Shown piece by piece: positions 1-55,454 of a stretch of DNA of 55,454 nt; position 1 is the first letter of the stretch; each line of letters begins with the position of its first letter. Below the pieces are notes generated by a model. It saw only the letters and a program-made list of their open reading frames with translations. It searched no databases and had not been told where the DNA came from. This DNA is from Synergistaceae bacterium (GTDB taxonomy: Bacteria > Synergistota > Synergistia > Synergistales > Aminobacteriaceae). The stretch lies in assembly GCA_031272145.1 (NCBI GenBank), contig JAISUL010000080.1, positions 1 to 55,454 on the forward strand. The letters are read 5' to 3'. The position numbers and the translations under genes are program-made.

Positions 1-206
1 AGCAGGGGCAGGCGCAGGCAGATGTCTGAAACCCTCATGCCCTTGTTCGACGCGCCTCCCACGGCCGGATGCTCGGGGAAGCAGGAGACGATCTCCCGCG
101 AGCGGTCCAGCTCGGCGGCGAGGGATGGAGTGAAAAACTCCAGCGCCTCGTCGGGGTTCTGCGTTATTACGTCCTTCCAACTCCTGTCCAGCCTCTGGTC
201 GGTCAT
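1..206 (-). CDS. Partial hypothetical protein, possibly Rpn/PD-(D/E)XK transposase-like family
   Basis: The reading frame enters from beyond the left edge and its first codon is ATG at 206-204 on the minus strand, preceded by a G-rich ribosome site (GAGGGGG). About 68 N-terminal residues are visible: MTDQRLDRSWKDVITQNP, then an ALEFF segment and a DRSREIVSCFP segment. The pattern of an early aromatic/acidic segment followed by LEFFTP is reminiscent of recombination-promoting-nuclease or YhgA-like proteins. The catalytic part lies outside the window, so the family is only a guess. The 107 bases up to the next gene hold nothing I recognise. Confidence 0.55.
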   Translation of the reverse strand, partial: MTDQRLDRSWKDVITQNPDEALEFFTPSLAAELDRSREIVSCFPEHPAVGGASNKGMRVSDICLRLPL

Positions 207-313
207 TTAATAATCCCCCTCGCGTCTATCATCTCCGCCACATTCCCTTGAGGGCATAATTCTACCTCAGGCCGGACGCCGTCAGCAGGCTTGTCTTCTC
301 CTTACTTCATTTT

Positions 314-1413
314 TTATGGCCGTAGGTGCCTGTACAAATCCAGGGTCTCCGAGGCGCAGCGGTCCCACGAGAAGAGGCGGCAGCGCCGCCGGCCCGCCTC
401 CACTAGGGCGGAGCGAAGCTGTGCGTCAGTCGCGGCGCGGAGCATCTTGTCGGCTATGTCGTCTGTCGAAGCCGGGTCGAACAGCAAAGCTGCGTCCCCC
501 GCCACCTCCGGTATGGAGCTAGCGTTTGACGCGACGACCGGACAGCCGCGGCTCATGGCCTCAAGGATCGGAAGCCCGAAGCCCTCCCACAGCGACGGGT
601 AGACGAAGGCCGCAGCGTTTTCGTACAGGCCGGACAGAACGCCGTCGCCGCCCTCGAAGCGCGGCGGAGGACGCGAAGGCCTCGGCCATGCGCCCGAAGT
701 TCTTGTACGCGAACCGCGGCCCCACGAACAGGAAATACGGCCGAGCGGGGCGGCAGGCCGGAGCCGTCTTCGCGTCCTCGGAAGCTCCGCTGAAGCCGTG
801 ATAGATGACCCTGACCACGCAGTCGGGACGGACGGGATACATATCGAGCAGGTCTCTTTTCGTTGCCTCCGAGACGCATATGAGGGCGTCGGCCATCTCG
901 AAGGCGCGGCGTTTTTGCGCGGGGGTGTCGTCGCCTCGGAACAGCTCCGGGAACCTCTCGTGCGTAAAGTCGTGGACGGTGAACACCTTCTTGGCCTTCG
1001 GGAGGCCGTGAACGTCGTAATAGGTGGGATGATAGAGGCAGCCCGCGCCGCCGCACGGGGCGAAACGAGCCGCAAACAGCCGCCACACGGCGTCGTTGGC
1101 AGCGCGCCTCAGCACCCCAGTGCGCGGTATGATGGGCACGGGAACCCCCCATACACGGGCAGCCGAGTTTTTCAGCGCGCGGTTCAGCCCGTAGCGGTTG
1201 AGGAACAGCCCCATGAAGACGCGGACGTCAAAGTCGGGAGGCGGGCAAACCGCTACGCGGCTGATCAGCTCCGTGAAATAACGGGAAATGCCGCCGTAAG
1301 GCTGCTGAAAAACGGTGTGGTCATAGACAATAGTGTGGCGACCGGCGACCGGCGACCGGCGACCGGCGACCCATTTTACTCAAAATCGTTTTCAGCGCAT
1401 CCGTAAAAACCAC
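314..1413 (-). pseudogene. GT4-family glycosyltransferase, interrupted at both ends
   Basis: The two halves of a GT-B, family 4 glycosyltransferase lie in different frames. The N-terminal half (frame ending near 670) has the family opening IVYDHTVFQQPYGGISRYF, then [14 protein letters not shown] and the [14 protein letters not shown] segment. The C-terminal half carries [19 protein letters not shown] and [11 protein letters not shown], the donor-sugar site, and ends with TAA at 314-316. Between them, around 640-690, the frame shifts and about 40-45 codons normally found here (the GGG...E and rv...G strand region) are missing. At the 5' end no usable start codon is in frame. GTG 1413 (site GGAGGA at 1421-1426, 7-nt gap) and ATG 1374 share a frame that is off by one from the enzyme because of a heptamer repeat. 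It follows pgm by 33 nt. A surface-sugar role is inferred. A sequencing error could explain the shift but not the missing segment. Confidence 0.75.
1337..1371 (-). repeat. Heptanucleotide tandem repeat (GGTCGCC)x5 at the GT4 start
   Basis: On the minus strand ATG (1374-1372) is followed directly by five perfect GGTCGCC units and then the glycosyltransferase reading frame. The unit is 7 nt, so each gain or loss shifts the frame. With five units the frame runs into TGA after about 17 codons. With one, four or seven units ATG joins the IVYDH... frame; with one unit the protein would begin MGRHTIVYD, like normal family members. Confidence 0.85.
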
Positions 1414-1446
1414 TATTTTTTCCTCCAAACTGAAAAAACTCCGCCC

Positions 1447-3057
1447 CTACTTTATCGCCTCCGAGACGATCTCCTGCGCCTCGTCCTGAATCATCTTCAG
1501 GTGCGCCTCGCCTTTGAAGCTCTCGGCGTAGATCTTGTAGATGTCCTCCGTGCCGGACGGGCGGGCGGCGAACCAGCCGTTCTCGGTCACTACCTTCAGG
1601 CCGCCTATCGGGGCGCCGTTGCCTGGGGCGTTCGTCAACTTCGCGGTGATCTTCTCGCCGGCTAGCGAGTTGGTTCTCACCATGTCGGGCGACAGCTTCC
1701 CTAACGCGTCCTTCTGCGCGGGCGTCGCGGGCGCGTCGACGCGGGCGTAGACCGGGCTGCCGTACTTCGACGTAAGAGCCGCGTAATGCAGGGCGGGGTT
1801 CTGCTCTGTCGCTGCCGTTATCTCCGCGGCAAGCAGGTCCATAATGAAGCCGTCCTTGTCCGTCGTCCATACGCCGCCGTCCTTCCTCAGGAACGACGCC
1901 CCGGCGCTCTCCTCGCCTCCGAAGCCCATCGAGCCGTCAAGCAGCCCGTCGACGAACCACTTGAACCCCACGGGCGTCTCGATGAGGGTGCGCCCGATGC
2001 CGGCTGCCACTCTGTCTATCATCGAGCTTGAGACCAGCGTCTTGCCGACGGCGGCGGTCTTCTTCCACGAGGCGCGGGTGACGAACAGGTGCTGTATCGC
2101 GACGGCCAGATATGCGTTGGGGTTCATCAGGCCCTCCGGCGTGACTATCCCGTGGCGGTCGAAGTCCGTGTCGTTGCCGAACGCCACGTCGAATGGACAA
2201 GGCGTCTTGTCCATCACGGACACTAATCCGGCCATAGCCCAGGGGGACGAGCAGTCCATGCGTATCTTCCCGTCGTGGTCTGGCGGCATAAAGGAGAACG
2301 TCGGGTCGACGCGCTTGTTCACGACTTCGAGGTTGCGCAGGCCGTATATCGTTGCGATGGGCTCCCAGTACCCGACCCCGGCGCCGCCCATGGGGTCGAC
2401 GCCCAGCCTGACGCCGGACTCGCGTATAACGTCCATGTCGACGATGCTGCGCAGGTCGTGAACGTACGGCAGCACGTAGTCGTAAAAGCGCCCAGCCTGC
2501 ATGGCGCGCTCGAACGGAACACTCGGGATCTTTTCAAAGCCTTCCTTTATAAGTGCGTTCGCCCTCGTCTGGATGGCCTTGGTCGTTTCGGGCGAGGCAG
2601 GGCCGCCGGACGGGGGGTCGTACTTGATGCCTCCGTCGTTCGGCGGGTTGTGCGACGGGGTTATCACGATCCCGTCGGCCAAGCCCTTGTCGGCCCGCTC
2701 GCGGTTCCAGACCAGGATGGCGCGGGATATAACCGGAGTTGGGGTGTAACTCAGGTCGCTCTGGACGACGTACTCGACGTTCAGCGCGGCAAAGACCGAG
2801 ACGCACGTGCGAAGCGCGGGCTCGGACAGGGCGTGAGTGTCCATGCCTATGAAGAGCGGGCCCGTCACCCCGGCGCCCTTGCGGTGCTCGGCCACGGCCT
2901 GGGCGATCGCGGCTATGTGTGCCTCGTTGAAGCTGTGCCGCTCCGGCGACCCGCGATGCCCCGACGTGCCGAAGGACACCAAGTGCGAAGGCTCCGACGG
3001 GTCGGGCCTGTTCGTGTAATACTCCGCGACCAGCCGCGGAATGTTGAAATCTGCCAT
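1447..3057 (-). CDS. pgm: Phosphoglucomutase, alpha-D-glucose-specific
   Basis: Interconverts glucose-1-phosphate and glucose-6-phosphate in the cytoplasm, supplying precursors for UDP-glucose and surface glycans. At 536 residues it matches the bacterial alpha-phosphoglucomutase family (about 545). Visible motifs are GTSGHRGSP (30-38), the phosphoserine loop [12 protein letters not shown] (catalytic Ser 135), the metal loop [10 protein letters not shown] (294-303), the sugar loop GGEESAGAS (380-388) and the phosphate-binding [12 protein letters not shown] near the C-terminus. The start is ATG at 3057-3055. It is upstream of the damaged glycosyltransferase in the same direction, so the two were probably cotranscribed. 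No key residue is missing. Confidence 0.96.
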
Positions 3058-3101
3058 TTATAGAACCCCCTGTCTTGTCGAGGACTCGGTCGGTGGCGGC
3101 A

Positions 3102-4454
3102 TTATAGCAGGCGATCGGCTGCCAAACCCAGCACGAATCTCTCGGCATCCTCTCTTGTCCTCACCTCGCCGGACCCGACCGCTCCGTCCAGCTCCTCCAG
3201 CACGCGCCCGACCGCGCGGCCAGGCGGTATGCCGAGCAGCCTCATGACGTCATGCCCGTTCAAAGGCAGAGCATGTGCTCCGGCTCCGGCTCCGGCTTCA
3301 GAAAAGTTCTCCATAACCCTATGCAGCATCACTCGCGCCTCGGCTATGTTCGTCCCCTCGCCCATCGAACCACGAGCGTCGCACATCGCTAGCGCAAAAA
3401 GGCGCTCGGCGTCCTCGGCCCCCAGCGAGCGTATGAGCCTGACGCAGGTGCGCTCGGTCACGTTCCCGCCCGGCGTCATGTGGCAGCGCACCAAGGCTGC
3501 CACCCGATCGGCCAGCTTCCCCGGGGCAGCCCACGAGGTCAGGGTCGCGCGCGCTATCGCCTCCCCCTCCGTCTCATGCCCGAAGAAGCAGACGTGGTCG
3601 CGCTTCGGGTGCGGACGAGCCGTGACCGGCTTGCCGGCGTCGTGCAGAAGCGCGGCGAGAGCCAGAATCGTATCCTTCCCCCTGCTCTGAACCTCGGCCA
3701 GCACGCGGAACGTGTGGGCCAAAACGTCGCCCTCAGGGTGGAACTCCGCCGGCTGAGCTACTCCCCTCATAGCCTCGACCTCCGGCAGGACGAGCGGCAG
3801 CAGGCCGTACCCGTCTAGAAGCGTGAGAAACTCGTGGGGGCGCGACTCAAACCCCTTCAGAAACTCCTTCCCCAGCCGCTCGCGTGGAACTCGAATTAGA
3901 AGGCCCCCGCGGTGCTTCACGAACCCCTTGGTGACGGCGGCGGTGTCTTCATCTATATGGAACCCCAGCGAGCATGCGAAGCGCAGTAATCTGACCGCCC
4001 TGACCGGGTCGGCCTCGTACGGCAGCCACGCCGGAGCCGACGGCACGAGGCGCAGCACCTTGGCCTGAACGTCCGCCTCCCCGCCGAAGGGGTCGATTAG
4101 GTTCCCACCGGAGTCGACGGCCATGGCGTTCACGGTGAAGTCGCGCCGCCCGAGGTCTTGCTCGATCGATCCGCCGGTCAGAGGGGCTATGTCCACGGCC
4201 ATCGGGGCCGGCATGCCCAGGCCGGACAGGACGGCGCAGACCGTGGCGTCCCGCCTGCCGACCACGACTCCGCCGGTCTTTCTGGCCAGAGCGCCGATGT
4301 CGGTCTCCGAGCACACGACGTCGACGTCGGCCTCGGCCATTCCCGACACGCGGTCGCGCACTGCCCCTCCGACGAGCCAAGCCTGCTCGACGCCGCGCCG
4401 TTTCAGTTCCTCGAGAATATGCAAGTGTGGCCATAAGTGGTCTAGATGCCGCAA
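3102..4454 (-). CDS. cca: CCA tRNA nucleotidyltransferase with HD domain
   Basis: Adds or repairs the 3' CCA of tRNA, or is a close class II nucleotidyltransferase relative. The frame is open far upstream, but homology starts just after TTG 4454-4452, which has GGGAGG about ten bases before it; GTG 4481 is the alternative. From TTG the protein has 450 residues: LVGGAVRD (27-34) and the metal-binding DVD (43-45), the arm motif RRDFTVNA (103-110), WLPYEADPVRAVRLLRFA (template-independent nucleotide recognition, about 143-160), then an HD phosphohydrolase domain (H247, HD 271-272) as in the long bacterial CCA enzymes. A short Ala-Gly run (EAGAGAGAHA) near residue 410 comes from an in-frame six-base repeat (3276-3298). 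It is divergent from the M23 peptidase gene, with only about 100 bases between the start codons. Confidence 0.9.
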   Translation of the reverse strand: MRHLDHLWPHLHILEELKRRGVEQAWLVGGAVRDRVSGMAEADVDVVCSETDIGALARKTGGVVVGRRDATVCAVLSGLGMPAPMAVDIAPLTGGSIEQDLGRRDFTVNAMAVDSGGNLIDPFGGEADVQAKVLRLVPSAPAWLPYEADPVRAVRLLRFACSLGFHIDEDTAAVTKGFVKHRGGLLIRVPRERLGKEFLKGFESRPHEFLTLLDGYGLLPLVLPEVEAMRGVAQPAEFHPEGDVLAHTFRVLAEVQSRGKDTILALAALLHDAGKPVTARPHPKRDHVCFFGHETEGEAIARATLTSWAAPGKLADRVAALVRCHMTPGGNVTERTCVRLIRSLGAEDAERLFALAMCDARGSMGEGTNIAEARVMLHRVMENFSEAGAGAGAHALPLNGHDVMRLLGIPPGRAVGRVLEELDGAVGSGEVRTREDAERFVLGLAADRLL

Positions 4455-4557
4455 GATGACAGCGCCTCCCTCTATGCGCACCAGTGCCCAGCGGTGATAT
4501 ATATATGATACAATCCGGATGTCGAAGCCAGCGATTATACGTAGGGGAGTCGATATA

Positions 4558-5325
4558 GTGAACCACGAGAAGCGCGGCGCTTTGGGGTGCCTAAGACACG
4601 CGGCCGTTCTGACGTGTTTGGCTTGGATTCTGCTGATCACTCCGTCCTTCGCGGACGAAGCGAGAGATGCGGGGGGCGCAGGGGGCACGCAAGAGTCGGG
4701 CGGACGCCTGTCGGAGATATACGCGGAGAAGGGCATCGCCTCGGCGGACGCCAACGATCGCTTGGTCACGGTCAAGCTCCACGGAGTGCCTAGGGACACG
4801 AGCGACCTGAACATCAAGGGCCTCACCCCGCGCGAGCAGAGGCCGAAGCCCCCAGCCGTTCAGCCGAGCCCGCCGGTGCCGCAGAAGCCGTCCCAGCCGC
4901 CGAGCCAGCCCAGCCAACCGAAGCTGGACTTGAAGCCATCGTCGTTCCGCATGACATGGCCGGTGAACGGGAAAATATCCTCCGGCTACGGCAGGCGCGG
5001 GAAGAAGGGACGCATGCACATGGGCATAGACATCCCGGTGCCGAAGGGGACGCCGATAAAGGCGGCGATGGACGGGGTCGTGACTCAGGCGGGGAAAAAG
5101 TACCGCGGCTACGGCTACTCCGTCACGATCGACCACGGCGGCGGCATAAGCAGCTTCTACGCCCACTGCTCCAGCGTCAAGGTCAGGCCGGGCCAGGCCG
5201 TTAAGCGCGGAGCCATCGTCGGCTTGGTCGGGCGCACGGGGCGCGCCGTCGGGCATCACCTGCACTTCGAGGTAAGAAAAAACGGCAAGGCCGTGAACCC
5301 CTTGCCGTATCTGGAAGCTAGATAA
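4558..5325 (+). CDS. M23 family metallopeptidase (LytM/NlpD-like), secreted
   Basis: Predicted cell-wall endopeptidase acting in the periplasm. GTG 4558 is chosen as start because AGGGGAG sits eight bases upstream and the resulting N-terminus is a good signal peptide (positive MNHEKRG, hydrophobic AAVLTCLAWILLI, cleavage near PSFA-DE). ATG 4519 is in frame but adds charged residues. After a Pro/Gln-rich linker (roughly 95-130) comes the M23 domain: GYGRRGKKGRMHMGIDI (first zinc ligands His and Asp), SSFYAH, and HHLHFEVRKNG with the HxH zinc motif, followed by NPLPYL typical of the domain end. There is no LysM domain. A TACAAT-like element lies at 4507-4512. Confidence 0.9.
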   Translation: MNHEKRGALGCLRHAAVLTCLAWILLITPSFADEARDAGGAGGTQESGGRLSEIYAEKGIASADANDRLVTVKLHGVPRDTSDLNIKGLTPREQRPKPPAVQPSPPVPQKPSQPPSQPSQPKLDLKPSSFRMTWPVNGKISSGYGRRGKKGRMHMGIDIPVPKGTPIKAAMDGVVTQAGKKYRGYGYSVTIDHGGGISSFYAHCSSVKVRPGQAVKRGAIVGLVGRTGRAVGHHLHFEVRKNGKAVNPLPYLEAR

Positions 5326-5353
5326 GGAAGCTATATAAAGGAAGCTGGGTGAA

Positions 5354-7072
5354 TCAGGAGGCCTTCCTGCGCACCCGTCTGTCGCTGACCGAGCCCCGCG
5401 GGCGGTATGGGGCGCTTGCGACTGGCGCGTCGTCTATGAACAGCCCCCACTTCGCCAGGCCGGCGCGTCCCTGCTCCAGCTTCGACATGGCCTCGGGCAG
5501 TAGCTCGACCATGACGTAGTCGTCCTTCAGCCTTATGGCCCCAACCTCCTGGCGCTCGACCTTCAGCACCGAGCAAAGGGCATTCAGTATGCGCCCCACG
5601 TCCTTGGCGCCGTTGCCCCTCATGCGCGTCATAGTGCCGCGGGGCCGCGCGCGCCTGCCACCGAACTCGTCGCGGGCCGGGCGCTGCCTGCGTTCCCTCT
5701 CGCGCTGCAGGTCGGAGTTCAGGCTGTAGCCCTTGGACATGCGCGAGTTGAGCGCGTCAAGCAGCTTGGCCACGAGCACCTTGGCCTCGGCCCGCTCCAG
5801 CAGGTCGGACGCCCACTCCAGATATGAGTCGTCCACCTGGGACGTGAGCAGCTTCTCCTCGGCCACGTCGCGCTGAACCGCGCGGATCATGTCGAGGCCC
5901 GGCGCGTCCATCCACTCGACCTTCATCTGCGTCGAGCGGAGCATCATCTTGAACCGCCCGACCTCCACGGGGGACAGCAGGATCAGGTTTATCCCCTCGT
6001 GCCCGGCGCGCCCCGTGCGCCCGCTGCGGTGCACAAACGTGTCGCGGTCGTCCGGCAGGCCGAACTGTATCACGTGGGTCACGCCCTCGACGTCAAGCCC
6101 GCGCGCCGCCACGTTCGTGGCGACCAAGTGCGGCATCGAGCCGGACTTGAACGAGCTCAGCACCGCGTTGCGCTCCCTCTGGGTCATCTCGCCGTGGAGC
6201 GCCGCGGCGTTGAATCCCTCGTCCTGAAGCCTCTGAGCCACCTCTATGGAGTCGAGCCTCGTGTGGCAGAACATCAGGCTGCGCTTGGGGCGCTCCCAAA
6301 GCAGGACGTTCACCAGCCCCTCGAACCGCTTCCGCGACGGCACCATGTACACTCGGTGCACTATGTCCTCGTGCTGCTCCCCGTCCTTCACGAGGGAGAT
6401 GGTGCGAGGGTTCTCCCTCAGGTAGCGCTTGGCCAGCTCCCTTACCTCCGGCGGCATCGTCGCGGAGAAGAGCCACGTCCTTCGCTCCTTGGGCAGGGAG
6501 TCGAGTATGCCCTCAAGCTCCTCGCGGAAGCCCATGTCGAGCATCTGGTCCCCCTCGTCGAGGACTACGCTCGCTATGCCCGACGTGTCGAGGCTGCCCC
6601 TCTGAACGTGGTCTAGCGTGCGCCCAGGCGTCCCGACGACTATCGCGGCCCCGTCCCTCAGAGCCCGAAGCTGCGGCGACATCTCAAGCCCTCCGACTAG
6701 CGAGACGACCGAGACGTCCATGAAGCGCACGAGCCACTCGGCCTCCCTCGCGATCTGCTGTGCAAGCTCGCGGGTGGGGGACAGGATCAGAACCCTCGGC
6801 CTTCTCTCGCCTATCTCCATGTCCTGAAGAAGCGGCAGCAGGAACGCCAGCGTCTTCCCCGAGCCAGTCTTGGCCCTGACGATCAGGTCGGAGGAGCGGC
6901 AGTCGGTCTCCAGAACCTTCTCTTGAACGGGGGTCGGGGAGGTGAAGCCCTTTCTGGCTATGGCCCTCAGGAGCTCGTCCCTCACGCCGAACGAGGCGAA
7001 GGCGCGCGTTTCCTCCTCTCCGCCCGCGTCATCGGGGCGCGGTCTTTCGCATTCGTTATCCGTCATGTTCAA
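5354..7072 (-). CDS. DEAD-box ATP-dependent RNA helicase with DbpA-type RNA-binding domain
   Basis: ATP-dependent RNA helicase of the DeaD/CsdA type, expected to act on ribosome assembly or structured mRNA. In order: Q-motif (FASFGVRDELLRAI...TSPTPVQ), Walker A AKTGSGKT, SPTRELAQQ, VGTPGR, motif II, FSATMP, ARGLDVEGV, and HRSGRTGRAG (motif VI). The C-terminal part holds the DbpA RNA-binding fold (GRILNALCSVLKVERQEVGAI...DDYVMVELL), followed by a basic tail. Motif II reads DEGD rather than DEAD (bases 6548-6559). TTG 7072 is used because AGGTGG is seven bases upstream; ATG 7066 is two codons later. It is divergent from ruvB. Confidence 0.93.
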   Translation of the reverse strand: MNMTDNECERPRPDDAGGEEETRAFASFGVRDELLRAIARKGFTSPTPVQEKVLETDCRSSDLIVRAKTGSGKTLAFLLPLLQDMEIGERRPRVLILSPTRELAQQIAREAEWLVRFMDVSVVSLVGGLEMSPQLRALRDGAAIVVGTPGRTLDHVQRGSLDTSGIASVVLDEGDQMLDMGFREELEGILDSLPKERRTWLFSATMPPEVRELAKRYLRENPRTISLVKDGEQHEDIVHRVYMVPSRKRFEGLVNVLLWERPKRSLMFCHTRLDSIEVAQRLQDEGFNAAALHGEMTQRERNAVLSSFKSGSMPHLVATNVAARGLDVEGVTHVIQFGLPDDRDTFVHRSGRTGRAGHEGINLILLSPVEVGRFKMMLRSTQMKVEWMDAPGLDMIRAVQRDVAEEKLLTSQVDDSYLEWASDLLERAEAKVLVAKLLDALNSRMSKGYSLNSDLQRERERRQRPARDEFGGRRARPRGTMTRMRGNGAKDVGRILNALCSVLKVERQEVGAIRLKDDYVMVELLPEAMSKLEQGRAGLAKWGLFIDDAPVASAPYRPRGSVSDRRVRRKAS

Positions 7073-7143
7073 ACGCTTTCCACCTTTCGGATTGTGCGGG
7101 AAATATCCGTTCGCCTAATCATGTCATCCCCGCCTGCCGCCTA

Positions 7144-7152
7144 TGTTACAAT
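7144..7152 (+). promoter_or_regulatory. Extended -10 promoter candidate for ruvB
   Basis: TATGTTACAAT contains TG-N-TACAAT, an extended -10 element. No clear -35 hexamer stands 16-18 bases upstream, so the call depends on the extended -10 alone. It lies about 40-50 bases before the ruvB start in the only gap ahead of the ruvB operon. Confidence 0.4.
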
Positions 7153-7202
7153 GCCTCATAACGTTCACAACCGTAAAATTATAGGGAGATTTGACCGAAA
7201 AC

Positions 7203-8282
7203 ATGCCGAACGGTAAACCCGAAGGCGGAATTGAAAAGCACGGGGAAGGCAAGGAGCGCTTCTTCTCGCCTGCGCGATCGCCGGAGGACATGAAGATACG
7301 CCCCGTCTCTCTGGACGGGTTCATAGGGCAGGAGAGGCTGCGGGAGAAGCTGGCCGTGTACATCCAGGCGGCGCGCGGCAGGGGCGAGCCGCTCGACCAC
7401 GCCCTTTTCTACGGGCCGCCCGGCCTGGGCAAGACCACGCTCGCCGGCATCATAGCCCACGAGATGGGAGGCCAGCTGCGCGTGACGACCGGCCCAGCCC
7501 TTGAGCGGGCCGGCGACCTCGCCGCGATAGTCTCCAACGTCGAGCCAGGCGACGTGCTCTTCATAGACGAGATACACCGCCTCCCAGCCCAGGTGGAGGA
7601 GATACTCTACCCGGTCATGGAGGATTTCGCTCTTCACATCGTGCTGGGCAAAGGGCCTCTCGCCAAGACCCTGACTCTGACCCTGCCGCGCTTCACGCTC
7701 TGCGGCGCCACGACGAGGCTTGGGCTGCTCACGTCACCGCTCAGGGCGCGCTTCGGCATAGTCGAGCAGCTGTCCCTCTACGGCGAGGCGGAGCTCACGG
7801 CGATCGTCGAGAGGGGAAGCGCCTCGTTCGGCGTGGAAATATCGCGCGAGGCAGCGGAGGAGATAGCGCGGCGCTCGCGAGGAACTCCGAGGGTGGCGCT
7901 GCGCCTCCTCCGCCGCGTGAGGGACGTCGCGGCAGTCAAGGGCGAGGGAGCGATCACGGCCGCCCTGGCCAGGAGGGCGATGGACATGATGGAGATAGAC
8001 CCGGACGGCCTCGACGACGGCGACCGCAGGATACTGAGGGCGATCACGGGAAGCGGAGGCCCGGTCGGCCTGGCCACCCTGTCCGCCGCCCTAAACGAGG
8101 ACGCCCGCACCATAGAGGACATCTACGAGCCGTACCTTATCCAGATGGGCTTCCTCGAGAGGACGCCCAGGGGACGCCGCGCGACCGCGAACGGCTACGC
8201 CAGGATGGGCATCACTCCGCCTGAGGACTGGGTGCGCAACATGCCACTCTTCACCTCGGAGGAAGAGGAAGAAGAAAGTTGA
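7203..8282 (+). CDS. ruvB: Holliday junction branch migration helicase RuvB
   Basis: Hexameric AAA+ motor that drives branch migration with RuvA during recombinational repair. The protein has the RuvB signature FIGQERLREKLAVYIQAA, Walker A GPPGLGKT, Walker B LFIDEIHRL, the beta-hairpin region after the Walker B helix, the sensor GATTRLGLLTSPLRARFG with its arginine finger, and the winged-helix end (EPYLIQMGFLERTPRGR). ATG 7203 is taken as the start; TTG 7191 is in frame but only two bases from GGGAG. An extra N-terminal stretch of about 30 residues precedes the conserved domain. ruvA and ruvC are not adjacent. It overlaps the next gene by 4 nt, so the two are probably cotranslated. Confidence 0.95.
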   Translation: MPNGKPEGGIEKHGEGKERFFSPARSPEDMKIRPVSLDGFIGQERLREKLAVYIQAARGRGEPLDHALFYGPPGLGKTTLAGIIAHEMGGQLRVTTGPALERAGDLAAIVSNVEPGDVLFIDEIHRLPAQVEEILYPVMEDFALHIVLGKGPLAKTLTLTLPRFTLCGATTRLGLLTSPLRARFGIVEQLSLYGEAELTAIVERGSASFGVEISREAAEEIARRSRGTPRVALRLLRRVRDVAAVKGEGAITAALARRAMDMMEIDPDGLDDGDRRILRAITGSGGPVGLATLSAALNEDARTIEDIYEPYLIQMGFLERTPRGRRATANGYARMGITPPEDWVRNMPLFTSEEEEEES

Positions 8283-9730
8283 CCCATAAGTTTTCATTCT
8301 TATTTGCGCTGGCCATATTCTGTCTCCTCTCGCTTTGCCCGGTGCGCGCCGCGGAGGCAAGGGACGTGTACGTGCGGCTATCCGCCGGGGCGTCCAAGAT
8401 AACCCTCGCATCGGACGCGAACATGACGCTCGTGGACGCATCTAAGAAGAAGCATTCTCTCGGAAAATCCGCGGTGCTGGTCAAGTCCGGGTCGCACGCT
8501 GCCGTCGGGAAGAGCCGCTACGCGCTGCCCGTCCGCGTCGTCTCCGATAAGGGCGGCCTCCTGAAGTACGGGGGCAGGAGCTACCGCGGGGCTATGCTGC
8601 TCGACAAGAGCTTCGCTCTCGTGAACGTGCTCGGCCTTGAGGACTACGTCAAGGGCGTGCTGCCGGCCGAGATCGGGTCGCTCAGGTCTTGGGAGTACCT
8701 GAGGGTTCAGGCGATCATCTCGCGCACCTACGTGCTGAGGCGCAGTATGAGCCGCTCCTCCAGGGGCTATGACGTCGTGGACACGGCCTCCGACCAGGTC
8801 TACAGGGGCGCCGGGTCGGAGACGGCTCTGACGAACCGCGCGGTGGACGATACGGCAGGCGAGGTCGTCACTTACGGCGGCGACCTCGCCTTCACCCCGT
8901 TCCACTCCGACAGCGGAGGCCACACGGCCGACAACGCGCACGTCTGGGGCAGCCGAGTCCCGTACCTGAGGGGAGTTAGGGAGCTGGCCGAGTACAAGTC
9001 CCCGAACCATGAGTGGACGTTCAAGCTCACGCCGGCTCAGGCACGCTCCGTCCTGTCCAAGCTCAAGCTGAACGTCGGCGATGTGAAGGAGATCAAGGTC
9101 TCCGAGGTCGACGCAGGGGGCCGCGCCGTGTCCCTGACATTCCGAGGCGCGAACGGGAAGTCCGCCGCGGTGGACGCCGACAGCCTCCGAAACGCCGTCG
9201 GGGTGAACCTAATGAAGAGCACGATGCTCATAAACGGGGCAGTAAAGACAAGCAAAGCCGCGCCCCAGACCACAAAATCCACGGCCACGGTGCTCCCGAC
9301 TCTCACAGCGCCGTCGGATGATGATACGCTCTCGCAGATGACCAGCGAGGGGATATTCACGACCTACGAGCTGATGGACATGCTGAGGAACCCCGACAGC
9401 AAGAAAAACTACCTGGCCATCGGGCTGCAGCGCCGCGCGAGCAAGGCAAAGGCCAGTAAAAAGGCGGACGTCCCGGCTCTATCCGAGTTCTCGGCCCCCA
9501 AGGCAGCCAAGGCGTCTAAGGAAAAGACGGCATCTGTTCGGAAGACCGGCGTGGAGGCCGGGTACGTTATTCCGTTCGAGAACGGTGCGTTCGTGTTTCG
9601 CGGCAGCGGCTGGGGGCACGGGGTCGGGCTGTCGCAGTGGGGTGCCATGGCTCTTGCCGAGCAGGGCTGGAAGGCCGAGGCGATTCTGGGGCACTACTAC
9701 CCCGGCGCCAAGGTCAAGAAGATAAAATAG
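8279..9730 (+). CDS. SpoIID/LytB domain protein, secreted
   Basis: Predicted periplasmic peptidoglycan-associated protein of the SpoIID/LytB family, whose known sporulation member is a lytic transglycosylase. The TTG start overlaps the ruvB stop codon. A signal peptide (THKFSFLFALAIFCLLSLCPVRAAEA) is followed by the SpoIID core: LEDYVKGVLPAEI, LRVQAIISRTYVLRR, DTASDQVYRG, then PFHSDSGGHTADNAHVWG. The family's closing motif GSGWGHGVGLSQWGAMALAEQG is present, but is separated from the core by a low-complexity Ala/Lys/Ser-rich insert of roughly 130 residues (about 310-440). It has 483 residues, longer than the usual 300-380 because of this insert. The last residues GHYYPGAKVKKI are typical. Confidence 0.9.
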   Translation: MTHKFSFLFALAIFCLLSLCPVRAAEARDVYVRLSAGASKITLASDANMTLVDASKKKHSLGKSAVLVKSGSHAAVGKSRYALPVRVVSDKGGLLKYGGRSYRGAMLLDKSFALVNVLGLEDYVKGVLPAEIGSLRSWEYLRVQAIISRTYVLRRSMSRSSRGYDVVDTASDQVYRGAGSETALTNRAVDDTAGEVVTYGGDLAFTPFHSDSGGHTADNAHVWGSRVPYLRGVRELAEYKSPNHEWTFKLTPAQARSVLSKLKLNVGDVKEIKVSEVDAGGRAVSLTFRGANGKSAAVDADSLRNAVGVNLMKSTMLINGAVKTSKAAPQTTKSTATVLPTLTAPSDDDTLSQMTSEGIFTTYELMDMLRNPDSKKNYLAIGLQRRASKAKASKKADVPALSEFSAPKAAKASKEKTASVRKTGVEAGYVIPFENGAFVFRGSGWGHGVGLSQWGAMALAEQGWKAEAILGHYYPGAKVKKIK

Positions 9731-9757
9731 GAAGGCAAAGAGGAGGGGGTTTTCTTG

Positions 9758-10192
9758 ATGGCGCGCGTGAGGTACGTGTACTCCGACCTTGCGGTGGGCA
9801 TGAGGGACGAGCTGACCCGCACCGTGACGCAGGACGACGTGAGGCGCTTCGCCGAGGTGACCGGGGACTTCAACCCCGTGCACGTGGACGCGGACTTCGC
9901 AGCCAAGACGCGGTTCGGGCGCGTGATAGCCCACGGCAGCTTGGGCGCGGGGTTTATATCCGCCGTGATGGGCACGAAGCTGCCGGGGCCGGGCGCGGTC
10001 TACATGGAGCAGACCCTGCGCTTCGTGGCGCCGGTCTTCATAGGCGACACGATCACCGCGGCGGCAGAGATAACGGAGCTGATCCCCGCTAAGTACCGGG
10101 TGCGCCTCTCCACGACCTGCCGCAAGGAGGACGGATCGCCGGTCATAGAGGGCACGGCTCTCCTGATGTTCAAAGTTTTGTCGAAGGACTGA
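9758..10192 (+). CDS. MaoC-like (R)-specific enoyl-CoA hydratase
   Basis: Single hot-dog fold hydratase expected to add water to trans-2-enoyl-CoA (or enoyl-thioester) to give the R-3-hydroxyacyl product. The hydratase-2 motif is clear: RFAEVTGDFNPVHVDADFA with catalytic Asp and His, and downstream GRVIAHGSLGAGFISAVMG. At 144 residues it is the usual size of a stand-alone MaoC protein. ATG 9758 and TTG 9755 both follow GGAGG (9742-9746); ATG is preferred. It sits between the SpoIID-like gene (25 nt) and proA (5 nt) in one direction. The true substrate cannot be deduced. Confidence 0.88.
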   Translation: MARVRYVYSDLAVGMRDELTRTVTQDDVRRFAEVTGDFNPVHVDADFAAKTRFGRVIAHGSLGAGFISAVMGTKLPGPGAVYMEQTLRFVAPVFIGDTITAAAEITELIPAKYRVRLSTTCRKEDGSPVIEGTALLMFKVLSKD

Positions 10193-10197
10193 TCTGG

Positions 10198-11472
10198 ATG
10201 AGCGGCACTGTGGACACAACGTTGGCCGGGCTGGAGAAAATGGGCAGGAGGGCACGGGAGGCGGCGCGGCTCCTGGCCGTGACCCCGACCGAGACGAAGA
10301 ACGCCGCGCTCCGGGCCATGGCCAGGGCGCTTAGGGCCGGGGCGCCGCATATCCTCGCCCAGAACCGCCTCGACCTCGACGACGGGAGGCAGGCCGGGCT
10401 CACGAACGCCCTGCTCGACCGCCTCGCCCTGAACGACGAGCGCGTCGAGGGCATGGCGGCCGGGCTGGAGGAGATAGCGGAGTTCCGCGACCCGGTGGGC
10501 GAGGTGCTCGAGATGTGGAACGGCGAGAAGGGCATAAGGATCGGCAAGATACGGGTGCCGCTCGGCGTGGTGGGGATAATCTACGAGGCGAGGCCGAACG
10601 TCACGGCGGACTCGGCCGGGCTCTGCCTGAAGTCCGGCAACGCGGTGATCCTGCGCGGGGGGCGCGAGGCTCTGCGCTCGAACGAGGCCATAGCGGGCCT
10701 GCTGTCCGAGGCGGCGGCGGGCGCGGGCGCCCCGGCTGACGCGGTACAGCTCCTGGCGACCACTGACCACGAGTCCTCCATCGCCCTGATGCGGCTTCCA
10801 TACCTCGACGTTCTCATACCCCGCGGCGGCAAAAAACTCAAGGACTCGGTGGCCGAAAACGCCCGCGTTCCGTATATAATGACCGGCGAGGGCAACTGCC
10901 ACACGTTCGTCGACGCCTCCGCCGACGTCGGCATGGCGGTGGACATCGCGGTCAACGCCAAGTGCCAGAGGCCAGCCGTGTGCAACGCCATGGAGACGCT
11001 TTTGGTGCACAGGGACATAGCGCCGCGCTTCCTCCCCGTCGGGCTCGCGGCCCTGGCCGAGAGGGGCGTGGAGCTACGCTGCGACGAGGAGTCTAGGAGG
11101 CTCGTCTCCCTGCCCTCGGTGAAGGCTGCCTCGGAGGAGGACTGGGGCACGGAGTTCTACGACCTGATCTTGGCCGTGAAGGTCGTGGGCGGCCTCGACG
11201 AGGCGATAGAGCACATAACTCGCTACGGCAGCGGCCACAGCGAGGCGATAGTGACGGACAGCTACGCGAACGCCCAGGCCTTCCTCGCGAGGGTGGACGC
11301 GGCGGCGGTGTACGTCAACGCCTCGACGAGGTTCACCGACGGCGGCGTGTTCGGCTTCGGCGCCGAGATAGGCATCAGCACGCAGAAGCTCCACGCGAGG
11401 GGCCCTATGGGGGTGGAGCAGCTCACGTCTGTCAAGTTCATAATTTACGGCGAAGGTCAGGTCAGGGGATAA
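10198..11472 (+). CDS. proA: Gamma-glutamyl phosphate reductase
   Basis: NADPH-dependent reduction of gamma-glutamyl phosphate to glutamate semialdehyde, second step of proline synthesis. The 424-residue protein is full length. Motifs: PLGVVGIIYEARPNV, KSGNAVILRGGREA, the active-site Cys in CQRPAVCNAMETLLVH (Cys 262) and the C-terminal GFGAEIGISTQKLHARGP. proB is not next to it. It follows the MaoC-like gene by five bases and its own ribosome site is weak, suggesting coupled translation. Confidence 0.96.
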   Translation: MSGTVDTTLAGLEKMGRRAREAARLLAVTPTETKNAALRAMARALRAGAPHILAQNRLDLDDGRQAGLTNALLDRLALNDERVEGMAAGLEEIAEFRDPVGEVLEMWNGEKGIRIGKIRVPLGVVGIIYEARPNVTADSAGLCLKSGNAVILRGGREALRSNEAIAGLLSEAAAGAGAPADAVQLLATTDHESSIALMRLPYLDVLIPRGGKKLKDSVAENARVPYIMTGEGNCHTFVDASADVGMAVDIAVNAKCQRPAVCNAMETLLVHRDIAPRFLPVGLAALAERGVELRCDEESRRLVSLPSVKAASEEDWGTEFYDLILAVKVVGGLDEAIEHITRYGSGHSEAIVTDSYANAQAFLARVDAAAVYVNASTRFTDGGVFGFGAEIGISTQKLHARGPMGVEQLTSVKFIIYGEGQVRG

Positions 11473-11481
11473 GAACGCTCC

Positions 11482-11510
11482 TTGACTTTCGTGCGGGAGG
11501 GCGCTATTAT
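11482..11510 (+). promoter_or_regulatory. Sigma-70-like promoter overlapping the next start codon
   Basis: TTGACT (11482-11487) and TATTAT (11505-11510) are 17 bases apart, close to consensus. The -10 box overlaps ATG 11509, so transcripts from this promoter would begin about 11517, after that ATG. They could only use an internal start such as TTG 11605. Confidence 0.55.
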
Positions 11511-12732
11511 GAGGAGCGTCTTTTCCCGCGGGGGCGAGGACTTGTCAGGGGAATTTCTAGCGGGGAGTTTTCTTTCCCCCGACGTTCAAACTGGGGTGAT
11601 AGCGTTGGATAAACATCATATTGACGAGCTTAGCGTCGATTACGTGGAGAAACTCTCTCTATATGAGGAGTACTCCATCCGCGTCCGCAACCTCGTCCAA
11701 AACCTGGCGGAGCGGGAGGACATCGAGATCTGCGACATTGACTGCAGGGCACGGACGCCCGTCGATCTGTTCGGCGACGCGGTGCCAGGCCTTCTGGAGG
11801 CCGAGGTCATAGGTTCCGACGTTGTCCCGTATCCGGAGGTTGTGCCTAGCGTCGAGGCGATACCGGACCTCGTCACCGTTCGTGTCTTGCTGCGGTTTTC
11901 TGAGGACGTTCCGAAGGTCGAGGAGATCATATGCTCCGAGTTCGACGTTGACCCGGACGTATCGATGCCATCTGCCGTGCTGGAGGACCCCTTCCGCTTC
12001 GGCTACCCCGCGGCGTTCTACGTCCTCTCCCTGTCCGAGGGTCGCTCCTCCTCGCCGGAGTGGAGGAAGTACAAAAACCTCTCGTTCAAGCTTGAGATAC
12101 GCTCGCTCCTCCAGGAGACATGGGCCATCATATCGAGGCGCCTGAACTCGCAGCCGGTTTCCATCTCCGAGAACAAGTATAAAAGGAAGCTGTTCCGCCT
12201 GGCCGCGATCCTTGAGGAGGCAGACGAGGGGTTCCTCTCGCTGCGCTCGGAGGCTCAGAGCGTGAGCCTGACCGACGGCTACGCGTCGCCGCGCCCTGGG
12301 GCGTCGATAGCGGCCCAGAGGACCTACACCGAGGAGGAGCTCTACGCCTTCTTCAACTCCGAGCAAAGCGCCGCCATAGACAAGTGGGGCACGACGGTCG
12401 TCGAGGCCGGCTTCCGCATATTCGTCCCGACGCCGAACTACATGAAGGAGAGCTTCGACTACCTGTTCAAGATATTCCGCGCCGCCGGCATAGACACCAT
12501 AGACGAGGTCAGAAAGTTCTTGGCCGATCTCGACGCCGGAAACAAGGGTCTTGCCCAGCTCAGGTCGGTGCGCGACACATTCGAGAAGGAGAGCGCATCA
12601 TGGAGGGTGGACGCCTTCTCCGCCCTGTTCCTTTTGGTGCTGAACCTCAAGTGGGACGTCCTGAAGACTAAGGACCTGACCAAGCTCGGAATCAAGGCCG
12701 GCTCTGACCGCATAAGCGGCGTCGAGGCCTAA
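11509..12732 (+). CDS. Divergent RelA/SpoT-domain protein
   Basis: The middle of this 407-residue protein resembles the (p)ppGpp synthetase fold. IPDLVTVRVLLRFSEDV matches the family's DL.GiRv...f..Dv, FRFGYPAAFYVLSL matches GY.S.H.v, and FKLEIRSLLQETWAIISRRL matches eiQiRT..q..Wa.ie..l. The catalytic Glu-type position in LEIR is kept, but the GYxSxH histidine is replaced and the basic G-loop region is poorly conserved, so synthetase activity is uncertain. About 180 C-terminal residues, including KYKRKLFRLAAILEEADEGF (a helical segment common after this domain), have no assignment. ATG 11509 has GGGAGGG seven bases upstream. TTG 11605 (GGGGTGA upstream) begins MDKHHIDELSVDYVEKL and fits the homologous region well. 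Confidence 0.6.
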   Translation: MRSVFSRGGEDLSGEFLAGSFLSPDVQTGVIALDKHHIDELSVDYVEKLSLYEEYSIRVRNLVQNLAEREDIEICDIDCRARTPVDLFGDAVPGLLEAEVIGSDVVPYPEVVPSVEAIPDLVTVRVLLRFSEDVPKVEEIICSEFDVDPDVSMPSAVLEDPFRFGYPAAFYVLSLSEGRSSSPEWRKYKNLSFKLEIRSLLQETWAIISRRLNSQPVSISENKYKRKLFRLAAILEEADEGFLSLRSEAQSVSLTDGYASPRPGASIAAQRTYTEEELYAFFNSEQSAAIDKWGTTVVEAGFRIFVPTPNYMKESFDYLFKIFRAAGIDTIDEVRKFLADLDAGNKGLAQLRSVRDTFEKESASWRVDAFSALFLLVLNLKWDVLKTKDLTKLGIKAGSDRISGVEA

Positions 12733-12735
12733 GCC

Positions 12736-13851
12736 ATGTCCGATGACTTCGGCGTGCGCTGGTGGAGGACGGACGTCTCGACACGAGTGCTCCTCTCGCG
12801 CGACGGGCTGTCCGAGATGTTCGCCATGCTTCACGGCGGTGGGGGCAGCAGAAAAGCTAGGCACCCGTTCTTTATAGTGGACAAGGCGCTGAAGGGACAG
12901 GCCGAGTTCAACCAGCTCTGGGAGCAGGGGGACGTCTTCGCGTTTGACGCCACCGCGTCGGAGCCCCGCACGGGCGACGTAGACTCGCTCGTGCGGGGTC
13001 TGCACGAAAGGGAGAGCGAGCCTGACATCATAGTCGGGGTGGGCGGCGGCGGCACGATGGACTTGGCCAAGGCCGTTGGGATATGCCTCAAAAACCCCAA
13101 GCCCTCCGCCGAGTACCAAGGCTGGGGCTTCAACATGGCGCGCGGCGTCGACGTGTGGGTCATGCCCACGCTCGCCGGAACCGGCGCGGAGCTCACGCCC
13201 ATAGCCGTGCTGCGCGGGCCAGAGAAAAAGCTCGGCATAAACACCCCGCTGGTCGCGCCCGCCTTTGCCGTGATCGACCCGGCCCTATCGAAGGGCGCCA
13301 AGCACTTCAATCGCTTCTACACCATGATGGACTGCTATTTTCACCACCGCGAGATAACCATCAGCAAGACCAGCGCGCCCGACGCCATGGCCGACGCGCG
13401 TGACGGCCTTGAACTGGCCAGGTCTGTGCTGTCGCGCGACCTCTCGAACTACGACGGGGCCGTGGCCGTCGCGTCTGCACGCGCGTCCGTGCTCGGCGGG
13501 AGCAGCTCCGTGTCGGGGCGCGTCGGCGCAGCCCACGCCATCTCCTACGGCCTGAGCAACTCGGCCCCGACCCTGCCTCACAGCGTGGCCGTCACCATCT
13601 CCATGCTTGGCCTCCCAGACCTATACGAGGACTGCGGCGCCTACAGCGAGACCCTGCGCTTCCTCGAGACAAACCGCTTCCCGGCCCCGCGAGCGCGCGA
13701 CTACGGAGTGAACGCGTCTCACGTCGGCAGGATGGTCAAGACCGCGCTCGGCATGGACAAACTTTGGCTCAGCCACTTCGGTGATGGCTGGGAGAAAATC
13801 GTCACCCCAGAATTCATAGAAAAAATTTACATTAAAATCATAGAGGCTTAA
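12736..13851 (+). CDS. Iron-containing alcohol dehydrogenase, KdnB-like
   Basis: Member of the Fe-dependent alcohol dehydrogenase superfamily. GVGGGGTMDLAKAVG is the dinucleotide-binding loop and PTLAGTGAELTP the family core. The metal site is suggested by MDCYFHH (Asp and His three residues later), GAAHAISYGLS and LPHSVAV. The HAISYGLS segment and the overall length (371) recall KdnB, the 3-deoxy-octulosonate 8-oxidase of Shewanella, but no partner aminotransferase is adjacent, so the substrate is unknown. The gene starts three bases after the RelA/SpoT-like gene, implying an operon. Confidence 0.75.
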   Translation: MSDDFGVRWWRTDVSTRVLLSRDGLSEMFAMLHGGGGSRKARHPFFIVDKALKGQAEFNQLWEQGDVFAFDATASEPRTGDVDSLVRGLHERESEPDIIVGVGGGGTMDLAKAVGICLKNPKPSAEYQGWGFNMARGVDVWVMPTLAGTGAELTPIAVLRGPEKKLGINTPLVAPAFAVIDPALSKGAKHFNRFYTMMDCYFHHREITISKTSAPDAMADARDGLELARSVLSRDLSNYDGAVAVASARASVLGGSSSVSGRVGAAHAISYGLSNSAPTLPHSVAVTISMLGLPDLYEDCGAYSETLRFLETNRFPAPRARDYGVNASHVGRMVKTALGMDKLWLSHFGDGWEKIVTPEFIEKIYIKIIEA

Positions 13852-13858
13852 GACACAC

Positions 13859-14926
13859 ATGAAACGCGTTCTTCTCGTTTCTCTTCCGGCGCTGGCCCTG
13901 TGTCTCGCCGTGTCCGCGCTGGCAGAAATAGAACAAGCTCTGGCCTTCGAGGGAGTCCTTGGCTGGATGTACAAAGCTTCTGCGCCCATCGGTAGCGGCA
14001 TCGCCGTTTACGGCGGCCCGCCTCCGCTGGTGCTGGCCGGCGACAACACCGGCGCGCTTCACGCCGTGTACGCCGCGTCGGGGCAGGGGGCTTGGATTAG
14101 CAAAGGCGGCTTCTCTGTCGCCGGCACCCCGACGGTATCTGACGGGCTCGTGGTGTTCGCTCAGGGCGACGGGACGATAACCGCGCTCGCGGCAGCGGAC
14201 GGCTCTCCGCTCTGGAGGCACTCGCCCGGCGACGACGCAGCCGACACGGTCGTAGACGGGACTGCCATAGGCGGCGGCATGGTCTTCTTCGCGCGGGGCG
14301 ACGGCAGGATGGTCGCGCTCGACCTCAAGACCGGCGCGCCGCGGTGGGAGTACGTCTCGGAAGGCCAGCTGCGCTCGGCCCCGGCGTTCGCCAACGGGCT
14401 CGTCCTGCTCGGCGAGCAGAACGGAAAGTTCAGCGCCATCGACCCGGCGTCAGGCCGGCGGATTTGGGGCGGCGGAGCAGGAGGCCCGATCAACACCCCG
14501 GCGTCGGACGGGGAAAACGTGTACTTCTCAAGCTGGGACGGCTCAGTTCACAAAGTCAGAATAAAGGGCGTCGTGCCTCAGTGGAACGTCAACGTCGGCG
14601 ACTCCGTCACGACCCCGCCCTTCGTGGCGAACGGCCGAGTGCTCGTCGGCACGGCCAGAGGTAGGGTCGAGGCCATCTCCGCAGGAAACGGAGCAAGGTT
14701 ATGGACCTTCGACACCGGCGGCGGGAGCGTCTCAGGCGCGCCGCTGGAGGCGGACGGATTGGTCTTCGTCGGCGGGGGGCAGGGGACGTTCTTCGTGCTC
14801 GACGCTGCGACCGGAGCGGCGCGCTTCACCTTCCCGACTGGCGGGGGCATCAACGGCTCCGCGGCCTTCGCGGGAGGCGTGGTCTTCCTTGGGAGCGCGG
14901 ACGGCAGCATCTACGCCATCAGGTAG
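13859..14926 (+). CDS. Secreted PQQ-type beta-propeller protein
   Basis: Exported protein of 355 residues. A signal peptide (MKRVLLVSLPALALCLAVSALA) precedes repeated blades of the form G..W...... G.....P...dG.vvfg..dG.i.Alda.tG....W. Examples are DGLVVFAQGDGTITAL, GGMVFFARGDGRMVAL and DGLVFVGGGQGTFFVL. This is the PQQ/BamB-like eight-blade pattern. No lipobox Cys is visible, so it is not a standard BamB lipoprotein. It begins seven bases after the alcohol dehydrogenase gene and is the last gene before a terminator. Role unknown; a scaffold or quinoprotein-like partner is possible. Confidence 0.8.
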   Translation: MKRVLLVSLPALALCLAVSALAEIEQALAFEGVLGWMYKASAPIGSGIAVYGGPPPLVLAGDNTGALHAVYAASGQGAWISKGGFSVAGTPTVSDGLVVFAQGDGTITALAAADGSPLWRHSPGDDAADTVVDGTAIGGGMVFFARGDGRMVALDLKTGAPRWEYVSEGQLRSAPAFANGLVLLGEQNGKFSAIDPASGRRIWGGGAGGPINTPASDGENVYFSSWDGSVHKVRIKGVVPQWNVNVGDSVTTPPFVANGRVLVGTARGRVEAISAGNGARLWTFDTGGGSVSGAPLEADGLVFVGGGQGTFFVLDAATGAARFTFPTGGGINGSAAFAGGVVFLGSADGSIYAIR

Positions 14927-14928
14927 CA

Positions 14929-14964
14929 CACCGCCCAAGCGGGCTCCGCATCGGGCGGTTTTTC
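14929..14964 (+). terminator. Rho-independent terminator
   Basis: ACCGCCC (14930-14936) pairs with GGGCGGT (14953-14959), followed by a run of T. It closes the operon ending in the beta-propeller gene and separates it from the TRAP operon. Confidence 0.85.
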
Positions 14965-14988
14965 ACTTAATTTAGGAGGCGTTTTGTT

Positions 14989-15972
14989 ATGTTTGGACTC
15001 TGTAAGATGTGCCGCATGTCTCTCGCGCTTTTCGTTTTATGCCTGATGGCGCTGCCAGCCGACGCCGTTCTGAACCTGAAGCTTGGACACGCCATCAACG
15101 AGAAGGACGTCTTCCACGATGCCGCCCTGAAGTTCAAGGAGGTCGTCGAGGAGAAGACCAATGGCGACGTAACGGTCACCATCTACCCCAACGCGAAGCT
15201 TGGCGACGAGAGGAACCTTCTCGAGAGCCTCAGGATGGGCACGGTGGACATGGCAGTCGTGACGGGCGGGCCTGTGATCAACTTCCTGCCGTCGTTCGGC
15301 GTCCTTGACCTGCCGTTCCTGTTCGGGAGCGCGGAGCACGCGTACAAGGTCTTGGACGGGCCGGTCGGCCAGGGCTTCTTCAAGGAGATGGAGAAGATCG
15401 GCTGGAAGGGCCTTGCCTACGGCGAGAGGGGCTTTCGCAACCTCACCAACAGCAAGAAGCCCGTCGTCAAGCCGGAGGACATGAAGGGCCTGAAGATCCG
15501 CGTGATGCAGAACCCCATCTACCTCGACGCCTTCACGACCCTCGGAGCCAACGCCGTGCCTATGGCCTGGACTGAGGCTCTTACCGCCCTCCAGCAGGGG
15601 ACGATCGACGGGCAGGAGAACCCGCTGAACGTCATCGTCGCCTACAACATCAACGAGTCGAACAAGTACCTCTCGATGACGCGCCACTCCTACGCCCCGA
15701 ACATCATCATGATGAGCATGAGGACATGGAACAAGCTCTCCGACGAGCAGAAGGCCGTCGTCCAGGCTGCCGCGCTCGACGCTGCCGCGCTCAACCGCGA
15801 GATCGACAACAGGAGCGAGGCCGGCTGGCTTCAGGAACTCAAGGACAAGGGCATGGAGGTCGTGGACGAGCCCGACCTCGCCGCGTTCCGCGAGGCCGTG
15901 AAGAGCGTCTACGAGAAGTACGAGCCGCAGTTCGGCAAGGAACTCATCCAGTCCATCCTCGACACCAAGTAA
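14989..15972 (+). CDS. TRAP transporter substrate-binding protein DctP
   Basis: Periplasmic solute receptor of a tripartite ATP-independent transporter. ATG 14989 has AGGAGG nine bases upstream. A signal peptide (about residues 1-26, ending LPADA) is followed by the DctP fold: LGHAINEKDVFHDAA, YPNAKLGDER, DLPFLF and the conserved LKIRVMQNP...GANAVPMAW...ALQQGTIDGQENP with the carboxylate-binding Arg of the IRVM strand. It has 327 residues. It leads an operon with the small and large membrane subunits and a dihydroxy-acid dehydratase, so the ligand could be a sugar acid or branched-chain hydroxy or keto acid (inference). Confidence 0.94.
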   Translation: MFGLCKMCRMSLALFVLCLMALPADAVLNLKLGHAINEKDVFHDAALKFKEVVEEKTNGDVTVTIYPNAKLGDERNLLESLRMGTVDMAVVTGGPVINFLPSFGVLDLPFLFGSAEHAYKVLDGPVGQGFFKEMEKIGWKGLAYGERGFRNLTNSKKPVVKPEDMKGLKIRVMQNPIYLDAFTTLGANAVPMAWTEALTALQQGTIDGQENPLNVIVAYNINESNKYLSMTRHSYAPNIIMMSMRTWNKLSDEQKAVVQAAALDAAALNREIDNRSEAGWLQELKDKGMEVVDEPDLAAFREAVKSVYEKYEPQFGKELIQSILDTK

Positions 15973-15995
15973 TAAAAGTAAACAAAGCGCAGCGG

Positions 15996-16526
15996 ATGAG
16001 CCAGTCCACAGCCGCGCCGTCTCCTGACCCTCGGAGACGGCTGCGCCGCATCAGCGACCGCGTGAACTGCGTATGCGAGGTCGCCCTGTTCGCGTCCATA
16101 GTGGGGATGACGGTCGTCACCATCCTCCAGATCGTCTCGCGCGTCTGGTTCCGGGCTCTGCCTTGGTCGGAGGAGCTGACGTGCTTTTTGCTGGTCGCCG
16201 CGTCGTTTCTCGGAACGGCCGTCGCCTTCCACCGGGGCGCCCACATCGCCGTGACGTTCCTGCTCGACGCGATGCCGGCCTCGCTTAAGAAGCTCTGCCT
16301 CGGCCTCATCGCCTGCATAGGGATGGCCTTCTTCGCCGTCCTGGCGTGGTACGGCGCCGTGCTCTGCTGGACGGAGCGCGGCCAGACCGCCACGGCGATG
16401 ACCGTGTCCATGAGCTGGGTGTACGCAATACTGCCAGTGACGAGCGCCATAGTCATCCTGCACCTCGCGGCGCAGATCGACGGGCTCGTCCACGGATTAG
16501 CCCAAAAGGAAGGGGGGCGCGGCTGA
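15996..16526 (+). CDS. TRAP transporter small membrane subunit DctQ
   Basis: Four-helix inner-membrane protein of the TRAP transporter. ATG 15996 (MSQSTAAPSPDP) is used; the frame is open upstream only as a shadow of dctP. Hydrophobic helices are seen at EVALFASIVGMTVVTILQIV, LTCFLLVAASFLGTAVAF, LIACIGMAFFAVLAWYGAVL and WVYAILPVTSAIVILHLA. RGAHIAVTFLLDAMP is the conserved loop after helix two. It has 176 residues. The ribosome site is poor, so translation may depend on the upstream dctP gene. Confidence 0.9.
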   Translation: MSQSTAAPSPDPRRRLRRISDRVNCVCEVALFASIVGMTVVTILQIVSRVWFRALPWSEELTCFLLVAASFLGTAVAFHRGAHIAVTFLLDAMPASLKKLCLGLIACIGMAFFAVLAWYGAVLCWTERGQTATAMTVSMSWVYAILPVTSAIVILHLAAQIDGLVHGLAQKEGGRG

Positions 16527-16528
16527 GA

Positions 16529-17812
16529 ATGGGCGCTGTGCTCATAATATCGTTCCTCCTGCTGCTCGTCCTGGGGGTGCCCATCGCCCTGTCGATAGGA
16601 GTCTCCGCCCTGATAGTGATGGTTTTGGACGGGATGCCCCTCGAGGCCCTGCCTCAGACCCTCTTCGCCGGCGTGAACTCCTTCGCCCTCGTGGCGGTGC
16701 CGTTCTTCGTTCTGGCTGGCGACCTGCTGGCCAAGGGCGGCATATCCGACCGCATCGTTGCCTTCGCTGAGGCCACGCTTGGCCGGATTCGCGGCGGGCT
16801 GTCGATAGTCTCGGTGGTCGCGTCGATGTTCATAGCGGCCATATCGGGCAGCGGGGCCGCGACCACTGCGGCGGTCGGCTCGGCTCTGCTGCCTCAGCTT
16901 AAGGAAAAGGGCTACGACCTCGACTTCTCAGCCGCCCTCATCGCCGCCGCCGGAACCATCGGCGTGGTCATACCGCCCAGCGTGCCGATGGTGCTCTACG
17001 CCGTGATAGTCGGGGTGCCGGTCAGCAAGCTGTTCATGGCCGGCTTCGTCCCTGGCGTGCTGATGGGCGGGATACTGATCCTCTACGCGCTGCACGTCGC
17101 GCGCAGGCGCGGCTATCCGGCCAGCGAGAGGAGGCCGCTGTCGGTGCGGCTCACGCTCTTCCTGAAGGCGCTCTGGGGGCTGATGACGCCGGTCATAATA
17201 CTCGGAGGGATATTTTCGGGCTGGTTCACGCCGTCCGAGGCCGCGGCGATCGCCGTGGTCTACTCCCTGTTCGTGGCGATGTTCATCTATCGGACGCTGG
17301 CGCCCAGGCAGGTCTACAAGCTGGTGGTGAACTCCGGCGTGACGTCGGCTCTGATAATGTTCATCATAGCCACGGCGAAGATCTTCGGCTGGGAGCTGGC
17401 CTTCTACGAGATACCAGACACTGTGGCGCGGGCGATGCTATACGTCGCGGGCGACTCGCGCCTCATGGTCTACCTTATGATCGTCATCATGCTGCTCATA
17501 GCGGGCATGTTTATGGAGACTGCCTCGGCTCTGATCATACTGACGCCGATATTTTTGCCCTCGATAGTCGGCATAGGCGGGAACCTCATACACTTCGGCC
17601 TGCTCATAACCGTGGGGCTTGCCATAGGCATGGCGACGCCGCCCGTCGCTATCGACATCTACGTGGCGAGCGCGATAACCGGCCTGACGCTGGAGGAGAT
17701 CAGCCGCCCGATAGTCCCGATGGTCGCCGCCCTGATAGCCGTGCTGCTCGCCTTGACCTACGTTCCTTGGATAACCCTCATCCTGCCGCGCCTGGTTTAC
17801 GGAGTAGTTTAG
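16529..17812 (+). CDS. TRAP transporter large permease DctM
   Basis: Multi-helix (about 12 segments) transport subunit using the sodium or proton gradient. Family landmarks: [76 protein letters not shown] and [19 protein letters not shown]. It has 427 residues from ATG 16529, three bases after the dctQ stop, with a G-rich site at 16508-16516. It is followed by ilvD after ten bases, so all four genes form one operon. Confidence 0.95.
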
Positions 17813-17822
17813 GGAGGACATT

Positions 17823-19493
17823 ATGAACAGCGACTTTGTCAAGAAGGGAATTCAGCGCGCGCCGCACCGCTCGCTTCTATACGCGGACGGATACGCGGAC
17901 TGGGAGATCGACCGCCCATGGGTCGGGGTGGTCAACTCGTGGAACGGGATAATCCCGGGGCACATCCAGCTGAACCGCCTGGCCGCCGCCGTGAAGGCCG
18001 GGGTGTACGCCTTCGGGGGGCTGCCCATTGAATTCCCGTCCATCGGGGTGTGCGACGGGATAGCCATGAACCACGAGGGCATGAAGTACTCCCTGCCTAG
18101 CCGCGAGCTGATCATGGACTCGATAGAGGTCATGGCGAAGGCTCACGCGCTCGACGCGCTGGTTCTGATAACCAACTGCGACAAGATAACCCCCGGCATG
18201 GTGATGGCGGCGCTGAAGCTGAACCTGCCCGCGATCGTGGTGAGCGGCGGCCCGATGCTGCCTGGCCGCGCCGGAGGGCGAAGCCTTGACCTGTCCTCGA
18301 CGTTCGAGGCCGTGGGCAGGCGCGTGTCCGGCTCGCTCGACGACGAAGGCCTAGCCGCGGTGGAGCGAGGCTCGTGCCCGACTTGCGGCTCCTGCGCAGG
18401 GATGTTCACGGCCAACACGATGAACTGCGTCGTGGAGGCGCTCGGCCTCGGCCTGCCCGGCAACGGAACTATACCGGCCGTGTACGCGGAGCGCGAGCGT
18501 CTGGCCAAGGACGCCGGCGCCGCGATAATGAAGCTGCTCGAACGGAACATCCGCCCGCGCGACATAGTGACTGACAAGGCGCTGGACAACGCGCTGGCCG
18601 TGGACATGGCTCTGGGCGGCTCGACCAACACCTGCCTCCACATCCCGGCGATAGCGCACTGCGCCGGCCTGAGCGTCCCTCTGTCGCGCATCGACGGCAT
18701 AAGCCGCCGCACCCCTCACATATGCAGCATGAGCCCCGGCGGGAAATATTATCTCTATGATCTGTACAACGCCGGCGGAGTTCAGGGCGTGATGAAGCGC
18801 CTCGCCGACGCCGGCCTGCTCGACGCGTCGCCTGTCACCGCGACCGGGCTTTCCGTCGGAGAGAACCTGAGGCGCGCCGTAATAACCGACCCCGACGTCA
18901 TACGCCCCGTTGACGACCCGGTGCACAAGGAGGGCGGCATAGCGGTTCTGTTCGGGAACGTCGCGCCCTTGGGCTGCGTCGTGAAGCAGGGCGCGGTCTT
19001 GCCGGAGATGATGAGGCACAGCGGCCCGGCGCGCGTCTTCGAGAACGAGGAGGAGGCCACGGCGGCGATAATGGAGAAGAAGATCGTCCCAGGCGACGTG
19101 GTTGTCATCCGAGGCGAGGGCCCAAAAGGCGGCCCCGGTATGAGGGAGATGCTCGGCCCAACGTCGCTGCTGGCCGGCATGGGCCTGGACAACACGGTCG
19201 CGCTGGTGACGGACGGACGCTTCTCCGGCGCGTCGAGGGGCGCGTCGATCGGGCACGTCTCGCCTGAGGCGGCGGTCGGAGGGAACATAGCCCTCATAGC
19301 CGAGGGGGACGAGATCGAGATCGACATCCCAGCGCGCAAGATAAACGTCGCGGTGAGCGACGCGGAGCTCGAACGCCGACGGGGTTCGCTGCCGAAGCGC
19401 ACGCACCTCCCGACGGGAAGCGCGTTCCTAGATCGGTACAGGGCGTTCGCGACGAGCGGCGCCGAGGGAGCGATTCTGAAGGACCCGGATTAA
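17823..19493 (+). CDS. ilvD: Dihydroxy-acid dehydratase (IlvD/Edd family)
   Basis: Fe-S dehydratase. Full-length IlvD (556 residues) converts 2,3-dihydroxy-isovalerate or -methylvalerate to the 2-keto acid. Motifs: [30 protein letters not shown] (Cys 119), [34 protein letters not shown] and [21 protein letters not shown]. At the position where [2Fe-2S] enzymes carry TPCN it has IPGH, the pattern of the E. coli-like enzymes with an oxygen-labile [4Fe-4S] cluster, fitting an anaerobe. AGGGAGGA is six bases upstream. Being last in a TRAP operon rather than with other ilv genes leaves open an aldonate or other sugar-acid dehydratase role. Confidence 0.9.
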
Positions 19494-19525
19494 GCCCGCG
19501 GACTTGCTCCAGCGCTCTAGGTGGC

Positions 19526-19569
19526 AGGGGGCTGAGTGTTCTGAGTGTTCATTAAAGGCTCTGCCCCCT
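19526..19569 (+). terminator. Imperfect hairpin after ilvD
   Basis: AGGGGGC (19526-19532) can pair with GCCCCCT (19563-19569), extended by GAG/CTC after one mismatch. No T run follows, so it may be a weak or factor-dependent terminator or an mRNA end. Confidence 0.4.
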
Positions 19570-19598
19570 TGTTCAATGAAAAAAGGAGTGAAAAAACA

Positions 19599-19712
19599 AT
19601 GGTTTTGCCCCTTGCTTTTCCCCCAGCCCTTTGTATAATGGGCACGGCACGGCACGGCACGGCACGGCACGGCACGGCACGGCACGGCCGTTCTTTTGCG
19701 CCCATAGCCTAG
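19599..19712 (+). CDS. Possible leader ORF containing the pentamer repeat
   Basis: ATG 19599 has AAAGGAG ten bases upstream and opens a 37-codon frame (MVLPLAFPPALCIMG, then ARHGT-type repeats) that stops at TAG 19710-19712. The (GGCAC)9 run lies inside it. With eight units the same frame would instead end at TGA 19739-19741, overlapping the ATG of the FkbM gene in an ATGA junction that favours coupled translation. No homology is recognised, and the ORF could be chance. Confidence 0.3.
   Translation: MVLPLAFPPALCIMGTARHGTARHGTARHGRSFAPIA
19612..19639 (+). promoter_or_regulatory. Promoter candidate ahead of FkbM gene
   Basis: TTGCTT (19612-19617) and a perfect TATAAT (19634-19639) are 16 bases apart. 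Transcription would start near 19646, within the pentamer repeat, so repeat number would change the 5' leader of the FkbM methyltransferase mRNA. This promoter would bypass the start of the leader ORF. Confidence 0.55.
19641..19685 (+). repeat. Pentanucleotide tandem repeat (GGCAC)x9
   Basis: Nine perfect GGCAC units directly follow a TATAAT box, 52 bases before the FkbM methyltransferase start. The unit length is not a multiple of three, and such runs change length by slipped-strand mispairing. Confidence 0.95.
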
Positions 19713-19737
19713 CCCCTCTCACCCCGGAGGCTCCTCG

Positions 19738-20685
19738 ATGAGCCTCCTCTCTCGCAAGCTCCAAACCATCAAGCGTATCACCTCCGAAGCGATCGCCCTC
19801 CGCTACACCCCGTGGGAGTTCTTCCTTATGTACCTCAACTACGCCGTGGCGAACGTCACGGACAGGAACCATCGGCTGCACCACCGAGCCTTCGCCGCGC
19901 GAGTCAAAAAATCGCTCTTCCGGCGAGGCCTCTGCTCGTTCGACGCCGGGAACAGCTGCTACGTCTTCGGCAAGGTGCGCCTGCCGCGCTTGGCCGTCGC
20001 TAACGAGCTCTTCGGCGGCACGTACCGCGACACTCTGCGCGTCTACGTTGAGTTCGGGGACTGCTACGACGAATCGGTGGTGGGGGAGCTGTTCGACCTC
20101 CCCGGCGAAAACGAGGGTCCCTACGGCCTGCGCAACGCCGAGGTGGACGTCACGGTGCAGCCCGGCGACGTGGTCATAGACGCCGGGAGCTGGATCGGGG
20201 ACTTCGCAGCCTACGCCTCGGCCAAGGGCGCCTCAGCCGTCTACGCCTTCGAGCCGACCGACGAGACGTTCGAGTACCTCTTGAGGACAGCAGCGCTCAA
20301 CCCGAACATCCACCCGGTGCGGGCCGGGCTGGGCGATGCGAAGGCGCGGGCGCCGTTTTTCGCGGCCCCCTTGTCCGGAGGCAACTCCACGCTCGCCGGA
20401 AACGCCGGCGAGGAGCGCACAATCGACATCACCACGATCGACGACTTCGTCCGGGAGAACGAACTGAGCCGCGTGGACTTCATCAAGGCGGACATCGAGG
20501 GGGCAGAGCGGCAGATGCTCCGCGGGGCAGCCGAGACACTTCGCCGATTCGCGCCGAAGCTGGCCATATGCACCTACCACCTGCCAGACGACCCGGAGGT
20601 TCTGGAGCGCATCATCAAGGAGAGCAACCCAGCATACCGCGTGGTTCAGAAGCGGAAAAAGCTGTTCGCGAGCGTCGGCGCGTGA
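19738..20685 (+). CDS. FkbM family methyltransferase
   Basis: SAM-dependent methyltransferase of the FkbM family (315 residues), members of which O-methylate sugars or polyketides. The SAM site is VVIDAGSWIGDFAAYAS, followed by VYAFEPTDETFEYL. ITTIDDFVRENELSRVDFIKADIEGAE and LAICTYH are the family's C-terminal signatures. CGGAGG lies seven bases before ATG 19738. It is flanked upstream by a pentamer repeat and converges with the GIY-YIG gene. Modification of a surface glycan is inferred from the repeat and from similar genes in the window. Confidence 0.85.
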   Translation: MSLLSRKLQTIKRITSEAIALRYTPWEFFLMYLNYAVANVTDRNHRLHHRAFAARVKKSLFRRGLCSFDAGNSCYVFGKVRLPRLAVANELFGGTYRDTLRVYVEFGDCYDESVVGELFDLPGENEGPYGLRNAEVDVTVQPGDVVIDAGSWIGDFAAYASAKGASAVYAFEPTDETFEYLLRTAALNPNIHPVRAGLGDAKARAPFFAAPLSGGNSTLAGNAGEERTIDITTIDDFVRENELSRVDFIKADIEGAERQMLRGAAETLRRFAPKLAICTYHLPDDPEVLERIIKESNPAYRVVQKRKKLFASVGA

Positions 20686-20720
20686 AACGCGGACAGGACG
20701 CGCGCCGACACAGGTATGCA

Positions 20721-20999
20721 TTACAAGGGGCGGTCGTGGCTCAGATATGCGGCGCGCGTCAGCCGCGCCTTCTCTGTTCTCGTCATAAGCTTGATCTCGC
20801 GCTCGCGGCGCATGGCGTCGGAGCGCGTGGCGAAGGTCTCGACGCGGACGGGCCTCACCGGGCGGCGGCCCCTTGTGTACTTTGCCCCCCGCCCCTCGTT
20901 GTGCGCGCGGAGCCGCGCCTCCATGTCGCAGGTCCAGCCCGTGTAAAACGTCCCGTCGCGGCACAGCAGGACGTAGGTGTAAAAAACCGGTTCGTTCAC
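20721..20999 (-). CDS. GIY-YIG domain nuclease-like protein (YhbQ type)
   Basis: Small protein of 92 residues with one GIY-YIG domain: VFYTYVLLCRDGTFYTGWT is the double-Tyr motif, R in RLRAHNEGRGAKYT and E in RREREIKLM complete the expected active site. It matches the YhbQ/UPF0213 group, whose role is unclear. The start is GTG 20999, sharing four bases (GTGA) with the end of queT, so translation is probably coupled. The frame continues upstream but that part is a shadow of queT. Confidence 0.88.
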   Translation of the reverse strand: MNEPVFYTYVLLCRDGTFYTGWTCDMEARLRAHNEGRGAKYTRGRRPVRPVRVETFATRSDAMRREREIKLMTRTEKARLTRAAYLSHDRPL

Positions 21000-21478
21000 A
21001 CGATCCCCCGCCTTTTCAGCGCCCTCATCAATGGTATCCCAAGCCCGAAGCATACCACCGCCTCGCCCAGCCCAACGTAGAGGCACGTACCCCAGAACGG
21101 CACGGACAGCACGGCGTGGAGCACTGCCCCGACCACCAGGGCGTTTATAAGCACCGGTGGCACGGCGGCCAGAGGCAGGGTCGGCATGCGGCGCGTCAGA
21201 AGGGCAGAGACCAGCGTGGCCAGAGAGCCGAAAACCACGTCCCAAACTCCTCCGACCCCGAAAAAGTTCGCAATAGCGCAGCCCACGAACAGACCAGGCA
21301 CGGCCTCAGGCACGTAGAACGGCAGAAGAGTCAGGGCCTCCGAGATGCGGAACTGCACGGGGCCGTAGGAAATAGGGGCAAGCACCACGGTCAGCGCGGC
21401 ATAAAGGGCGGCGATGACGCCGCCCTTGGCTATGACCCGCCACATGGCCTGCCCCTCTTGCGCGGGCTGTCCGCTCAA
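20996..21478 (-). CDS. queT: ECF transporter S component, QueT family
   Basis: Integral membrane substrate-binding subunit of an energy-coupling-factor transporter, family of queuosine-precursor (QueT) transporters. The diagnostic segment is APISYGPVQFRISEALTLLPFYVPEAVPGLFVGCAIAN split over the first two helices, then GVWDVVFGSLATL and PPVLINALVVG. It has 160 residues and about five or six helices. ATG 21478 overlaps the aldolase stop by four bases. No preQ1 riboswitch is visible, since there is no leader of its own. It depends on ECF ATPase and T subunits encoded elsewhere. Confidence 0.87.
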   Translation of the reverse strand: MSGQPAQEGQAMWRVIAKGGVIAALYAALTVVLAPISYGPVQFRISEALTLLPFYVPEAVPGLFVGCAIANFFGVGGVWDVVFGSLATLVSALLTRRMPTLPLAAVPPVLINALVVGAVLHAVLSVPFWGTCLYVGLGEAVVCFGLGIPLMRALKRRGIV

Positions 21479-22746
21479 TCCGAGTAGTCCTTCCCGTCGG
21501 AGCCGCCTGCCGCCGCTGCGTCGGGCGCGGCGCTCCTGCCGTACCTCGAGCGCTGGTTCAGAGGCCTTCTCTCAGGCGCGGAGTTGTGGTCGGAGCGGCG
21601 GTTCACTACCTCCAGCACCCGCTCGGCGCTGCCCTCGGACTTCATGGCCTTGATGAACCTGGTGGCCCACTCCTCGGTCTCCGCGACTATGCGCTCCTTT
21701 ATGTCGTCGCTCTCGCTCATCACGGCCTTGCCGAACGGCAGGTTGGCCTTCTTGTAGTCCCCGGACTTGCGCGACATGCCGGCCCCGTCAGCCCAAGACA
21801 CCACGCTTGCCCACAGCTTGTCCGACACGCCGCGCCCGCTCTCCTTCACGTAGGAGCCGGTCGATGTGTCGGCGTTGCCGGTCTCGGGGTCCATCTTCAG
21901 GCCGAACACCACGTTCTGGAACAGTGTGGCCACGTTGCCCTTGTTTATGCCGAACTCGTGGAACTCCTCCACCTTAGACAGGGCGGTGCCGCTGATGCCG
22001 TGCTGCGCTATGCTCACGCCGAACGGGGCCACGGCTTTGGCTATCTCCAAGGTGCGCTGCAGGTCGATCCCCTCGGCCTGGCCAAGGGACGTGTCATACG
22101 TGCCGTGCTGAGAGCCGTTCGAGATGGCAAGCAGGTCGGGGTAGATGCCCCACGCGTTCAGCCCGCCTATGAAGTAGAGCGCGTCCTCGACCGTGGACAG
22201 CACGCCAGGGCCCTTGATCTCCCCTACCTCCGCCTCGAGGCCGAGGTAGGCCGGGATGCTCATCGCGACGTCGCGCGTGGCCATGAGGTTGTCGTAGTCG
22301 CGGAGGTGCGAGGCGTCGATGGCGACGGACGTCCAGCCCCGCTCGACCAGAGTGGGGATCTGGGACACGGCCTTGTTCACGTCGGCAGGCCCCTTGATGG
22401 CGTAGTGGTCGACGTGCATCGCGAAGACCACCCCGTCGCCGAGCTCCTTGGAGAACTTGACGGCCAGGGAGGGCAGGTTCTCAAAGTTGCCGAAGCAGTA
22501 GTCGTTCTCGGACTTGGCCACCTCGATCACGACTGCCGCGTCGAGCTTCTTCGCGGCGCGGAGCACGCCCTTGGCCGTGAGCGGGTTGCGCGCGTTGGCC
22601 GCCAATGCTATGCAGCCGAGCTCCTTGCACGCGGCGTAGATGTCGCGCCCGCTGACTAGGGCGACGTTCTCGTCCTCCCAGAGCGCACGGACGTTTAGAG
22701 GTCTGCGCTTCAGCAGGCCCTGATACGCTTTGCTGGATGTGTCCAT
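21475..22746 (-). CDS. fba: Class II fructose-bisphosphate aldolase family protein
   Basis: Zinc-dependent ketose-bisphosphate aldolase fold. Visible: FAMHVDHY (metal His pair), SVAIDASHL, GLEAEVGEIKG, QHGISGTAL (metal His) and the phosphate-binding GINKGNVAT. The glycolytic/gluconeogenic cleavage of fructose-1,6-bisphosphate is the likely reaction, though tagatose or other ketose bisphosphates are possible. It is long (423 residues) because of a C-terminal extension of about 55 Ser/Arg/Ala-rich residues after RVLEVVNRR. AGGAGG is seven bases before ATG 22746. It lies between the lpxL-like gene and queT. Confidence 0.88.
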   Translation of the reverse strand: MDTSSKAYQGLLKRRPLNVRALWEDENVALVSGRDIYAACKELGCIALAANARNPLTAKGVLRAAKKLDAAVVIEVAKSENDYCFGNFENLPSLAVKFSKELGDGVVFAMHVDHYAIKGPADVNKAVSQIPTLVERGWTSVAIDASHLRDYDNLMATRDVAMSIPAYLGLEAEVGEIKGPGVLSTVEDALYFIGGLNAWGIYPDLLAISNGSQHGTYDTSLGQAEGIDLQRTLEIAKAVAPFGVSIAQHGISGTALSKVEEFHEFGINKGNVATLFQNVVFGLKMDPETGNADTSTGSYVKESGRGVSDKLWASVVSWADGAGMSRKSGDYKKANLPFGKAVMSESDDIKERIVAETEEWATRFIKAMKSEGSAERVLEVVNRRSDHNSAPERRPLNQRSRYGRSAAPDAAAAGGSDGKDYSD

Positions 22747-22757
22747 GTGAAAGCCTC

Positions 22758-23669
22758 CTAATAGTTAGATGTGGATGTAGATGCGGATAGTATACCGTAC
22801 CTCTTCCACCGATCATGCAGCCAAAACCAAAGCTCCGGCTGCGGCGCGAACATGTGCTCAAGCGCGCCGTTTATCCTCCGAGTCATGAGCTCGATGGCCT
22901 CGTCCCTGCTGCCGGCCCTCTCCGCGAAGAGCGGCGGGAAGAACTCCACGGCGTGCCGGAACGGCCCCAGCCTGTATATTGTCAGCGGCACGACCGGCGC
23001 CCCCGACAGCATGGCCAGGGCCGCAGGGCCGAGCGTGTTGGTGCAGGGGCAGCCCATGAACGGCAGAGTCCTCCCCCCCATCCACGACACGTCGGGCATG
23101 GTCGCCGCGTGCTCGCCCGCCCTCAGCAGCTTCGCTATGGAGTGGATCTTGGTGTCCATCGGCACGAGGCCTATCCCTGCCCTGCGCCTGTACGAGGCTA
23201 TGACCGCGGCCACGTCCTTGTTGTTCGTGTCGCGGTAGACCACGTTGAGCTTCTTCCCCGCGCCGGCGCCGCGCTGCCTCAGGAAGTCCGCCAGCCAGGC
23301 CGCGAGGAGCTCCCAGTTGCCGTAGTGCCCCCCGACGAACAGCAACCCCCTGCCCTCGCCGATGTACGGCAGGGCGAACTCAAGCCCGCGCACCTCCTCG
23401 ACCCATGTCAGGGCCTCGGCCATGTCCCGCTGCATGGTCAGCACCTCCGTGACCATCCAGCCGAGGTGGTCGTAGGTGCGGCGGCGCGTCTCCAGGCGCT
23501 CGGCAGGCGACGACTCTGGGTAGACCATGGCCAGGTTGGACAGCACCCTTGCCCCGCGAGGCCGGAAGACCTTGAGGACGGTGCGGCAAAAAAGGGACAG
23601 AAGGTTCGCCCTCCATCCCCTCTTAGCAAAAGCGCGGAAGCCCTCTATGGCGAGCGCTGCGGATTTCAC
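22758..23669 (-). CDS. Lipid A biosynthesis acyltransferase (LpxL/HtrB family)
   Basis: Inner-membrane-associated acyltransferase adding a secondary acyl chain to the lipid A precursor. The active-site HX4E motif is GGHYGNWELLAAW. It is followed by VVYRDTNNKD, ATMPDVSWMGG (compare DQ/D...G of the family) and PVVPLTIYRL, then WFWLHDRWKR, typical of the family's C-terminus. It has 303 residues. It indicates an outer membrane with lipid A. The gene lies 12 bases after the phase-variable methyltransferase in the same direction. Confidence 0.92.
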   Translation of the reverse strand: MKSAALAIEGFRAFAKRGWRANLLSLFCRTVLKVFRPRGARVLSNLAMVYPESSPAERLETRRRTYDHLGWMVTEVLTMQRDMAEALTWVEEVRGLEFALPYIGEGRGLLFVGGHYGNWELLAAWLADFLRQRGAGAGKKLNVVYRDTNNKDVAAVIASYRRRAGIGLVPMDTKIHSIAKLLRAGEHAATMPDVSWMGGRTLPFMGCPCTNTLGPAALAMLSGAPVVPLTIYRLGPFRHAVEFFPPLFAERAGSRDEAIELMTRRINGALEHMFAPQPELWFWLHDRWKRYGILSASTSTSNY

Positions 23670-23681
23670 TTAATCCCTTCT

Positions 23682-24645
23682 TTACATCTCCAACGTGTGA
23701 TACCTGTTGATCCGAGTCCGGATCAACATTGCCTCCAGCATAAACAGCTCGTTGTCGAACCGCGCCGGATTCCCGCACTTCCGCTTGCCAAAGGTCGTGA
23801 AGCAGTCCAGGGCGTCGGAGTTTTCCCAGTTGACCTTCTCCTGAACCCAGACGAAGCCGCCGCACTGCTCGATGCACTCGGCGGCTAGCTCCGCCGTGAC
23901 GTCCCGCCCGCGCCAGCCTGGCACGTTTCCGGCTCCGGCGAAGTGCTCCCCGGCGTTCGAGTGGTGGATGAACGCGACACCGCCGTCCTTCAGGACGCGC
24001 AGTACCTCCGAGAGGTAGCTTTTCAAGATGTCAAGCCCGACGTGCACAAGCGAGTCGAACGAAAACACGAAGTCGCATGAGCCGGACTCTATCATGGGCA
24101 AAGACATGCCGTCGCCTATGAAAAACTCGGCGTTCTTCGCCGCCGCGAAGCGCTTCCGGCAAAACTCGACGCAGTTGGGCGCGAGGTCGACGCCTCGATA
24201 GCGCCCGGACGCCTGAATAAGGAACTCCGACCAGCGCCCGTGCCCAGGAGCAATCTCCAGAACAGACCCGGCGGGCAGCCAATCCGCGATCCGAGGGTGA
24301 AGGCACCCGTACCACTGCGCCACCCTGCTGCCCCAATCAATGCTCCACTCATCGCCGTCCTCCGGCCAAGAGTACTCGTTCCAAGCACCGTAGTTCCGCT
24401 CCACGGTGTTGTCGGCAGGATGCTTACGAAACCGCGACAACGCACGGGACGCGAGCGAGCGCAGCAGCCTATACCAACGCCGCGGACTGAGCAGCGCCCT
24501 TACGGGCGACAGCAGGGAAGGCCGTATGAACAACGCCCATGCAAGGGCTAGAATTTTCTCGCGTTTACGCTCCTTTTCTTCTGCTAGGCTTTGCTCTACC
24601 CCCCCCCCCCGTGTGGACAACCTGTGGACAACTCTGTTCTTTCAT
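23682..24645 (-). CDS. SAM methyltransferase with poly-G tract, OFF as read
   Basis: Class I methyltransferase: SAM motif VLEIAPGHGRW, acidic loop GVDLAPNCVEF, motif IV/post-I SCDFVFSFDSLVHV, then VLRVLKDGGVAFIHHSN. About 70 residues precede the domain. The best start is ATG 24645 with AAAGGAG eight bases upstream, giving MKEQSCPQVVHT and then a run of twelve G. With 12 G this frame ends at TAA after 26 codons. With 11 or 14 G it enters the methyltransferase frame. A TTG at 24620 is already in that frame but has no good ribosome site. It sits in the tyrS-lpxL-fba run, so a surface-lipid or glycan target is inferred. Confidence 0.82.
24599..24610 (-). repeat. Homopolymer run of 12 G (minus strand) in the methyltransferase 5' end
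   Basis: Twelve C on the plus strand, 12 G in the coding sense, 35 bases after ATG 24645. This is the typical size of slippage-prone G runs in Campylobacter and Neisseria phase-variable genes. It is also where base-calling errors are most likely. Confidence 0.9.
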
Positions 24646-24666
24646 AACGAACACTCCTTTCTTGAG

Positions 24667-25530
24667 CTACTTCTTCTTATTACCCTTCCCGTCCGCATAC
24701 AGCACGGAGCGGTAAAGCGACTCCAGGGCCCGGACGGAGCGTTCGGTGCCGTGGGTATCGGCTAGGTGGCGTCTGGCGGCGGCGGCGGCCATTCGGCCGG
24801 GGGGGCCTTGGGCGTTGTCCAGGGTCTCCTTCCAATCGCCGCGCGGAACTAGGAAGCCTCCCTCGCCCAGCGTGGCGTTCAGCGCCACCTCGGCCCTCGG
24901 CTGGGCTACCACCGGCACGCCCCTGACTGCCATGTAGGCGGCCAGAAGCGCGTTCGTCGCGGCGTCGTCGACGAACAGCAGGCTCGCCTTGGCCAGGGCA
25001 TCCCTTGTCCTCGCGGCTGACAGAGGTACGGCCACCAGCTCCGACTTGCTTATGGCCTCGCGCAGCGCCCGGTCCGGCTTGGCGGCGAGGATAAGAGTCG
25101 GGAACGCCTCCCTCTCGTGCGCAGGCTCGTCCCAGACGGCGCGGGCGTCGAACACCGGGGGTATGACGTTCTCCCCGTGCCGGGCGTGCCATGACTGGAG
25201 GCGCGTCGGCTGGCCGCTCCAGTCAGGGTCGGCGTCCAAGGACGTGTGGACGGTCTGGGCTCGAAGCCTCACCAGCGGCCACCAGGACGGCGCCTCGCCC
25301 CAGAGGTGCCACAGGCGCCCCTTGAACGTCACCAGCCTCGCCCGCTCCGCGATGGTCATCGACTGCCACGAGCGCACAAGGCCGCCCGACGGAAAGAACG
25401 CCGTCCCGCCCTCGACGTAGACCTCGGGGTGAAACGCCGCGCTGCCCTCCGACAGAGCCCCGGCCAGCGCCCCGACCACCGCCGCCTCCCAAGGCCTGTC
25501 GAAACCCGAAACGTACCAAACGCAGTCCAT
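24667..25530 (-). CDS. Glycosyltransferase-like protein (GT-B C-terminal features)
   Basis: A protein of 287 residues without a clear family signature. The second half looks like the donor-binding half of a GT-B glycosyltransferase: LLFVDDAATNALLAAYMAVRGVPVVAQP, then GFLVPRGDWKETLDNA and a closing helix ARRHLADTHGTERSVRALESLY. The first half has a VHTSLDADPDWSG region. ATG 25530 lies ten bases after the tyrS stop. It is upstream of the phase-variable methyltransferase and lpxL-like genes, which supports a surface-sugar function. I would not assign a sugar. Confidence 0.6.
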   Translation of the reverse strand: MDCVWYVSGFDRPWEAAVVGALAGALSEGSAAFHPEVYVEGGTAFFPSGGLVRSWQSMTIAERARLVTFKGRLWHLWGEAPSWWPLVRLRAQTVHTSLDADPDWSGQPTRLQSWHARHGENVIPPVFDARAVWDEPAHEREAFPTLILAAKPDRALREAISKSELVAVPLSAARTRDALAKASLLFVDDAATNALLAAYMAVRGVPVVAQPRAEVALNATLGEGGFLVPRGDWKETLDNAQGPPGRMAAAAARRHLADTHGTERSVRALESLYRSVLYADGKGNKKK

Positions 25531-25539
25531 GGACGCGGC

Positions 25540-26826
25540 TTAGGATGCTATCTGGAGCAAATGGAACTTCTTCTTGCCGAGCCGGACGAAGAGGTACTGG
25601 CCGCGCAGGAGCCGGTCTTTGCTCAGGGCCTCGGCCTCGTCCGCTACGCGGGCATCGTTTATCGACACTCCTCCCTGCCTTATAGCCCGCCGGGCCTCGC
25701 CCTTGCTCTCGCAGACGCCGCCCGCGGCCAGGACGTCCACGACCTGCGCCGGAAGCGGAATATTGAGCGTCGAAAAGGGCATCTCGTCCTTGAGCAAGGA
25801 CAGGGTCTCCTCCGAGAGGTCGGCCGGCGCGGTCTCGCCGAAGAGGGCGTCGCTCGCCGCGACGACGTTTCGCGCCGCCTCCTCCCCGTGCACTATCGCG
25901 GTGACCTCGCGGGCCAGACGGCGCTGTGCCGTCCTGGCGCTCATGTCCTTGGCGTGGGCCGCCATTACCTCCCCGATCTCGCCCAGGGAGAGGAACGTGA
26001 ACAGCTTCATCAGGCGCTCGACGTCGGCGTCCTCGGAGTTTATCCAGAACTGGTAGAACTTGTAGGGGCTCGTGCGCCTCGGATCAAGCCATACCGCTCC
26101 GCTCTCGGTCTTGCCGAACTTGGAGCCGCTCGACGTGAGCAGCAGGGGCTGGGTCAGGCCGAAGACCTCGCCCCCGGTCGTCTTGCGGACGTACTCGACG
26201 CCGGCCGCAAGGTTGCCCTGCTGGTCGTTGCCCCCCATCTGGAGGCGGCAGCCGTAGGTCTCGTAGAGGTGCCGGAAGTCCATCGACTGAAGGAGCACGT
26301 AGGAAAACTCCGTGTATGAAATGCTCTTGTCCGGGTCGTCGAGGCGGCTCTTGACGTACTCCCGAGCGATCATGGAGTTGACCGTGAAGTGCTTCCCCAC
26401 GTCGCGCAGCACGTCTATGAACGAGAACGTGGAGAGCCAGTCGTAGTTGTTGACCATCAGGGCGGAGTTCGCGCCGCAGTCGAAGTCGAGGAAGCGCGCC
26501 AGCTGCGGCTTGACCCCCTCCATGTTCTTCCGGGCGTCCTCGATGGTGAGCAGGTTGCGCTCCTTGCTCTTGCCGGAGGGGTCGCCGATCAGCCCAGTCC
26601 CTCCGCCCGCGACCGGCACGGGACGGTGCCCGCAGCGCTGAATCCAGGCTAGGGCCATTATCGGGATGAGGTGCCCGACGTGAAGGCTGTCGGCGGTCGG
26701 GTCGAAGCCGATGTAGACGGTCATCATCTCGCTCTTCATAACTTCCTGAAGGCGGTCGGGAGCGCTGCACCACTCGACCATCCCGCGTTCCCTCAGGGTC
26801 TCGTAAGCGTTTTCGGGCACGTGCAT
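25540..26826 (-). CDS. tyrS: Tyrosyl-tRNA synthetase
   Basis: Charges tRNA-Tyr. It has 428 residues, with the HIGH-type motif in YIGFDPTADSLHVGHLIP, the tyrosine pocket QSMDFRHLYETYGCRLQMGGNDQ (split across the strand and helix), the KMSKS equivalent KFGKTESGA, and a C-terminal S4-type RNA-binding domain (RRAIRQGGVSIND). GGAGGG is six bases before ATG 26826. It heads the minus-strand run toward fba and lies just downstream of rnpB. Confidence 0.96.
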   Translation of the reverse strand: MHVPENAYETLRERGMVEWCSAPDRLQEVMKSEMMTVYIGFDPTADSLHVGHLIPIMALAWIQRCGHRPVPVAGGGTGLIGDPSGKSKERNLLTIEDARKNMEGVKPQLARFLDFDCGANSALMVNNYDWLSTFSFIDVLRDVGKHFTVNSMIAREYVKSRLDDPDKSISYTEFSYVLLQSMDFRHLYETYGCRLQMGGNDQQGNLAAGVEYVRKTTGGEVFGLTQPLLLTSSGSKFGKTESGAVWLDPRRTSPYKFYQFWINSEDADVERLMKLFTFLSLGEIGEVMAAHAKDMSARTAQRRLAREVTAIVHGEEAARNVVAASDALFGETAPADLSEETLSLLKDEMPFSTLNIPLPAQVVDVLAAGGVCESKGEARRAIRQGGVSINDARVADEAEALSKDRLLRGQYLFVRLGKKKFHLLQIAS

Positions 26827-26848
26827 GTAAAACCCTCCAATACATATG

Positions 26849-27269
26849 ATGCGAGCGGGTCATAAGCCGGGTTCTGTGCACGGCCATCAGACCGCCGGCG
26901 GCCATTTATCTAGGAAGGGCCTCGCGGCCCTCCTCCGCGTCAACGGCGCTACGCGTCCATGGCGCTCTAGCGTCCGACGCTCTAGCGATCGACCCAAGGG
27001 TCAGCGGGCAGCTTCGTCCCCTTCTATTCGATCTTGCTCCGGATGGGGCTTGCCAAGGGCGCTCCTCGCGGAGCGCCCGGCGGGCCGTCGCCGGTCTCCG
27101 CCTTTTCACCGTAACCTCCTGAACGAGGCCGTTTGTTTTCTGTTGCGCTATCCTTCGGCTTGCGCCGACCGGGCGTTACCCGGCATCCTGCCCTATGGAG
27201 CCCGGACTTTCCTCCGCCGCTGGTGAAGGAAACGAACCCGCGGCAGCGGCCGCCCGACCCACTCGCTGC
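26849..27269 (-). ncRNA. rnpB: RNase P RNA, class A
   Basis: Catalytic RNA that removes tRNA 5' leaders. On the minus strand the universal GAGGAAAGTCCGGGCTCC is present near the 5' end, and the 3' end carries ACAGAACCCGGCTTAT. The first and last segments pair (GCGAGTGGGTC with GACCCGCTCGC) as helix P1, which sets the ends at about 27267 and 26851. About 420 nt fits the family. The interior includes GGAGCAAGATCGAATAG, matching the conserved GGAGCAAG.CCAAATAG region. Confidence 0.96.
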
Positions 27270-27272
27270 TAA

Positions 27273-27281
27273 AGTATATCA
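27273..27281 (-). promoter_or_regulatory. Extended -10 promoter of rnpB
   Basis: TGATATACT on the minus strand has TG-N-TATACT. Transcription would start at about 27266, agreeing with the 5' end predicted from helix P1. No good -35 hexamer is visible. Confidence 0.6.
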
Positions 27282-27287
27282 TACGGG

Positions 27288-27316
27288 TTGACTAGCGCGC
27301 GTTTATAATATAAAAT
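27288..27316 (+). promoter_or_regulatory. Promoter of the tRNA-Leu gene
   Basis: TTGACT (27288-27293) and TAAAAT (27311-27316) with a 17-base spacer stand 30 bases before tRNA-Leu. A TATAAT at 27304-27309 is also present but only ten bases from TTGACT. Confidence 0.6.
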
Positions 27317-27346
27317 CTCCTTGCTTCGGTTGCCAACGACGCGCTC

Positions 27347-27432
27347 GCCGGGGTGGCGGAATGGTAGACGCAGTGGACTCAAAATCCACCGGGGGCAACC
27401 TCATGGGAGTTCGAGTCTCCCCCCCGGCACCA
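27347..27432 (+). tRNA. tRNA-Leu (anticodon CAA), CCA encoded
   Basis: Acceptor GCCGGGG pairs with CCCCGGC, D-arm TGGCGGAATGGTAGACGC, anticodon stem GTGGA/TCCAC with loop CTCAAAA (anticodon CAA), a long class II variable arm, and T-arm GGGAG TTCGAGT CTCCC. The 3' ACCA is encoded. It reads the TTG leucine codon and is 32 bases before mnmG, probably cotranscribed. Confidence 0.96.
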
Positions 27433-27464
27433 ACAGCAACTGAGGCGCAGGGAGAGCAAAGAAG

Positions 27465-29372
27465 ATGTTTTCTAAAAGTTACGAAGTGATAGTCATAGGC
27501 GGAGGGCACGCCGGCTGCGAGGCTGCTCTCGCGTCGGCCCGAATGGGGCGGCGCACCCTCATGCTCAACCACAACATTGACAACACGGCGATGATGCCGT
27601 GCAACCCATCTATAGGAGGCCCGGCGAAGGGGCACCTCGTGCGCGAGGTCAGCGCCCTGGGCGGCGAACAGGCCCGCGCCGCCGACGCCTCCGCGCTCAT
27701 GATCCGGTGGCTGAACACGTCCAAAGGGGCAGCGGTGCGGGCGCTCCGCGCTCAGTGCGACCCCAAGGCGTACTCGGCTCACTACCTCTGGCAGCTCCAG
27801 ACCGCCGAGAACCTCGACCTGCATCAGGACGAGGCGGTGGCGCTTCTGCTCCGCGGGACGTCGGTCGCCGGGGTGGAGACGAGGCACGGGGTAATCTATG
27901 AGGCGCGGGCCGTCGTGCTGTGCTCCGGGGTGTACGGGGGCGGGGTGGTGCACATCGGGGACGTGGAGTTCCCCTCCGGCCCCATGGGGCAGTCGCCGAC
28001 GCCAAGGTTCTTCGACTCCCTCCGCTCCCTCGGCCTGGGGGCAGCCGGCCCCTTGAGGATCGGGCGGATGAGGACTGACACGACCCCGCGCCTCAACATC
28101 GACACGATAGACCTCTCCTTGGCCAGGCCGCAGCGCTCGGAGGAGGCGCCCCTCGCCTTCGACGTATGGGGCGTGAAGAGGCGCTTTGACGCCAACGGCT
28201 ACGCCTGCTGGTTCTCGCACACCACGCCGGAGACCCACGAGGTCATCGCGGCCAACATCCACCGCTCGCCTCTGTACACGGGCAAGATAAGCACGCTCGG
28301 CCCCCGCTACTGCCCGTCCATAGAGGACAAGTTCCTCAAGTTTCCCGACAGGCAGACGCACCCGATAGTCTTCGAGCCTATAAGCCCTCGGTCGAAGGAG
28401 GTCTACGTCCAAAATTTCTCGACCGGGCTGCCCTACGACGTGCAGGTCGCGCTCGTGAGGACTCTGCCGGGCTGCCGGGACGCGAAGATAATCAAGCCTG
28501 GCTACGCGATAGAGTACTTCTACATCCCTCCCGAACAGATGGCCCCGACCCTTGAGAACAAGGAGCTCGCCGGGTTTTTCTGCGCAGGGCAGGTCAACGG
28601 CACGTCGGGCTACGAGGAGGCGGCGGCCCAGGGTCTGCTGGCCGGGATAAACGCGGCGCTGGCGGCGAGGGACGAGGAGCAAATCGTCCTGTCGAGGAGC
28701 GAGGCGTACCTCGGAGTGCTGGTGGACGACCTGACCACCAAGAGCACGAACGAGCCGTACCGAATGCTCACGAGCCGCTGCGAGCACCGCCTGCTTATGA
28801 GGCACGACAACGCGGACAGGAGGCTTACGCCGATTGGCCGGCGCGTCGGCCTCGTGGACGACGCGCGGTGGGACGCGGCGCGCCGCAGGTGGGAGCGCGA
28901 GGACGCGGAGATGGAGCGCCTGAGCGAGACGCGCGTCCCGCCGACGGCAGACCGTCTGGCCGAGGTCAACGAGGCGCTCGTCAACGCCGGAGCGACGCCC
29001 ATAGACGCGCCGGTGCACGCCTCAGTCCTGCTGAAGAGGAACCTCCCCTACTCTCTGGTCGAGCCTCTGTGCCCGCCCCTCGATCCGGCTGCCGTGCTCG
29101 ACGAGGACGAGGCGTTTTACGTCGAGACCGAGCTGCGGTACTCCGGCTACATCGCGAGGCAGGAGAAGGCGGCGGCGCGCATGGCGAACATGGACAGGGT
29201 TCTGATCCCGGCGGACTTCGACTACCGGGCGATGAGCAGCCTGTCGGCGGAGAGCGCGCAGAAGCTGGCGCACTTCCGCCCGCGCTCGCTCGGGGCCGCG
29301 CTCAGAATATCCGGAGTCACGCCTGCCGACGTGGAGCTTCTTTCCGTTGCGATAAGAGCGGCCAGGCGATGA
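27465..29372 (+). CDS. mnmG: tRNA uridine-5-carboxymethylaminomethyl modification enzyme MnmG
   Basis: FAD protein that, with MnmE, modifies the wobble uridine of several tRNAs. The FAD loop is VIVIGGGHAGCEAALASARMG, then MPCNPSIGGPAKGHLVREV, with the catalytic region NGTSGYEEAAAQG and GLVDDARW further on. It has 635 residues, full length, ending in the helical MnmE-interaction domain (RELRYSGYIARQ-type motif, here TELRYSGYIARQEK). It starts 32 bases after tRNA-Leu. The stop overlaps the next gene's ATG. Confidence 0.97.
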   Translation: MFSKSYEVIVIGGGHAGCEAALASARMGRRTLMLNHNIDNTAMMPCNPSIGGPAKGHLVREVSALGGEQARAADASALMIRWLNTSKGAAVRALRAQCDPKAYSAHYLWQLQTAENLDLHQDEAVALLLRGTSVAGVETRHGVIYEARAVVLCSGVYGGGVVHIGDVEFPSGPMGQSPTPRFFDSLRSLGLGAAGPLRIGRMRTDTTPRLNIDTIDLSLARPQRSEEAPLAFDVWGVKRRFDANGYACWFSHTTPETHEVIAANIHRSPLYTGKISTLGPRYCPSIEDKFLKFPDRQTHPIVFEPISPRSKEVYVQNFSTGLPYDVQVALVRTLPGCRDAKIIKPGYAIEYFYIPPEQMAPTLENKELAGFFCAGQVNGTSGYEEAAAQGLLAGINAALAARDEEQIVLSRSEAYLGVLVDDLTTKSTNEPYRMLTSRCEHRLLMRHDNADRRLTPIGRRVGLVDDARWDAARRRWEREDAEMERLSETRVPPTADRLAEVNEALVNAGATPIDAPVHASVLLKRNLPYSLVEPLCPPLDPAAVLDEDEAFYVETELRYSGYIARQEKAAARMANMDRVLIPADFDYRAMSSLSAESAQKLAHFRPRSLGAALRISGVTPADVELLSVAIRAARR

Positions 29373-29845
29373 ACGGCGACCAGGCGCGTCCGCTTCTGGC
29401 CTTCATCGGCGGCGCGATGCCTGACCCGACGGAGCGTTCAAAGCTCGCCGGGGCGGAGAGGCGCTGGTCTGAACTGGTGGGCACGGCGCTGGCTGCGCGC
29501 TCTGCGCCGGTGGACGTGGCCGGCGGGGAGCTGCTCGTCGCGGCGAGCAGCGCGGGCGCGGCCAAGCGCCTCGAGATGATGAGCGGCTCGCTGGCGAGGG
29601 CACTGCGCGAGCGCTTGGGGCTCGGCGTGGACAGAGTGCGAATAGCGGTGGGGAAGCTTCCGCTGAAGGCAGCCCCCCCGCCCCCGGCCTGGCCGCGCCG
29701 AAGGTCGAGTATCGCCGTGCCGGAGTCCGAGGTGGAGGAGCTGGCTCGGCAGAGGCTGAAGGAGTTCCCTGATTTGCCAAAGGACGCGGCGGAGGCCATC
29801 TCGCGGCTGGAGCTGTTCCTGTCGCGGCGCAGGTCGAGTTGGTGA
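29369..29845 (+). CDS. DUF721 (DciA-like) protein
   Basis: Small basic protein of 158 residues. The segment RRWSELVGTALAARSAPVDVAGGELLVAASSAGAAKRLEMM is the DUF721 pattern (WxxxVG...A.hs.P....g.L.v...s..w..eL). Members include DciA, the helicase operator of many bacteria, but the strand-rich core here is short, so replication function is not certain. ATG 29369 overlaps the mnmG stop by four bases. The C-terminal half is a Pro-rich linker and a charged helix. Confidence 0.7.
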   Translation: MNGDQARPLLAFIGGAMPDPTERSKLAGAERRWSELVGTALAARSAPVDVAGGELLVAASSAGAAKRLEMMSGSLARALRERLGLGVDRVRIAVGKLPLKAAPPPPAWPRRRSSIAVPESEVEELARQRLKEFPDLPKDAAEAISRLELFLSRRRSSW

Positions 29846-29847
29846 AA

Positions 29848-29876
29848 CAGGGGGCAGCTTATGCCTGCCCCCTGCG
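29848..29876. terminator. Bidirectional hairpin between converging genes
   Basis: CAGGGGGCAG and CTGCCCCCTG form a ten-pair stem with a short loop between the DUF721 gene and the converging dctM. Short T-rich stretches flank it on the minus strand (TTTT). Confidence 0.7.
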
Positions 29877-29885
29877 CTAAGAAAA

Positions 29886-31181
29886 TTACCCCAGCCTCAG
29901 AAGCCTCGGAAGGAACGTCGTCAGAGACGGGAAGACGCAGAGCACCGCCAGGGCGATGACAGCCGCGACTATCAGCGGGATGGCCGGCTTGGCTATGTCC
30001 TCCATCGTCAGGTTGCTCAGGCGCGCTCCGACGAACAGGTTCACCGCCACGGGCGGCGTCACCTGGCCTATCGCGAGGTTCACCGTCATCATCACGCCGA
30101 ACCATATCGGGTCCCATCCGAGCGTCCTTATGATGGGCATAAGGATCGGCAGGAAGATGTACATTATCGAGTTCGCGTCGAGCAGCATCCCGGCGAAGAG
30201 CAGGATGACGTTTATCATCAGGAGGATTATGGTCGGGTTGCTGGAGACGCTCAGCAGCATGTTGGCTATCTTGTCGATGAGGCCGACCGTCGCGCCGAGC
30301 CATGAGTAGAGCCCCGCGCAAGCCACGACCAGCATGACCACTGCCGTAGATATGACGCTCTCCTTCAGGATGTCGTAGAGCACGCGGAAGCTCAGGGTTC
30401 TGTAGATCACAAGGCCGACGAACAGACCGTAGAAGACCGCGACCGCCGCCGCCTCTGTGGGGGTGAAAATCCCGCCGTAGATGCCGCCGAGGATTATGAC
30501 CGGCGTCATGAGGCCCCAGAATGCGTCGCCCAAGGACTTCAGCACGACCTTGGCGCTGCCCCTCGGCTGCCCCCTGTAGCCGTGCCTGCGGCTGATCAGG
30601 TAGACCGCGACGCACAGGAAGCCTGCGACGATTATGCCAGGGATGACGCCCGCCGCGAACATGGCCCCCACGGACTGCTGCATTATGTCGCCGTAGACTA
30701 TGAAGGATATGGAGGGAGGGATAATGATCGCAAGCCCCGACGCCACCGATACCGTGGCGGTAGCGAAGGCCTTGTCGTAGCCGGCGTCCGCCATGCTCGG
30801 GATCAGGATGAGGCCAAGGGCCGCGACCGTGGCGGGGCCGGAGCCGCTGACCGCGCCCCAGAACGCCGCCACTATGACCGTCGCGACGGCGAGGCCGCCG
30901 GTCACGTCGCCCACGGCCTGCTTGATCAGGGCCACGATGCGCTCGGCTATGCCGACCTTCTCCATTATTATTCCGGCGAGTATGAAGAACGGTATGGCCA
31001 GCAGCGGGAACTTCGCTATGCCGGCGTAGAAGCTGTAGGACAGCATCTGGTAGCCCATGTCCCAGAACCACACCACGACTATGGTCGCGGTGCCAAGAGC
31101 CACCCCTATGGGCACGCGCACTATGAGCGGGACAAGGAACAGGGCGAGAGTCCAGAAAACGGGGTCTTGAATCAAAGCCAC
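29886..31181 (-). CDS. TRAP transporter large permease DctM (second system)
   Basis: A large 431-residue permease with about 12 helices. Features: [79 protein letters not shown] and LAIGQVTPPVAVNLFVGARLS. The last motif (TPPVAVNLFV) differs from the first system's [10 protein letters not shown], a position that often tracks subfamily. It is last in the order dctP-dctQ-dctM, with 15 bases after dctQ. Confidence 0.95.
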   Translation of the reverse strand: MALIQDPVFWTLALFLVPLIVRVPIGVALGTATIVVVWFWDMGYQMLSYSFYAGIAKFPLLAIPFFILAGIIMEKVGIAERIVALIKQAVGDVTGGLAVATVIVAAFWGAVSGSGPATVAALGLILIPSMADAGYDKAFATATVSVASGLAIIIPPSISFIVYGDIMQQSVGAMFAAGVIPGIIVAGFLCVAVYLISRRHGYRGQPRGSAKVVLKSLGDAFWGLMTPVIILGGIYGGIFTPTEAAAVAVFYGLFVGLVIYRTLSFRVLYDILKESVISTAVVMLVVACAGLYSWLGATVGLIDKIANMLLSVSSNPTIILLMINVILLFAGMLLDANSIMYIFLPILMPIIRTLGWDPIWFGVMMTVNLAIGQVTPPVAVNLFVGARLSNLTMEDIAKPAIPLIVAAVIALAVLCVFPSLTTFLPRLLRLG

Positions 31182-31196
31182 AGTCCGCGCCCCCCT

Positions 31197-31667
31197 TTAG
31201 TAGGTTCCCTCGCGCATTGTCTTGGCGAAGGCCTGTATTATCCTAACGATGATCAGAACGGAGAACACCGGAACCCCCGCCGAGTACACCACGGTCGGGA
31301 TGCCCAGCGCCTCAGAGACCACGCTGAGCTCGATCTCGTCCATGACCTGAATGCTCCCCAGCCACACCATGAGGGCGAAGAAGAAGACGCACATCGCGTT
31401 TGCGATGCAGCAGCTGAGCTTTTTCAGCGGACGCGGCATGAGGTCGTAAATAAACGTCATCGCGAGGTGGGAGTTCGTGCGGAAGGCTATGGACGTCCCC
31501 AGCAGGACTATCCACACAAACATGCTGACGGTTATCTCTTCGGTGAAGGCGAGAGGGTAAATTATGACGTAGCGCGTGAGGACGTTTATGAACGTCACCG
31601 TGACCATGACCGCCAGAGCCAGGGCTCCGACGATCTCCTCGAAATGGTCAGCAATTTTTCTAAGCAC
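31197..31667 (-). CDS. TRAP transporter small membrane subunit DctQ (second system)
   Basis: A 156-residue, four-helix DctQ. It opens with MLRKIADHFEEIVGALALAVMV, then the conserved FTEEITVSMFVWIVLLGTSIAF and NSHLAMTFIYDLMP. It lies downstream of an intercistronic hairpin that separates it from its binding-protein gene. Confidence 0.92.
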   Translation of the reverse strand: MLRKIADHFEEIVGALALAVMVTVTFINVLTRYVIIYPLAFTEEITVSMFVWIVLLGTSIAFRTNSHLAMTFIYDLMPRPLKKLSCCIANAMCVFFFALMVWLGSIQVMDEIELSVVSEALGIPTVVYSAGVPVFSVLIIVRIIQAFAKTMREGTY

Positions 31668-31689
31668 ATCGATAACCTCCGATAAAGCC

Positions 31690-31732
31690 GGGCCTGGGGG
31701 CGCAGTATAAAAAACAAGCGCGCCCCCGGCCC
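31690..31732 (-). promoter_or_regulatory. Intercistronic hairpin between dctP and dctQ
   Basis: GGGCC plus GGGGGCGC (one bulged T) pairs with GCGCCCCC and GGCCC around an AT-rich loop. No long U run follows on the minus strand. Such hairpins usually protect the upstream message or cause partial termination, raising binding protein over membrane subunits. Confidence 0.65.
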
Positions 31733-31748
31733 TGCTTTCTTTGCTTTT

Positions 31749-32849
31749 TTACTTGGCCACGGCGGCCATGTCCTCCTGAGCGGCCTTGATCAGGTCGGCG
31801 CCGATCTTGTCGCGCCACGAGTCGATGACAGTGGCGGTCAGGTCGACGAACTGCTTGGTCTCCTCCGGCGTGAGGTTGGTCACGGTCATGCCGACCCTGG
31901 CCATCTCGGCGTTCCAGTCGTGGATGGGGGCGTCGCCGTCCTTGCCGATGCTCTTCAGGAACTCAAGCTGCGCTGCCCCGCCGACCTCGTCCACTCCCAC
32001 GCGGGCCAGGGCGATCTGGTACTTCGCGGCGTCCTGAGCGGCCTTGAGAATAAGCTCCTGGTCCTCGGCGCTAAAGGACTTCCAAACCGCCGGGTTCACG
32101 ACGAACATGGTCGGGTCGCCCATGTAGTGCCAGTTGGTGACGAACTTGTTGAACTCGTATATCTTGACAGGGAAGAACGTGTTGATCGGGTTCTCCTGCC
32201 CGTCGATCGTGCCCTGCTGGAGGGCGGACATCGTGTCGCTCCAGGGCATGGCCACGGGGTTGGAGCCAAGGGCCTTGAACGTGTCGAGGAAGAGCTGGCT
32301 GCCTACGACGCGGAGCTTCAGGCCCTGAAGGTCGGCGGGAACCCTTATCTCCTTCTTGCTGTTCGTGAGCTCGCGGAAGCCGTTCTCGCCGAAGCAGAGG
32401 AACTTGCCACCCTTGTCGTCGATGGCCTTGGCTATCAGCTTCCCGGCCTTGCCGTTGGTGATCGCGTCAAGCGCCTTGTAGCGGTCGGGCTGGCCCGACA
32501 TAAAAAATGGAAGGGCGAACAGGTTGAGCTCCGGAACCTGAGGGGAGTAGTTGATCGTGGACTGGCAGGCGAAGTCTATGGTGCCGTTGCGGAGGAGCAT
32601 GAAGGCGTTCGTCTGCTTGCCGACGGTGAGCTGCGCGTTGAAGTAGGGCTTGATGTTGATCTTGCCGCCGCTGCGCTCGCGCACCAGGTCGGTGAAATAC
32701 TGGGCGCCCATTCCCCAGCCCGTGCCGCTGCTGGGCACCAGGTCGAGCTTGTACTCGTCCTTGTACGCAGCCGCACTAGCCACGTCTGCTGCGGACACGA
32801 CCAAAACGGCCGCCAACGCTAAAAGCAAACACCTACCGAACTTCATCAT
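31749..32849 (-). CDS. TRAP transporter substrate-binding protein DctP (second system)
   Basis: Periplasmic receptor, 366 residues from ATG 32849 (MMKFGRCLLLALAAVLVV, signal peptide ending SAAA). AAGGAGG is ten bases upstream; an in-frame start 33 bases earlier has no better site. The fold is visible in DLVRERSGGKINIKPYFNAQL, LPFFMSG, FRELTNSKKEIRVPADLQGLKLRVVGS split over two strands, and SALQQGTIDGQENPINTF. It is longer than the first system's DctP by about 40 residues. Ligand unknown. Confidence 0.93.
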   Translation of the reverse strand: MMKFGRCLLLALAAVLVVSAADVASAAAYKDEYKLDLVPSSGTGWGMGAQYFTDLVRERSGGKINIKPYFNAQLTVGKQTNAFMLLRNGTIDFACQSTINYSPQVPELNLFALPFFMSGQPDRYKALDAITNGKAGKLIAKAIDDKGGKFLCFGENGFRELTNSKKEIRVPADLQGLKLRVVGSQLFLDTFKALGSNPVAMPWSDTMSALQQGTIDGQENPINTFFPVKIYEFNKFVTNWHYMGDPTMFVVNPAVWKSFSAEDQELILKAAQDAAKYQIALARVGVDEVGGAAQLEFLKSIGKDGDAPIHDWNAEMARVGMTVTNLTPEETKQFVDLTATVIDSWRDKIGADLIKAAQEDMAAVAK

Positions 32850-32861
32850 AACCGACCATCC

Positions 32862-32897
32862 TCCTTGGGGGTTTAGCCCCAACGCCCGGCTATCGGG
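32862..32897 (-). promoter_or_regulatory. Leader hairpins over the dctP ribosome site
   Basis: On the minus strand CGCCCG-ATAGC-CGGGCG (32882-32897) is followed by TTGGGG-CTAAA-CCCCCAA, whose 3' arm abuts AAGGAGG. The second stem could partly hide the ribosome site of dctP. No known riboswitch class is recognised. Confidence 0.45.
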
Positions 32898-32921
32898 CGT
32901 AAATTTTGAACCGCGTCCCGA

Positions 32922-32930
32922 ATTATAGCA
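32922..32930 (-). promoter_or_regulatory. Extended -10 promoter for the second TRAP operon
   Basis: TGCTATAAT on the minus strand is a full extended -10 (TG-N-TATAAT). The sequence 17 bases upstream (GTATTT) is a poor -35. Confidence 0.6.
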
Positions 32931-33004
32931 CAGAGGAAATGAGTAAATACCGTATTGCGGCGCGAGTAGCGCTGAAGTATCCTAATAGAAAGGGGGCGCT
33001 AGCC

Positions 33005-33943
33005 ATGGACAAAAACGCGGTCATTTACGTCGCAGGTCACAGAGGCCTAGTGGGCAGCGCGATACTCAGGCGGCTCGTCGCTGGCGGCTTCACGAACCTG
33101 ACTACCCGAACCAGCTCGGAGCTCGACCTCCGCGACGGGGCGGCGGCACGGGACTTCTTCTCCTCGGAGAGGCCGGAGTACGTCTTTCTGGCCGCGGCGA
33201 GGGTCGGGGGCATACTCGCGAACAGCGAGCGCCCGGCGGACTTCATCTACGACAACCTTATGATCGAGGCAAACGTCATTCACGCGGCATGGGCGAGCGG
33301 AGTCCGCAAGCTGCTCTTCCTCGGAAGCTCGTGCATCTACCCGCGCGACGCGGCGCAGCCCATACGCGAGGACGCCCTGATGACCGGGCCTCTGGAGCCG
33401 ACGAACTCGGCCTACGCCACGGCGAAGATAGCGGGCATAGCCCTCTGCCAGGCCTACAACCGGCAGCGAGGGACGAACTTCATATCGGTGATGCCGACGA
33501 ACCTCTACGGCCCAAACGACAACTTCGACCCGGAGAGCTCTCACGTGCTCCCGGCGATGATCCGAAAGTTCCACGAGGCCAAGGCGGAGGGGCGCAAGAC
33601 CGTCACGCTCTGGGGCACGGGCAGGCCGAGGCGGGAGTTCCTCCACGCGGACGACCTCGCCGACGCGTGCGTGTTCCTGATGGAGCGTCACGACGGCTCG
33701 CGCCTGGTCAACATCGGGACGGGCGAGGATGTCACAATAAAGGAGCTTGCCGAGATGGTGAGCCGGACGGTCGGCTACGGCGGAGCGGTCGAGTGGGACG
33801 AGTCGAAGCCCGACGGCACGCCGAGGAAGCTGCTCGACGTGTCCTTCCTGAGGGGCCTGGGCTGGCGGCACAAAATCGAGCTGGATGACGGGATAGGGAG
33901 AACGTATGAGGCGTTCCTAGCGGACGGGGGACGGGCAGCGTGA
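33005..33943 (+). CDS. fcl: GDP-L-fucose synthase
   Basis: NADPH-dependent epimerase/reductase making GDP-L-fucose from GDP-4-keto-6-deoxymannose. ATG 33005 gives the typical start MDKNAVIYVAGHRGLVGSA (dinucleotide loop GHRGLVG). Further motifs are FLGSSCIYPR, NSAYATAKIAG (catalytic Tyr and Lys), SVMPTNLYGPNDNF and WGTGRPRREFLHADDLA. It has 312 residues, full length. gmd is not in the window. A fucose-containing surface glycan is implied. A weak TTGCGG-17-TATCCT promoter is possible upstream (32955-32983). Confidence 0.95.
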   Translation: MDKNAVIYVAGHRGLVGSAILRRLVAGGFTNLTTRTSSELDLRDGAAARDFFSSERPEYVFLAAARVGGILANSERPADFIYDNLMIEANVIHAAWASGVRKLLFLGSSCIYPRDAAQPIREDALMTGPLEPTNSAYATAKIAGIALCQAYNRQRGTNFISVMPTNLYGPNDNFDPESSHVLPAMIRKFHEAKAEGRKTVTLWGTGRPRREFLHADDLADACVFLMERHDGSRLVNIGTGEDVTIKELAEMVSRTVGYGGAVEWDESKPDGTPRKLLDVSFLRGLGWRHKIELDDGIGRTYEAFLADGGRAA

Positions 33944-35157
33944 GCGAGGTGGGCAAAGTTCGCCGAGCGAGTAAAAAGCTACCGAGGCTTCCGGCTGGGA
34001 TTCAGTCGTTCGACAAGATACGCGAGAACGGCTATCTCTACGTGGACAAGACCAGGTATCTGGTCGACCTCATCGACGACGGCGCCGCGGTCTATTTTTT
34101 GTCGCGCCCGCGGAGGTTCGGCAAGTCCCTGACGGTGTCCACGTTCGACGCGATGTTCTCCGGCAGGCGCGAGCTCTTCGGCGGCCTGGCAGCCGAGGAG
34201 TACATGAACCGCGCGGACTACAAGCCAGGCCCTGTGATCCTGCTCGACATGAGCCTGGCGGACATGTCCGGCGGCAGGGACGACTTCGACGGGTCGATCG
34301 TCGACATGCTGCAGGCGAGCGCCGAGAGGTACGGGGTGGAGATAGGCCGCGAAAGCCCGGCCCGCTCGTTCAGCGCGCTCATAAGGGCGCTCCACCGCGC
34401 GGAGGGGCCTGTGGCGATCCTGATAGACGAGTACGACCGCCCTATGCTGGAGTACGTCGGCGAGCCCGAAAAGGCGGAGGAGGTGCGCGCTCTTCTGAGG
34501 AGCTTCTACCTCCAGATAAAGGGCAACGACAGGTTCCTGCGGTTCGTGTTCATGACGGGGGTGACAAAATTCTCGCGGATGGGCGTCTTCTCTGCCCTGA
34601 ACAACCTCACCGACATCTCGTCGGACGACCGGTACGCCGCCATGCTCGGCTACACGGAGGAGGAGCTTCTGCTGAACTTCGGCGGGCACGTGCGTGCCGC
34701 GGCGGAGGCGCTGGGTCAAAGCGAGGAGGCATTCATCGACGCCATGCGCAGCTACTACGACGGCTTCTCGTTCGACGGGCGGACGAGGCTGTACAACCCG
34801 TTCTCCACTCTGAGCCTCTTCCGCGAGGGCGAGTTCAAAAACTACTGGTACGACACCGCAACCCCGTCATATCTTGCCGAGTACGTCCGTCGGCACGACC
34901 TTGAGGCCGAGCAGTTCCGGGGCTTAGTTGTGCACGAGGACTTCACGTCCTACGCCGACATAGATCAGTCCCCGCCGGAAAGCTGGCTGTTCCAGGCCGG
35001 CTACCTGACGATTCGCGAGAAGCGTGGCGGGAGGATTACCCTGGACTACCCGAACATGGAGGCCAGAGAGGCCACGTCGGAGCTCTTTTTGCGCTGCAAG
35101 TCCATGCCCGCAGCGTCGGAGCTTAACGGCCAGGGCGAGGGACTGCCCAAAGAATAA
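33940..35157 (+). CDS. AAA-ATPase-like protein, C-terminally shortened
   Basis: Belongs to the large AAA-ATPase_like/DUF1703 family common in Synergistota and Bacteroidota. N-terminal IQSFDKIRENGYLYVDKTRYL, Walker A LSRPRRFGKSLT, Walker B VAILIDEYDRPML and the sensor region FVFMTGVTKFSRMGVFS are clear. Full-length members continue for another 120-170 residues into a PD-(D/E)XK nuclease domain. This one ends after LRCKSMPAASELNGQGE at 405 residues, so the nuclease part is missing. The GTG start overlaps the fcl stop by four bases. It is probably a remnant or a nuclease-less variant; function unknown. Confidence 0.8.
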   Translation: MSEVGKVRRASKKLPRLPAGIQSFDKIRENGYLYVDKTRYLVDLIDDGAAVYFLSRPRRFGKSLTVSTFDAMFSGRRELFGGLAAEEYMNRADYKPGPVILLDMSLADMSGGRDDFDGSIVDMLQASAERYGVEIGRESPARSFSALIRALHRAEGPVAILIDEYDRPMLEYVGEPEKAEEVRALLRSFYLQIKGNDRFLRFVFMTGVTKFSRMGVFSALNNLTDISSDDRYAAMLGYTEEELLLNFGGHVRAAAEALGQSEEAFIDAMRSYYDGFSFDGRTRLYNPFSTLSLFREGEFKNYWYDTATPSYLAEYVRRHDLEAEQFRGLVVHEDFTSYADIDQSPPESWLFQAGYLTIREKRGGRITLDYPNMEAREATSELFLRCKSMPAASELNGQGEGLPKE

Positions 35158-35176
35158 ACGAATCGAGGTGCCCATA

Positions 35177-35824
35177 TTGAACGTTTCCGATCTCAAAAAA
35201 GCACTCAGGCTCTACGTCATCCCCGACGTGGACGTCGGCGCGCCGCTCTCCCTGCTCGAACAGGCAGAGCGGGCGGTCGAGGGTGGGGCCACGGCAATAC
35301 AGCTTCGCGTCAAGGGGGTGGATGGAGGGGCGCTGCTCGAAACGGCCAGGGCTTTCAGGGCTGCGACGGAGGGCAGGGCGCTTCTCATCGTCAACGACAG
35401 GCTCGACGTTGCTATGCTGTGCGGGGCCGACGGGGTTCACCTCGGCCAGGGCGACATCCCAGTCGCTGAGGCGCGCAGGCTTGCCGGGCATCCGTTCATC
35501 ATCGGGGCATCGGCGCACAACCCGGGCGAGGCGGTGCGCGCGCAGGAGGACGGGGCCGACTACATCGGGGTCGGGGCAGTGTTCTCGACCGGGTCGAAGG
35601 GCAACGCCAGAGTCATAGGCTTGGACGGCCTCAGGGAGACGGCGGCGGCGGCGGGGCTGCTCATACCAGTTGTGGCCATCGGCGGGGTCTCGGCGGAGAG
35701 CCTGCCAAGCGTTGTAAACGCCGGGGCCGCCGGCGCCTCCGTCATCTCCGCAGCCGTCCGCGGGGACGTGGCCGAAAACTGCCGCGCGCTACGAAGGACG
35801 CTCGACGCAATGTTTACTCAGTAA
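35177..35824 (+). CDS. thiE: Thiamine-phosphate synthase
   Basis: Joins the thiazole and pyrimidine halves to thiamine phosphate. TTG 35177 follows GAGGTG by seven bases and gives a normal start (MNVSDLKKALRLYVIPD). Conserved: AIQLRVKG, LIVNDRLDVAMLCGADGVHLGQ, IIGASAHNPGEA, ADYIGVGAVFSTGSK and PVVAIGGVSAES. It has 216 residues. No other thiamine gene and no THI riboswitch is in the short gap before it. Confidence 0.93.
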   Translation: MNVSDLKKALRLYVIPDVDVGAPLSLLEQAERAVEGGATAIQLRVKGVDGGALLETARAFRAATEGRALLIVNDRLDVAMLCGADGVHLGQGDIPVAEARRLAGHPFIIGASAHNPGEAVRAQEDGADYIGVGAVFSTGSKGNARVIGLDGLRETAAAAGLLIPVVAIGGVSAESLPSVVNAGAAGASVISAAVRGDVAENCRALRRTLDAMFTQ

Positions 35825-35831
35825 AACTACT

Positions 35832-35873
35832 AGGTGGAAAACCCACCGCCCCCTATATAATTCCTACTATACT
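35832..35873 (+). promoter_or_regulatory. Hairpin and AT-rich promoter region before the metal genes
   Basis: GGTGG-AAAAC-CCACC (35832-35846) is followed by TATAAT (35856-35861) and TATACT (35868-35873). The inverted repeat upstream of the -10 boxes could be a metal-repressor operator or the thiE terminator. No clear -35. Confidence 0.35.
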
Positions 35874-35907
35874 TGTGGCTGTTCACACTGAAAGGGAGGC
35901 GGTATGG

Positions 35908-37434
35908 TTGCGGACTGAGGTTTTCCTCGTGTCGGGCATGACCTGTTCTGGGTGCGAGGGACGGATCGAGCGGAAGCTCAAGGGCACGAACGGCGTGGCC
36001 GACGCGGAGGCCAGCTACTCCGACGGAACGCTCAAACTCACCTGGGACGAAAACACCGTCGGCATAGCCGATATCAGCGGCCTTCTCAGCGGCCTCGGCT
36101 ACACGCTCGAAGCGGAAAAGGCGGGGGAAAAGGGGAAAAAAGGAAAAAGGCCAGATCTGCTCATGGCGATATGGATCGCGATCGCCCTGTACGAGGTCTA
36201 CGCCCTGATGGACCGCTTCGGGCTGCTCGACATGTTCCGCGCGTTTCCCACGGCCAAGGCCGGCATGGAGTACGGGGCTCTGTTCACCCTCGGCCTGCTC
36301 ACGTCGGTTCACTGCATAGCCATGTGCGGCGGGATAAACATGTCCCAGTCGCTCCAGACTGCTCCGGCGGCGCTCAAGGGCGCTGCGCTACGCTCCGGCT
36401 TTCTGTACAACCTCGGCAGGGTGGCGTCCTACACGGCGATAGGCGGAGTGGTTGGGGCGCTGGGGTCGGTCGTCGGGGTGTCGGCGGAGGCCGGAGGGTG
36501 GGTTCAGATAGCCGCCGGCGCGTTCATGGTGCTCATGGGGCTGAACATGCTGAACGTCCTTCCTTCGCTGAGGAGGTTCACGCCCCGCCTGCCGAAGTCC
36601 CTAGCTGACAAGATTCACGGATCAACCGGACGAGGCCCGCTCTACGTCGGCCTGCTGAACGGCTTCATGCCCTGCGGCCCCCTTCAGGCGATGCAGCTCT
36701 ACGCCCTCTCGACCGAGAGCTTCGTCGGAGGTGCGGCGGCCATGTTCGCGTTCTCCGTCGGCACTGTGCCGCTAATGTTCCTGCTCAGCGCCGCGAGCGC
36801 CGTCATAACCCGCAAGTTTGCGCGCGGAATGATGACCGTCGGAGCGACTATGGTGATGCTTTTCGGCGTCGCCATGCTGGGCAGCGGAGCCTCCCTCGCC
36901 GGCTTTGGGGGTGGAGTTGGCCAGCCCTCCGCGGACTTGGGCGGGGCCATTGCCAGCGTGAACGGCTCTGTCCAAAACGTCCGAACCGAGCTCCACTCCG
37001 GGCGCTACGACCCCATAGTCGTCACGGCCGGAATCCCTGTGCGCTGGAACATCCACGCCGAGCCCGACGCCCTCAACGGCTGCAACAACAGCATTATTAT
37101 TCCCAAGTTCGGGCGCCTCAGGAAGGACCTGAACCCAGGGGACAACATAATCGAGTTCACCCCGACAACGTCCGGCACGTTCCTCTACACCTGCTGGATG
37201 GGAATGATCCGAGGAAGGATCACCGTCGTCGACGGAGCCGTCGTCGACGGAACAGGCGCTTCTACCGCTGCCTTTGCCCAGAGCGCCGAGGATGAGGCCG
37301 AAATCACCGCCATAGCGATGGAGGCGGGCGACGGAGTGGACATCTTCGCCGAGCCCGAGGAAAGCGGCGATTCGGAGGCGGCTGGCCTTTTTACCGCCCG
37401 CTGCCCCTGCTGCCGAGAGAGAAGGAGGCAATAA
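35908..37434 (+). CDS. HMA-TauE/SafE-cupredoxin fusion, heavy-metal membrane protein
   Basis: Three parts in 508 residues. First, a heavy-metal-associated domain with GMTCSGCEGRIE (MxCxxC). After a charged linker comes a six- or seven-helix sulfite-exporter/DsbD-like membrane domain (GLLTSVHCIAMCGGINMSQS, FLYNLGRVASYTAIGG, GLLNGFMPCGPLQAMQLYAL). Last is a cupredoxin-like domain (IPVRWNIHAEPDALNGCNNSI cut by strands, then GTFLYTCWMGMIRG). The tail ends in ARCPCC. TTG 35908 is taken as the start (GGGAGG eight bases upstream); GTG 35875 lacks a site. It is first in a cluster with a DUF2318 protein and a CopA ATPase, so copper handling is likely. Confidence 0.9.
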   Translation: MRTEVFLVSGMTCSGCEGRIERKLKGTNGVADAEASYSDGTLKLTWDENTVGIADISGLLSGLGYTLEAEKAGEKGKKGKRPDLLMAIWIAIALYEVYALMDRFGLLDMFRAFPTAKAGMEYGALFTLGLLTSVHCIAMCGGINMSQSLQTAPAALKGAALRSGFLYNLGRVASYTAIGGVVGALGSVVGVSAEAGGWVQIAAGAFMVLMGLNMLNVLPSLRRFTPRLPKSLADKIHGSTGRGPLYVGLLNGFMPCGPLQAMQLYALSTESFVGGAAAMFAFSVGTVPLMFLLSAASAVITRKFARGMMTVGATMVMLFGVAMLGSGASLAGFGGGVGQPSADLGGAIASVNGSVQNVRTELHSGRYDPIVVTAGIPVRWNIHAEPDALNGCNNSIIIPKFGRLRKDLNPGDNIIEFTPTTSGTFLYTCWMGMIRGRITVVDGAVVDGTGASTAAFAQSAEDEAEITAIAMEAGDGVDIFAEPEESGDSEAAGLFTARCPCCRERRRQ

Positions 37435-37438
37435 TATT

Positions 37439-37534
37439 ATGATGGAGCTTCTCTACTCCCACTGGCACTGCATACTGCCGCTGGTTGGCCTGGCCGCGTT
37501 TCTCCTATGGCGCGAAAAGTCCGACGAGGACTAG
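37439..37534 (+). CDS. 31-residue single-helix membrane protein
   Basis: ATG 37439 has AGGAGG ten bases upstream and opens MMELLYSHWHCILPLVGLAA, then FLLWREKSDED. One membrane helix with His-x-His-Cys at its N-terminal edge (HWHC) could touch metal or partner subunits. It sits between the fusion protein (4-base gap) and the DUF2318 gene (14-base gap). Not a known family to me; the size and position recall small accessory peptides of metal or oxidase complexes. Confidence 0.7.
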   Translation: MMELLYSHWHCILPLVGLAAFLLWREKSDED

Positions 37535-37548
37535 AAGGAGTATTAAAA

Positions 37549-37983
37549 ATGCACAAGCTGCTTTTGTTGTTGTTTTTGCTTGGGGTTCCCCTTTTGGCCG
37601 CCGCCGAGGTGCGCGACAACGGCGACCTGTTCATCCCAACCGACTCGGTGACGGAGACGGCCTCGTTCTACCCCGTCGACGTGGACGGGACGAAGCTGGA
37701 GGTTCTCGCGGTGCGCGCGCCGGACGGCACGGTGCGCACGGCCTTCAACACGTGCCAGGTGTGCTACGCCTCGGGGCGCGGGTACTACAAGCAGTCGGGG
37801 ATGTTCCTCGTGTGCCAGAACTGCGGCAACAGGTTCGCCGCCGCCGACATCGAGCGCCTGCGCGGGGGATGCAACCCCGTGCCCATCAGCGCGAAGTACA
37901 AGAGCGTCTCGGACGAGGGGATACTGATCCCGCGCGACTTCCTTGTGAGGGCGAAGTCAATCTTCGCCAACTGGAAGAGGTGA
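37549..37983 (+). CDS. DUF2318 domain protein, exported
   Basis: A 144-residue protein with a signal peptide (MHKLLLLLFLLGVPLLAAA). The domain has AFNTCQVCYASGRGYY and FLVCQNCGNRF, two CxxC pairs typical of DUF2318, plus GGCNPVPI. Family members are found with heavy-metal and iron permeases, and probably bind metal or an Fe-S cluster outside the membrane. AAGGAG is eight bases before ATG 37549. Confidence 0.85.
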   Translation: MHKLLLLLFLLGVPLLAAAEVRDNGDLFIPTDSVTETASFYPVDVDGTKLEVLAVRAPDGTVRTAFNTCQVCYASGRGYYKQSGMFLVCQNCGNRFAAADIERLRGGCNPVPISAKYKSVSDEGILIPRDFLVRAKSIFANWKR

Positions 37984-37989
37984 GCGCGG

Positions 37990-40224
37990 TTGCGGCAGAC
38001 GCTCGCGATAGGCGGCATGACGTGCGCGGCCTGCGCGCGCCGCATCGAGCGTGCGGTCGGCAAGCTGCACGGGGTGGCGAACGCCGCCGTGAACTTCGCC
38101 ACCGAGAGGCTGTCCGTTGACTTCGACGAGACGGCCGTCAGCCTGCCCGACATCGAGAGTAAGATAGCTGACATCGGCTATGAGGTCATTAAAAAAACCG
38201 CTGCTCAGGACGAGGACAAGCTGCGCAAGGAGCGCGAAATTCGGACTCTGAAGCGGCGTTTCGCTGTTGCTGCCATATTCGGCGCGCCGCTGCTCTACCT
38301 AGCGATGGTCTCGATGGTCTGGTGGCTCTGGTGGCTGCCCTTCCCCGCGATACTGTCGCCCATGAACTACCCCCTGAACTACATCATCGCCCAGATCGTC
38401 CTGACTACTCCTATCCTTATCGTCGGACGGAACTTTTACTCCGTGGGCTTCAAGGCGCTGCTTCAGGGCTCGCCCAACATGGACTCGCTCATAGCGATAG
38501 GCACGTCGGCGGCGGTCGTCTACAGCCTGTACTCGAGCTACGAGGTTCTAATGGGGGACTTCGGCGCGGTCGACCACCTGTACTTCGAGTCGGCGGGCGT
38601 GATAATCGCGCTGATACTTTTGGGCAAGACGCTTGAGGCTATATCGAAGGGGCGCACCTCGGAGGCGATAAAAAAGCTGATAGGCCTGGCGCCGAAGACC
38701 GCGACGGTCATAGATGACGGACACGAGATCGAGATACCAATCGAGGACGTGGCCATAGGCCAGATTATTTTGGTCAGGCCTGGGGGACGCGTCCCTGTGG
38801 ACGGGGTAATAACGGACGGGCACTCGGCGGTCGACGAGTCGATGCTTACCGGCGAGAGCATCCCGGTGGACAAGCAGCCTGGGGACAGGGTCTACGCCGC
38901 GACGATCAACGAAAACGGAGTCCTGCGCTTCGAGGCGACGGGCGTCGGTAGCGACACGGCGCTGGCCCGCATAATAGCGCTGGTCGAGGAGGCTCAGGGG
39001 TCGAAGGCCCCGATCGCGAAGCTGGCCGACACGGTCTCCGGCGTGTTCGTGCCGGTGGTGTGCATTATAGCCGTGGTCTCCGCCGCCGCGTGGTACTGGA
39101 GCACGGCGGACGCGGCGTTCGCCTTGACGATATTCATCTCCGTCCTGATAATCGCCTGCCCCTGCGCATTAGGCCTCGCTACCCCGACTGCGATCATGGT
39201 CGGCACAGGCAAGGGCGCCGAGATGGGCATACTCTTCAAGGGCGGCGAGGCCCTAGAAACTGCCCACAAGGTTGAAACGATCGTGCTGGACAAGACCGGG
39301 ACGATAACGGAGGGCAAGCCCGAGGTCACGGACGTCATAGCGGCGCCTGGCTTCGACGAACAGCGCCTGCTGCTGCTCGCCGCCGCAGCGGAGCGCGGAT
39401 CGGAGCATCCACTGGGTTCGGCCATAGTCCGCAGGGCCGAGGATGACGTATTAATAAATCCCATCCCCGAGGCGAAGGACTTTCGCGCCCTGACCGGCCT
39501 GGGCATCGAGGCCGAGGTCGACGGCACGAGGGTTCTTGTCGGCAGCCGCAAGCTCATGGCCGAGGCAGGAGTATCCTTTGAAGACATGGATGCCGACCAG
39601 CTGGCCGGCGAGGGCAAGACGCCGATGTACGTCGCGGTTGGAAAATCTCTTGCCGGAATAATCGCCGTGGCCGACGTGGTGAAGAAGAGCAGCGCGGCGG
39701 CGATAGCGTCGCTCCGCGGCATGGGCATGTCGGTCGCGATGATCACCGGGGACAACGAGCGCACCGCGGCCGCCATAGCCCGCGAGGTCGGGGTCGACCG
39801 CGTCATGGCGGAGGTCTTGCCTCAGGACAAGTCGAACGAGGTCAAGAAGCTTCAGGCCGAGGGACGCCGCGTCGCGATGGTCGGCGACGGCATCAACGAC
39901 GCCCCTGCCCTGGTTCAGGCGGACGTTGGGATGGCCATAGGCTCCGGCACGGACGTCGCCATGGAGTCGGCGGACGTGGTGCTGATGCGCAGCGACCTGA
40001 TGGACGTCCCGGTTGCGCTGCGCCTGAGCCGCGCCGTGATGCGCAACATCAAGCAGAACCTCTTCTGGGCGTTCGCGTACAACACCGCCGGCATACCGAT
40101 AGCCGCGGGCCTGCTGGCGGTCTTCGGCGGCCCCCTGCTAAACCCGATCTTCGCCGCCGCCGCGATGTCGCTCAGCTCCGTGTCGGTTTTGTCGAACGCG
40201 CTGAGATTAAAGCGCTTTCATTAA
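37990..40224 (+). CDS. copA: Copper-type P1B ATPase
   Basis: Exports Cu(I) (or Ag(I)) by ATP hydrolysis. It has 744 residues, with one N-terminal metal domain [13 protein letters not shown], eight membrane segments, the metal-binding [11 protein letters not shown] in helix six, the phosphorylation motif DKTGTITEG, the nucleotide domain SEHPLGSAI, and [12 protein letters not shown]. The late helices carry the copper-ATPase signature residues [11 protein letters not shown] (YN) and AMSLSSVSV (MxxSS). The start is TTG 37990 with GAGGTGAG upstream. Same operon as the fusion and DUF2318 genes. Confidence 0.95.
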
Positions 40225-40261
40225 TATAGGGGGATTAATGGCCCCCAAGGAGGCTTCGAGC

Positions 40262-40984
40262 ATGAAATTTACTCTGTGTTTGCTGACGGCGCTGCTGGCC
40301 ATAGCCGTGGGATTTGGCACTCCGGCGCATGCCGCGTTTGGAACGGACATCATCGGGAGGACTGCCGTGGTGTCGTTCGCCGAGATGCTGAGCGCCCTGC
40401 CCTCTCCTCCGGTCGCCGACAACGAGGCCGGCGGGTGGTTTTTGACCGCGCCGGACGGCAGCACGAAGTTCTTCTGGCGCAGGGACGCCGAGGGCAAGCG
40501 GGACTTCGACACGTTCATCGTCTTCGACGCGGCGCCGTTCGAGATGGCCGGGCTTGACCCGAACGCGCTTCCGTCTTATATGAAGTACTTCACGCTGGAC
40601 GGCGTGCAGAAAATCGTGATAGGCCGAAAGCTATCAAGCGAGTTCCCGCCCTACGAGGGGAACGTCACGCCCGTCACGTCGTTCGAGCGCATCCCCCTGT
40701 ACGATCGGCAGCTGATAGACTATCACTCGGCGCTGGACCACTACGGCGTGTCGCTGGCGGACGGGACGGTGTTCGAGTGGGCGAAGGACATGACCACAAA
40801 CGACAAGGACTTGGTTTTCGCCCTGAACCCCGCGCCGTTCATCAAGGCCGGAGTCGACCCGCTGAACGTCAAGGGCTGGGTGTTCGCGAAGGTGCCCGGC
40901 ACGGACGCGAGGGGCAGGAAGGTCGAGAACGACAAGCTGCTGAAGGCCTTCGACCTGCTGCTGAACGCGTTTGAGCGGCGGTAG
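40262..40984 (+). CDS. Exported protein of unknown function
   Basis: A 240-residue protein with a signal peptide (MKFTLCLLTALLAIAVG...PAHAAFG). ATG 40262 has AAGGAGG eight bases upstream; ATG 40238 is in frame with a weaker site. The mature part has APDGSTKFFWRRD and VFDAAPFEMAGLDPNALP. A near-duplicate VFALNPAPFIKAGVDPLNVKGW near the C-terminus suggests an internal two-fold repeat (F..FdaaPF..aGldP...). It follows copA by 37 bases and may belong to the same metal operon. Not a family I can name. Confidence 0.75.
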   Translation: MKFTLCLLTALLAIAVGFGTPAHAAFGTDIIGRTAVVSFAEMLSALPSPPVADNEAGGWFLTAPDGSTKFFWRRDAEGKRDFDTFIVFDAAPFEMAGLDPNALPSYMKYFTLDGVQKIVIGRKLSSEFPPYEGNVTPVTSFERIPLYDRQLIDYHSALDHYGVSLADGTVFEWAKDMTTNDKDLVFALNPAPFIKAGVDPLNVKGWVFAKVPGTDARGRKVENDKLLKAFDLLLNAFERR

Positions 40985-41011
40985 GGCGGTAAGGCGGTAG
41001 GGATGCAGAGA

Positions 41012-41047
41012 AAATGCCCTCAAGGCTGGGATGGCCTTGGGGGCGTT
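41012..41047 (+). terminator. Hairpin terminator after the metal operon
   Basis: GCCCTCAAGGC pairs with GCCTTGGGGGC (one G.T pair), followed by GTTTC. It ends the operon starting at 35908. Confidence 0.6.
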
Positions 41048-41090
41048 TCATATCATTTGAAAATCATCCTCGACCCATCGCGTTTGGGTC

Positions 41091-41119
41091 TTGACATCCC
41101 CGCCGGGGTGTGGTGTGAT
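41091..41119 (+). promoter_or_regulatory. Promoter with palindromic spacer before the coiled-coil genes
   Basis: Consensus TTGACA (41091-41096), 17-base spacer, TGTGAT (41114-41119). The spacer holds CCCC-GCC-GGGG, an operator-like palindrome between the two boxes. A CCCCG-TTTT-CGGGG hairpin (41172-41185) lies in the leader. The rest of the 230-base gap has nothing else. Confidence 0.55.
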
Positions 41120-41215
41120 ACGCTCTGATCTGAAGCGGCAGCATTGCCCCCGCGTGGCCTTGTAGCTACGACCCCGTTTTCGGGGGAGTAGGCTAGGAGC
41201 AGGAGGTGCGGCACT

Positions 41216-41689
41216 ATGGACGAGAAACTGTACGATGAAAAACTGGGACGTGTAGAAGACCGCCTGATGAGCAAGATCGAGGCGGTCGACGACAAGATCG
41301 AGTCGGTCAAGACCGAGCTCACGGGCAAGATCGAGTTGCTCGACGCCAAGATCGAGGCGGTCGACGCCAAAGTCATGACTTTGGACAAGACCCTGAATGA
41401 GTTCAGAGCCGAGATCAGAGCCGAGAATAAGGAGTTCAGAGCCGAGATTAAGGCCGATAACAGGGAGACGCGGGCGTCGTTCAGGAATAACATGATCGCC
41501 GCCGTGACGCTGAGCGTACCGATAATGTTCGGGACGCTCGGAATGATGAGCATCCTGAACCAGCGCAACGCGCCAGCCGAGTCTTTCCCGCGCCCGCGCG
41601 CAGCGCAGTACCAGACAGCGGCGCCCATAGAGCGGCCGGCCGTCGTCGAAAGCGCTGCCGCCAGCGCCGACGTCACGGCTCCCCGGTAG
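41216..41689 (+). CDS. Coiled-coil protein with C-terminal membrane helix, paralog 1
   Basis: A 157-residue protein. It begins MDEKLYDEKLGRVEDRLM. Residues about 20-95 are a coiled coil made of repeats such as KIEAVDDKIESVKTELTG and EFRAEIRAENK. A single membrane helix follows (MIAAVTLSVPIMFGTLGMMSIL), then an Ala/Pro-rich tail. The layout resembles the Bdr proteins of Borrelia (repeat coiled coil plus one helix), but this is an architectural likeness, not shown homology. AGGAGG stands before ATG. First of three near-identical tandem copies. Confidence 0.8.
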   Translation: MDEKLYDEKLGRVEDRLMSKIEAVDDKIESVKTELTGKIELLDAKIEAVDAKVMTLDKTLNEFRAEIRAENKEFRAEIKADNRETRASFRNNMIAAVTLSVPIMFGTLGMMSILNQRNAPAESFPRPRAAQYQTAAPIERPAVVESAAASADVTAPR

Positions 41690-41768
41690 CGGCGAGCGAG
41701 AAGACGGCGGAGACGTCTAGGCGGGGGCAAGGTTCAAATTGTGGGCGAGTTGAAGGAGGTGCGGCACT

Positions 41769-42146
41769 ATGGACGAGAAACTGTATGATGAAAAACTGGG
41801 ACGTGTAGAAGACCGCCTGATGGCGAAGATCGAGGCGGTCGACGCCAAAGTCGTGGCTTTGGACAAGACCATTAATGAGTTCAGGGCCGAGATCAGAGCC
41901 GATGTCAAGAGCGAGAACAGGGAGACGCGGGCATCGTTCAGAAGTAACATGATCGCCGCCGTGACGCTGAGCGTAACGATAATGTTCGGTACGCTAGGAA
42001 TGATGAGCATCCTGAACCAGCGCAACGCGCCAGCCGAGTCTTTCCCGCGCCCGCACGCAGCGCAGTACCAGACAGCGGCGCCCATAGAGCGGCCGGCCGT
42101 CGCCGAAGGCGCTGCCGCCAGCGCCGACGCCACTGCTCCCCGGTAG
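41769..42146 (+). CDS. Coiled-coil protein with C-terminal membrane helix, paralog 2
   Basis: Shortest copy (125 residues): same opening (MDEKLYDEKLGRVEDRLMAK), only one KIEAVDAKV-type unit, then EFRAEIRADVKSENRETRASF, the membrane helix MIAAVTLSVTIMFGTLGMM and the same tail. Its ribosome site and start region (AGGAGGTGCGGCACTATG) are identical to those of the other copies. Loss of coiled-coil units relative to paralogs 1 and 3 is in frame. Confidence 0.8.
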   Translation: MDEKLYDEKLGRVEDRLMAKIEAVDAKVVALDKTINEFRAEIRADVKSENRETRASFRSNMIAAVTLSVTIMFGTLGMMSILNQRNAPAESFPRPHAAQYQTAAPIERPAVAEGAAASADATAPR

Positions 42147-42202
42147 CGGCGAGCGAGAAGACAGCGGAGATATTGTGGACGAGTTGAAGGAGGTGCGGCA
42201 CT

Positions 42203-42709
42203 ATGGACGAGAAACTGTACGATGAAAAACTAGGACGCGCGGAAGACCGCCTGACGGGCAAGATCGAGGCGGTCAACGACAAGATCGAGGCGGTCAAGAC
42301 CGAGCTCACGGGTAAGATCGAGGCGGTCAACGACAAGATCGAGGCGGTCAAGACCGAGCTCACGGGCAAGATCGAGGCGGTCGACGCCAAAGTTATGACT
42401 TTGGACAAGACCCTGAATGAGTTCAGAGCCGAGATCAGAGCCGAGAATAAGGAGTTCAGAGCCGAGATCAAGGCCGATAACAGGGAGACGCGGGCGTCGT
42501 TCAGGAATAACATGATCGCCGCCGTGACGCTGAGCGTAACGATAATGTTCGGGACGCTCGGAATGATGAGCATCCTGAACCAGCGCAACGCGCCAGCCGA
42601 GTCTTTCCCGCGCCCGCGTGCAACGCAGTACCAGACAGCGGCGCCCATAGAGCGGCCAGCCGTCGCCGAAGGCGCTGCCGCCAGCGCCGACGTCACGGCT
42701 CCCCGGTAG
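42203..42709 (+). CDS. Coiled-coil protein with C-terminal membrane helix, paralog 3
   Basis: Longest copy (168 residues). After MDEKLYDEKLGRAEDRLTG the 18-residue unit KIEAVNDKIEAVKTELTG occurs twice in perfect succession, followed by a KIEAVDAKV half unit and the shared EFRAEIRAENK and EFRAEIKADNR pair. Membrane helix and tail match the other copies. Differences among the copies are mostly unit number, suggesting length change by recombination. Confidence 0.8.
   Translation: MDEKLYDEKLGRAEDRLTGKIEAVNDKIEAVKTELTGKIEAVNDKIEAVKTELTGKIEAVDAKVMTLDKTLNEFRAEIRAENKEFRAEIKADNRETRASFRNNMIAAVTLSVTIMFGTLGMMSILNQRNAPAESFPRPRATQYQTAAPIERPAVAEGAAASADVTAPR
42241..42380 (+). repeat. In-frame 54-bp tandem repeat in paralog 3
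   Basis: A 54-base unit encoding KIEAVNDKIEAVKTELTG is present twice (differences limited to about one base, GGC/GGT), plus a partial third. The unit is a multiple of three, so copy change alters coiled-coil length without breaking the frame. Confidence 0.85.
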
Positions 42710-42774
42710 CGGCGAGCGAGAAGAGGGCGTGGAGGTCGATGGGGGCGAATATGTGCAGTTATAGACTCGGGGTA

Positions 42775-42803
42775 TTGTGTTTTTGCGCGAGTGGTGGTAA
42801 CAT
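42775..42803 (+). promoter_or_regulatory. Promoter candidate for the GT2-GT56 pair
   Basis: TTGTGT (42775-42780), 17-base spacer, TAACAT (42798-42803), 22 bases before the GT2 start. AAGGAGG (42811-42817) is the ribosome site. Confidence 0.4.
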
Positions 42804-42824
42804 AGTAGGCAAGGAGGGGTTGCC

Positions 42825-44126
42825 ATGTTTGGGGCAAAAGAACAGTACCTGATCAGTTTCGTCGTGCCCGTTTACAACCGTGTGGAGCTTGTTCAACGGT
42901 GCGTCGACAGCATCCTGAGTGCTGGCGACGAACGGGTAGAAGTTATCATCGTTGACGACGCATCAACAGACGGCACTCCTGCCGTGTGTCGATCATATGC
43001 GGCGCGGCATGGCAACGTTCGTTTTGTGCAAATGCCGCTGAACGGAGGCCCTGGGGTTGCGCGCAACGCAGGGATGACGATCGCAAAAGGCGAGTTCATC
43101 TTCTTCGTGGACAGCGACGACACGGTAGCTACAGAAAACCTCGCACGTCTGCTCGGCGAATTGGAGTCTCACAGGGACGCCGACATCGTAGTGGGAAAGA
43201 CGGAATGGGAACCACCATTGACGCCGGCCCCTTCGGTGTCTGCCATAGATAATGCCGAATATTCTGATGCGCCGGAGCACGAGGTGTGGAGAAACGGCAA
43301 CGTTGTCTCTTTGTGCTCACTGTACAAAAGAAAGTTTTTGGAAGAAAACGGGATACGTTTTGCACGGCCTAGACTTGGTGAAGACGTACTGTTTATTTTG
43401 ACCAGCAGATTGTTCTTGGGGACGCTTTATCTGCTTCCGTTTACGATTTATCGTTACAATAATGACAGAGGGCACCCGCATTTTTTATCCATAGAAGCGT
43501 ACGAAAATTCTTCTGAGGTGCAGATAAAATACATGCGCATTCATTACACAGAACTGTTGCCTAAGGCAAAGCTAAGGTGGCAAAAATACGTACTTGATGC
43601 TTATTTGCTGTTAGAATTGTTGTATCGTCAGATGTATTTCACCGTCCCTGTGCCTCTTCTGACGTCGCATAGGGAGTACATGTTCATCTCTAAAGACGGC
43701 GTATGGAGCGATTATTTTATCCGAAACGGCTTCAGCGAGTGGGCAGCCCAGTGGCTGTACAACCTAAAGATAAAGTTGTATGCGCTGTCGGTCGGTTTCT
43801 CAAAAAATATCTTCATCTTCCCAGCGTCGGGCTGGGGACGTAATTTAGCGCTGTTCATTCGTCGCGCAGGATGGGACATGACCGTAAAAGGTTTCCTCGA
43901 CAACAACCCATCGTCACATCTCGCCCTCGAAGTAAACGAGATGGGCTATTGCCTTAAAAAGCCGGCGGAGTTTGATCCATCTAAGGAAATTGCCATCGTT
44001 ATTCACGGCGATCCAAGGGTGGCCGCGTCAATGGAAAAGCAGCTGGAACACCACGGCGGGGTGAAAAACGTCTCGTTCATCAACGCTATGGATACAGAAA
44101 GCAAGGATGGGTTCAATTTTGAATAA
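42825..44126 (+). CDS. Family 2 glycosyltransferase with Rossmann-like C-terminal region
   Basis: A GT-A inverting glycosyltransferase (433 residues): SFVVPVYNRVELVQRCVDSI, VEVIIVDDASTDGT, GPGVARNAGMTIAKGEFIFF and the metal-binding VDSDDTV. LGEDVLFIL is the expected E-D acceptor-side motif. The last 120 residues include IFIFPASGWGRNLALFIRRAGW and KGFLDNNPSSH, resembling the nucleotide-binding N-terminal region of sugar acetyltransferase-like PglD proteins. The same kind of module begins the gene products at 45668 and 47629. Base composition drops in GC within this gene, and it overlaps the next gene by 20 bases. Confidence 0.88.
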   Translation: MFGAKEQYLISFVVPVYNRVELVQRCVDSILSAGDERVEVIIVDDASTDGTPAVCRSYAARHGNVRFVQMPLNGGPGVARNAGMTIAKGEFIFFVDSDDTVATENLARLLGELESHRDADIVVGKTEWEPPLTPAPSVSAIDNAEYSDAPEHEVWRNGNVVSLCSLYKRKFLEENGIRFARPRLGEDVLFILTSRLFLGTLYLLPFTIYRYNNDRGHPHFLSIEAYENSSEVQIKYMRIHYTELLPKAKLRWQKYVLDAYLLLELLYRQMYFTVPVPLLTSHREYMFISKDGVWSDYFIRNGFSEWAAQWLYNLKIKLYALSVGFSKNIFIFPASGWGRNLALFIRRAGWDMTVKGFLDNNPSSHLALEVNEMGYCLKKPAEFDPSKEIAIVIHGDPRVAASMEKQLEHHGGVKNVSFINAMDTESKDGFNFE

Positions 44127-45537
44127 TATTGCGATATTGACGAGCGCGTGCTCCTTTGATGGAGACATCAGTGAGCGGCAGCGAACTTTGTCTCGTCGGA
44201 AGAACTTGCATCTTCTTCCGGACGATAATTACGCTGACAGGTTTATGTCTATAGCTGAAAAAGCGCTTCCGTCAAGGCAAGGGATGGACATTTATCTTTG
44301 TTACAACCGCGGTGGGAAACGTTTCGAGTATTTAACGCACGATAACGTACACGCCGCCTTTCTAGAAAGTGCTCGCTTTGGCAGGTGTTTTGACGACGCC
44401 TTGAAGTATAGTAAGAGAGTGATTATATATATTATGTCGCCTGGCTTCTTTCCTTATATTGCCCGAATCCCGGATGGCATAGAGGTCGTATGGTATGTAT
44501 ATTCGCCAGAGGTGGAAATATATACTGCCTGCGGCATAGATGTGGGACCATACGATTTTTTAGCTCCTAAGACTGCGACATTCGTAAAGGAACATGCGAC
44601 GAATGTAGCCGTTAGGCGCCATCTAGAGATATGGCGTCGGCGCTTTGCCAATTTCTTCGAGGAAGCTCCGACTATCATGGCAGACGCTAAACTTATCGGT
44701 CTCACCGCCGCGCTGAAAGAGCTGTGGGCGTCATTTTCTGGACGCATCCTATACCGGCCTTTCAGGGGGCTTTTCAAAAGCAAGGAGCAGCTTCGGCAAA
44801 AAGCCCTCCTTGCCGAGAAACTTCGCCATGACGCACTTGCAAGGATTGACGTGGTGGCCATGCGCGACGGTCCAGAATATGACCTCCTCCTAGAAAAAAT
44901 ACCGTGCTTGGCGAAGGCCTCACGAAAGGATATTTCAGGCCTTATTTGGGGGGATGATTCGCCTGGAGATCTAAGCGAGCTTGATCCTAAGCTTTACGAA
45001 AAGGTGAAGGATAGGTTCGTCATTTTGCTTGGCTGTAGTGCAAGATGGATGAACAACCATATTGACGCTATTGACGCTCTGGCGTCTTTGAATCTGCCTG
45101 GGGATGCACTGGTTGTTGCCCCCCTTCCGTCATACAACGGAACATCATCAAATAGCGTTATTGCAGATTACGCGATTCGTCGCTTGGGAAATAAGTTCCT
45201 TCCATTGTATGATTATCGCCCAACTCACGTCTACGATGCGTTTATGTCGCAGGCAGGAGTGGCTATAATGAATCATGGGTTATCTTCTGGAGGAATGGGC
45301 ACTATTATGTCTCTGATGTGCTACGGGAAAAAAGTTTTTCTTAACGAGACCGGTTATAATTATCGGCTCTTTCAACACGATAACGCCACGTTTCTCGCCA
45401 TGCCTATGAGCCGTTTGACCGTAGAGGAGCTCTACTCGCCGCCGGACACAGCTTCGGTGGATGCGTTTAAGAAGTACCTAATCAAAAGGTGGGGGCAGGA
45501 GGCCGTGTACAAGATGTATAGGAATCTCCTGTCTTAG
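44107..45537 (+). CDS. WecF/RffT-like (GT56) glycosyltransferase
   Basis: The C-terminal half matches the 4-acetamido-4,6-dideoxy-galactose (Fuc4NAc) transferase family. VILLGCSARWMNNHIDAIDAL corresponds to the family's lGnSa...NnHldal, ALVVAPLPSY to vplsYg, and AGVAIMNHGLSSGGMGTIMSL to the Nh.RQqg.Gni...l motif, then GKKVFLNETGYNYRLF. It has 476 residues, longer than WecF (about 360). The N-terminal 230 residues (CYNRGGKRFEYLTHDN) are not assigned. ATG 44107 lies inside the GT2 gene; TTG 44119 is possible. The AT-rich composition suggests acquisition. It probably adds one sugar to a lipid-linked glycan. Confidence 0.72.
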   Translation: MGSILNNIAILTSACSFDGDISERQRTLSRRKNLHLLPDDNYADRFMSIAEKALPSRQGMDIYLCYNRGGKRFEYLTHDNVHAAFLESARFGRCFDDALKYSKRVIIYIMSPGFFPYIARIPDGIEVVWYVYSPEVEIYTACGIDVGPYDFLAPKTATFVKEHATNVAVRRHLEIWRRRFANFFEEAPTIMADAKLIGLTAALKELWASFSGRILYRPFRGLFKSKEQLRQKALLAEKLRHDALARIDVVAMRDGPEYDLLLEKIPCLAKASRKDISGLIWGDDSPGDLSELDPKLYEKVKDRFVILLGCSARWMNNHIDAIDALASLNLPGDALVVAPLPSYNGTSSNSVIADYAIRRLGNKFLPLYDYRPTHVYDAFMSQAGVAIMNHGLSSGGMGTIMSLMCYGKKVFLNETGYNYRLFQHDNATFLAMPMSRLTVEELYSPPDTASVDAFKKYLIKRWGQEAVYKMYRNLLS

Positions 45538-45648
45538 CCCGGTCGACAAGTGAGACGAACGTGGCGCTCAGCCTGTTAAGTGCGGCCTACGCCGCCTAGA
45601 TTTGCCCCACGTCGCCGACGACTTGTTTTTTTTCGTTGGTCCGGGCTT
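45536..45648 (+). terminator. Nested-stem terminator between converging operons
   Basis: ACAAGT (45546-45551) pairs with ACTTGT (45621-45626), enclosing ACGTGG/CCACGT and GCGGC-CTAC-GCCGC, and is followed by eight T (45626-45633). An outer GCCCGG/CCGGGC pair flanks both. Three nested stems before the T run is more elaborate than a standard terminator. The 130-base gap holds nothing else. Confidence 0.6.
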
Positions 45649-45667
45649 GACGTTAAGTGGTCAGTCA

Positions 45668-47614
45668 CTACGAATGGGCTGTACCTATAGTTCGTCCGCG
45701 CTTTTCAAGATATTCGTAGGTGCTCTCTGGGACAAGACCTCTCACTTCACCGAGCTTCCCATCCTGTAGCAGTGCTCTGACATTGGAGGCGCTAACAGGA
45801 CAGCCGGACATCTCCAGCCTCTTGATTTCCACGAAATCTACTCCGTAACTCGGTAGAATATCGCGCATGGTATCGTTATAGAAGCTTGTAACGGGGTCGA
45901 ACGGCTCACTCCCTGCGAAACGAACGGATATGTTCAAAATCGGCGCTATTTCCGACGCGAACATTCTCACGTCATAAGCGGCGTCGATCGACACGTCTGG
46001 GCGATCCTCCTTCTTAAAGTACCCTGGGAACGTTACTGTAGAGATGATGCACTGCCCGCTGCGCAAGACCGTGACATTCTTCAAATGCGCCACGCCACGC
46101 TTGACGAGCTCGATCCTATCAGCGAACGGGAATAGAGACTTGTCCTCTTCCACAACGAATATATACAGCCGATCGACCTGTTCGGCTGCGCGTTCAGCAA
46201 GATACATGTGGCCGAGCGTGAATGGGTTGCAATTCATAACTACAGCGCCGACCTTGCCTTCATCGCTAACCTTGTTCGCCTTCAGAAATTTAACGTATTC
46301 AGCGAGGTGGGGAATTGTCTGCGTCGTTACGGTTTTAAGCGATAAAGGCTCGCTGTTATGTAGTTCGGCAGATTTATCTCTGCTGAGGCGGGCAAATATA
46401 TTCCCATCTGACGAATCCACGCGTTCAAAGACGGCGCTATAGATGAAGTCCGCCGCGAGCGCGTAGCCGCGATGGCAGACATGGAGGTTGTCCAAAAACA
46501 CCTCGCCCATGCCGTGTGGACGGTCGAAGGCGCGTTGGAGGTCGTGAAAGAAAATATTCGGCCATTTGCATGTGTTGAAATTAGGGAGCTTAGGAAGAAA
46601 ATTCGAGTCCATAATGGTGACGACAACGTCGCCTGATTTCAGGTCGGCTTTGTTCAACACGCTCAGCAGAGTCTCCAAATTTTCAACGCCGAGCGCATAA
46701 CAGCGGACGCCAAAGTCACGCGTTGCGTTGAGTTTCGTTTGCAGTATGTTGCTTATAGCATGAACGTCATCGACGTAGGCACCCCTGCACTGGCAGTTGC
46801 CGACCAGATGCAGCGTTTTTTTATACGTACCACGTTCCCGAGCGGGAATATATCGATACCCGTTTAAGTAGTTTACGAATTCATTCCTGATGTCGCCGTA
46901 AACGTATATTCCGTTCTCGTACTTTATGACAACGTCCTCGGCTGTCAGGCAGCGGTAGTATTCCGTTGTCCAACGCTCTATATCGGAACACAATAGGCAG
47001 AATACTCTGTATTTTTCCGATTCTGGCCAGCGTATCATCATGTTGGCGGACGCTGAGAACATCTCCCATTGTGTGGGATTTTTCACGGCTTTAGCCGTTG
47101 GGCGTGGAAAGGCATGAAGCTGCGCGCTTGCTTGCGTCAACAGTTCCGACAGGTCGGCGCATACATCGTTTGGCGCGCGGTTAGCCGGGCAGTCCGTGGG
47201 TGTGTCGGCATCCAAAGAGGCAAGTAAATGTCCACTTACCTGGTCCGACTTCATCTCGCTTATTATGTCAACTATGGACACGATCGGCGTTTGCGTGTAT
47301 TTCCTAAGAGCGGACACGATTTCCCCAAGCGAAAAATACGGGGTGACGACTATAACGTCAGCCTCACCAAACGACCCAACTTTTTCGGGCGAAACGATTG
47401 GAACGTCATAAGGCGCGAGGCAACGCAAGTCAGCTGCCCTGTCCACGACGGCTACCACGGTGACATCATTGTGAATCTCCTCATAGAGAAGCTCTCCCAG
47501 CGTGCCAGCGCCGTAAATTAAGACGTTTGTCCAGCCCTTCTTCCGAAAGAACACAGGGAAAGAGGCTCCGGCGTTTTTAGCCTTCATCCAATGCGTAAGT
47601 ATTCGAGTGTACAA
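45668..47614 (-). CDS. Three-part protein: Rossmann module, SGNH-like domain, citrate-lyase-ligase-like domain
   Basis: A 648-residue protein with an unusual order. Residues 30-120: nucleotide-binding-like module (NVLIYGAGTLGELLYEE). Residues 267-396: SGNH/GDSL-like hydrolase region opening LHLVGNCQCRG, where the usual GDS serine is replaced by NC, and closing DNLHVCHRGYALAADFIY with the D-x-x-H pair. Residues 455-640: a close match to the nucleotidyltransferase domain of [citrate lyase] ligase CitC (VGAVVMNCNPFTLGHMYL with the GH of HxGH, FVVEEDKSLFPF, TVTFPGYF, AGSEPFDPVTSFYN, SGCPVSASNVRALL). No citrate lyase genes are near. The TTG start has GGTGGAG five bases upstream. Function unknown; adenylylation of a glycan or small acid is possible. 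Confidence 0.8.
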   Translation of the reverse strand: MYTRILTHWMKAKNAGASFPVFFRKKGWTNVLIYGAGTLGELLYEEIHNDVTVVAVVDRAADLRCLAPYDVPIVSPEKVGSFGEADVIVVTPYFSLGEIVSALRKYTQTPIVSIVDIISEMKSDQVSGHLLASLDADTPTDCPANRAPNDVCADLSELLTQASAQLHAFPRPTAKAVKNPTQWEMFSASANMMIRWPESEKYRVFCLLCSDIERWTTEYYRCLTAEDVVIKYENGIYVYGDIRNEFVNYLNGYRYIPARERGTYKKTLHLVGNCQCRGAYVDDVHAISNILQTKLNATRDFGVRCYALGVENLETLLSVLNKADLKSGDVVVTIMDSNFLPKLPNFNTCKWPNIFFHDLQRAFDRPHGMGEVFLDNLHVCHRGYALAADFIYSAVFERVDSSDGNIFARLSRDKSAELHNSEPLSLKTVTTQTIPHLAEYVKFLKANKVSDEGKVGAVVMNCNPFTLGHMYLAERAAEQVDRLYIFVVEEDKSLFPFADRIELVKRGVAHLKNVTVLRSGQCIISTVTFPGYFKKEDRPDVSIDAAYDVRMFASEIAPILNISVRFAGSEPFDPVTSFYNDTMRDILPSYGVDFVEIKRLEMSGCPVSASNVRALLQDGKLGEVRGLVPESTYEYLEKRGRTIGTAHS

Positions 47615-47628
47615 CTTACTCCACCTTT

Positions 47629-48462
47629 CTACATAGCGTACAGTACGTGCTCATAAGACGAACACCCGTGGAGGCGAAAATATATCTTCGCATCCGGCAT
47701 CACTGTTACGTTCTCGAACCCCTTGTCGCTGACGGTTTTTCTAAGCGCAGCAGCGTTGCCAGCGTCTGGCTCGAATGCGAAGACGTGCCTCCATCGTCTG
47801 CCCGTCTCACGCGCGAAGTCAATGATCGTGTCGCCAGCATAGGCACCGCAGTCAACGAAGGTCTCGTTCGCGTCTACGCGCCAGGGGGCGGGGCTGATAA
47901 CGTCCTTCGGGAAGTAATGTTCTCCAGAAAGACAGTTCAGCAGATATTTGCAGTCGTGAGTGATTCTAACGTTCAGAAACGCGACCATAGCCTCGCGCGA
48001 CCGCTGGTCGGCCAGCATGAAGTACGTCTCGTCAAAGCCGTCACGATGAGAGAGCACGTATTCATATGTTATGTCGAGGCGCGCCGGCGGCTCGTCGTAA
48101 GTACAGGCGGCGTCCAGGACGAATATCCTATCGACGCACCCGCTGTCCAAAATGGTTTTGAACCGCCGCGTCAACAAGGAGTCGGCCATCGTGAACGCCA
48201 GAAGGACGTTGAATTTTTTCAGCCCAATGCGGCTTAAGCCACTCAGCGGGACGACCTTCATTCCGTGAAATTCGGCGTGGGGACGGTAGTAGTCATCAGT
48301 CACGCATACACCTTGCACTGCGACCCCGTGGCCTTTCAAGAAGCCAAACGCCCTCTCTGCGATGTCCCCAGAGCCGTAGAGAACCAGCGGCAGGTCGGAG
48401 TTCACAACCTCTTCGGCCAGTTCGTGCCTGCGGTCCTTGCGTTCAAGCATCATTTCGATCAT
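47629..48462 (-). CDS. FkbM-type methyltransferase, truncated, with Rossmann-like N-terminal module
   Basis: A 277-residue protein. The N-terminal module LVLYGSGDIAERAFGFL resembles those in the neighbouring gene products. The methyltransferase begins at ETFVDCGAYAGDTIIDFA and HVFAFEPDAGNAAAL, an FkbM pattern. It stops at SSYEHVLYAM, about 70-80 residues before the family's usual DiEGaE and aIs.YH motifs. The stop is followed at once by the next gene, with no remnant visible in other frames. It is likely nonfunctional as a methyltransferase, or a half-domain. Confidence 0.72.
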   Translation of the reverse strand: MIEMMLERKDRRHELAEEVVNSDLPLVLYGSGDIAERAFGFLKGHGVAVQGVCVTDDYYRPHAEFHGMKVVPLSGLSRIGLKKFNVLLAFTMADSLLTRRFKTILDSGCVDRIFVLDAACTYDEPPARLDITYEYVLSHRDGFDETYFMLADQRSREAMVAFLNVRITHDCKYLLNCLSGEHYFPKDVISPAPWRVDANETFVDCGAYAGDTIIDFARETGRRWRHVFAFEPDAGNAAALRKTVSDKGFENVTVMPDAKIYFRLHGCSSYEHVLYAM

Positions 48463-48495
48463 ATCGAGCTACCTCCAAGTTGTGTTCAGCCTTCT

Positions 48496-49458
48496 TCACG
48501 CGCTCCATTCGCTTATCTCCCGCTTCGATATGCGCCAAGGCGCAGCGCACTCGTCGATCTTGCAAAACCGGCAAAACGGTATTGGACGCGCAAGAAATCT
48601 CAAAATCTCCCGTCCGTTTCCCGCCGTGTAGATGTCGATCGAATCCTTATCTGTGACCGGAACGGACTTCTCGAAGTATTTGTTGAACAAATGAACATAA
48701 GCCGCCGACGTACACGTGTAAAGACGCCCGTTGCGCAAGACGATGCATTCGTTCCCGCTGTGGCAGTAGGCAAAGTTCAGCATTGCCGACCCTTTGCCCT
48801 CCAGATCGATGCCGAAGTGATAAAACCTCTTTTGATCTGCTCCCTCAAAATCGGAAAACGGACGCACTTCGACGCCGAAAGACGCTCCTTTCGCCTTTGC
48901 CCTTCGGAACTGCTCCTCCATGCATGGATAGACAGTGACGACCACGGCTATCTTGTTCTCCGAGCATGAACGCCAGAAACCGTCGTCCTTGCCGTTCAGC
49001 AGAAGGCCGTTTGTCACTAGCTCGACGGGTGCTTTGGAAGCGTCGGGGAAGGCTTCCCGCGCCGCTGTGAAAAACTCCTCCACCTTGGGATGCAGCAGAG
49101 GCTCACCGCCCATGAGGTACATTGCCTCGATCTTGCCGTCAAACAGCTTCGCTATCCGCTGCGTGTCCCTCCTGAACGTCTCGAGGTCGAGAAAAAATTC
49201 CTCGGCCAGAGGCGCGAAATGCGAGCACTCGGCGCAGTTGAGGTTGCAGTGGTCGGTCAGGTGGACGGCAAACTTCAGCTGCTTCCGCGTAGGCTTGGCA
49301 CCCATTCTGAACACCGGTAAATATATTCCCTCGTAGACGTACCGTTTCACTCTATATGTCAGGCGGCGGCGGATGATCCCAAGCGTGCGGAACAGCCCCT
49401 CCTGCTTGAGGTAGCGGTGGAACGAGTCGCCCACGATGTAGCGCAAGGTTCTAAACAT
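48496..49458 (-). CDS. Radical SAM protein
   Basis: A 320-residue radical SAM enzyme: cluster motif CNLNCAEC (Cys 71, 75, 78; CxxxCxxC), SAM motif YLMGGEPLLHP, then ELVTNGLLL. The C-terminal Cys cluster (Cys in FAYCHSGNEC and FCRFCKIDEC) indicates one or more auxiliary Fe-S clusters like those of SPASM or twitch proteins. In a glycan cluster it may modify a sugar or an attached group (inference). A 60-residue helical N-terminal region precedes the barrel. Confidence 0.88.
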   Translation of the reverse strand: MFRTLRYIVGDSFHRYLKQEGLFRTLGIIRRRLTYRVKRYVYEGIYLPVFRMGAKPTRKQLKFAVHLTDHCNLNCAECSHFAPLAEEFFLDLETFRRDTQRIAKLFDGKIEAMYLMGGEPLLHPKVEEFFTAAREAFPDASKAPVELVTNGLLLNGKDDGFWRSCSENKIAVVVTVYPCMEEQFRRAKAKGASFGVEVRPFSDFEGADQKRFYHFGIDLEGKGSAMLNFAYCHSGNECIVLRNGRLYTCTSAAYVHLFNKYFEKSVPVTDKDSIDIYTAGNGREILRFLARPIPFCRFCKIDECAAPWRISKREISEWSA

Positions 49459-49473
49459 GCCAGGTCACCGTGG

Positions 49474-50661
49474 CTATACCAAGCCGTGGATGCCGTACAA
49501 CAGAACAGGACGCCGCTCTCGATCCAAGACCGGTATTTGCTTGATGCTGCCGCGCAGCTTGGAGAACGCGCTGTCCAAAGCGTCAATGTCGATGGTGACG
49601 CCATTCCTGTTGCATATGCCGCCACAGGTCTCTCTTTCGCACGCGCGCTCTCTCTCGTGTCGCTCAACGTCGCCGCGCGTTATGACGCCGACGTAGCGGC
49701 CCGCCTTATCCACCACGATCAACAGGTGGAAGCCCTTCCTTCTGAAAAGCCAGAACCGTGCGTCATCGACAAGGGCATCTTCATGCAGCAAAATCTCCTG
49801 CGGTATCTCCCTGTAACCGAGGCTTGAGTCCAAGATCAGGTCTTTGCTGGCGCTATACTTTATGCCGTCAGCAAACATGGCTTCGTCCCAATCCGAAAAA
49901 CCATCGCCGTTCCAAACAGGTGCTGTTAGTGTCCCCATAGATCCGAACAGCCCGGCGCTCTGAGCGTACCCTTTGAGAAGGCTGCTCTGAAGCCACGCGC
50001 CGTCGAACGGCATGAGAAACTCCGCCTTATCCTCGCTCTGGCGGAATACGGTTACAAAAAACAAGTCTCCGTCACGCTCGGTGTTTACAAACTCCGGGGA
50101 GTAATAATGCGAAAAACCCGATTTGTCTGACTGCACATAAAGCCCAAGAATTTCGTAACGGTTCGCCAAAGCCAGCTCTAACAGTAGCTTAGGCGTGTAA
50201 TGAAAATAACCGTGGTTGATGCACCCCTGCGTTGGATAGAAACCGATGAGCACTCCTCCCGCGCGGCATAGGTCGTGCATGTTCCGAAATACCTCGTACT
50301 GGTTGAAACAGTGCTCGGCCGTGCCGAAGTTCGTGACCAAGTCGAACTCCTTATTAAACCCATACTCGCTCTTTATGCTGCGGTTCAAGTCGAAAACGAT
50401 GGCACCGTTTCTGCCGTCGGCGTCTATGCATTGATAGTCGCATATACCCAAGGCAGCGTAGCCGGCAGCCACGTGCGTCAAAGTGAAGTTGGCATCTCCG
50501 GATATGTCGCGCAACCGCTTTTCGCAGGCTTCAATGTTGTCGCCCAGATCCTGAGAACCTAGCTCGATAACAGAACGGAAGTCACATCCATTCTTATCGC
50601 GCATGAACCCCTGTTTTTTCATCTCGGCTAGGAAAAACCAAGCACCAACTGACATTCCCAT
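49474..50661 (-). CDS. Methyltransferase-like protein fused to a CBS-domain pair
   Basis: 395 residues. Residues 31-215 look like a class I methyltransferase (VIELGSQDLGDN motif I, FDLVTNFGTAEHCFN, LCRAGGVLIGFYPTQGCINH). Residues 285-390 resemble a CBS pair: REIPQEILLHEDALVDDARFW split by a helix, GFHLLIVVDKAGRYVGVITRGDVERH, then IKQIPVLDRERRPVLLYG. CBS pairs sense adenosyl nucleotides, so the methyltransferase may be regulated by SAM, AMP or ATP. I know of no standard family with this fusion. It lies between the DUF4422 and radical SAM genes on one strand. Confidence 0.7.
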   Translation of the reverse strand: MGMSVGAWFFLAEMKKQGFMRDKNGCDFRSVIELGSQDLGDNIEACEKRLRDISGDANFTLTHVAAGYAALGICDYQCIDADGRNGAIVFDLNRSIKSEYGFNKEFDLVTNFGTAEHCFNQYEVFRNMHDLCRAGGVLIGFYPTQGCINHGYFHYTPKLLLELALANRYEILGLYVQSDKSGFSHYYSPEFVNTERDGDLFFVTVFRQSEDKAEFLMPFDGAWLQSSLLKGYAQSAGLFGSMGTLTAPVWNGDGFSDWDEAMFADGIKYSASKDLILDSSLGYREIPQEILLHEDALVDDARFWLFRRKGFHLLIVVDKAGRYVGVITRGDVERHERERACERETCGGICNRNGVTIDIDALDSAFSKLRGSIKQIPVLDRERRPVLLYGIHGLV

Positions 50662-50714
50662 GAAAACGCCCTCCTCAAAAGCTAAAACACACCTTGTTCC
50701 AAAGCACGAACGGC

Positions 50715-52285
<1,571 letters not shown>

Positions 52286-52316
52286 ATCATATGCCCCCTA
52301 TGTTCACTCCGCTTTA

Positions 52317-52478
52317 TCAACCGCGGAGCGCCCACGTCATCTCGCCGGCGCCGTTGACCACGGCTCTGGCCTTCCTGTACGTCTTGCCCTCCATGCACAG
52401 CCCCACGCGCAGGGTTTCCTCGTACCCGCCCCCGCTCTGCGGGTAGAATATCAAGCTGAAAGTGTAATCGCGAAACAT
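52317..52478 (-). CDS. 53-residue protein of unknown function
   Basis: ATG 52478-52476 shares its A with the TAA stop of the UDP-sugar dehydrogenase (TAATG), and GGGGAAGG lies just before, so it is likely translationally coupled. The product begins MFRDYTFSLIFYPQSGGGY, then EETLRVGLCMEGKTYRKARA, and ends TWALRG. It is strand-rich and not a family I recognise. It fills most of the gap between the dehydrogenase and DUF4422 genes. Confidence 0.6.
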   Translation of the reverse strand: MFRDYTFSLIFYPQSGGGYEETLRVGLCMEGKTYRKARAVVNGAGEMTWALRG

Positions 52479-53851
52479 TACCTTCCCCTCGCGTCCGTCA
52501 AGAACCGGAAGCTACTGCCCTCTCCCAGCCCAACATACCGAATATTCCTAAGCCCCTCGAACGGGAAGCCCCTGAACATCCTCCAGCAGTCTATCAGATA
52601 CAGCGGCCTCGTCAAGCGCCGATCCACAGCAGCCCAGTCGATCCCCGCGTACTCCGGGTGAGCGACCGCGAGTACGACCGCGCCGCCGTCCGCCGACAGC
52701 ACGGCTTCGGTCGGGTCGGCGTACTTTACGGCGCGTCCGGACGGCCATCTCGTCAGGTCGGGCTCCGCCGCGGGGTCGTGAAGCGACACTCCGTAGCCGG
52801 CGTCCAGCAGGCGATCCATCAGCATCAGGGACTGAGACCGCTCCGTTATGTGCGTGCCAGGCTTGTAAGACAGCCCCAGCAGCGCCACCCTCCCAGACGG
52901 AGTAGGGACATATGTTTCTACATATTTGAATAGGTCGTCCACTATGAAGTCGTTGGACGCCACAGTCGCGGGGGGCAAGAACAGCTTCACCCCGTTCAGC
53001 TCGGCCAGCCTCTGGAACGCCACGTTGTCCCTCGGGAAACACGGGCCAGCGAACCCAAGCCCGCCCTTGAGGCAGCGCCCGCCAACCCTCGTGTCAGCAC
53101 CGACCGCTCCGGCCACGGCGTCCACGTCCGCTCCGTCGATCGCGCCGCAAAGCCTCGCCAGCTCGTTTGCGTAGGTTATCTTCATCGTTACGTAGCAGTT
53201 CAGGGCGAGCTTGGCTATCTCAGCGTTGGTCGGCGACATGACGGCAAAGCGCGGCTCGTTGTCGCACACGCTCTCGTAGAGCCGCCTCACCATCCCCGCC
53301 GTCCGCTCGTCCGACGCACCTATGAGCACCACGTCGGGGTTCAGAAAATCGCGCAGCACCGTTCCCAGCGCTATGAACTCCGGGTTGTACGCGAAGCCGA
53401 AGTCACGCCCGCGCCTGCCGCCGGTCAGCCCCTCGAGCAGCGGCATGAACTCTCCCTCGGACGAGCCGGGCATCACGGTCGAGACCACGTCCACGACGTG
53501 GAAATCCCCACGCTCCACCTTCTCCTTCAAGGCCGGAGCAAGGGAGTTCAGCACCGAGAGCACGAAGCCGTTCTCGAACGCACCGTCCGGGCCGCTGGGC
53601 GTCGGGACGATTATCAGGGTTATGTCAGAGCCGCGGAGGGCTGCGCCGGCGTCCGCCGTGAACTCCATGCGCCCGTAAGAGCGCTCCAGAAGCTCCGGCA
53701 GGCCGCTTTCCCTTATGGGGCAGGCGCGGCGGTTCAGAGCCTCGACCACGGACGCGGCGCTGTCCACCCCGACTACGTCATGTCCCTTCGACGCCACGCA
53801 CGCGGCTGTGCAGAGGCCGAGCTTGCCCAAGCCTACGACCGAGACCCTCAT
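52478..53851 (-). CDS. UDP-glucose/GDP-mannose dehydrogenase family protein
   Basis: NAD-dependent oxidation of a nucleotide sugar to the uronic acid. It has 457 residues: dinucleotide loop VVGLGKLGLCTAACVASKGH, VPTPSGPDG, EFIALGTVLRDFLNPD, LALNCYVTMKITYANEL, catalytic Cys in GFAGPCFPRDN, and LLGLSYKPGTHITERS. The YKPGT segment and length fit either UDP-glucose or UDP-ManNAc-type dehydrogenases. It provides a uronic acid to the island's glycan (inference). It begins four bases before the upstream methyltransferase ends. Confidence 0.9.
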   Translation of the reverse strand: MRVSVVGLGKLGLCTAACVASKGHDVVGVDSAASVVEALNRRACPIRESGLPELLERSYGRMEFTADAGAALRGSDITLIIVPTPSGPDGAFENGFVLSVLNSLAPALKEKVERGDFHVVDVVSTVMPGSSEGEFMPLLEGLTGGRRGRDFGFAYNPEFIALGTVLRDFLNPDVVLIGASDERTAGMVRRLYESVCDNEPRFAVMSPTNAEIAKLALNCYVTMKITYANELARLCGAIDGADVDAVAGAVGADTRVGGRCLKGGLGFAGPCFPRDNVAFQRLAELNGVKLFLPPATVASNDFIVDDLFKYVETYVPTPSGRVALLGLSYKPGTHITERSQSLMLMDRLLDAGYGVSLHDPAAEPDLTRWPSGRAVKYADPTEAVLSADGGAVVLAVAHPEYAGIDWAAVDRRLTRPLYLIDCWRMFRGFPFEGLRNIRYVGLGEGSSFRFLTDARGR

Positions 53852-53854
53852 CGG

Positions 53855-54706
53855 TCACTCCCCCTTGCCGCCGGGCAGCCGCGCGTTGACGCACAGATGC
53901 CAGCCGAGACGCCGTTCCAGAAATCGAAAGAACGGGCGCGGGAGAATATTAAAGTACCATATATATATATATATATAGGCCTTATATTTCTCGACGTCGT
54001 ACGGGAATATGTGATCCACGAACATAGACTCTATGGTCATGCCGGAGAGCAGCGTCTCCACCGACCTTTTCGTGTAGGTGTAGGTCACGGGGCAGCCGGT
54101 CTGGGCCTCGGAGTTCTCGGCTATCCACTTGTCCAGCGCCCAGAATCGGAACCCCCGCGAGGCGAGGATCGCCCCGACCTTCCATGATATGCGGTGGTAG
54201 ACCATGAGCTTGAGGAGGCTCTCCGCGTCCATGTACTTTTTGATCTGCTCTATGGCAGCCCTCGGGTGCGGCGTGTGGTGGATGACGCCGAAGCTGTAGA
54301 CGAGGTCGTACCTCTCGACCGGGACTGTGCTCGACAGCTCCTCGGCGTTCGCCCGATAGAATCTTATCCTGTCGGTCAGGCCGAAGACCTCGGCGCGGCG
54401 TGCGGCTATTTTGAGCGACTCGTCGGACAGGTCGACCGCCGTCACGTCGGCGCCGGCGCGGGCGAAGCTGATCGTGTCCGTGCCGATGCCGCAGCCAACC
54501 TCCAGAACTTTTTTGCCCCGCCAGCGGTCGAACTCGGCGAACAGGGGTATGTGGGGCTCGACGAAGTACTTCCGCTTCTCGACCTCGTCGAAGTACTCCT
54601 TCGTGCCGACCTCCTTGTTTGAGTGCCGGATGTTGCACGGACGCGCGTTCCAGTATGAGCGCACGTCGTCTATGGTTTTGGCGTCAAAAGGCGATGAAGG
54701 CATCAC
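53855..54706 (-). CDS. SAM-dependent methyltransferase with TA repeat near its 3' end
   Basis: A 283-residue class I methyltransferase: VLEVGCGIGTDTISFARAGA (motif I), VTAVDLSDESLKIA, RYDLVYSFGVIHHTPHP, then the extended C-terminal part. Near residue 243 a TA repeat codes for AYIYIYIWYF and the protein continues RPFFRFLERRLGWHL. The frame is open as read, so this copy is ON. ATG 54706 overlaps the upstream gene's stop by four bases. Confidence 0.86.
   Translation of the reverse strand: MMPSSPFDAKTIDDVRSYWNARPCNIRHSNKEVGTKEYFDEVEKRKYFVEPHIPLFAEFDRWRGKKVLEVGCGIGTDTISFARAGADVTAVDLSDESLKIAARRAEVFGLTDRIRFYRANAEELSSTVPVERYDLVYSFGVIHHTPHPRAAIEQIKKYMDAESLLKLMVYHRISWKVGAILASRGFRFWALDKWIAENSEAQTGCPVTYTYTKRSVETLLSGMTIESMFVDHIFPYDVEKYKAYIYIYIWYFNILPRPFFRFLERRLGWHLCVNARLPGGKGE
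53959..53977 (-). repeat. TA dinucleotide run of 19 nt in coding sequence
   Basis: Nine and a half AT units inside the methyltransferase gene. Gain or loss of a unit would replace the last 35 or so residues. Confidence 0.9.
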
Positions 54707-55454
54707 CGCGCGCCTCCGTTCCCGATAAATTTTCTCTCCTTGAGCAGAGCCCGCATCCTAAGCCACTCGCCGGATAGGTAGTTCAAGTTCCACCTGATGG
54801 CCGGGATATAGCCGTCCTTCTCGGAGAGCTCCGACGTCCTGTACGGCACGATCGTCGGCGTGACGATTCGCCTGCCGCTGAGCCGGAAGACGGCCTCGGC
54901 GAAGCAGTATACCACAAGCCACTTCATGTAAACGCTGAATATCTTGCGGATAGATCGGGCGATCGTCCGGGCGGGCGTGAAGCGGTGTTCAATTTTGAAG
55001 CCGTTCTTGAGCTCCCACGTTGCGTCGGTCGTGTTGTTGTAGGAGACACGCGGGTCGAGAAGCGAGCGGTTGCGGATGGCGTCGGGGATGTCGTCGGCGT
55101 TGCCTCTCTTCTTTCCGATGTGTGGGTAGTCGTGGTTCGGGTGCACGGCCAACAGCACGTCGGAGCAGTCCACGACGGGGAAGCCACTCATTATAGCCGT
55201 GCCCACCATCCAGTCGTCGAAGGCCATGCGACCGATCCCGAACGGCGGAACGTCCACGTACATTCCTCTTGGGAACACGAAGTAGTCCTTGCCGTTCGGC
55301 AGATCTAAAACTCCCGCGCGTCCGGCCCGCTCTCGGAACTCGTTCACCGCCGACGCGTCCGCGAAGTCCAGCGTCCCCGTGAAGTCGACGTTCGTTCGGC
55401 GGCCTACCAGCAGCCACTTCTCCCAGCCCTTGAGCAGCACCGCGTCGATGGCCT
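54703..55454 (-). CDS. Glycosyltransferase-like protein, partial
   Basis: Runs off the right edge (frame open, no start inside). About 250 C-terminal residues are visible. AVLLKGWEKWLLVGRRTNVDF with PPFGIGRMAFDDWMVGTAI resembles the 'family of uncharacterised glycosyltransferases' found in LPS and capsule loci, in which D-D-W and G-R precede the acceptor region. VLLAVHPNHDYPHIGKKRG follows. Its stop overlaps the start of the methyltransferase. This is the first visible gene of a minus-strand operon running to 45668. Confidence 0.6.
   Translation of the reverse strand, partial: AIDAVLLKGWEKWLLVGRRTNVDFTGTLDFADASAVNEFRERAGRAGVLDLPNGKDYFVFPRGMYVDVPPFGIGRMAFDDWMVGTAIMSGFPVVDCSDVLLAVHPNHDYPHIGKKRGNADDIPDAIRNRSLLDPRVSYNNTTDATWELKNGFKIEHRFTPARTIARSIRKIFSVYMKWLVVYCFAEAVFRLSGRRIVTPTIVPYRTSELSEKDGYIPAIRWNLNYLSGEWLRMRALLKERKFIGNGGAR

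What the first reader, a model, noticed from the sequence alone, without database searches (positions are those of the whole stretch)
1337..54706. Multi-locus simple-sequence-repeat system at surface-glycan genes
Five slippage-prone repeats of different unit length (7, 5, 1, 2, 2 nt) lie at genes for glycosyltransferases or methyltransferases: 1337-1371, 19641-19685, 24599-24610, 51002-51045 and 53959-53977. I saw no comparable run in the housekeeping genes apart from an in-frame six-base repeat in cca. Three of the reading frames (heptamer, poly-G, AG) are OFF by one unit, and the pentamer leader ORF would become coupled by loss of one unit. Phase variation by such repeats is established in Neisseria, Haemophilus and Campylobacter; its presence as a dispersed set in a Synergistota-like genome is the inference.
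Basis: partly seen in the sequence, partly recalled or inferred. Interest (0 to 1): 0.88.

Follow-up and report, generated by a model that had tools for sequence, protein, structure and literature searches.

The report
Genome-wide repeat switches at sugar-coat genes
An uncultured Synergistaceae bacterium, whose nearest known relatives include genomes recovered from termite guts, carries dozens of slippery short DNA repeats that would randomly switch sugar-coat genes on and off, a strategy mostly known from pathogens of people and animals.

Summary
They are a small sample of a genome-wide system. In 1.97 Mb of the same 2.05 Mb genome I found 38 AG/CT tracts of 10-31 units (null: 0) plus dozens of poly-G, 4-, 5-, 7- and 8-mer arrays. 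Most genes they join are glycosyltransferases, FkbM or other methyltransferases and O-acyltransferases, plus one HsdS subunit.

Frame analysis fits stochastic ON/OFF switching. AG lies on the coding strand wherever a gene was assigned. Only 5 of 19 internal tracts are in frame (chance 1/3), while both flanks stay coding. A homologue without the tract (G024) reads straight through the window's AG site.

Corrections: the heptamer gene has a second lesion (about 33 residues missing plus a frameshift), so heptamer slippage alone cannot restore it. The AT gene is currently ON.

New: the pentamer belongs to five FkbM loci in which repeat number decides whether a leader ORF ends on the ATGA gene start; predicted hairpins cover the ribosome-binding site.

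Of 167 Synergistota genomes scanned, five hold any AG tract of 12 or more units; none approaches this one. Length variation in reads was not testable. Known kind (SSR phase variation), new lineage and variant.

The parts
1337..1371 (-). Heptamer tract (GGTCGCC)5 at the start of a GT4-type glycosyltransferase; 4 or 7 copies join the leader to the enzyme frame, 5 does not
   Evidence: homologues start M(N/D)(V/I)FYDH where the tract sits
1372..1413 (-). 42-nt leader from a GTG start (VVFTDALKTILSKM) behind a GGAGG Shine-Dalgarno sequence; shared with three other SSR loci that have different repeat units
317..1334 (-). Glycosyltransferase body (PF13439), split by a second lesion near 645-652: about 33 residues missing plus a frameshift compared with homologues in relatives
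   Evidence: Pfam; alignment with 7 homologues
19599..19640 (+). Leader ORF start MVLPLAFPPALCIM with SD AAGGAG; contains TTGCTT-16-TATAAT ending 1 nt before the tract
19641..19688 (+). Pentamer tract (GGCAC)9.6 inside the leader ORF; 8 or 11 copies end the leader on TGA overlapping the gene start (ATGA), 9 or 10 end it 28-33 nt upstream
19726..19747 (+). Predicted hairpin pairing the gene's SD (GGAGGCT) with AGCCTCC in codons 2-4, start codon in the loop
19738..20685 (+). FkbM methyltransferase (PF05050), target of the pentamer leader
24599..24610 (-). Poly-G12 tract between start ATG (24645, SD AAAGGAG) and the methyltransferase; 11 or 14 G is ON, 12 is OFF
23682..24596 (-). Class I SAM methyltransferase (PF13649/PF08241), 64% identical to homologues in G008 and G024
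50990..51045 (-). (AG)22 CG (AG)5 tract inside a DUF4422 glycosyltransferase-like gene; 21 or 24 units join the two parts, 22 gives an early stop
   Evidence: G024 homologue without the tract
51046..52285 (-). DUF4422 (PF14393) part upstream of the AG tract
50718..50987 (-). C-terminal 90 codons beyond the AG tract, out of frame at 22 units, homologous to the region that in G024 continues without a tract
53959..53977 (-). AT tract (9 units) encoding YIYIYI near the 3' end of a methyltransferase; full-length at 6, 9 and 12 units, altered or cut C-terminus otherwise
   Evidence: G004 homologue YKSYIYKYVWYF has the same length
53855..54706 (-). Class I SAM methyltransferase carrying the AT tract

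Best explanation
The window holds five contingency loci of a genome-wide simple-sequence-repeat phase-variation system that mainly targets surface-glycan genes. Inferred mechanism: slipped-strand mispairing during replication adds or removes repeat units. Where the tract lies inside a gene or between start codon and gene body (AG, poly-G, AT, heptamer), unit number modulo 3 decides whether a full enzyme is made, so cells differ in which glycan-modifying enzymes they express. Where the tract lies in an upstream leader ORF (pentamers), unit number modulo 3 decides whether the leader's ribosomes terminate on the overlapping ATGA and thereby open the hairpin over the gene's ribosome-binding site (translational coupling), or fall off upstream. 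Shown from sequence: the tracts, their excess, the frames, the gene classes, a tract-free homologue for the AG gene, the conserved leader architecture. Inferred: actual length switching in the population, coupling, the surface location of the products, and the benefit (phage, host or competitor evasion).
For: 38 AG/CT tracts of at least 10 units against 0 in simulations. 14 of 18 Pfam-assigned AG-tract genes are GT8/GT2/GT4/GT56/DUF4422, FkbM or MBOAT, one is HsdS; of 20 random genes 1 is a surface-glycan gene. AG lies on the coding strand wherever a gene was assigned. Internal AG tracts are in frame in 5 of 19, and in the 14 out-of-frame genes the downstream coding signal runs to within about 65 nt of the stop, which argues against long-dead genes. 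Loci sharing an 88-97% identical upstream cassette carry 14-22.5 AG units, so tract length changes faster than its flanks. Other genera carry out-of-frame AG tracts in FkbM genes and AG tracts in two GT2 paralogues. The G024 homologue reads through the window's AG site without a tract. Five FkbM pentamer loci share a leader starting 42 nt before the tract, with exactly one coupled class of three and SD-covering stems of 6-9 bp, against 2.7% of 473 control genes.
Against: No read-level or strain-level length data. This is a draft assembly in 107 contigs, no other genome of the same genus was held, and consensus lengths of up to 62 nt may be inexact. One window locus (heptamer) has a second lesion. 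MutS1 and MutL are present, so no mutator background is shown. TATAAT abutting the pentamer tracts leaves open that transcripts start inside the tract, which would bypass the leader ORF. Hairpin z-scores are modest (-1.0 to -4.3), and the tool's ungapped alignment shows one compensatory pair and some broken ones. The five pentamer loci are related copies, so they are not five independent observations.
Confidence: 0.88

Rival explanations
1. Neutral microsatellite expansion or gene decay: the tracts accumulate passively in dispensable glycan genes and the out-of-frame genes are pseudogenes.
For: Most internal AG genes are out of frame (14 of 19). The heptamer glycosyltransferase has an additional deletion and frameshift. 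A related genus with AG tracts (G004, G022) shows no MutS1 or MutL.
Against: Own MutS1 and MutL are intact. 5 of 19 in frame matches the 1/3 expected for free switching. Downstream parts keep coding signal to the end. Tracts sit at start codons behind conserved SD and leader modules, with a fixed 41-43 nt spacing in ten loci.
Confidence: 0.07
2. For the pentamer-type loci only: the tract acts in transcription or as a 5'UTR. TTGnnn-N16-19-TATAAT ends at the tract, so RNA would start within it and unit number would tune 5'UTR length or promoter escape, without any leader ORF.
For: TATAAT lies within 3 nt of 10 of 28 tracts with 4, 5, 7 or 8 nt units, against about 0.03 expected, and of 0 of 73 dinucleotide or 3n-unit tracts; TTGACA/TTGACT/TTGCNN lies 16-19 nt upstream in most of them. 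Repeats in promoters tune expression elsewhere, e.g. the hmw1A/hmw2A heptamers of Haemophilus influenzae (PMC2651432).
Against: The tract does not alter -35/-10 spacing. This reading does not explain the SD plus start codon 42 nt upstream, the two closed and one coupled frame in all five FkbM loci, or the SD-covering stems.
Confidence: 0.3
3. The AG tracts are flexible Arg-Glu linkers selected for protein function, with length under selection in frame.
For: All frames of sense AG repeats are open and encode charged Arg-Glu runs, which loops would tolerate; AG is on the sense strand wherever a gene was assigned.
Against: 14 of 19 internal tracts break the frame; the G024 homologue has no linker.
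Confidence: 0.02

Closest known systems
SSR phasomes of Neisseria meningitidis, Haemophilus influenzae, Campylobacter and Helicobacter
   Same: Many dispersed slippage-prone tracts at glycan, O-acetyltransferase and restriction-modification genes; frame switching near starts and C-terminal switching (PMC5084427, PMC2651432, PMC6321876, PMC2823697)
   Different: Phylum Synergistota; long AG dinucleotides (10-31 units) dominate. A four-genome H. influenzae survey found eight dinucleotide loci, all of five units, and mostly tetranucleotides as switches. AG tracts here lie deep inside genes as well as at starts.
AG-repeat mod gene of Mycoplasma mycoides subsp. capri (MmyCI, PMC3498834)
   Same: Sense-strand AG tract within an enzyme gene; 12 units OFF, 10 units ON, shown biochemically
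   Different: One gene, a DNA methyltransferase; here about 38 AG tracts, mostly in glycan genes, plus one HsdS (L126)
Leader-located variable repeats: tlpB/hp0102 G-repeat of Helicobacter pylori (PMC8295292); lex2A/lex2B of H. influenzae (leader-gene arrangement recalled from memory, not confirmed in the library)
   Same: Variable repeat upstream of, not inside, the controlled LPS gene
   Different: In H. pylori an sRNA reads the repeat; here the repeat is inside a leader ORF whose stop position relative to ATGA, with a predicted SD-covering hairpin, would be the switch

Membership tests
SSR-mediated phase variation (contingency loci) | Repeat tracts longer than chance, with unit length not a multiple of 3, in or before genes | tested here: met
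SSR-mediated phase variation (contingency loci) | Change of unit number changes the predicted translated product or its coupling | tested here: met
   In silico only: all five window loci; 37 tracts genome-wide with an SD-start upstream
SSR-mediated phase variation (contingency loci) | Tract length varies reversibly within a clonal population | not testable with these tools
   No reads and no second genome of the genus. Indirect support: paralogous loci with 88-97% identical upstream cassettes differ in tract length
SSR-mediated phase variation (contingency loci) | Targets are surface structures or restriction-modification genes, not housekeeping genes | tested here: met
   against 20 control genes; exceptions include a DUF819 membrane protein, an S8 peptidase and an M20 peptidase with shorter tracts
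Translational coupling by overlapping stop/start | Upstream ORF with SD ending on or at the downstream start codon in one state | tested here: met
   5 of 5 FkbM pentamer loci, also L071 (n=9) and L101 (n+1)
Translational coupling by overlapping stop/start | Downstream SD sequestered until the leader is translated | tested here: inconclusive
   Stems of 6-9 bp in 5 of 5 loci against 2.7% of controls, but modest z-scores and weak covariation in the ungapped alignment
Phasevarion (phase-variable Type I R-M) | SSR inside hsdS or mod that breaks the reading frame | tested here: met
   L126 8409-8438, (GA)15 after a PF01420 specificity domain, second half out of frame
Phasevarion (phase-variable Type I R-M) | Switching changes genome methylation and expression of a regulon | not testable with these tools
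   Needs methylome and expression data of ON and OFF cells

The most novel reading that the evidence does not exclude
Phase variation here is modular. Short start cassettes (often with a promoter-like TATAAT, an SD, and a start codon 41-43 nt before the tract) with interchangeable repeat units of 4, 5, 7 or 8 nt, and a second cassette with AG, G or AT tracts, have been copied in front of unrelated glycan genes. One version switches the gene not by its own frame but by gating translational coupling through a leader ORF and an SD-covering hairpin.
Probability: 0.4. Interest if true: 0.75.

Novelty: new variant of a known kind. Interest (0 to 1): 0.64.

Why it matters
[quoted passage not shown] This genome, from a phylum for which I found no phase-variation paper in the held library, has near relatives recovered from termite guts and carries a large set of candidate switches dominated by AG dinucleotides. 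It offers a test case outside the known pathogens, for instance of phage or competitor pressure rather than adaptive immunity as the driver. The pentamer loci offer a testable switch that acts through leader-ORF coupling.

Tried and rejected
Mutator origin by loss of mismatch repair: rejected for this genome, since MutS1 (850 aa) and MutL are present, though a related genus with AG tracts shows neither. Chance homopolymers: runs of 9 or more are at chance level genome-wide and only G/C runs of 11 or more exceed it, so most of the 9-base runs listed were discarded. GC/CG tracts of 6 units were treated as chance. The Arg-Glu linker idea was rejected by frame counts. Foreign or eukaryotic contigs as the source of AG repeats: not supported, since the AG genes are bacterial glycan families with the genome's coding signature. 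Formal covariation of the SD hairpin was weak with the tool's ungapped alignment; aligned by hand from the start codon, three pairs change on both sides between the two stem types, which I treat as suggestive only.

Full report
Observation. The five repeats exist exactly as reported. The window is a complete contig (C59) of a 2.05 Mb, 97.8% complete genome in 107 contigs. Its closest matches by phosphoglucomutase are Synergistaceae MAGs (77-79% identity). One near relative, Lab288P3bin103 (69%), comes from the termite Labiotermes labralis (sample Lab288 in PMC7024585). A termite-gut origin of the window itself is an inference from such relatives, not shown.

Scale. I read 1.91 Mb of the genome as stretches, plus the window, and scanned for tandem units. 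There are 38 AG/CT tracts of at least 10 units, 3 AT/TA tracts, about 10 G/C runs of 10-13, three 4-mer, six 5-mer, fourteen 7-mer and five 8-mer arrays. A Markov null trained with tracts removed gives no dinucleotide arrays of 9 or more units and no arrays of 4-8 nt units, while homopolymers of 9 or more are at chance level overall. Among 167 Synergistota genomes only five contain any AG tract of 12 or more units. This genome has 348 overlapping hits, the next two 29 each.

Genes and frames. With a hexamer coding model, 19 AG tracts lie inside genes with coding sequence on both sides. Five are in frame and 14 out, as expected for free switching. In the out-of-frame genes the coding signal continues to the gene end. 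AG is on the sense strand in every tract with an assigned gene. Pfam names GT8 (5), GT2 (2), GT4, GT56, DUF4422, FkbM (3), MBOAT, DUF268 (2), a radical SAM enzyme and HsdS for the 18 AG genes with a hit. Of 20 random genes one is a surface-glycan enzyme. AG-tract loci fetched from other genera show a similar picture: FkbM genes split out of frame in G004 and G022, one FkbM in frame in G004, and two GT2 paralogues in G003.

The window loci. Heptamer: the tract sits after the start codon of a GT4-type enzyme; 4 or 7 copies give the enzyme frame. Homologues in relatives show that this copy also lacks about 33 residues and shifts frame internally, so it is broken whatever the heptamer does. Poly-G: 11 or 14 G is ON, 12 is OFF; the methyltransferase domain is 64% identical to homologues. 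AG: 21 or 24 units join DUF4422 to a 90-codon tail. In G024 the homologous C-terminal region runs through this point without a tract, and the tail is clearly homologous, so the present 22-unit allele is an OFF or truncated form. AT: 9 units give the full C-terminus, matching a G004 homologue of equal length, so this gene is ON.

The pentamer and its relatives. Four other FkbM genes have the same design: SD, start codon exactly 42 nt before the tract, leader peptide, (GGCAC)n or (GGCTC)n, a 45-51 nt spacer, then ATGA. In each, one of three copy-number classes lets the leader run to the TGA that overlaps the gene start, and the other two stop 25-39 nt upstream. Current copy numbers make one ON and four OFF. 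The downstream SD is predicted to pair with codons 2-4, leaving the start codon in the loop: stems of 8, 8, 6, 6 and 9 bp, against 2.7% of 473 control genes with at least 6 (folds). I take repeat-gated translational coupling as most likely for this class. A competing signal is that TATAAT lies directly at the tract in 10 of 28 arrays of 4-8 nt units, with a -35-like TTGnnn upstream in most, so a promoter or 5'UTR role cannot be excluded.

Cassettes. Upstream sequences cluster. One cassette (promoter-like sequence, SD, ATG) precedes six AG tracts that abut the start codon, and related sequence is found before a G10 and a TA9 tract. A second leader (VVFTDA-like) precedes heptamer, octamer and tetramer tracts, including the window's heptamer. 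A third is the pentamer leader. Different repeat units behind one leader suggest that cassettes were copied and units replaced; this is inference.

Place among known systems. SSR phase variation of surface glycans and R-M genes is well established (PMC5084427, PMC2651432, PMC6321876, PMC2823697, PMC3498834). What differs is the phylum, the dominance of long AG tracts, and the leader-coupled class. No held paper combines phase variation with Synergistota; the held library is only part of the literature. Read-level variation is the missing proof.

Noticed in passing
38 AG tracts of at least 9.5 units, e.g. window 51002-51045, L130 15793, L122 13275: A T-run follows the AG tracts directly: TTT within 6 nt in 28 of 38 tracts against 2.6% background, in all three codon phases. 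It is not evident in AG tracts of relatives. Unexplained.
   Followed up: partly
window 19634-19639, L146, L079 (two), L059, L071, L101, L049, L140, L155: TATAAT sits within 3 nt of the tract in 10 of 28 arrays with 4, 5, 7 or 8 nt units and in 0 of 73 dinucleotide or 3n-unit tracts, usually with a TTGnnn box 16-19 nt upstream.
   Followed up: partly
L126 8409-8438 (G000:C97): An HsdS specificity gene is interrupted by (GA)15 after its first specificity domain, out of frame: candidate phasevarion.
   Followed up: partly
G004 and G022 (same family, genus g5): Both genomes of a related genus that carry AG tracts show no MutS1 and no MutL. G004 is 99% complete, G022 only 75%.
   Followed up: no
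window 24612-24631, minus strand: Two TTGTCCACA motifs (like DnaA boxes of some bacteria) lie 2 nt apart just before the poly-G tract, within the leader codons; the only two in the window. Could be chance.
   Followed up: partly
L148 5967-6010 and L153 8200-8255: Paralogous FkbM genes carry different repeats at the same site, (AG)7.5(AGAT)8 in one and (GA)28 in the other, with near-identical downstream sequence.
   Followed up: no
L276/L280 (G024:C119): The G024 homologue of the window's DUF4422 gene changes frame between residues about 306 and 320, without any visible repeat there.
   Followed up: no
L046 7923 and 9002: Two tandem radical SAM paralogues each carry a C12 tract near the 3' end, which would switch the C-terminus.
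   Followed up: no

Follow-up and report, generated by a model that had tools for sequence, protein, structure and literature searches.

Gene content and reading frames of the methyltransferase locus

The window (the whole 55,454-nt stretch of DNA analysed) carries on its minus strand a block in which tyrS is followed by a glycosyltransferase (GT)-like gene, a frame for a SAM methyltransferase headed by a run of G and an LpxL-like acyltransferase gene. The following features were identified, listed in the direction of transcription:

25540..26826, minus strand: tyrS, first gene of the conserved block (TIGR00234, 3.5e-112; synteny)
24667..25530, minus strand: GT-like gene, upstream, beside tyrS across the family (73/83 family genomes; synteny; weak GT-B fold match)
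24649..24661, minus strand: ribosome-binding site region (AAGAAAGGAG) of ATG 24645 (sequence and duplex calculation)
24643..24645, minus strand: ATG start of the leader frame (MKEQSCPQVVHT...; SD duplex -8.8 kcal/mol)
24565..24645, minus strand: dead-end frame at 12 G, 26 codons plus stop (translation, frame table)
24618..24620, minus strand: alternative TTG start, in the enzyme frame at 12 G, lacking a ribosome site (frame table, duplex calculation)
24599..24610, minus strand: G12 homopolymer tract, the proposed switch (read directly; no 12-run in 200 shuffles)
23682..24598, minus strand: class I SAM methyltransferase frame after the tract, 304 codons (PF13649 2.4e-16, PF08241 5.8e-15, alignment, fold search)
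22758..23669, minus strand: LpxL-like acyltransferase, downstream (PF03279, 1.4e-32)

A sequence-only reading of this DNA had described a run of 12 G in a methyltransferase gene, preceded by an ATG with a strong ribosome site, and had claimed that 12 G leads to a 26-codon dead end while 11 or 14 G joins the ATG to a complete enzyme; our analysis agrees on each of these points. The tract comprises exactly 12 G. Reading on the minus strand from ATG 24645, the codons are ATG AAA GAA CAG AGT TGT CCA CAG GTT GTC CAC ACG, with MKEQSCPQVVHT lying between the ATG and the G run and the last base of the ACG codon forming the first G of the run. The upstream gene ends at 24667, which puts ATG 24645 21 bases past its stop, as in a normal operon, and the anti-SD duplex of this start (-8.8 kcal/mol) is matched by 3.5 % of random positions. 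At 12 G, the ATG 24645 frame meets a stop after 26 codons; frame arithmetic predicts that the ATG and enzyme frames are joined whenever the number of G is 2 modulo 3 (11 or 14). On the frame table and ribosome-site strength, the tract is positioned between the translation start and the functional domain, where changes of one unit shift the frame.

The outcome would differ if TTG 24620 were the true start, as the gene would then be ON at 12 G and the ATG frame irrelevant. This codon does share the enzyme frame at 12 G, and other TTG starts occur in the window; however, it lacks a ribosome site (anti-SD duplex -2.4 kcal/mol, reached by 54 % of random positions, versus -8.8 kcal/mol for the ATG), and a change in tract length would still switch the gene, with the phases reversed. 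We therefore regard a TTG start as very improbable indeed and take ATG 24645 as the probable start of the leader. Moving downstream in the enzyme frame, no start with a fair ribosome site is met until a GTG at residue 100, within the conserved region. Starts are present in all three frames ahead of the tract, so weak starts could give low expression in the OFF phase.

Two copies of a DnaA-box-like sequence, TTGTCCACA, lie directly upstream of the G tract (24612-24620 and 24623-24631, minus strand). There are no further copies in the window, and the placement beside the tract is probably a coincidence.

The methyltransferase and its insertion into a conserved block

The sequence-only reading had also held that the frame after the tract encodes a complete SAM methyltransferase and that its neighbours are a glycosyltransferase-like and an LpxL-like gene. 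All 304 codons are open, and the product matches Methyltransf_25 (PF13649) and Methyltransf_11 (PF08241) with a score of 60.7 bits against a curated cut-off of 27. The conserved core begins at about residue 68 (numbering of the ORF from the TTG), and the SAM-binding EI-PGHGRW region is conserved in the alignment with homologues. The structure models, of modest confidence with pLDDT values of 63 and 60, lend weak support. A DNA methyltransferase or phasevarion (Mod) function was ruled out, as searches of Pfam and NCBIfam returned no DNA methyltransferase or target recognition domain. We infer that the enzyme acts on an envelope sugar or lipid as its putative substrate.

Regarding the neighbours, the LpxL assignment is carried by PF03279; the protein at 24667-25530 has no Pfam match, and a low-confidence model of it resembles GT-B glycosyltransferases (BshA, PimA, WaaG). 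All of the relatives examined (11/11) have tyrS, the GT-like gene and lpxL side by side, with the GT-like gene directly preceding and usually overlapping lpxL (TGATTG or TGAATG). A methyltransferase gene between the latter two was found in one genome only. The GT-like gene and lpxL being adjacent in all of these relatives and separated here, the methyltransferase gene is a lineage-specific insertion.

The gene itself is rare, being present in 3/83 family genomes, with neither of the others from the same genus. Its nearest homologues (G008 and G024; 57-64 % identity) are located elsewhere, have a different N-terminal part and carry no tract, more distant homologues start near the conserved core, and a scan of the genome contigs returned distant homologues only. 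It could be argued that such a gene is a decaying pseudogene in which the G run is incidental, given that its insertion at the tyrS-GT-like-lpxL block is confined to one genome and that codon usage is weak in the N-terminal part (residues 30-60 after the tract). However, the frame is open throughout, codon usage in the core is normal, homologues share the conserved motif residues and no break other than the G run is present, making decay extremely improbable.

Repeat arrays in the window

The G12 tract exceeds both chance expectation and the usual G/C tract cut-off of 7 or more (PMC6321876). By length, the window has 90 G/C runs of 5, 14 of 6 and 4 of 7, the last being the next longest after the single run of 12, and none of 200 dinucleotide shuffles of the window yielded a G/C run of 12 (longest 11, reached 7 times).

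Three further arrays were returned by Tandem Repeats Finder: (GGCGACC)5 at 1337-1371, (GGCAC)9.6 at 19641-19688 and (CT)28 at 50990-51045. In 30 shuffles of the window, no array of period 9 or less reached that score. The (GGCGACC)5 array is situated in the 5′ end of a GT4 gene (314-1331, minus strand), after an SD-like site and a GTG whose frame differs from that of the GT4 gene, which reads out of frame. The GT4 gene also shows a second frame change near 659, where there is no homopolymer and which looks like an internal deletion. The perfect (GGCAC)9.6 array (plus strand) separates a TATAAT-like box from the start codon (ATG 19738) of a gene for an FkbM-family methyltransferase and is a candidate for a second phase-variable locus. 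The third array, (AG)28 when read on the minus strand, falls within a DUF4422 gene, the C-terminal part of which resumes in another frame after the repeat. Together with the poly-G tract, these arrays bring the number of candidate repeat loci in the 55 kb to at least four, every one of them at a glycosyltransferase-type or methyltransferase gene.

G/C tracts elsewhere in the genome

In the genome surveyed, a 2.05-Mb draft assembly of 107 contigs, 20 G/C runs reach a length of at least 9; three of these are 12 long and two 13. Among the first 100 matches listed (contigs C1-C37), there were 48 runs of 7, 7 of 8, 3 of 9, 3 of 10, 1 of 11 and 2 of 12, i.e. a steep fall to length 8 followed by a flat stretch, which simple decay does not give. 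The tracts assigned to genes or ORFs were as follows:

C79: GT2 glycosyltransferase, G13, in frame
C80: DegT/DnrJ/EryC1 aminotransferase, G13, frame broken
C16 (L049), contig positions 7923-7934 and 9002-9013: a pair of neighbouring radical-SAM paralogues, poly-C12 in the coding strand of each, frame broken in both
C31: SAM methyltransferase, G10, frame broken
C63: methyltransferase-like (judged by sequence features alone), G9, frame broken
C39: radical SAM, G9, frame broken
C83 (L048): S8 subtilase, G10 near the N-terminus, frame broken
C37 (L051): G11/C11 run, immediately ahead of a short hydrophobic ORF and its ribosome site

The two radical-SAM paralogues on C16 have their tracts at the same position near the 3′ end. 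A 12-base motif, GAGTTGTCCACA, found upstream of the window tract and of both C16 tracts was rejected as a shared element, since chance accounts for it given how many flank pairs were compared. The run on C37 is possibly a promoter or 5′-leader switch. On C39, a (GA)19.5 repeat stands at the start of a glycosyltransferase-like frame (L056, 490-528), a few hundred bases upstream of the radical-SAM gene with the G9 frame break.

Counting the window gene, 8/9 of the coding tracts judged in the genome read OFF; if one third were ON by chance, the probability of one or fewer ON is about 0.14. This pattern also fits errors in tract length, and the same question arises for the window gene, in which the true count could be 11 G (or another in-frame number) and the gene simply ON, with 12 arising from homopolymer miscalling or the draft consensus. 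The draft state of the assembly and the preponderance of OFF tracts point in that direction. However, the rest of the window reads in frame save for the one GT4 gene and the repeat loci, and a tract of 11 G would still be long enough for instability, as in C. jejuni tracts vary from a length of 8 upwards (PMC6321876). We therefore consider a length error unlikely and retain 12 G, with the gene probably OFF as sequenced.

Loss of mismatch repair was ruled out as the cause of the long tracts, as MutS and MutL genes are present in the genome. With both present, switching may be less frequent than in bacteria that lack mismatch repair.

Tracts in related genomes

Across 101 genomes, each representing one species, G10 match counts vary widely, being highest in a sister genus of the same family (g16), whereas most of the order's other families have low counts; runs at contig ends inflate some of these numbers. 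The survey yielded no second genome of the window's own genus. Among sister genomes, G12 runs were found in frame in three genes, L155 (G024:C46; a signal-peptide-like start, resembling subtilases), L156 (with a leader of roughly 40 residues before the tract) and L157, showing that such a tract can be translated through; a methyltransferase-like gene (L148) carries G12 out of frame. Subtilase-type genes with poly-G near the N-terminus thus occur in two genera (C83 and L155), with the tract at different positions.

A transporter gene of genus g16 (L174-L203), APC-type in our reading of its sequence, provides a comparison at a fixed site. Its products are 67-100 % identical between species and its G tract occupies one 3′-terminal site with 9, 10, 11, 12 or 16 G, several species having no tract. 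Within one family, the site has therefore been kept while the length has changed from species to species, a result that concerns the transporter and not the window gene. The transporter tract is often followed by a possible start of the next frame. It may switch the C-terminus of the transporter or its coupling to a downstream gene.

These differences also bear on the idea that RNA polymerase or ribosome slippage on the G run gives a constant low level of enzyme with no on/off state. That homopolymer runs act as slippery sites is generally known (see the discussion in PMC3711429); however, tract length differs between species at a related site, as a DNA-level change predicts. Slippage as the sole explanation is in our view very unlikely, and we favour switching through change in the DNA.

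Proposed model of phase variation

The sequence-only reading had interpreted the locus as a contingency gene that is OFF as sequenced. This interpretation is supported by the much greater strength of the ATG relative to the TTG, the excess of long G/C tracts across the genome that interrupt the frame of surface-type genes, the other window repeats at glycan genes and the variation in tract length at a fixed site in relatives. The locus is probably, though by no means certainly, a translational contingency (phase-variable) locus and one of a genome-wide set of repeat-controlled surface genes.

In the proposed model, the methyltransferase gene was inserted into the conserved tyrS-GT-like-lpxL block, and slipped-strand mispairing during replication would add or remove G. 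With a G number of 2 modulo 3, translation would run through a short glycine stretch into the methyltransferase (ON), while in other phases it would stop after a short peptide (OFF, the state as sequenced). The OFF phase may also reduce expression of the downstream lpxL by polarity. An envelope sugar or lipid would be methylated by the enzyme, such that subpopulations would differ in surface chemistry.

A broader reading, to which we give even chances, is that this Synergistota family has genome-wide phase variation based on mixed simple repeats (poly-G, AG, 5-mer and 7-mer) in surface-glycan genes despite its mismatch-repair genes, with switch genes, this methyltransferase among them, having entered conserved envelope operons and the tract perhaps also determining lpxL expression by polarity. 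The many repeats in surface-sugar genes suggest that this bacterial group varies its surface by random switching.

Comparison with known systems

Most of what is known about repeat-driven phase variation comes from host-adapted pathogens. According to a 2025 review, this association may reflect database bias, and surveying a wider range of phylogenies would help to explain why phase variation evolves (PMC11868660). We found no report of repeat-driven phase variation in Synergistota in the open-access literature, and the locus is a sound candidate, from its sequence, for a contingency locus of known kind in a group for which we found no earlier description. A Synergistota phasome, if true, would add a little-studied phylum to the known range of phase variation and provide testable loci for phage or host pressure on surface glycans.

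The locus resembles phasevarion Mod genes (PMC5149525) in that a methyltransferase is possibly under repeat-tract control. Unlike Mod, it encodes a small-molecule enzyme of the Methyltransf_25/11 type without a DNA-methyltransferase match, and control of gene expression by DNA methylation is therefore not expected. As in the homopolymeric-tract genes of Helicobacter and Neisseria (PMC2823697, PMC5084427), a 5′ tract would alter the frame and hence expression or the C-terminal sequence; in contrast to the present candidate, those genes have experimental or deep-sequencing support.

SAM methyltransferases, radical-SAM genes and surface proteins with poly-G belong to the Campylobacter phasome, examples being SAM-dependent methyltransferases and radical-SAM enzymes in the core phasome of C. 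fetus and genes of the capsule region in C. jejuni (PMC6321876, PMC8743553). The present locus, a predicted switch, differs from these in its phylum (Synergistota), in the presence of MutS and MutL and in the insertion into the tyrS-GT-lpxL block. It is like them in having poly-G within the coding frame of a SAM methyltransferase, in tract lengths of 7-13 and in involving the same classes of surface-modifying genes.

Follow-up and report, generated by a model that had tools for sequence, protein, structure and literature searches.

A citrate lyase ligase-type domain joined to an SGNH-like domain in a bacterial glycan locus, with a possible role in sugar acylation

The fusion gene and its surroundings

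The window, by which we mean the whole stretch of 55,454 nucleotides analysed here, carries on its reverse strand an ORF (45668-47614) that starts with TTG and encodes a product of 648 residues. This ORF closes a tight run of four genes, which are separated by gaps of 15, 33 and 14 bp. The features of the run and of the encoded protein are the following:

49474..50661 (-): methyltransferase-like protein with a CBS domain, 395 aa, same operon (PF00571, 6e-7); 15-bp gap to the next gene
48496..49458 (-): radical SAM protein, 320 aa, same operon (PF04055)
47629..48462 (-): Rossmann-like plus FkbM-like methyltransferase, 277 aa, same operon (TIGR01444, E=2.6e-7); 14-bp gap
47619..47628 (-): Shine-Dalgarno sequence AAAGGTGGAG, just 5' of the TTG start of the fusion (read directly)
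45668..47614 (-): fusion of a Rossmann (PglD_N-like), an SGNH-like (Cys) and a CitC-type nucleotidyltransferase domain, 648 aa (ORF and profile searches)
47240..47614 (-): residues 1-125, Rossmann-like module with likeness to the PglD/NeuD N-terminal domain (alignment; PF17836)
46904..47239 (-): residues 126-237, linker ahead of the SGNH domain (sequences compared by eye)
46415..46903 (-): residues 238-400, SGNH-like domain with Ser replaced by Cys (family profiles)
46793..46795 (-): codon of Cys274 at the nucleophile position, in G-N-C-Q-C-R-G (family alignments)
46481..46492 (-): Asp375-His378, SGNH block V, in DNLHVCHRGY (invariant in two family alignments)
45707..46252 (-): residues 455-636, Citrate_ly_lig, PF08218 (profile search)

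Around the run, the G+C content drops to 51-55% over about 42.5-52.5 kb, versus 61-68% across most of the remaining window, and the same stretch holds glycosyltransferase genes (GT2 at 42825 and DUF4422 at 50969), which is what a glycan island of acquired origin would be expected to show. The glycan setting that an earlier note on this DNA had given to the fusion holds. A (GA)28 repeat is found at 50990-51045 (-), near the 3' end of the DUF4422 ORF (50969-52285), the frame of which stops just past the repeat while another frame continues (VFALGVLSKLFYTSVLPNKG), as in a phase-variable gene. An (AT)9.5 repeat at 53959-53977, within a methyltransferase ORF (53855-54706), is read as IYIYIYI, and three tandem paralogous small ORFs with internal repeats, coiled-coil-like in character, occupy 41216-42709 (41216-41689, 41769-42146 and 42203-42709).

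Domains of the fusion protein

The C-terminal domain was identified by PF08218, which covers residues 455-636 over the whole model (1-182 of 182, E=1.2e-63). This match bears out the description of a 648-residue protein ending in a CitC-type domain and places within the CitC family the segment that the earlier note had assigned to it (residues 455-640). CitC, the citrate lyase ligase, activates acetate with ATP and then passes it to a thiol, that of an ACP; it belongs to the carboxylate ligases and not to the nucleotidyltransferases that act on phosphates. The CitC model TIGR00124 aligns to the fusion at model positions 120-331 of 335 only (200 bits, cut-off 262) and, since positions 1-119 are unmatched, the N-terminal acetyltransferase (GNAT) half of CitC is missing. 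The identity of the domain to CitC is 41-56%, and 43 residues are kept in at least 85% of both the SGNH-linked and the genuine CitC domains, including those of the motifs NxNPxTxGH and SASxVR (NCNPFTLGH at 461-469 and SASNVR at 608-613 in the window protein). The single systematic difference is at position 522, occupied by Tyr in 27 of 27 genuine CitC, by Phe in 13 of 15 linked domains and by Cys in the window protein. Generic cytidylyltransferase-family models also match the domain (TIGR00125, PF01467), and the TmcAL family PF05636 gives an E value of 0.04 with 13.6 bits, under its 27-bit cut-off. In a full-length AF2 model, which was built from three sequences and of which the CitC-type domain is the only usable part, this domain has a fold like that of phosphopantetheine adenylyltransferase (Z 18.4). 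In a tree of 42 CitC-type domains, where some long branches meet at the split and the inner order is not to be trusted, all 15 SGNH-linked domains fall on one side of a branch supported at 98/93, and the genuine CitC, same-phylum ones included, on the opposite side. A first tree, made without the two-gene pairs, separated linked from genuine domains at 96/96.

The middle region was not detected as SGNH-like by Pfam in the window protein, and its assignment comes from family profiles. A profile made from six relatives, with the window protein excluded, finds residues 239-395 (E=1.9e-32 against 1000 shuffles), and the family profiles match solved SGNH enzymes (1yzf, E=1.4e-4; 7ddy, 4.9e-4; 9otv, 6.8e-4), TesA more weakly (0.024), and also retrieve unfused SGNH proteins. 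With a profile of the Cys-bearing members only, SGNH enzymes are found weakly, chiefly via block V (4rw0, 0.0057). In the structure matches, the Cys position is aligned with the GDS serine and D375/H378 with block V. Judged from these profiles, residues 238-400 are SGNH-like, as had been proposed, and the loss of the GDS serine was read correctly: the block I GxS serine is absent and Cys274 stands there. The DxxH of block V is present, with D375 and H378 invariant in the family alignments, and blocks II (Gly) and III (Asn) have no clear alignment in the window domain, for which the AF2 model is weak. SGNH enzymes are the top fold matches of a model of this domain alone (7ddy first, Z 7.8; 1yzf second, Z 7.6), but the model is weak (pLDDT 51, pTM 0.53) and these matches are tied with unrelated folds, so the SGNH assignment rests on the sequence profiles. 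The GNCQ motif prompted us to consider the middle domain as a WcbI, a reading that was rejected, given that the Pfam search, which divergent WcbI members could escape, returned no match at E<=1 and that block V, DxxHxxxxG, is SGNH-like.

The cysteine is a constant feature of the family in the window's phylum, being found at the nucleophile position in 17 of 17 primary SGNH domains from 14 genomes; among these, the His is kept wherever it is covered and the Asp in all but two. A Ser is found there in 29 of 29 unfused SGNH proteins, which belong to another phylum and are only weak matches, such that relatedness and linkage are confounded in this comparison. The second copies of tandem SGNH proteins carry D, G, N, S or T at this position, which suggests a binding or structural role for the copies without a nucleophile. 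Such second copies (D, G, N or T) were seen in the tandem proteins L106, L110, L109 and L112.

At the N-terminus, PF17836 matches two of six aligned members (best 2.3e-7) and leaves the window copy unmatched; residues 1-125 thus bear a weak likeness to PglD_N-type Rossmann modules and correspond to the Rossmann module of the earlier note. By eye, the linker (126-237) contains a ...YxDIExxxxEY... stretch that is present in relatives too. The Pfam search found no hexapeptide-repeat acetyltransferase domain in the window fusion, and a search of the genome contigs with residues 1-442 gave no relatives. None of the fusions has a transmembrane segment (the maximum 19-residue hydropathy of the window protein is 1.43), as would be expected for an ATP-using cytoplasmic enzyme.

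Recurrence of the pairing and its neighbourhoods

The SGNH family is carried by 14 of 188 genomes of the window's phylum, and nine proteins of the phylum fuse it to a CitC-type domain: that of the window and those of G057, G166, G170, G171, G172, G174, G178 and G184, the G174 one being interrupted by a TAG. The two domains are encoded by two overlapping genes in G004 and G032. Some family members have two SGNH domains in tandem, and tandem proteins with the Cys form and no CitC-type domain in their ORF are found in G004, G032, G145, G171 and G183. Outside the phylum, the pairing occurs in three Vibrio fusions with Ser as nucleophile and in a fusion of 911 residues from the deltaproteobacterium Smac51, also a Ser form, in which a GDS motif at the N-terminus is combined with TPR repeats and a CitC-type domain. 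As Ser is found in some linked forms, the thiol of Cys is a trait of a lineage and not a requirement for the pairing. The Smac51 protein is plasmid-borne (L038 1-2736) and annotated as hypothetical, with a C-terminal part of no recognised kind. Besides the fusions, a profile search of 398 genomes from the Vibrio phylum gave weakly related unfused proteins alone, and a scan of viral contigs with the mixed SGNH alignment found nothing. A fusion of SGNH and CitC-type domains, for which the earlier note had proposed a gene-neighbourhood analysis, recurs in the phylum, in Vibrio and in Smac51. In the open-licence literature, we found no paper pairing citrate lyase ligase with SGNH and no such fusion in polysaccharide biosynthesis, in line with the earlier note, which knew of no described function for this architecture. 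We conclude that the architecture is real, recurrent and apparently undescribed.

About half of the fusions (six) are surrounded by glycan loci, and several of these stand among nonulosonic-acid or acyl-activation genes, some of the gene names in the G184, G166, G171 and G172 loci having been read by eye. The G184 fusion is surrounded by NeuB, NeuC, a second NeuB-like and two FkbM-like genes, and adjoins a relative of the window gene at 47629..48462. Before the G166 fusion are NeuC-like, NeuB-like, NeuD-like (PglD_N plus hexapeptide), WbuX, PseF-like and CBS-nucleotidyltransferase genes. The neighbours in G171 are NeuB-like, NeuD-like, an AMP-binding enzyme, an ACP-like protein, an FkbM methyltransferase and two SGNH-family proteins, and those in G172 are an AMP-binding enzyme, LuxE-like and LuxC-like proteins and a polysaccharide deacetylase. 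The G057 locus has glycosyltransferase-like genes and, two genes upstream of the fusion, a radical SAM protein that is 32% identical to that of the window. No evident glycan cluster surrounds the fusions of G170, G174 and G178, the G004 pair or the Vibrio loci.

Homologs of citD/E/F/X were found neither in the 55-kb window nor in any tested fusion or SGNH locus, while each of four genuine citC control genes adjoins citD. In these controls CitC stands with citrate lyase genes, as the earlier note had described, and at the tested loci the fusions do not. Its remark that citrate genes are missing nearby is accurate for the window and does not extend to the genome, since a fused CitD-CitE and CitF are encoded on another contig (C29). 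These genes lie at L025 5758-8516, beside a TRAP-type transporter.

Candidate function and comparison with known systems

We propose, with a probability of roughly 0.48, that the fusion works as a soluble acyltransferase that needs no CoA and belongs to an operon for glycan modification. The CitC-type domain would form an acyl-adenylate from bound ATP and a small carboxylic acid, either acetate, the substrate of CitC, or an acid akin to it. The acyl group would then move to the SGNH nucleophile, as a thioester on Cys274 here and onto Ser in the Vibrio and deltaproteobacterial forms, with Asp375 and His378 activating the nucleophile in a hand-over akin to that of acetyl to a thiol by CitC. Finally, the SGNH domain would pass the acyl group to a sugar hydroxyl or amino group, giving an acylated surface glycan; this sugar is probably linked to a nucleotide or a lipid, and the PglD-like module at the N-terminus may hold it. 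We infer every chemical step of this route (acid, acyl-adenylate, Cys274 thioester, sugar) from the combined precedents of CitC, the SGNH domains of OatA, PatB and DltD, TmcAL and WcbI. Between the two activities offered by the earlier note, acid activation as an adenylate is better supported, because the domain retains the residues conserved in genuine CitC and the SGNH superfamily includes acyltransferases; the making of a nucleotide-linked group stays as a rival. Counted against this proposal are the Vibrio and Smac51 pairings with Ser, the five Cys-SGNH tandem proteins without a CitC-type domain, the loci that lack an evident glycan cluster, the predominance of hydrolases among SGNH proteins, the indistinct blocks II and III, the weak AF2 model of the SGNH domain and the confounding in the comparison with unfused Ser proteins. 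A wider proposal, that the CitC-type adenylation domain is a third kind of donor module, charging SGNH in cis by way of a lineage-wide Ser to Cys thioester for CoA-independent sugar acylation in the cytoplasm, is more tentative, and we would sooner bet against it than for it.

The proximity to CitC raises the question of whether the fusion could be the citrate lyase ligase of the organism, scattered from its operon. The genome encodes CitDE and CitF on C29 and has no stand-alone CitC, and the fusion is its only PF08218 protein besides a CoaD-like match. However, the fusion lacks the GNAT half and scores below the TIGR00124 cut-off, and its CitC-type domain branches with the SGNH-linked domains, not with genuine CitC. 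Moreover, neither CitG nor CitX, which would make the prosthetic group, nor a stand-alone CitC was found in the window's genome, which is about 98% complete, so that a missing contig is possible. Position 14 of CitD, at which the Ser is the known attachment site, is Arg in this genome, with the neighbouring Ser retained; the lyase has possibly ceased to use the usual prosthetic group. Vibrio 99-8-1 carries two genuine CitC besides its fusion, and in V. rotiferianus the fusion is the sole protein with a full PF08218 match. As CitG, CitX and another CitC were not found, Ser14 of CitD is lost and the two Vibrio genomes agree, the fusion is unlikely to serve citrate lyase; the ligase role was rejected on domain content, the tree, the missing CitG/CitX and the change in CitD, and we regard a scattered ligase as very improbable.

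Other divisions of labour between the two domains were also considered. Given that CitC itself acylates the thiol of an ACP, on CitD, the CitC-type domain might charge an ACP or a CoA-like thiol, the SGNH domain then being a thioesterase or transferase acting on the carrier. The ACP-like protein, AMP-binding enzyme and two SGNH-family proteins of G171 and the LuxE/LuxC-like acyl enzymes of G172 would fit such a role, but an ACP was seen neither in the operon of the window nor at the loci of G166, G184 and G057, and the fusion or overlap of the domains suggests a direct hand-over; we hold it to be improbable, at about one chance in six. A domain that, like CoaD or TagD, starts from a phosphate and yields an NDP-linked sugar or acid, with the SGNH domain trimming or esterifying the product, would agree with the phosphopantetheine adenylyltransferase-like fold, the generic family matches and the neighbouring nucleotide-sugar pathway genes. 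Nevertheless, the domain is far nearer to CitC, a carboxylate ligase, than to any nucleotide-sugar enzyme (1e-63, with the 43 shared conserved residues), which makes this an unlikely activity, at about one chance in seven. SGNH proteins are mostly hydrolases, and the SGNH domain could be a deacylase whose freed acid is recycled by the CitC-type domain, or a non-catalytic, substrate-binding module, as may occur in the family given the tandem second copies that lost the nucleophile. Yet the primary copies keep the nucleophile and the His in every covered case, and joining an activator that consumes ATP to a hydrolase would be futile if the two were not uncoupled, so that such roles seem doubtful, at about one chance in eight.

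To our knowledge, the known SGNH acyltransferases of bacterial glycans are supplied with acyl groups by partners in the membrane, which for the most part draw on acyl-CoA. If the proposal is true, a soluble partner that adenylates the acid would be a different route of acyl supply, usable for acids without CoA esters, and a domain labelled citrate lyase ligase by annotation pipelines would gain a new role. With the natural Ser to Cys change across a whole SGNH lineage tied to this partner, the mechanism lends itself to a direct test by mass spectrometry.

Among known systems, CitC (EC 6.2.1.22, TIGR00124/PF08218) resembles the fusion over the whole C-terminal domain, with NxNPxTxGH and SASxVR; it differs in having an N-terminal acetyltransferase half where the fusion has the Rossmann and SGNH modules, whereas the fusion has its domain on a separate branch, no Tyr at position 522 and no citrate lyase genes nearby. 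The PglD/NeuD sugar acetyltransferases share the PglD_N-like Rossmann module and, in relatives of the fusion, the nonulosonic-acid neighbourhoods, but the fusion is without their left-handed beta-helix acetyltransferase domain and acetyl-CoA is not expected to be its donor. WcbI, a putative CPS acetyltransferase of Burkholderia with an active-site Cys14 near His201 (PMC4104973), is likewise a polysaccharide-locus protein with an active-site Cys; unlike the window protein, it is a CoA-binding protein and has no activating domain joined to it. TmcAL (PF05636), also a HIGH-type nucleotidyltransferase, uses acetate and ATP to form acetyl-AMP as a non-CoA acetyl donor (PMC7408541), but it acts on tRNA and has no SGNH domain, and the window domain matches its family weakly. 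The SGNH domains of OatA, PatB and DltD take the acyl group from a fused or partner donor module and pass it to the glycan through an acyl-enzyme (PMC12148441). The AT3-SGNH and MBOAT/SGNH systems (OatA, PatAB, DltBD) thus share with the fusion a donor module that would feed a glycan-acylating SGNH domain; their donor is a membrane protein using acyl-CoA, whereas the putative donor of the fusion is a soluble adenylating domain, joined to an SGNH domain with a Cys nucleophile in a protein without a membrane segment.
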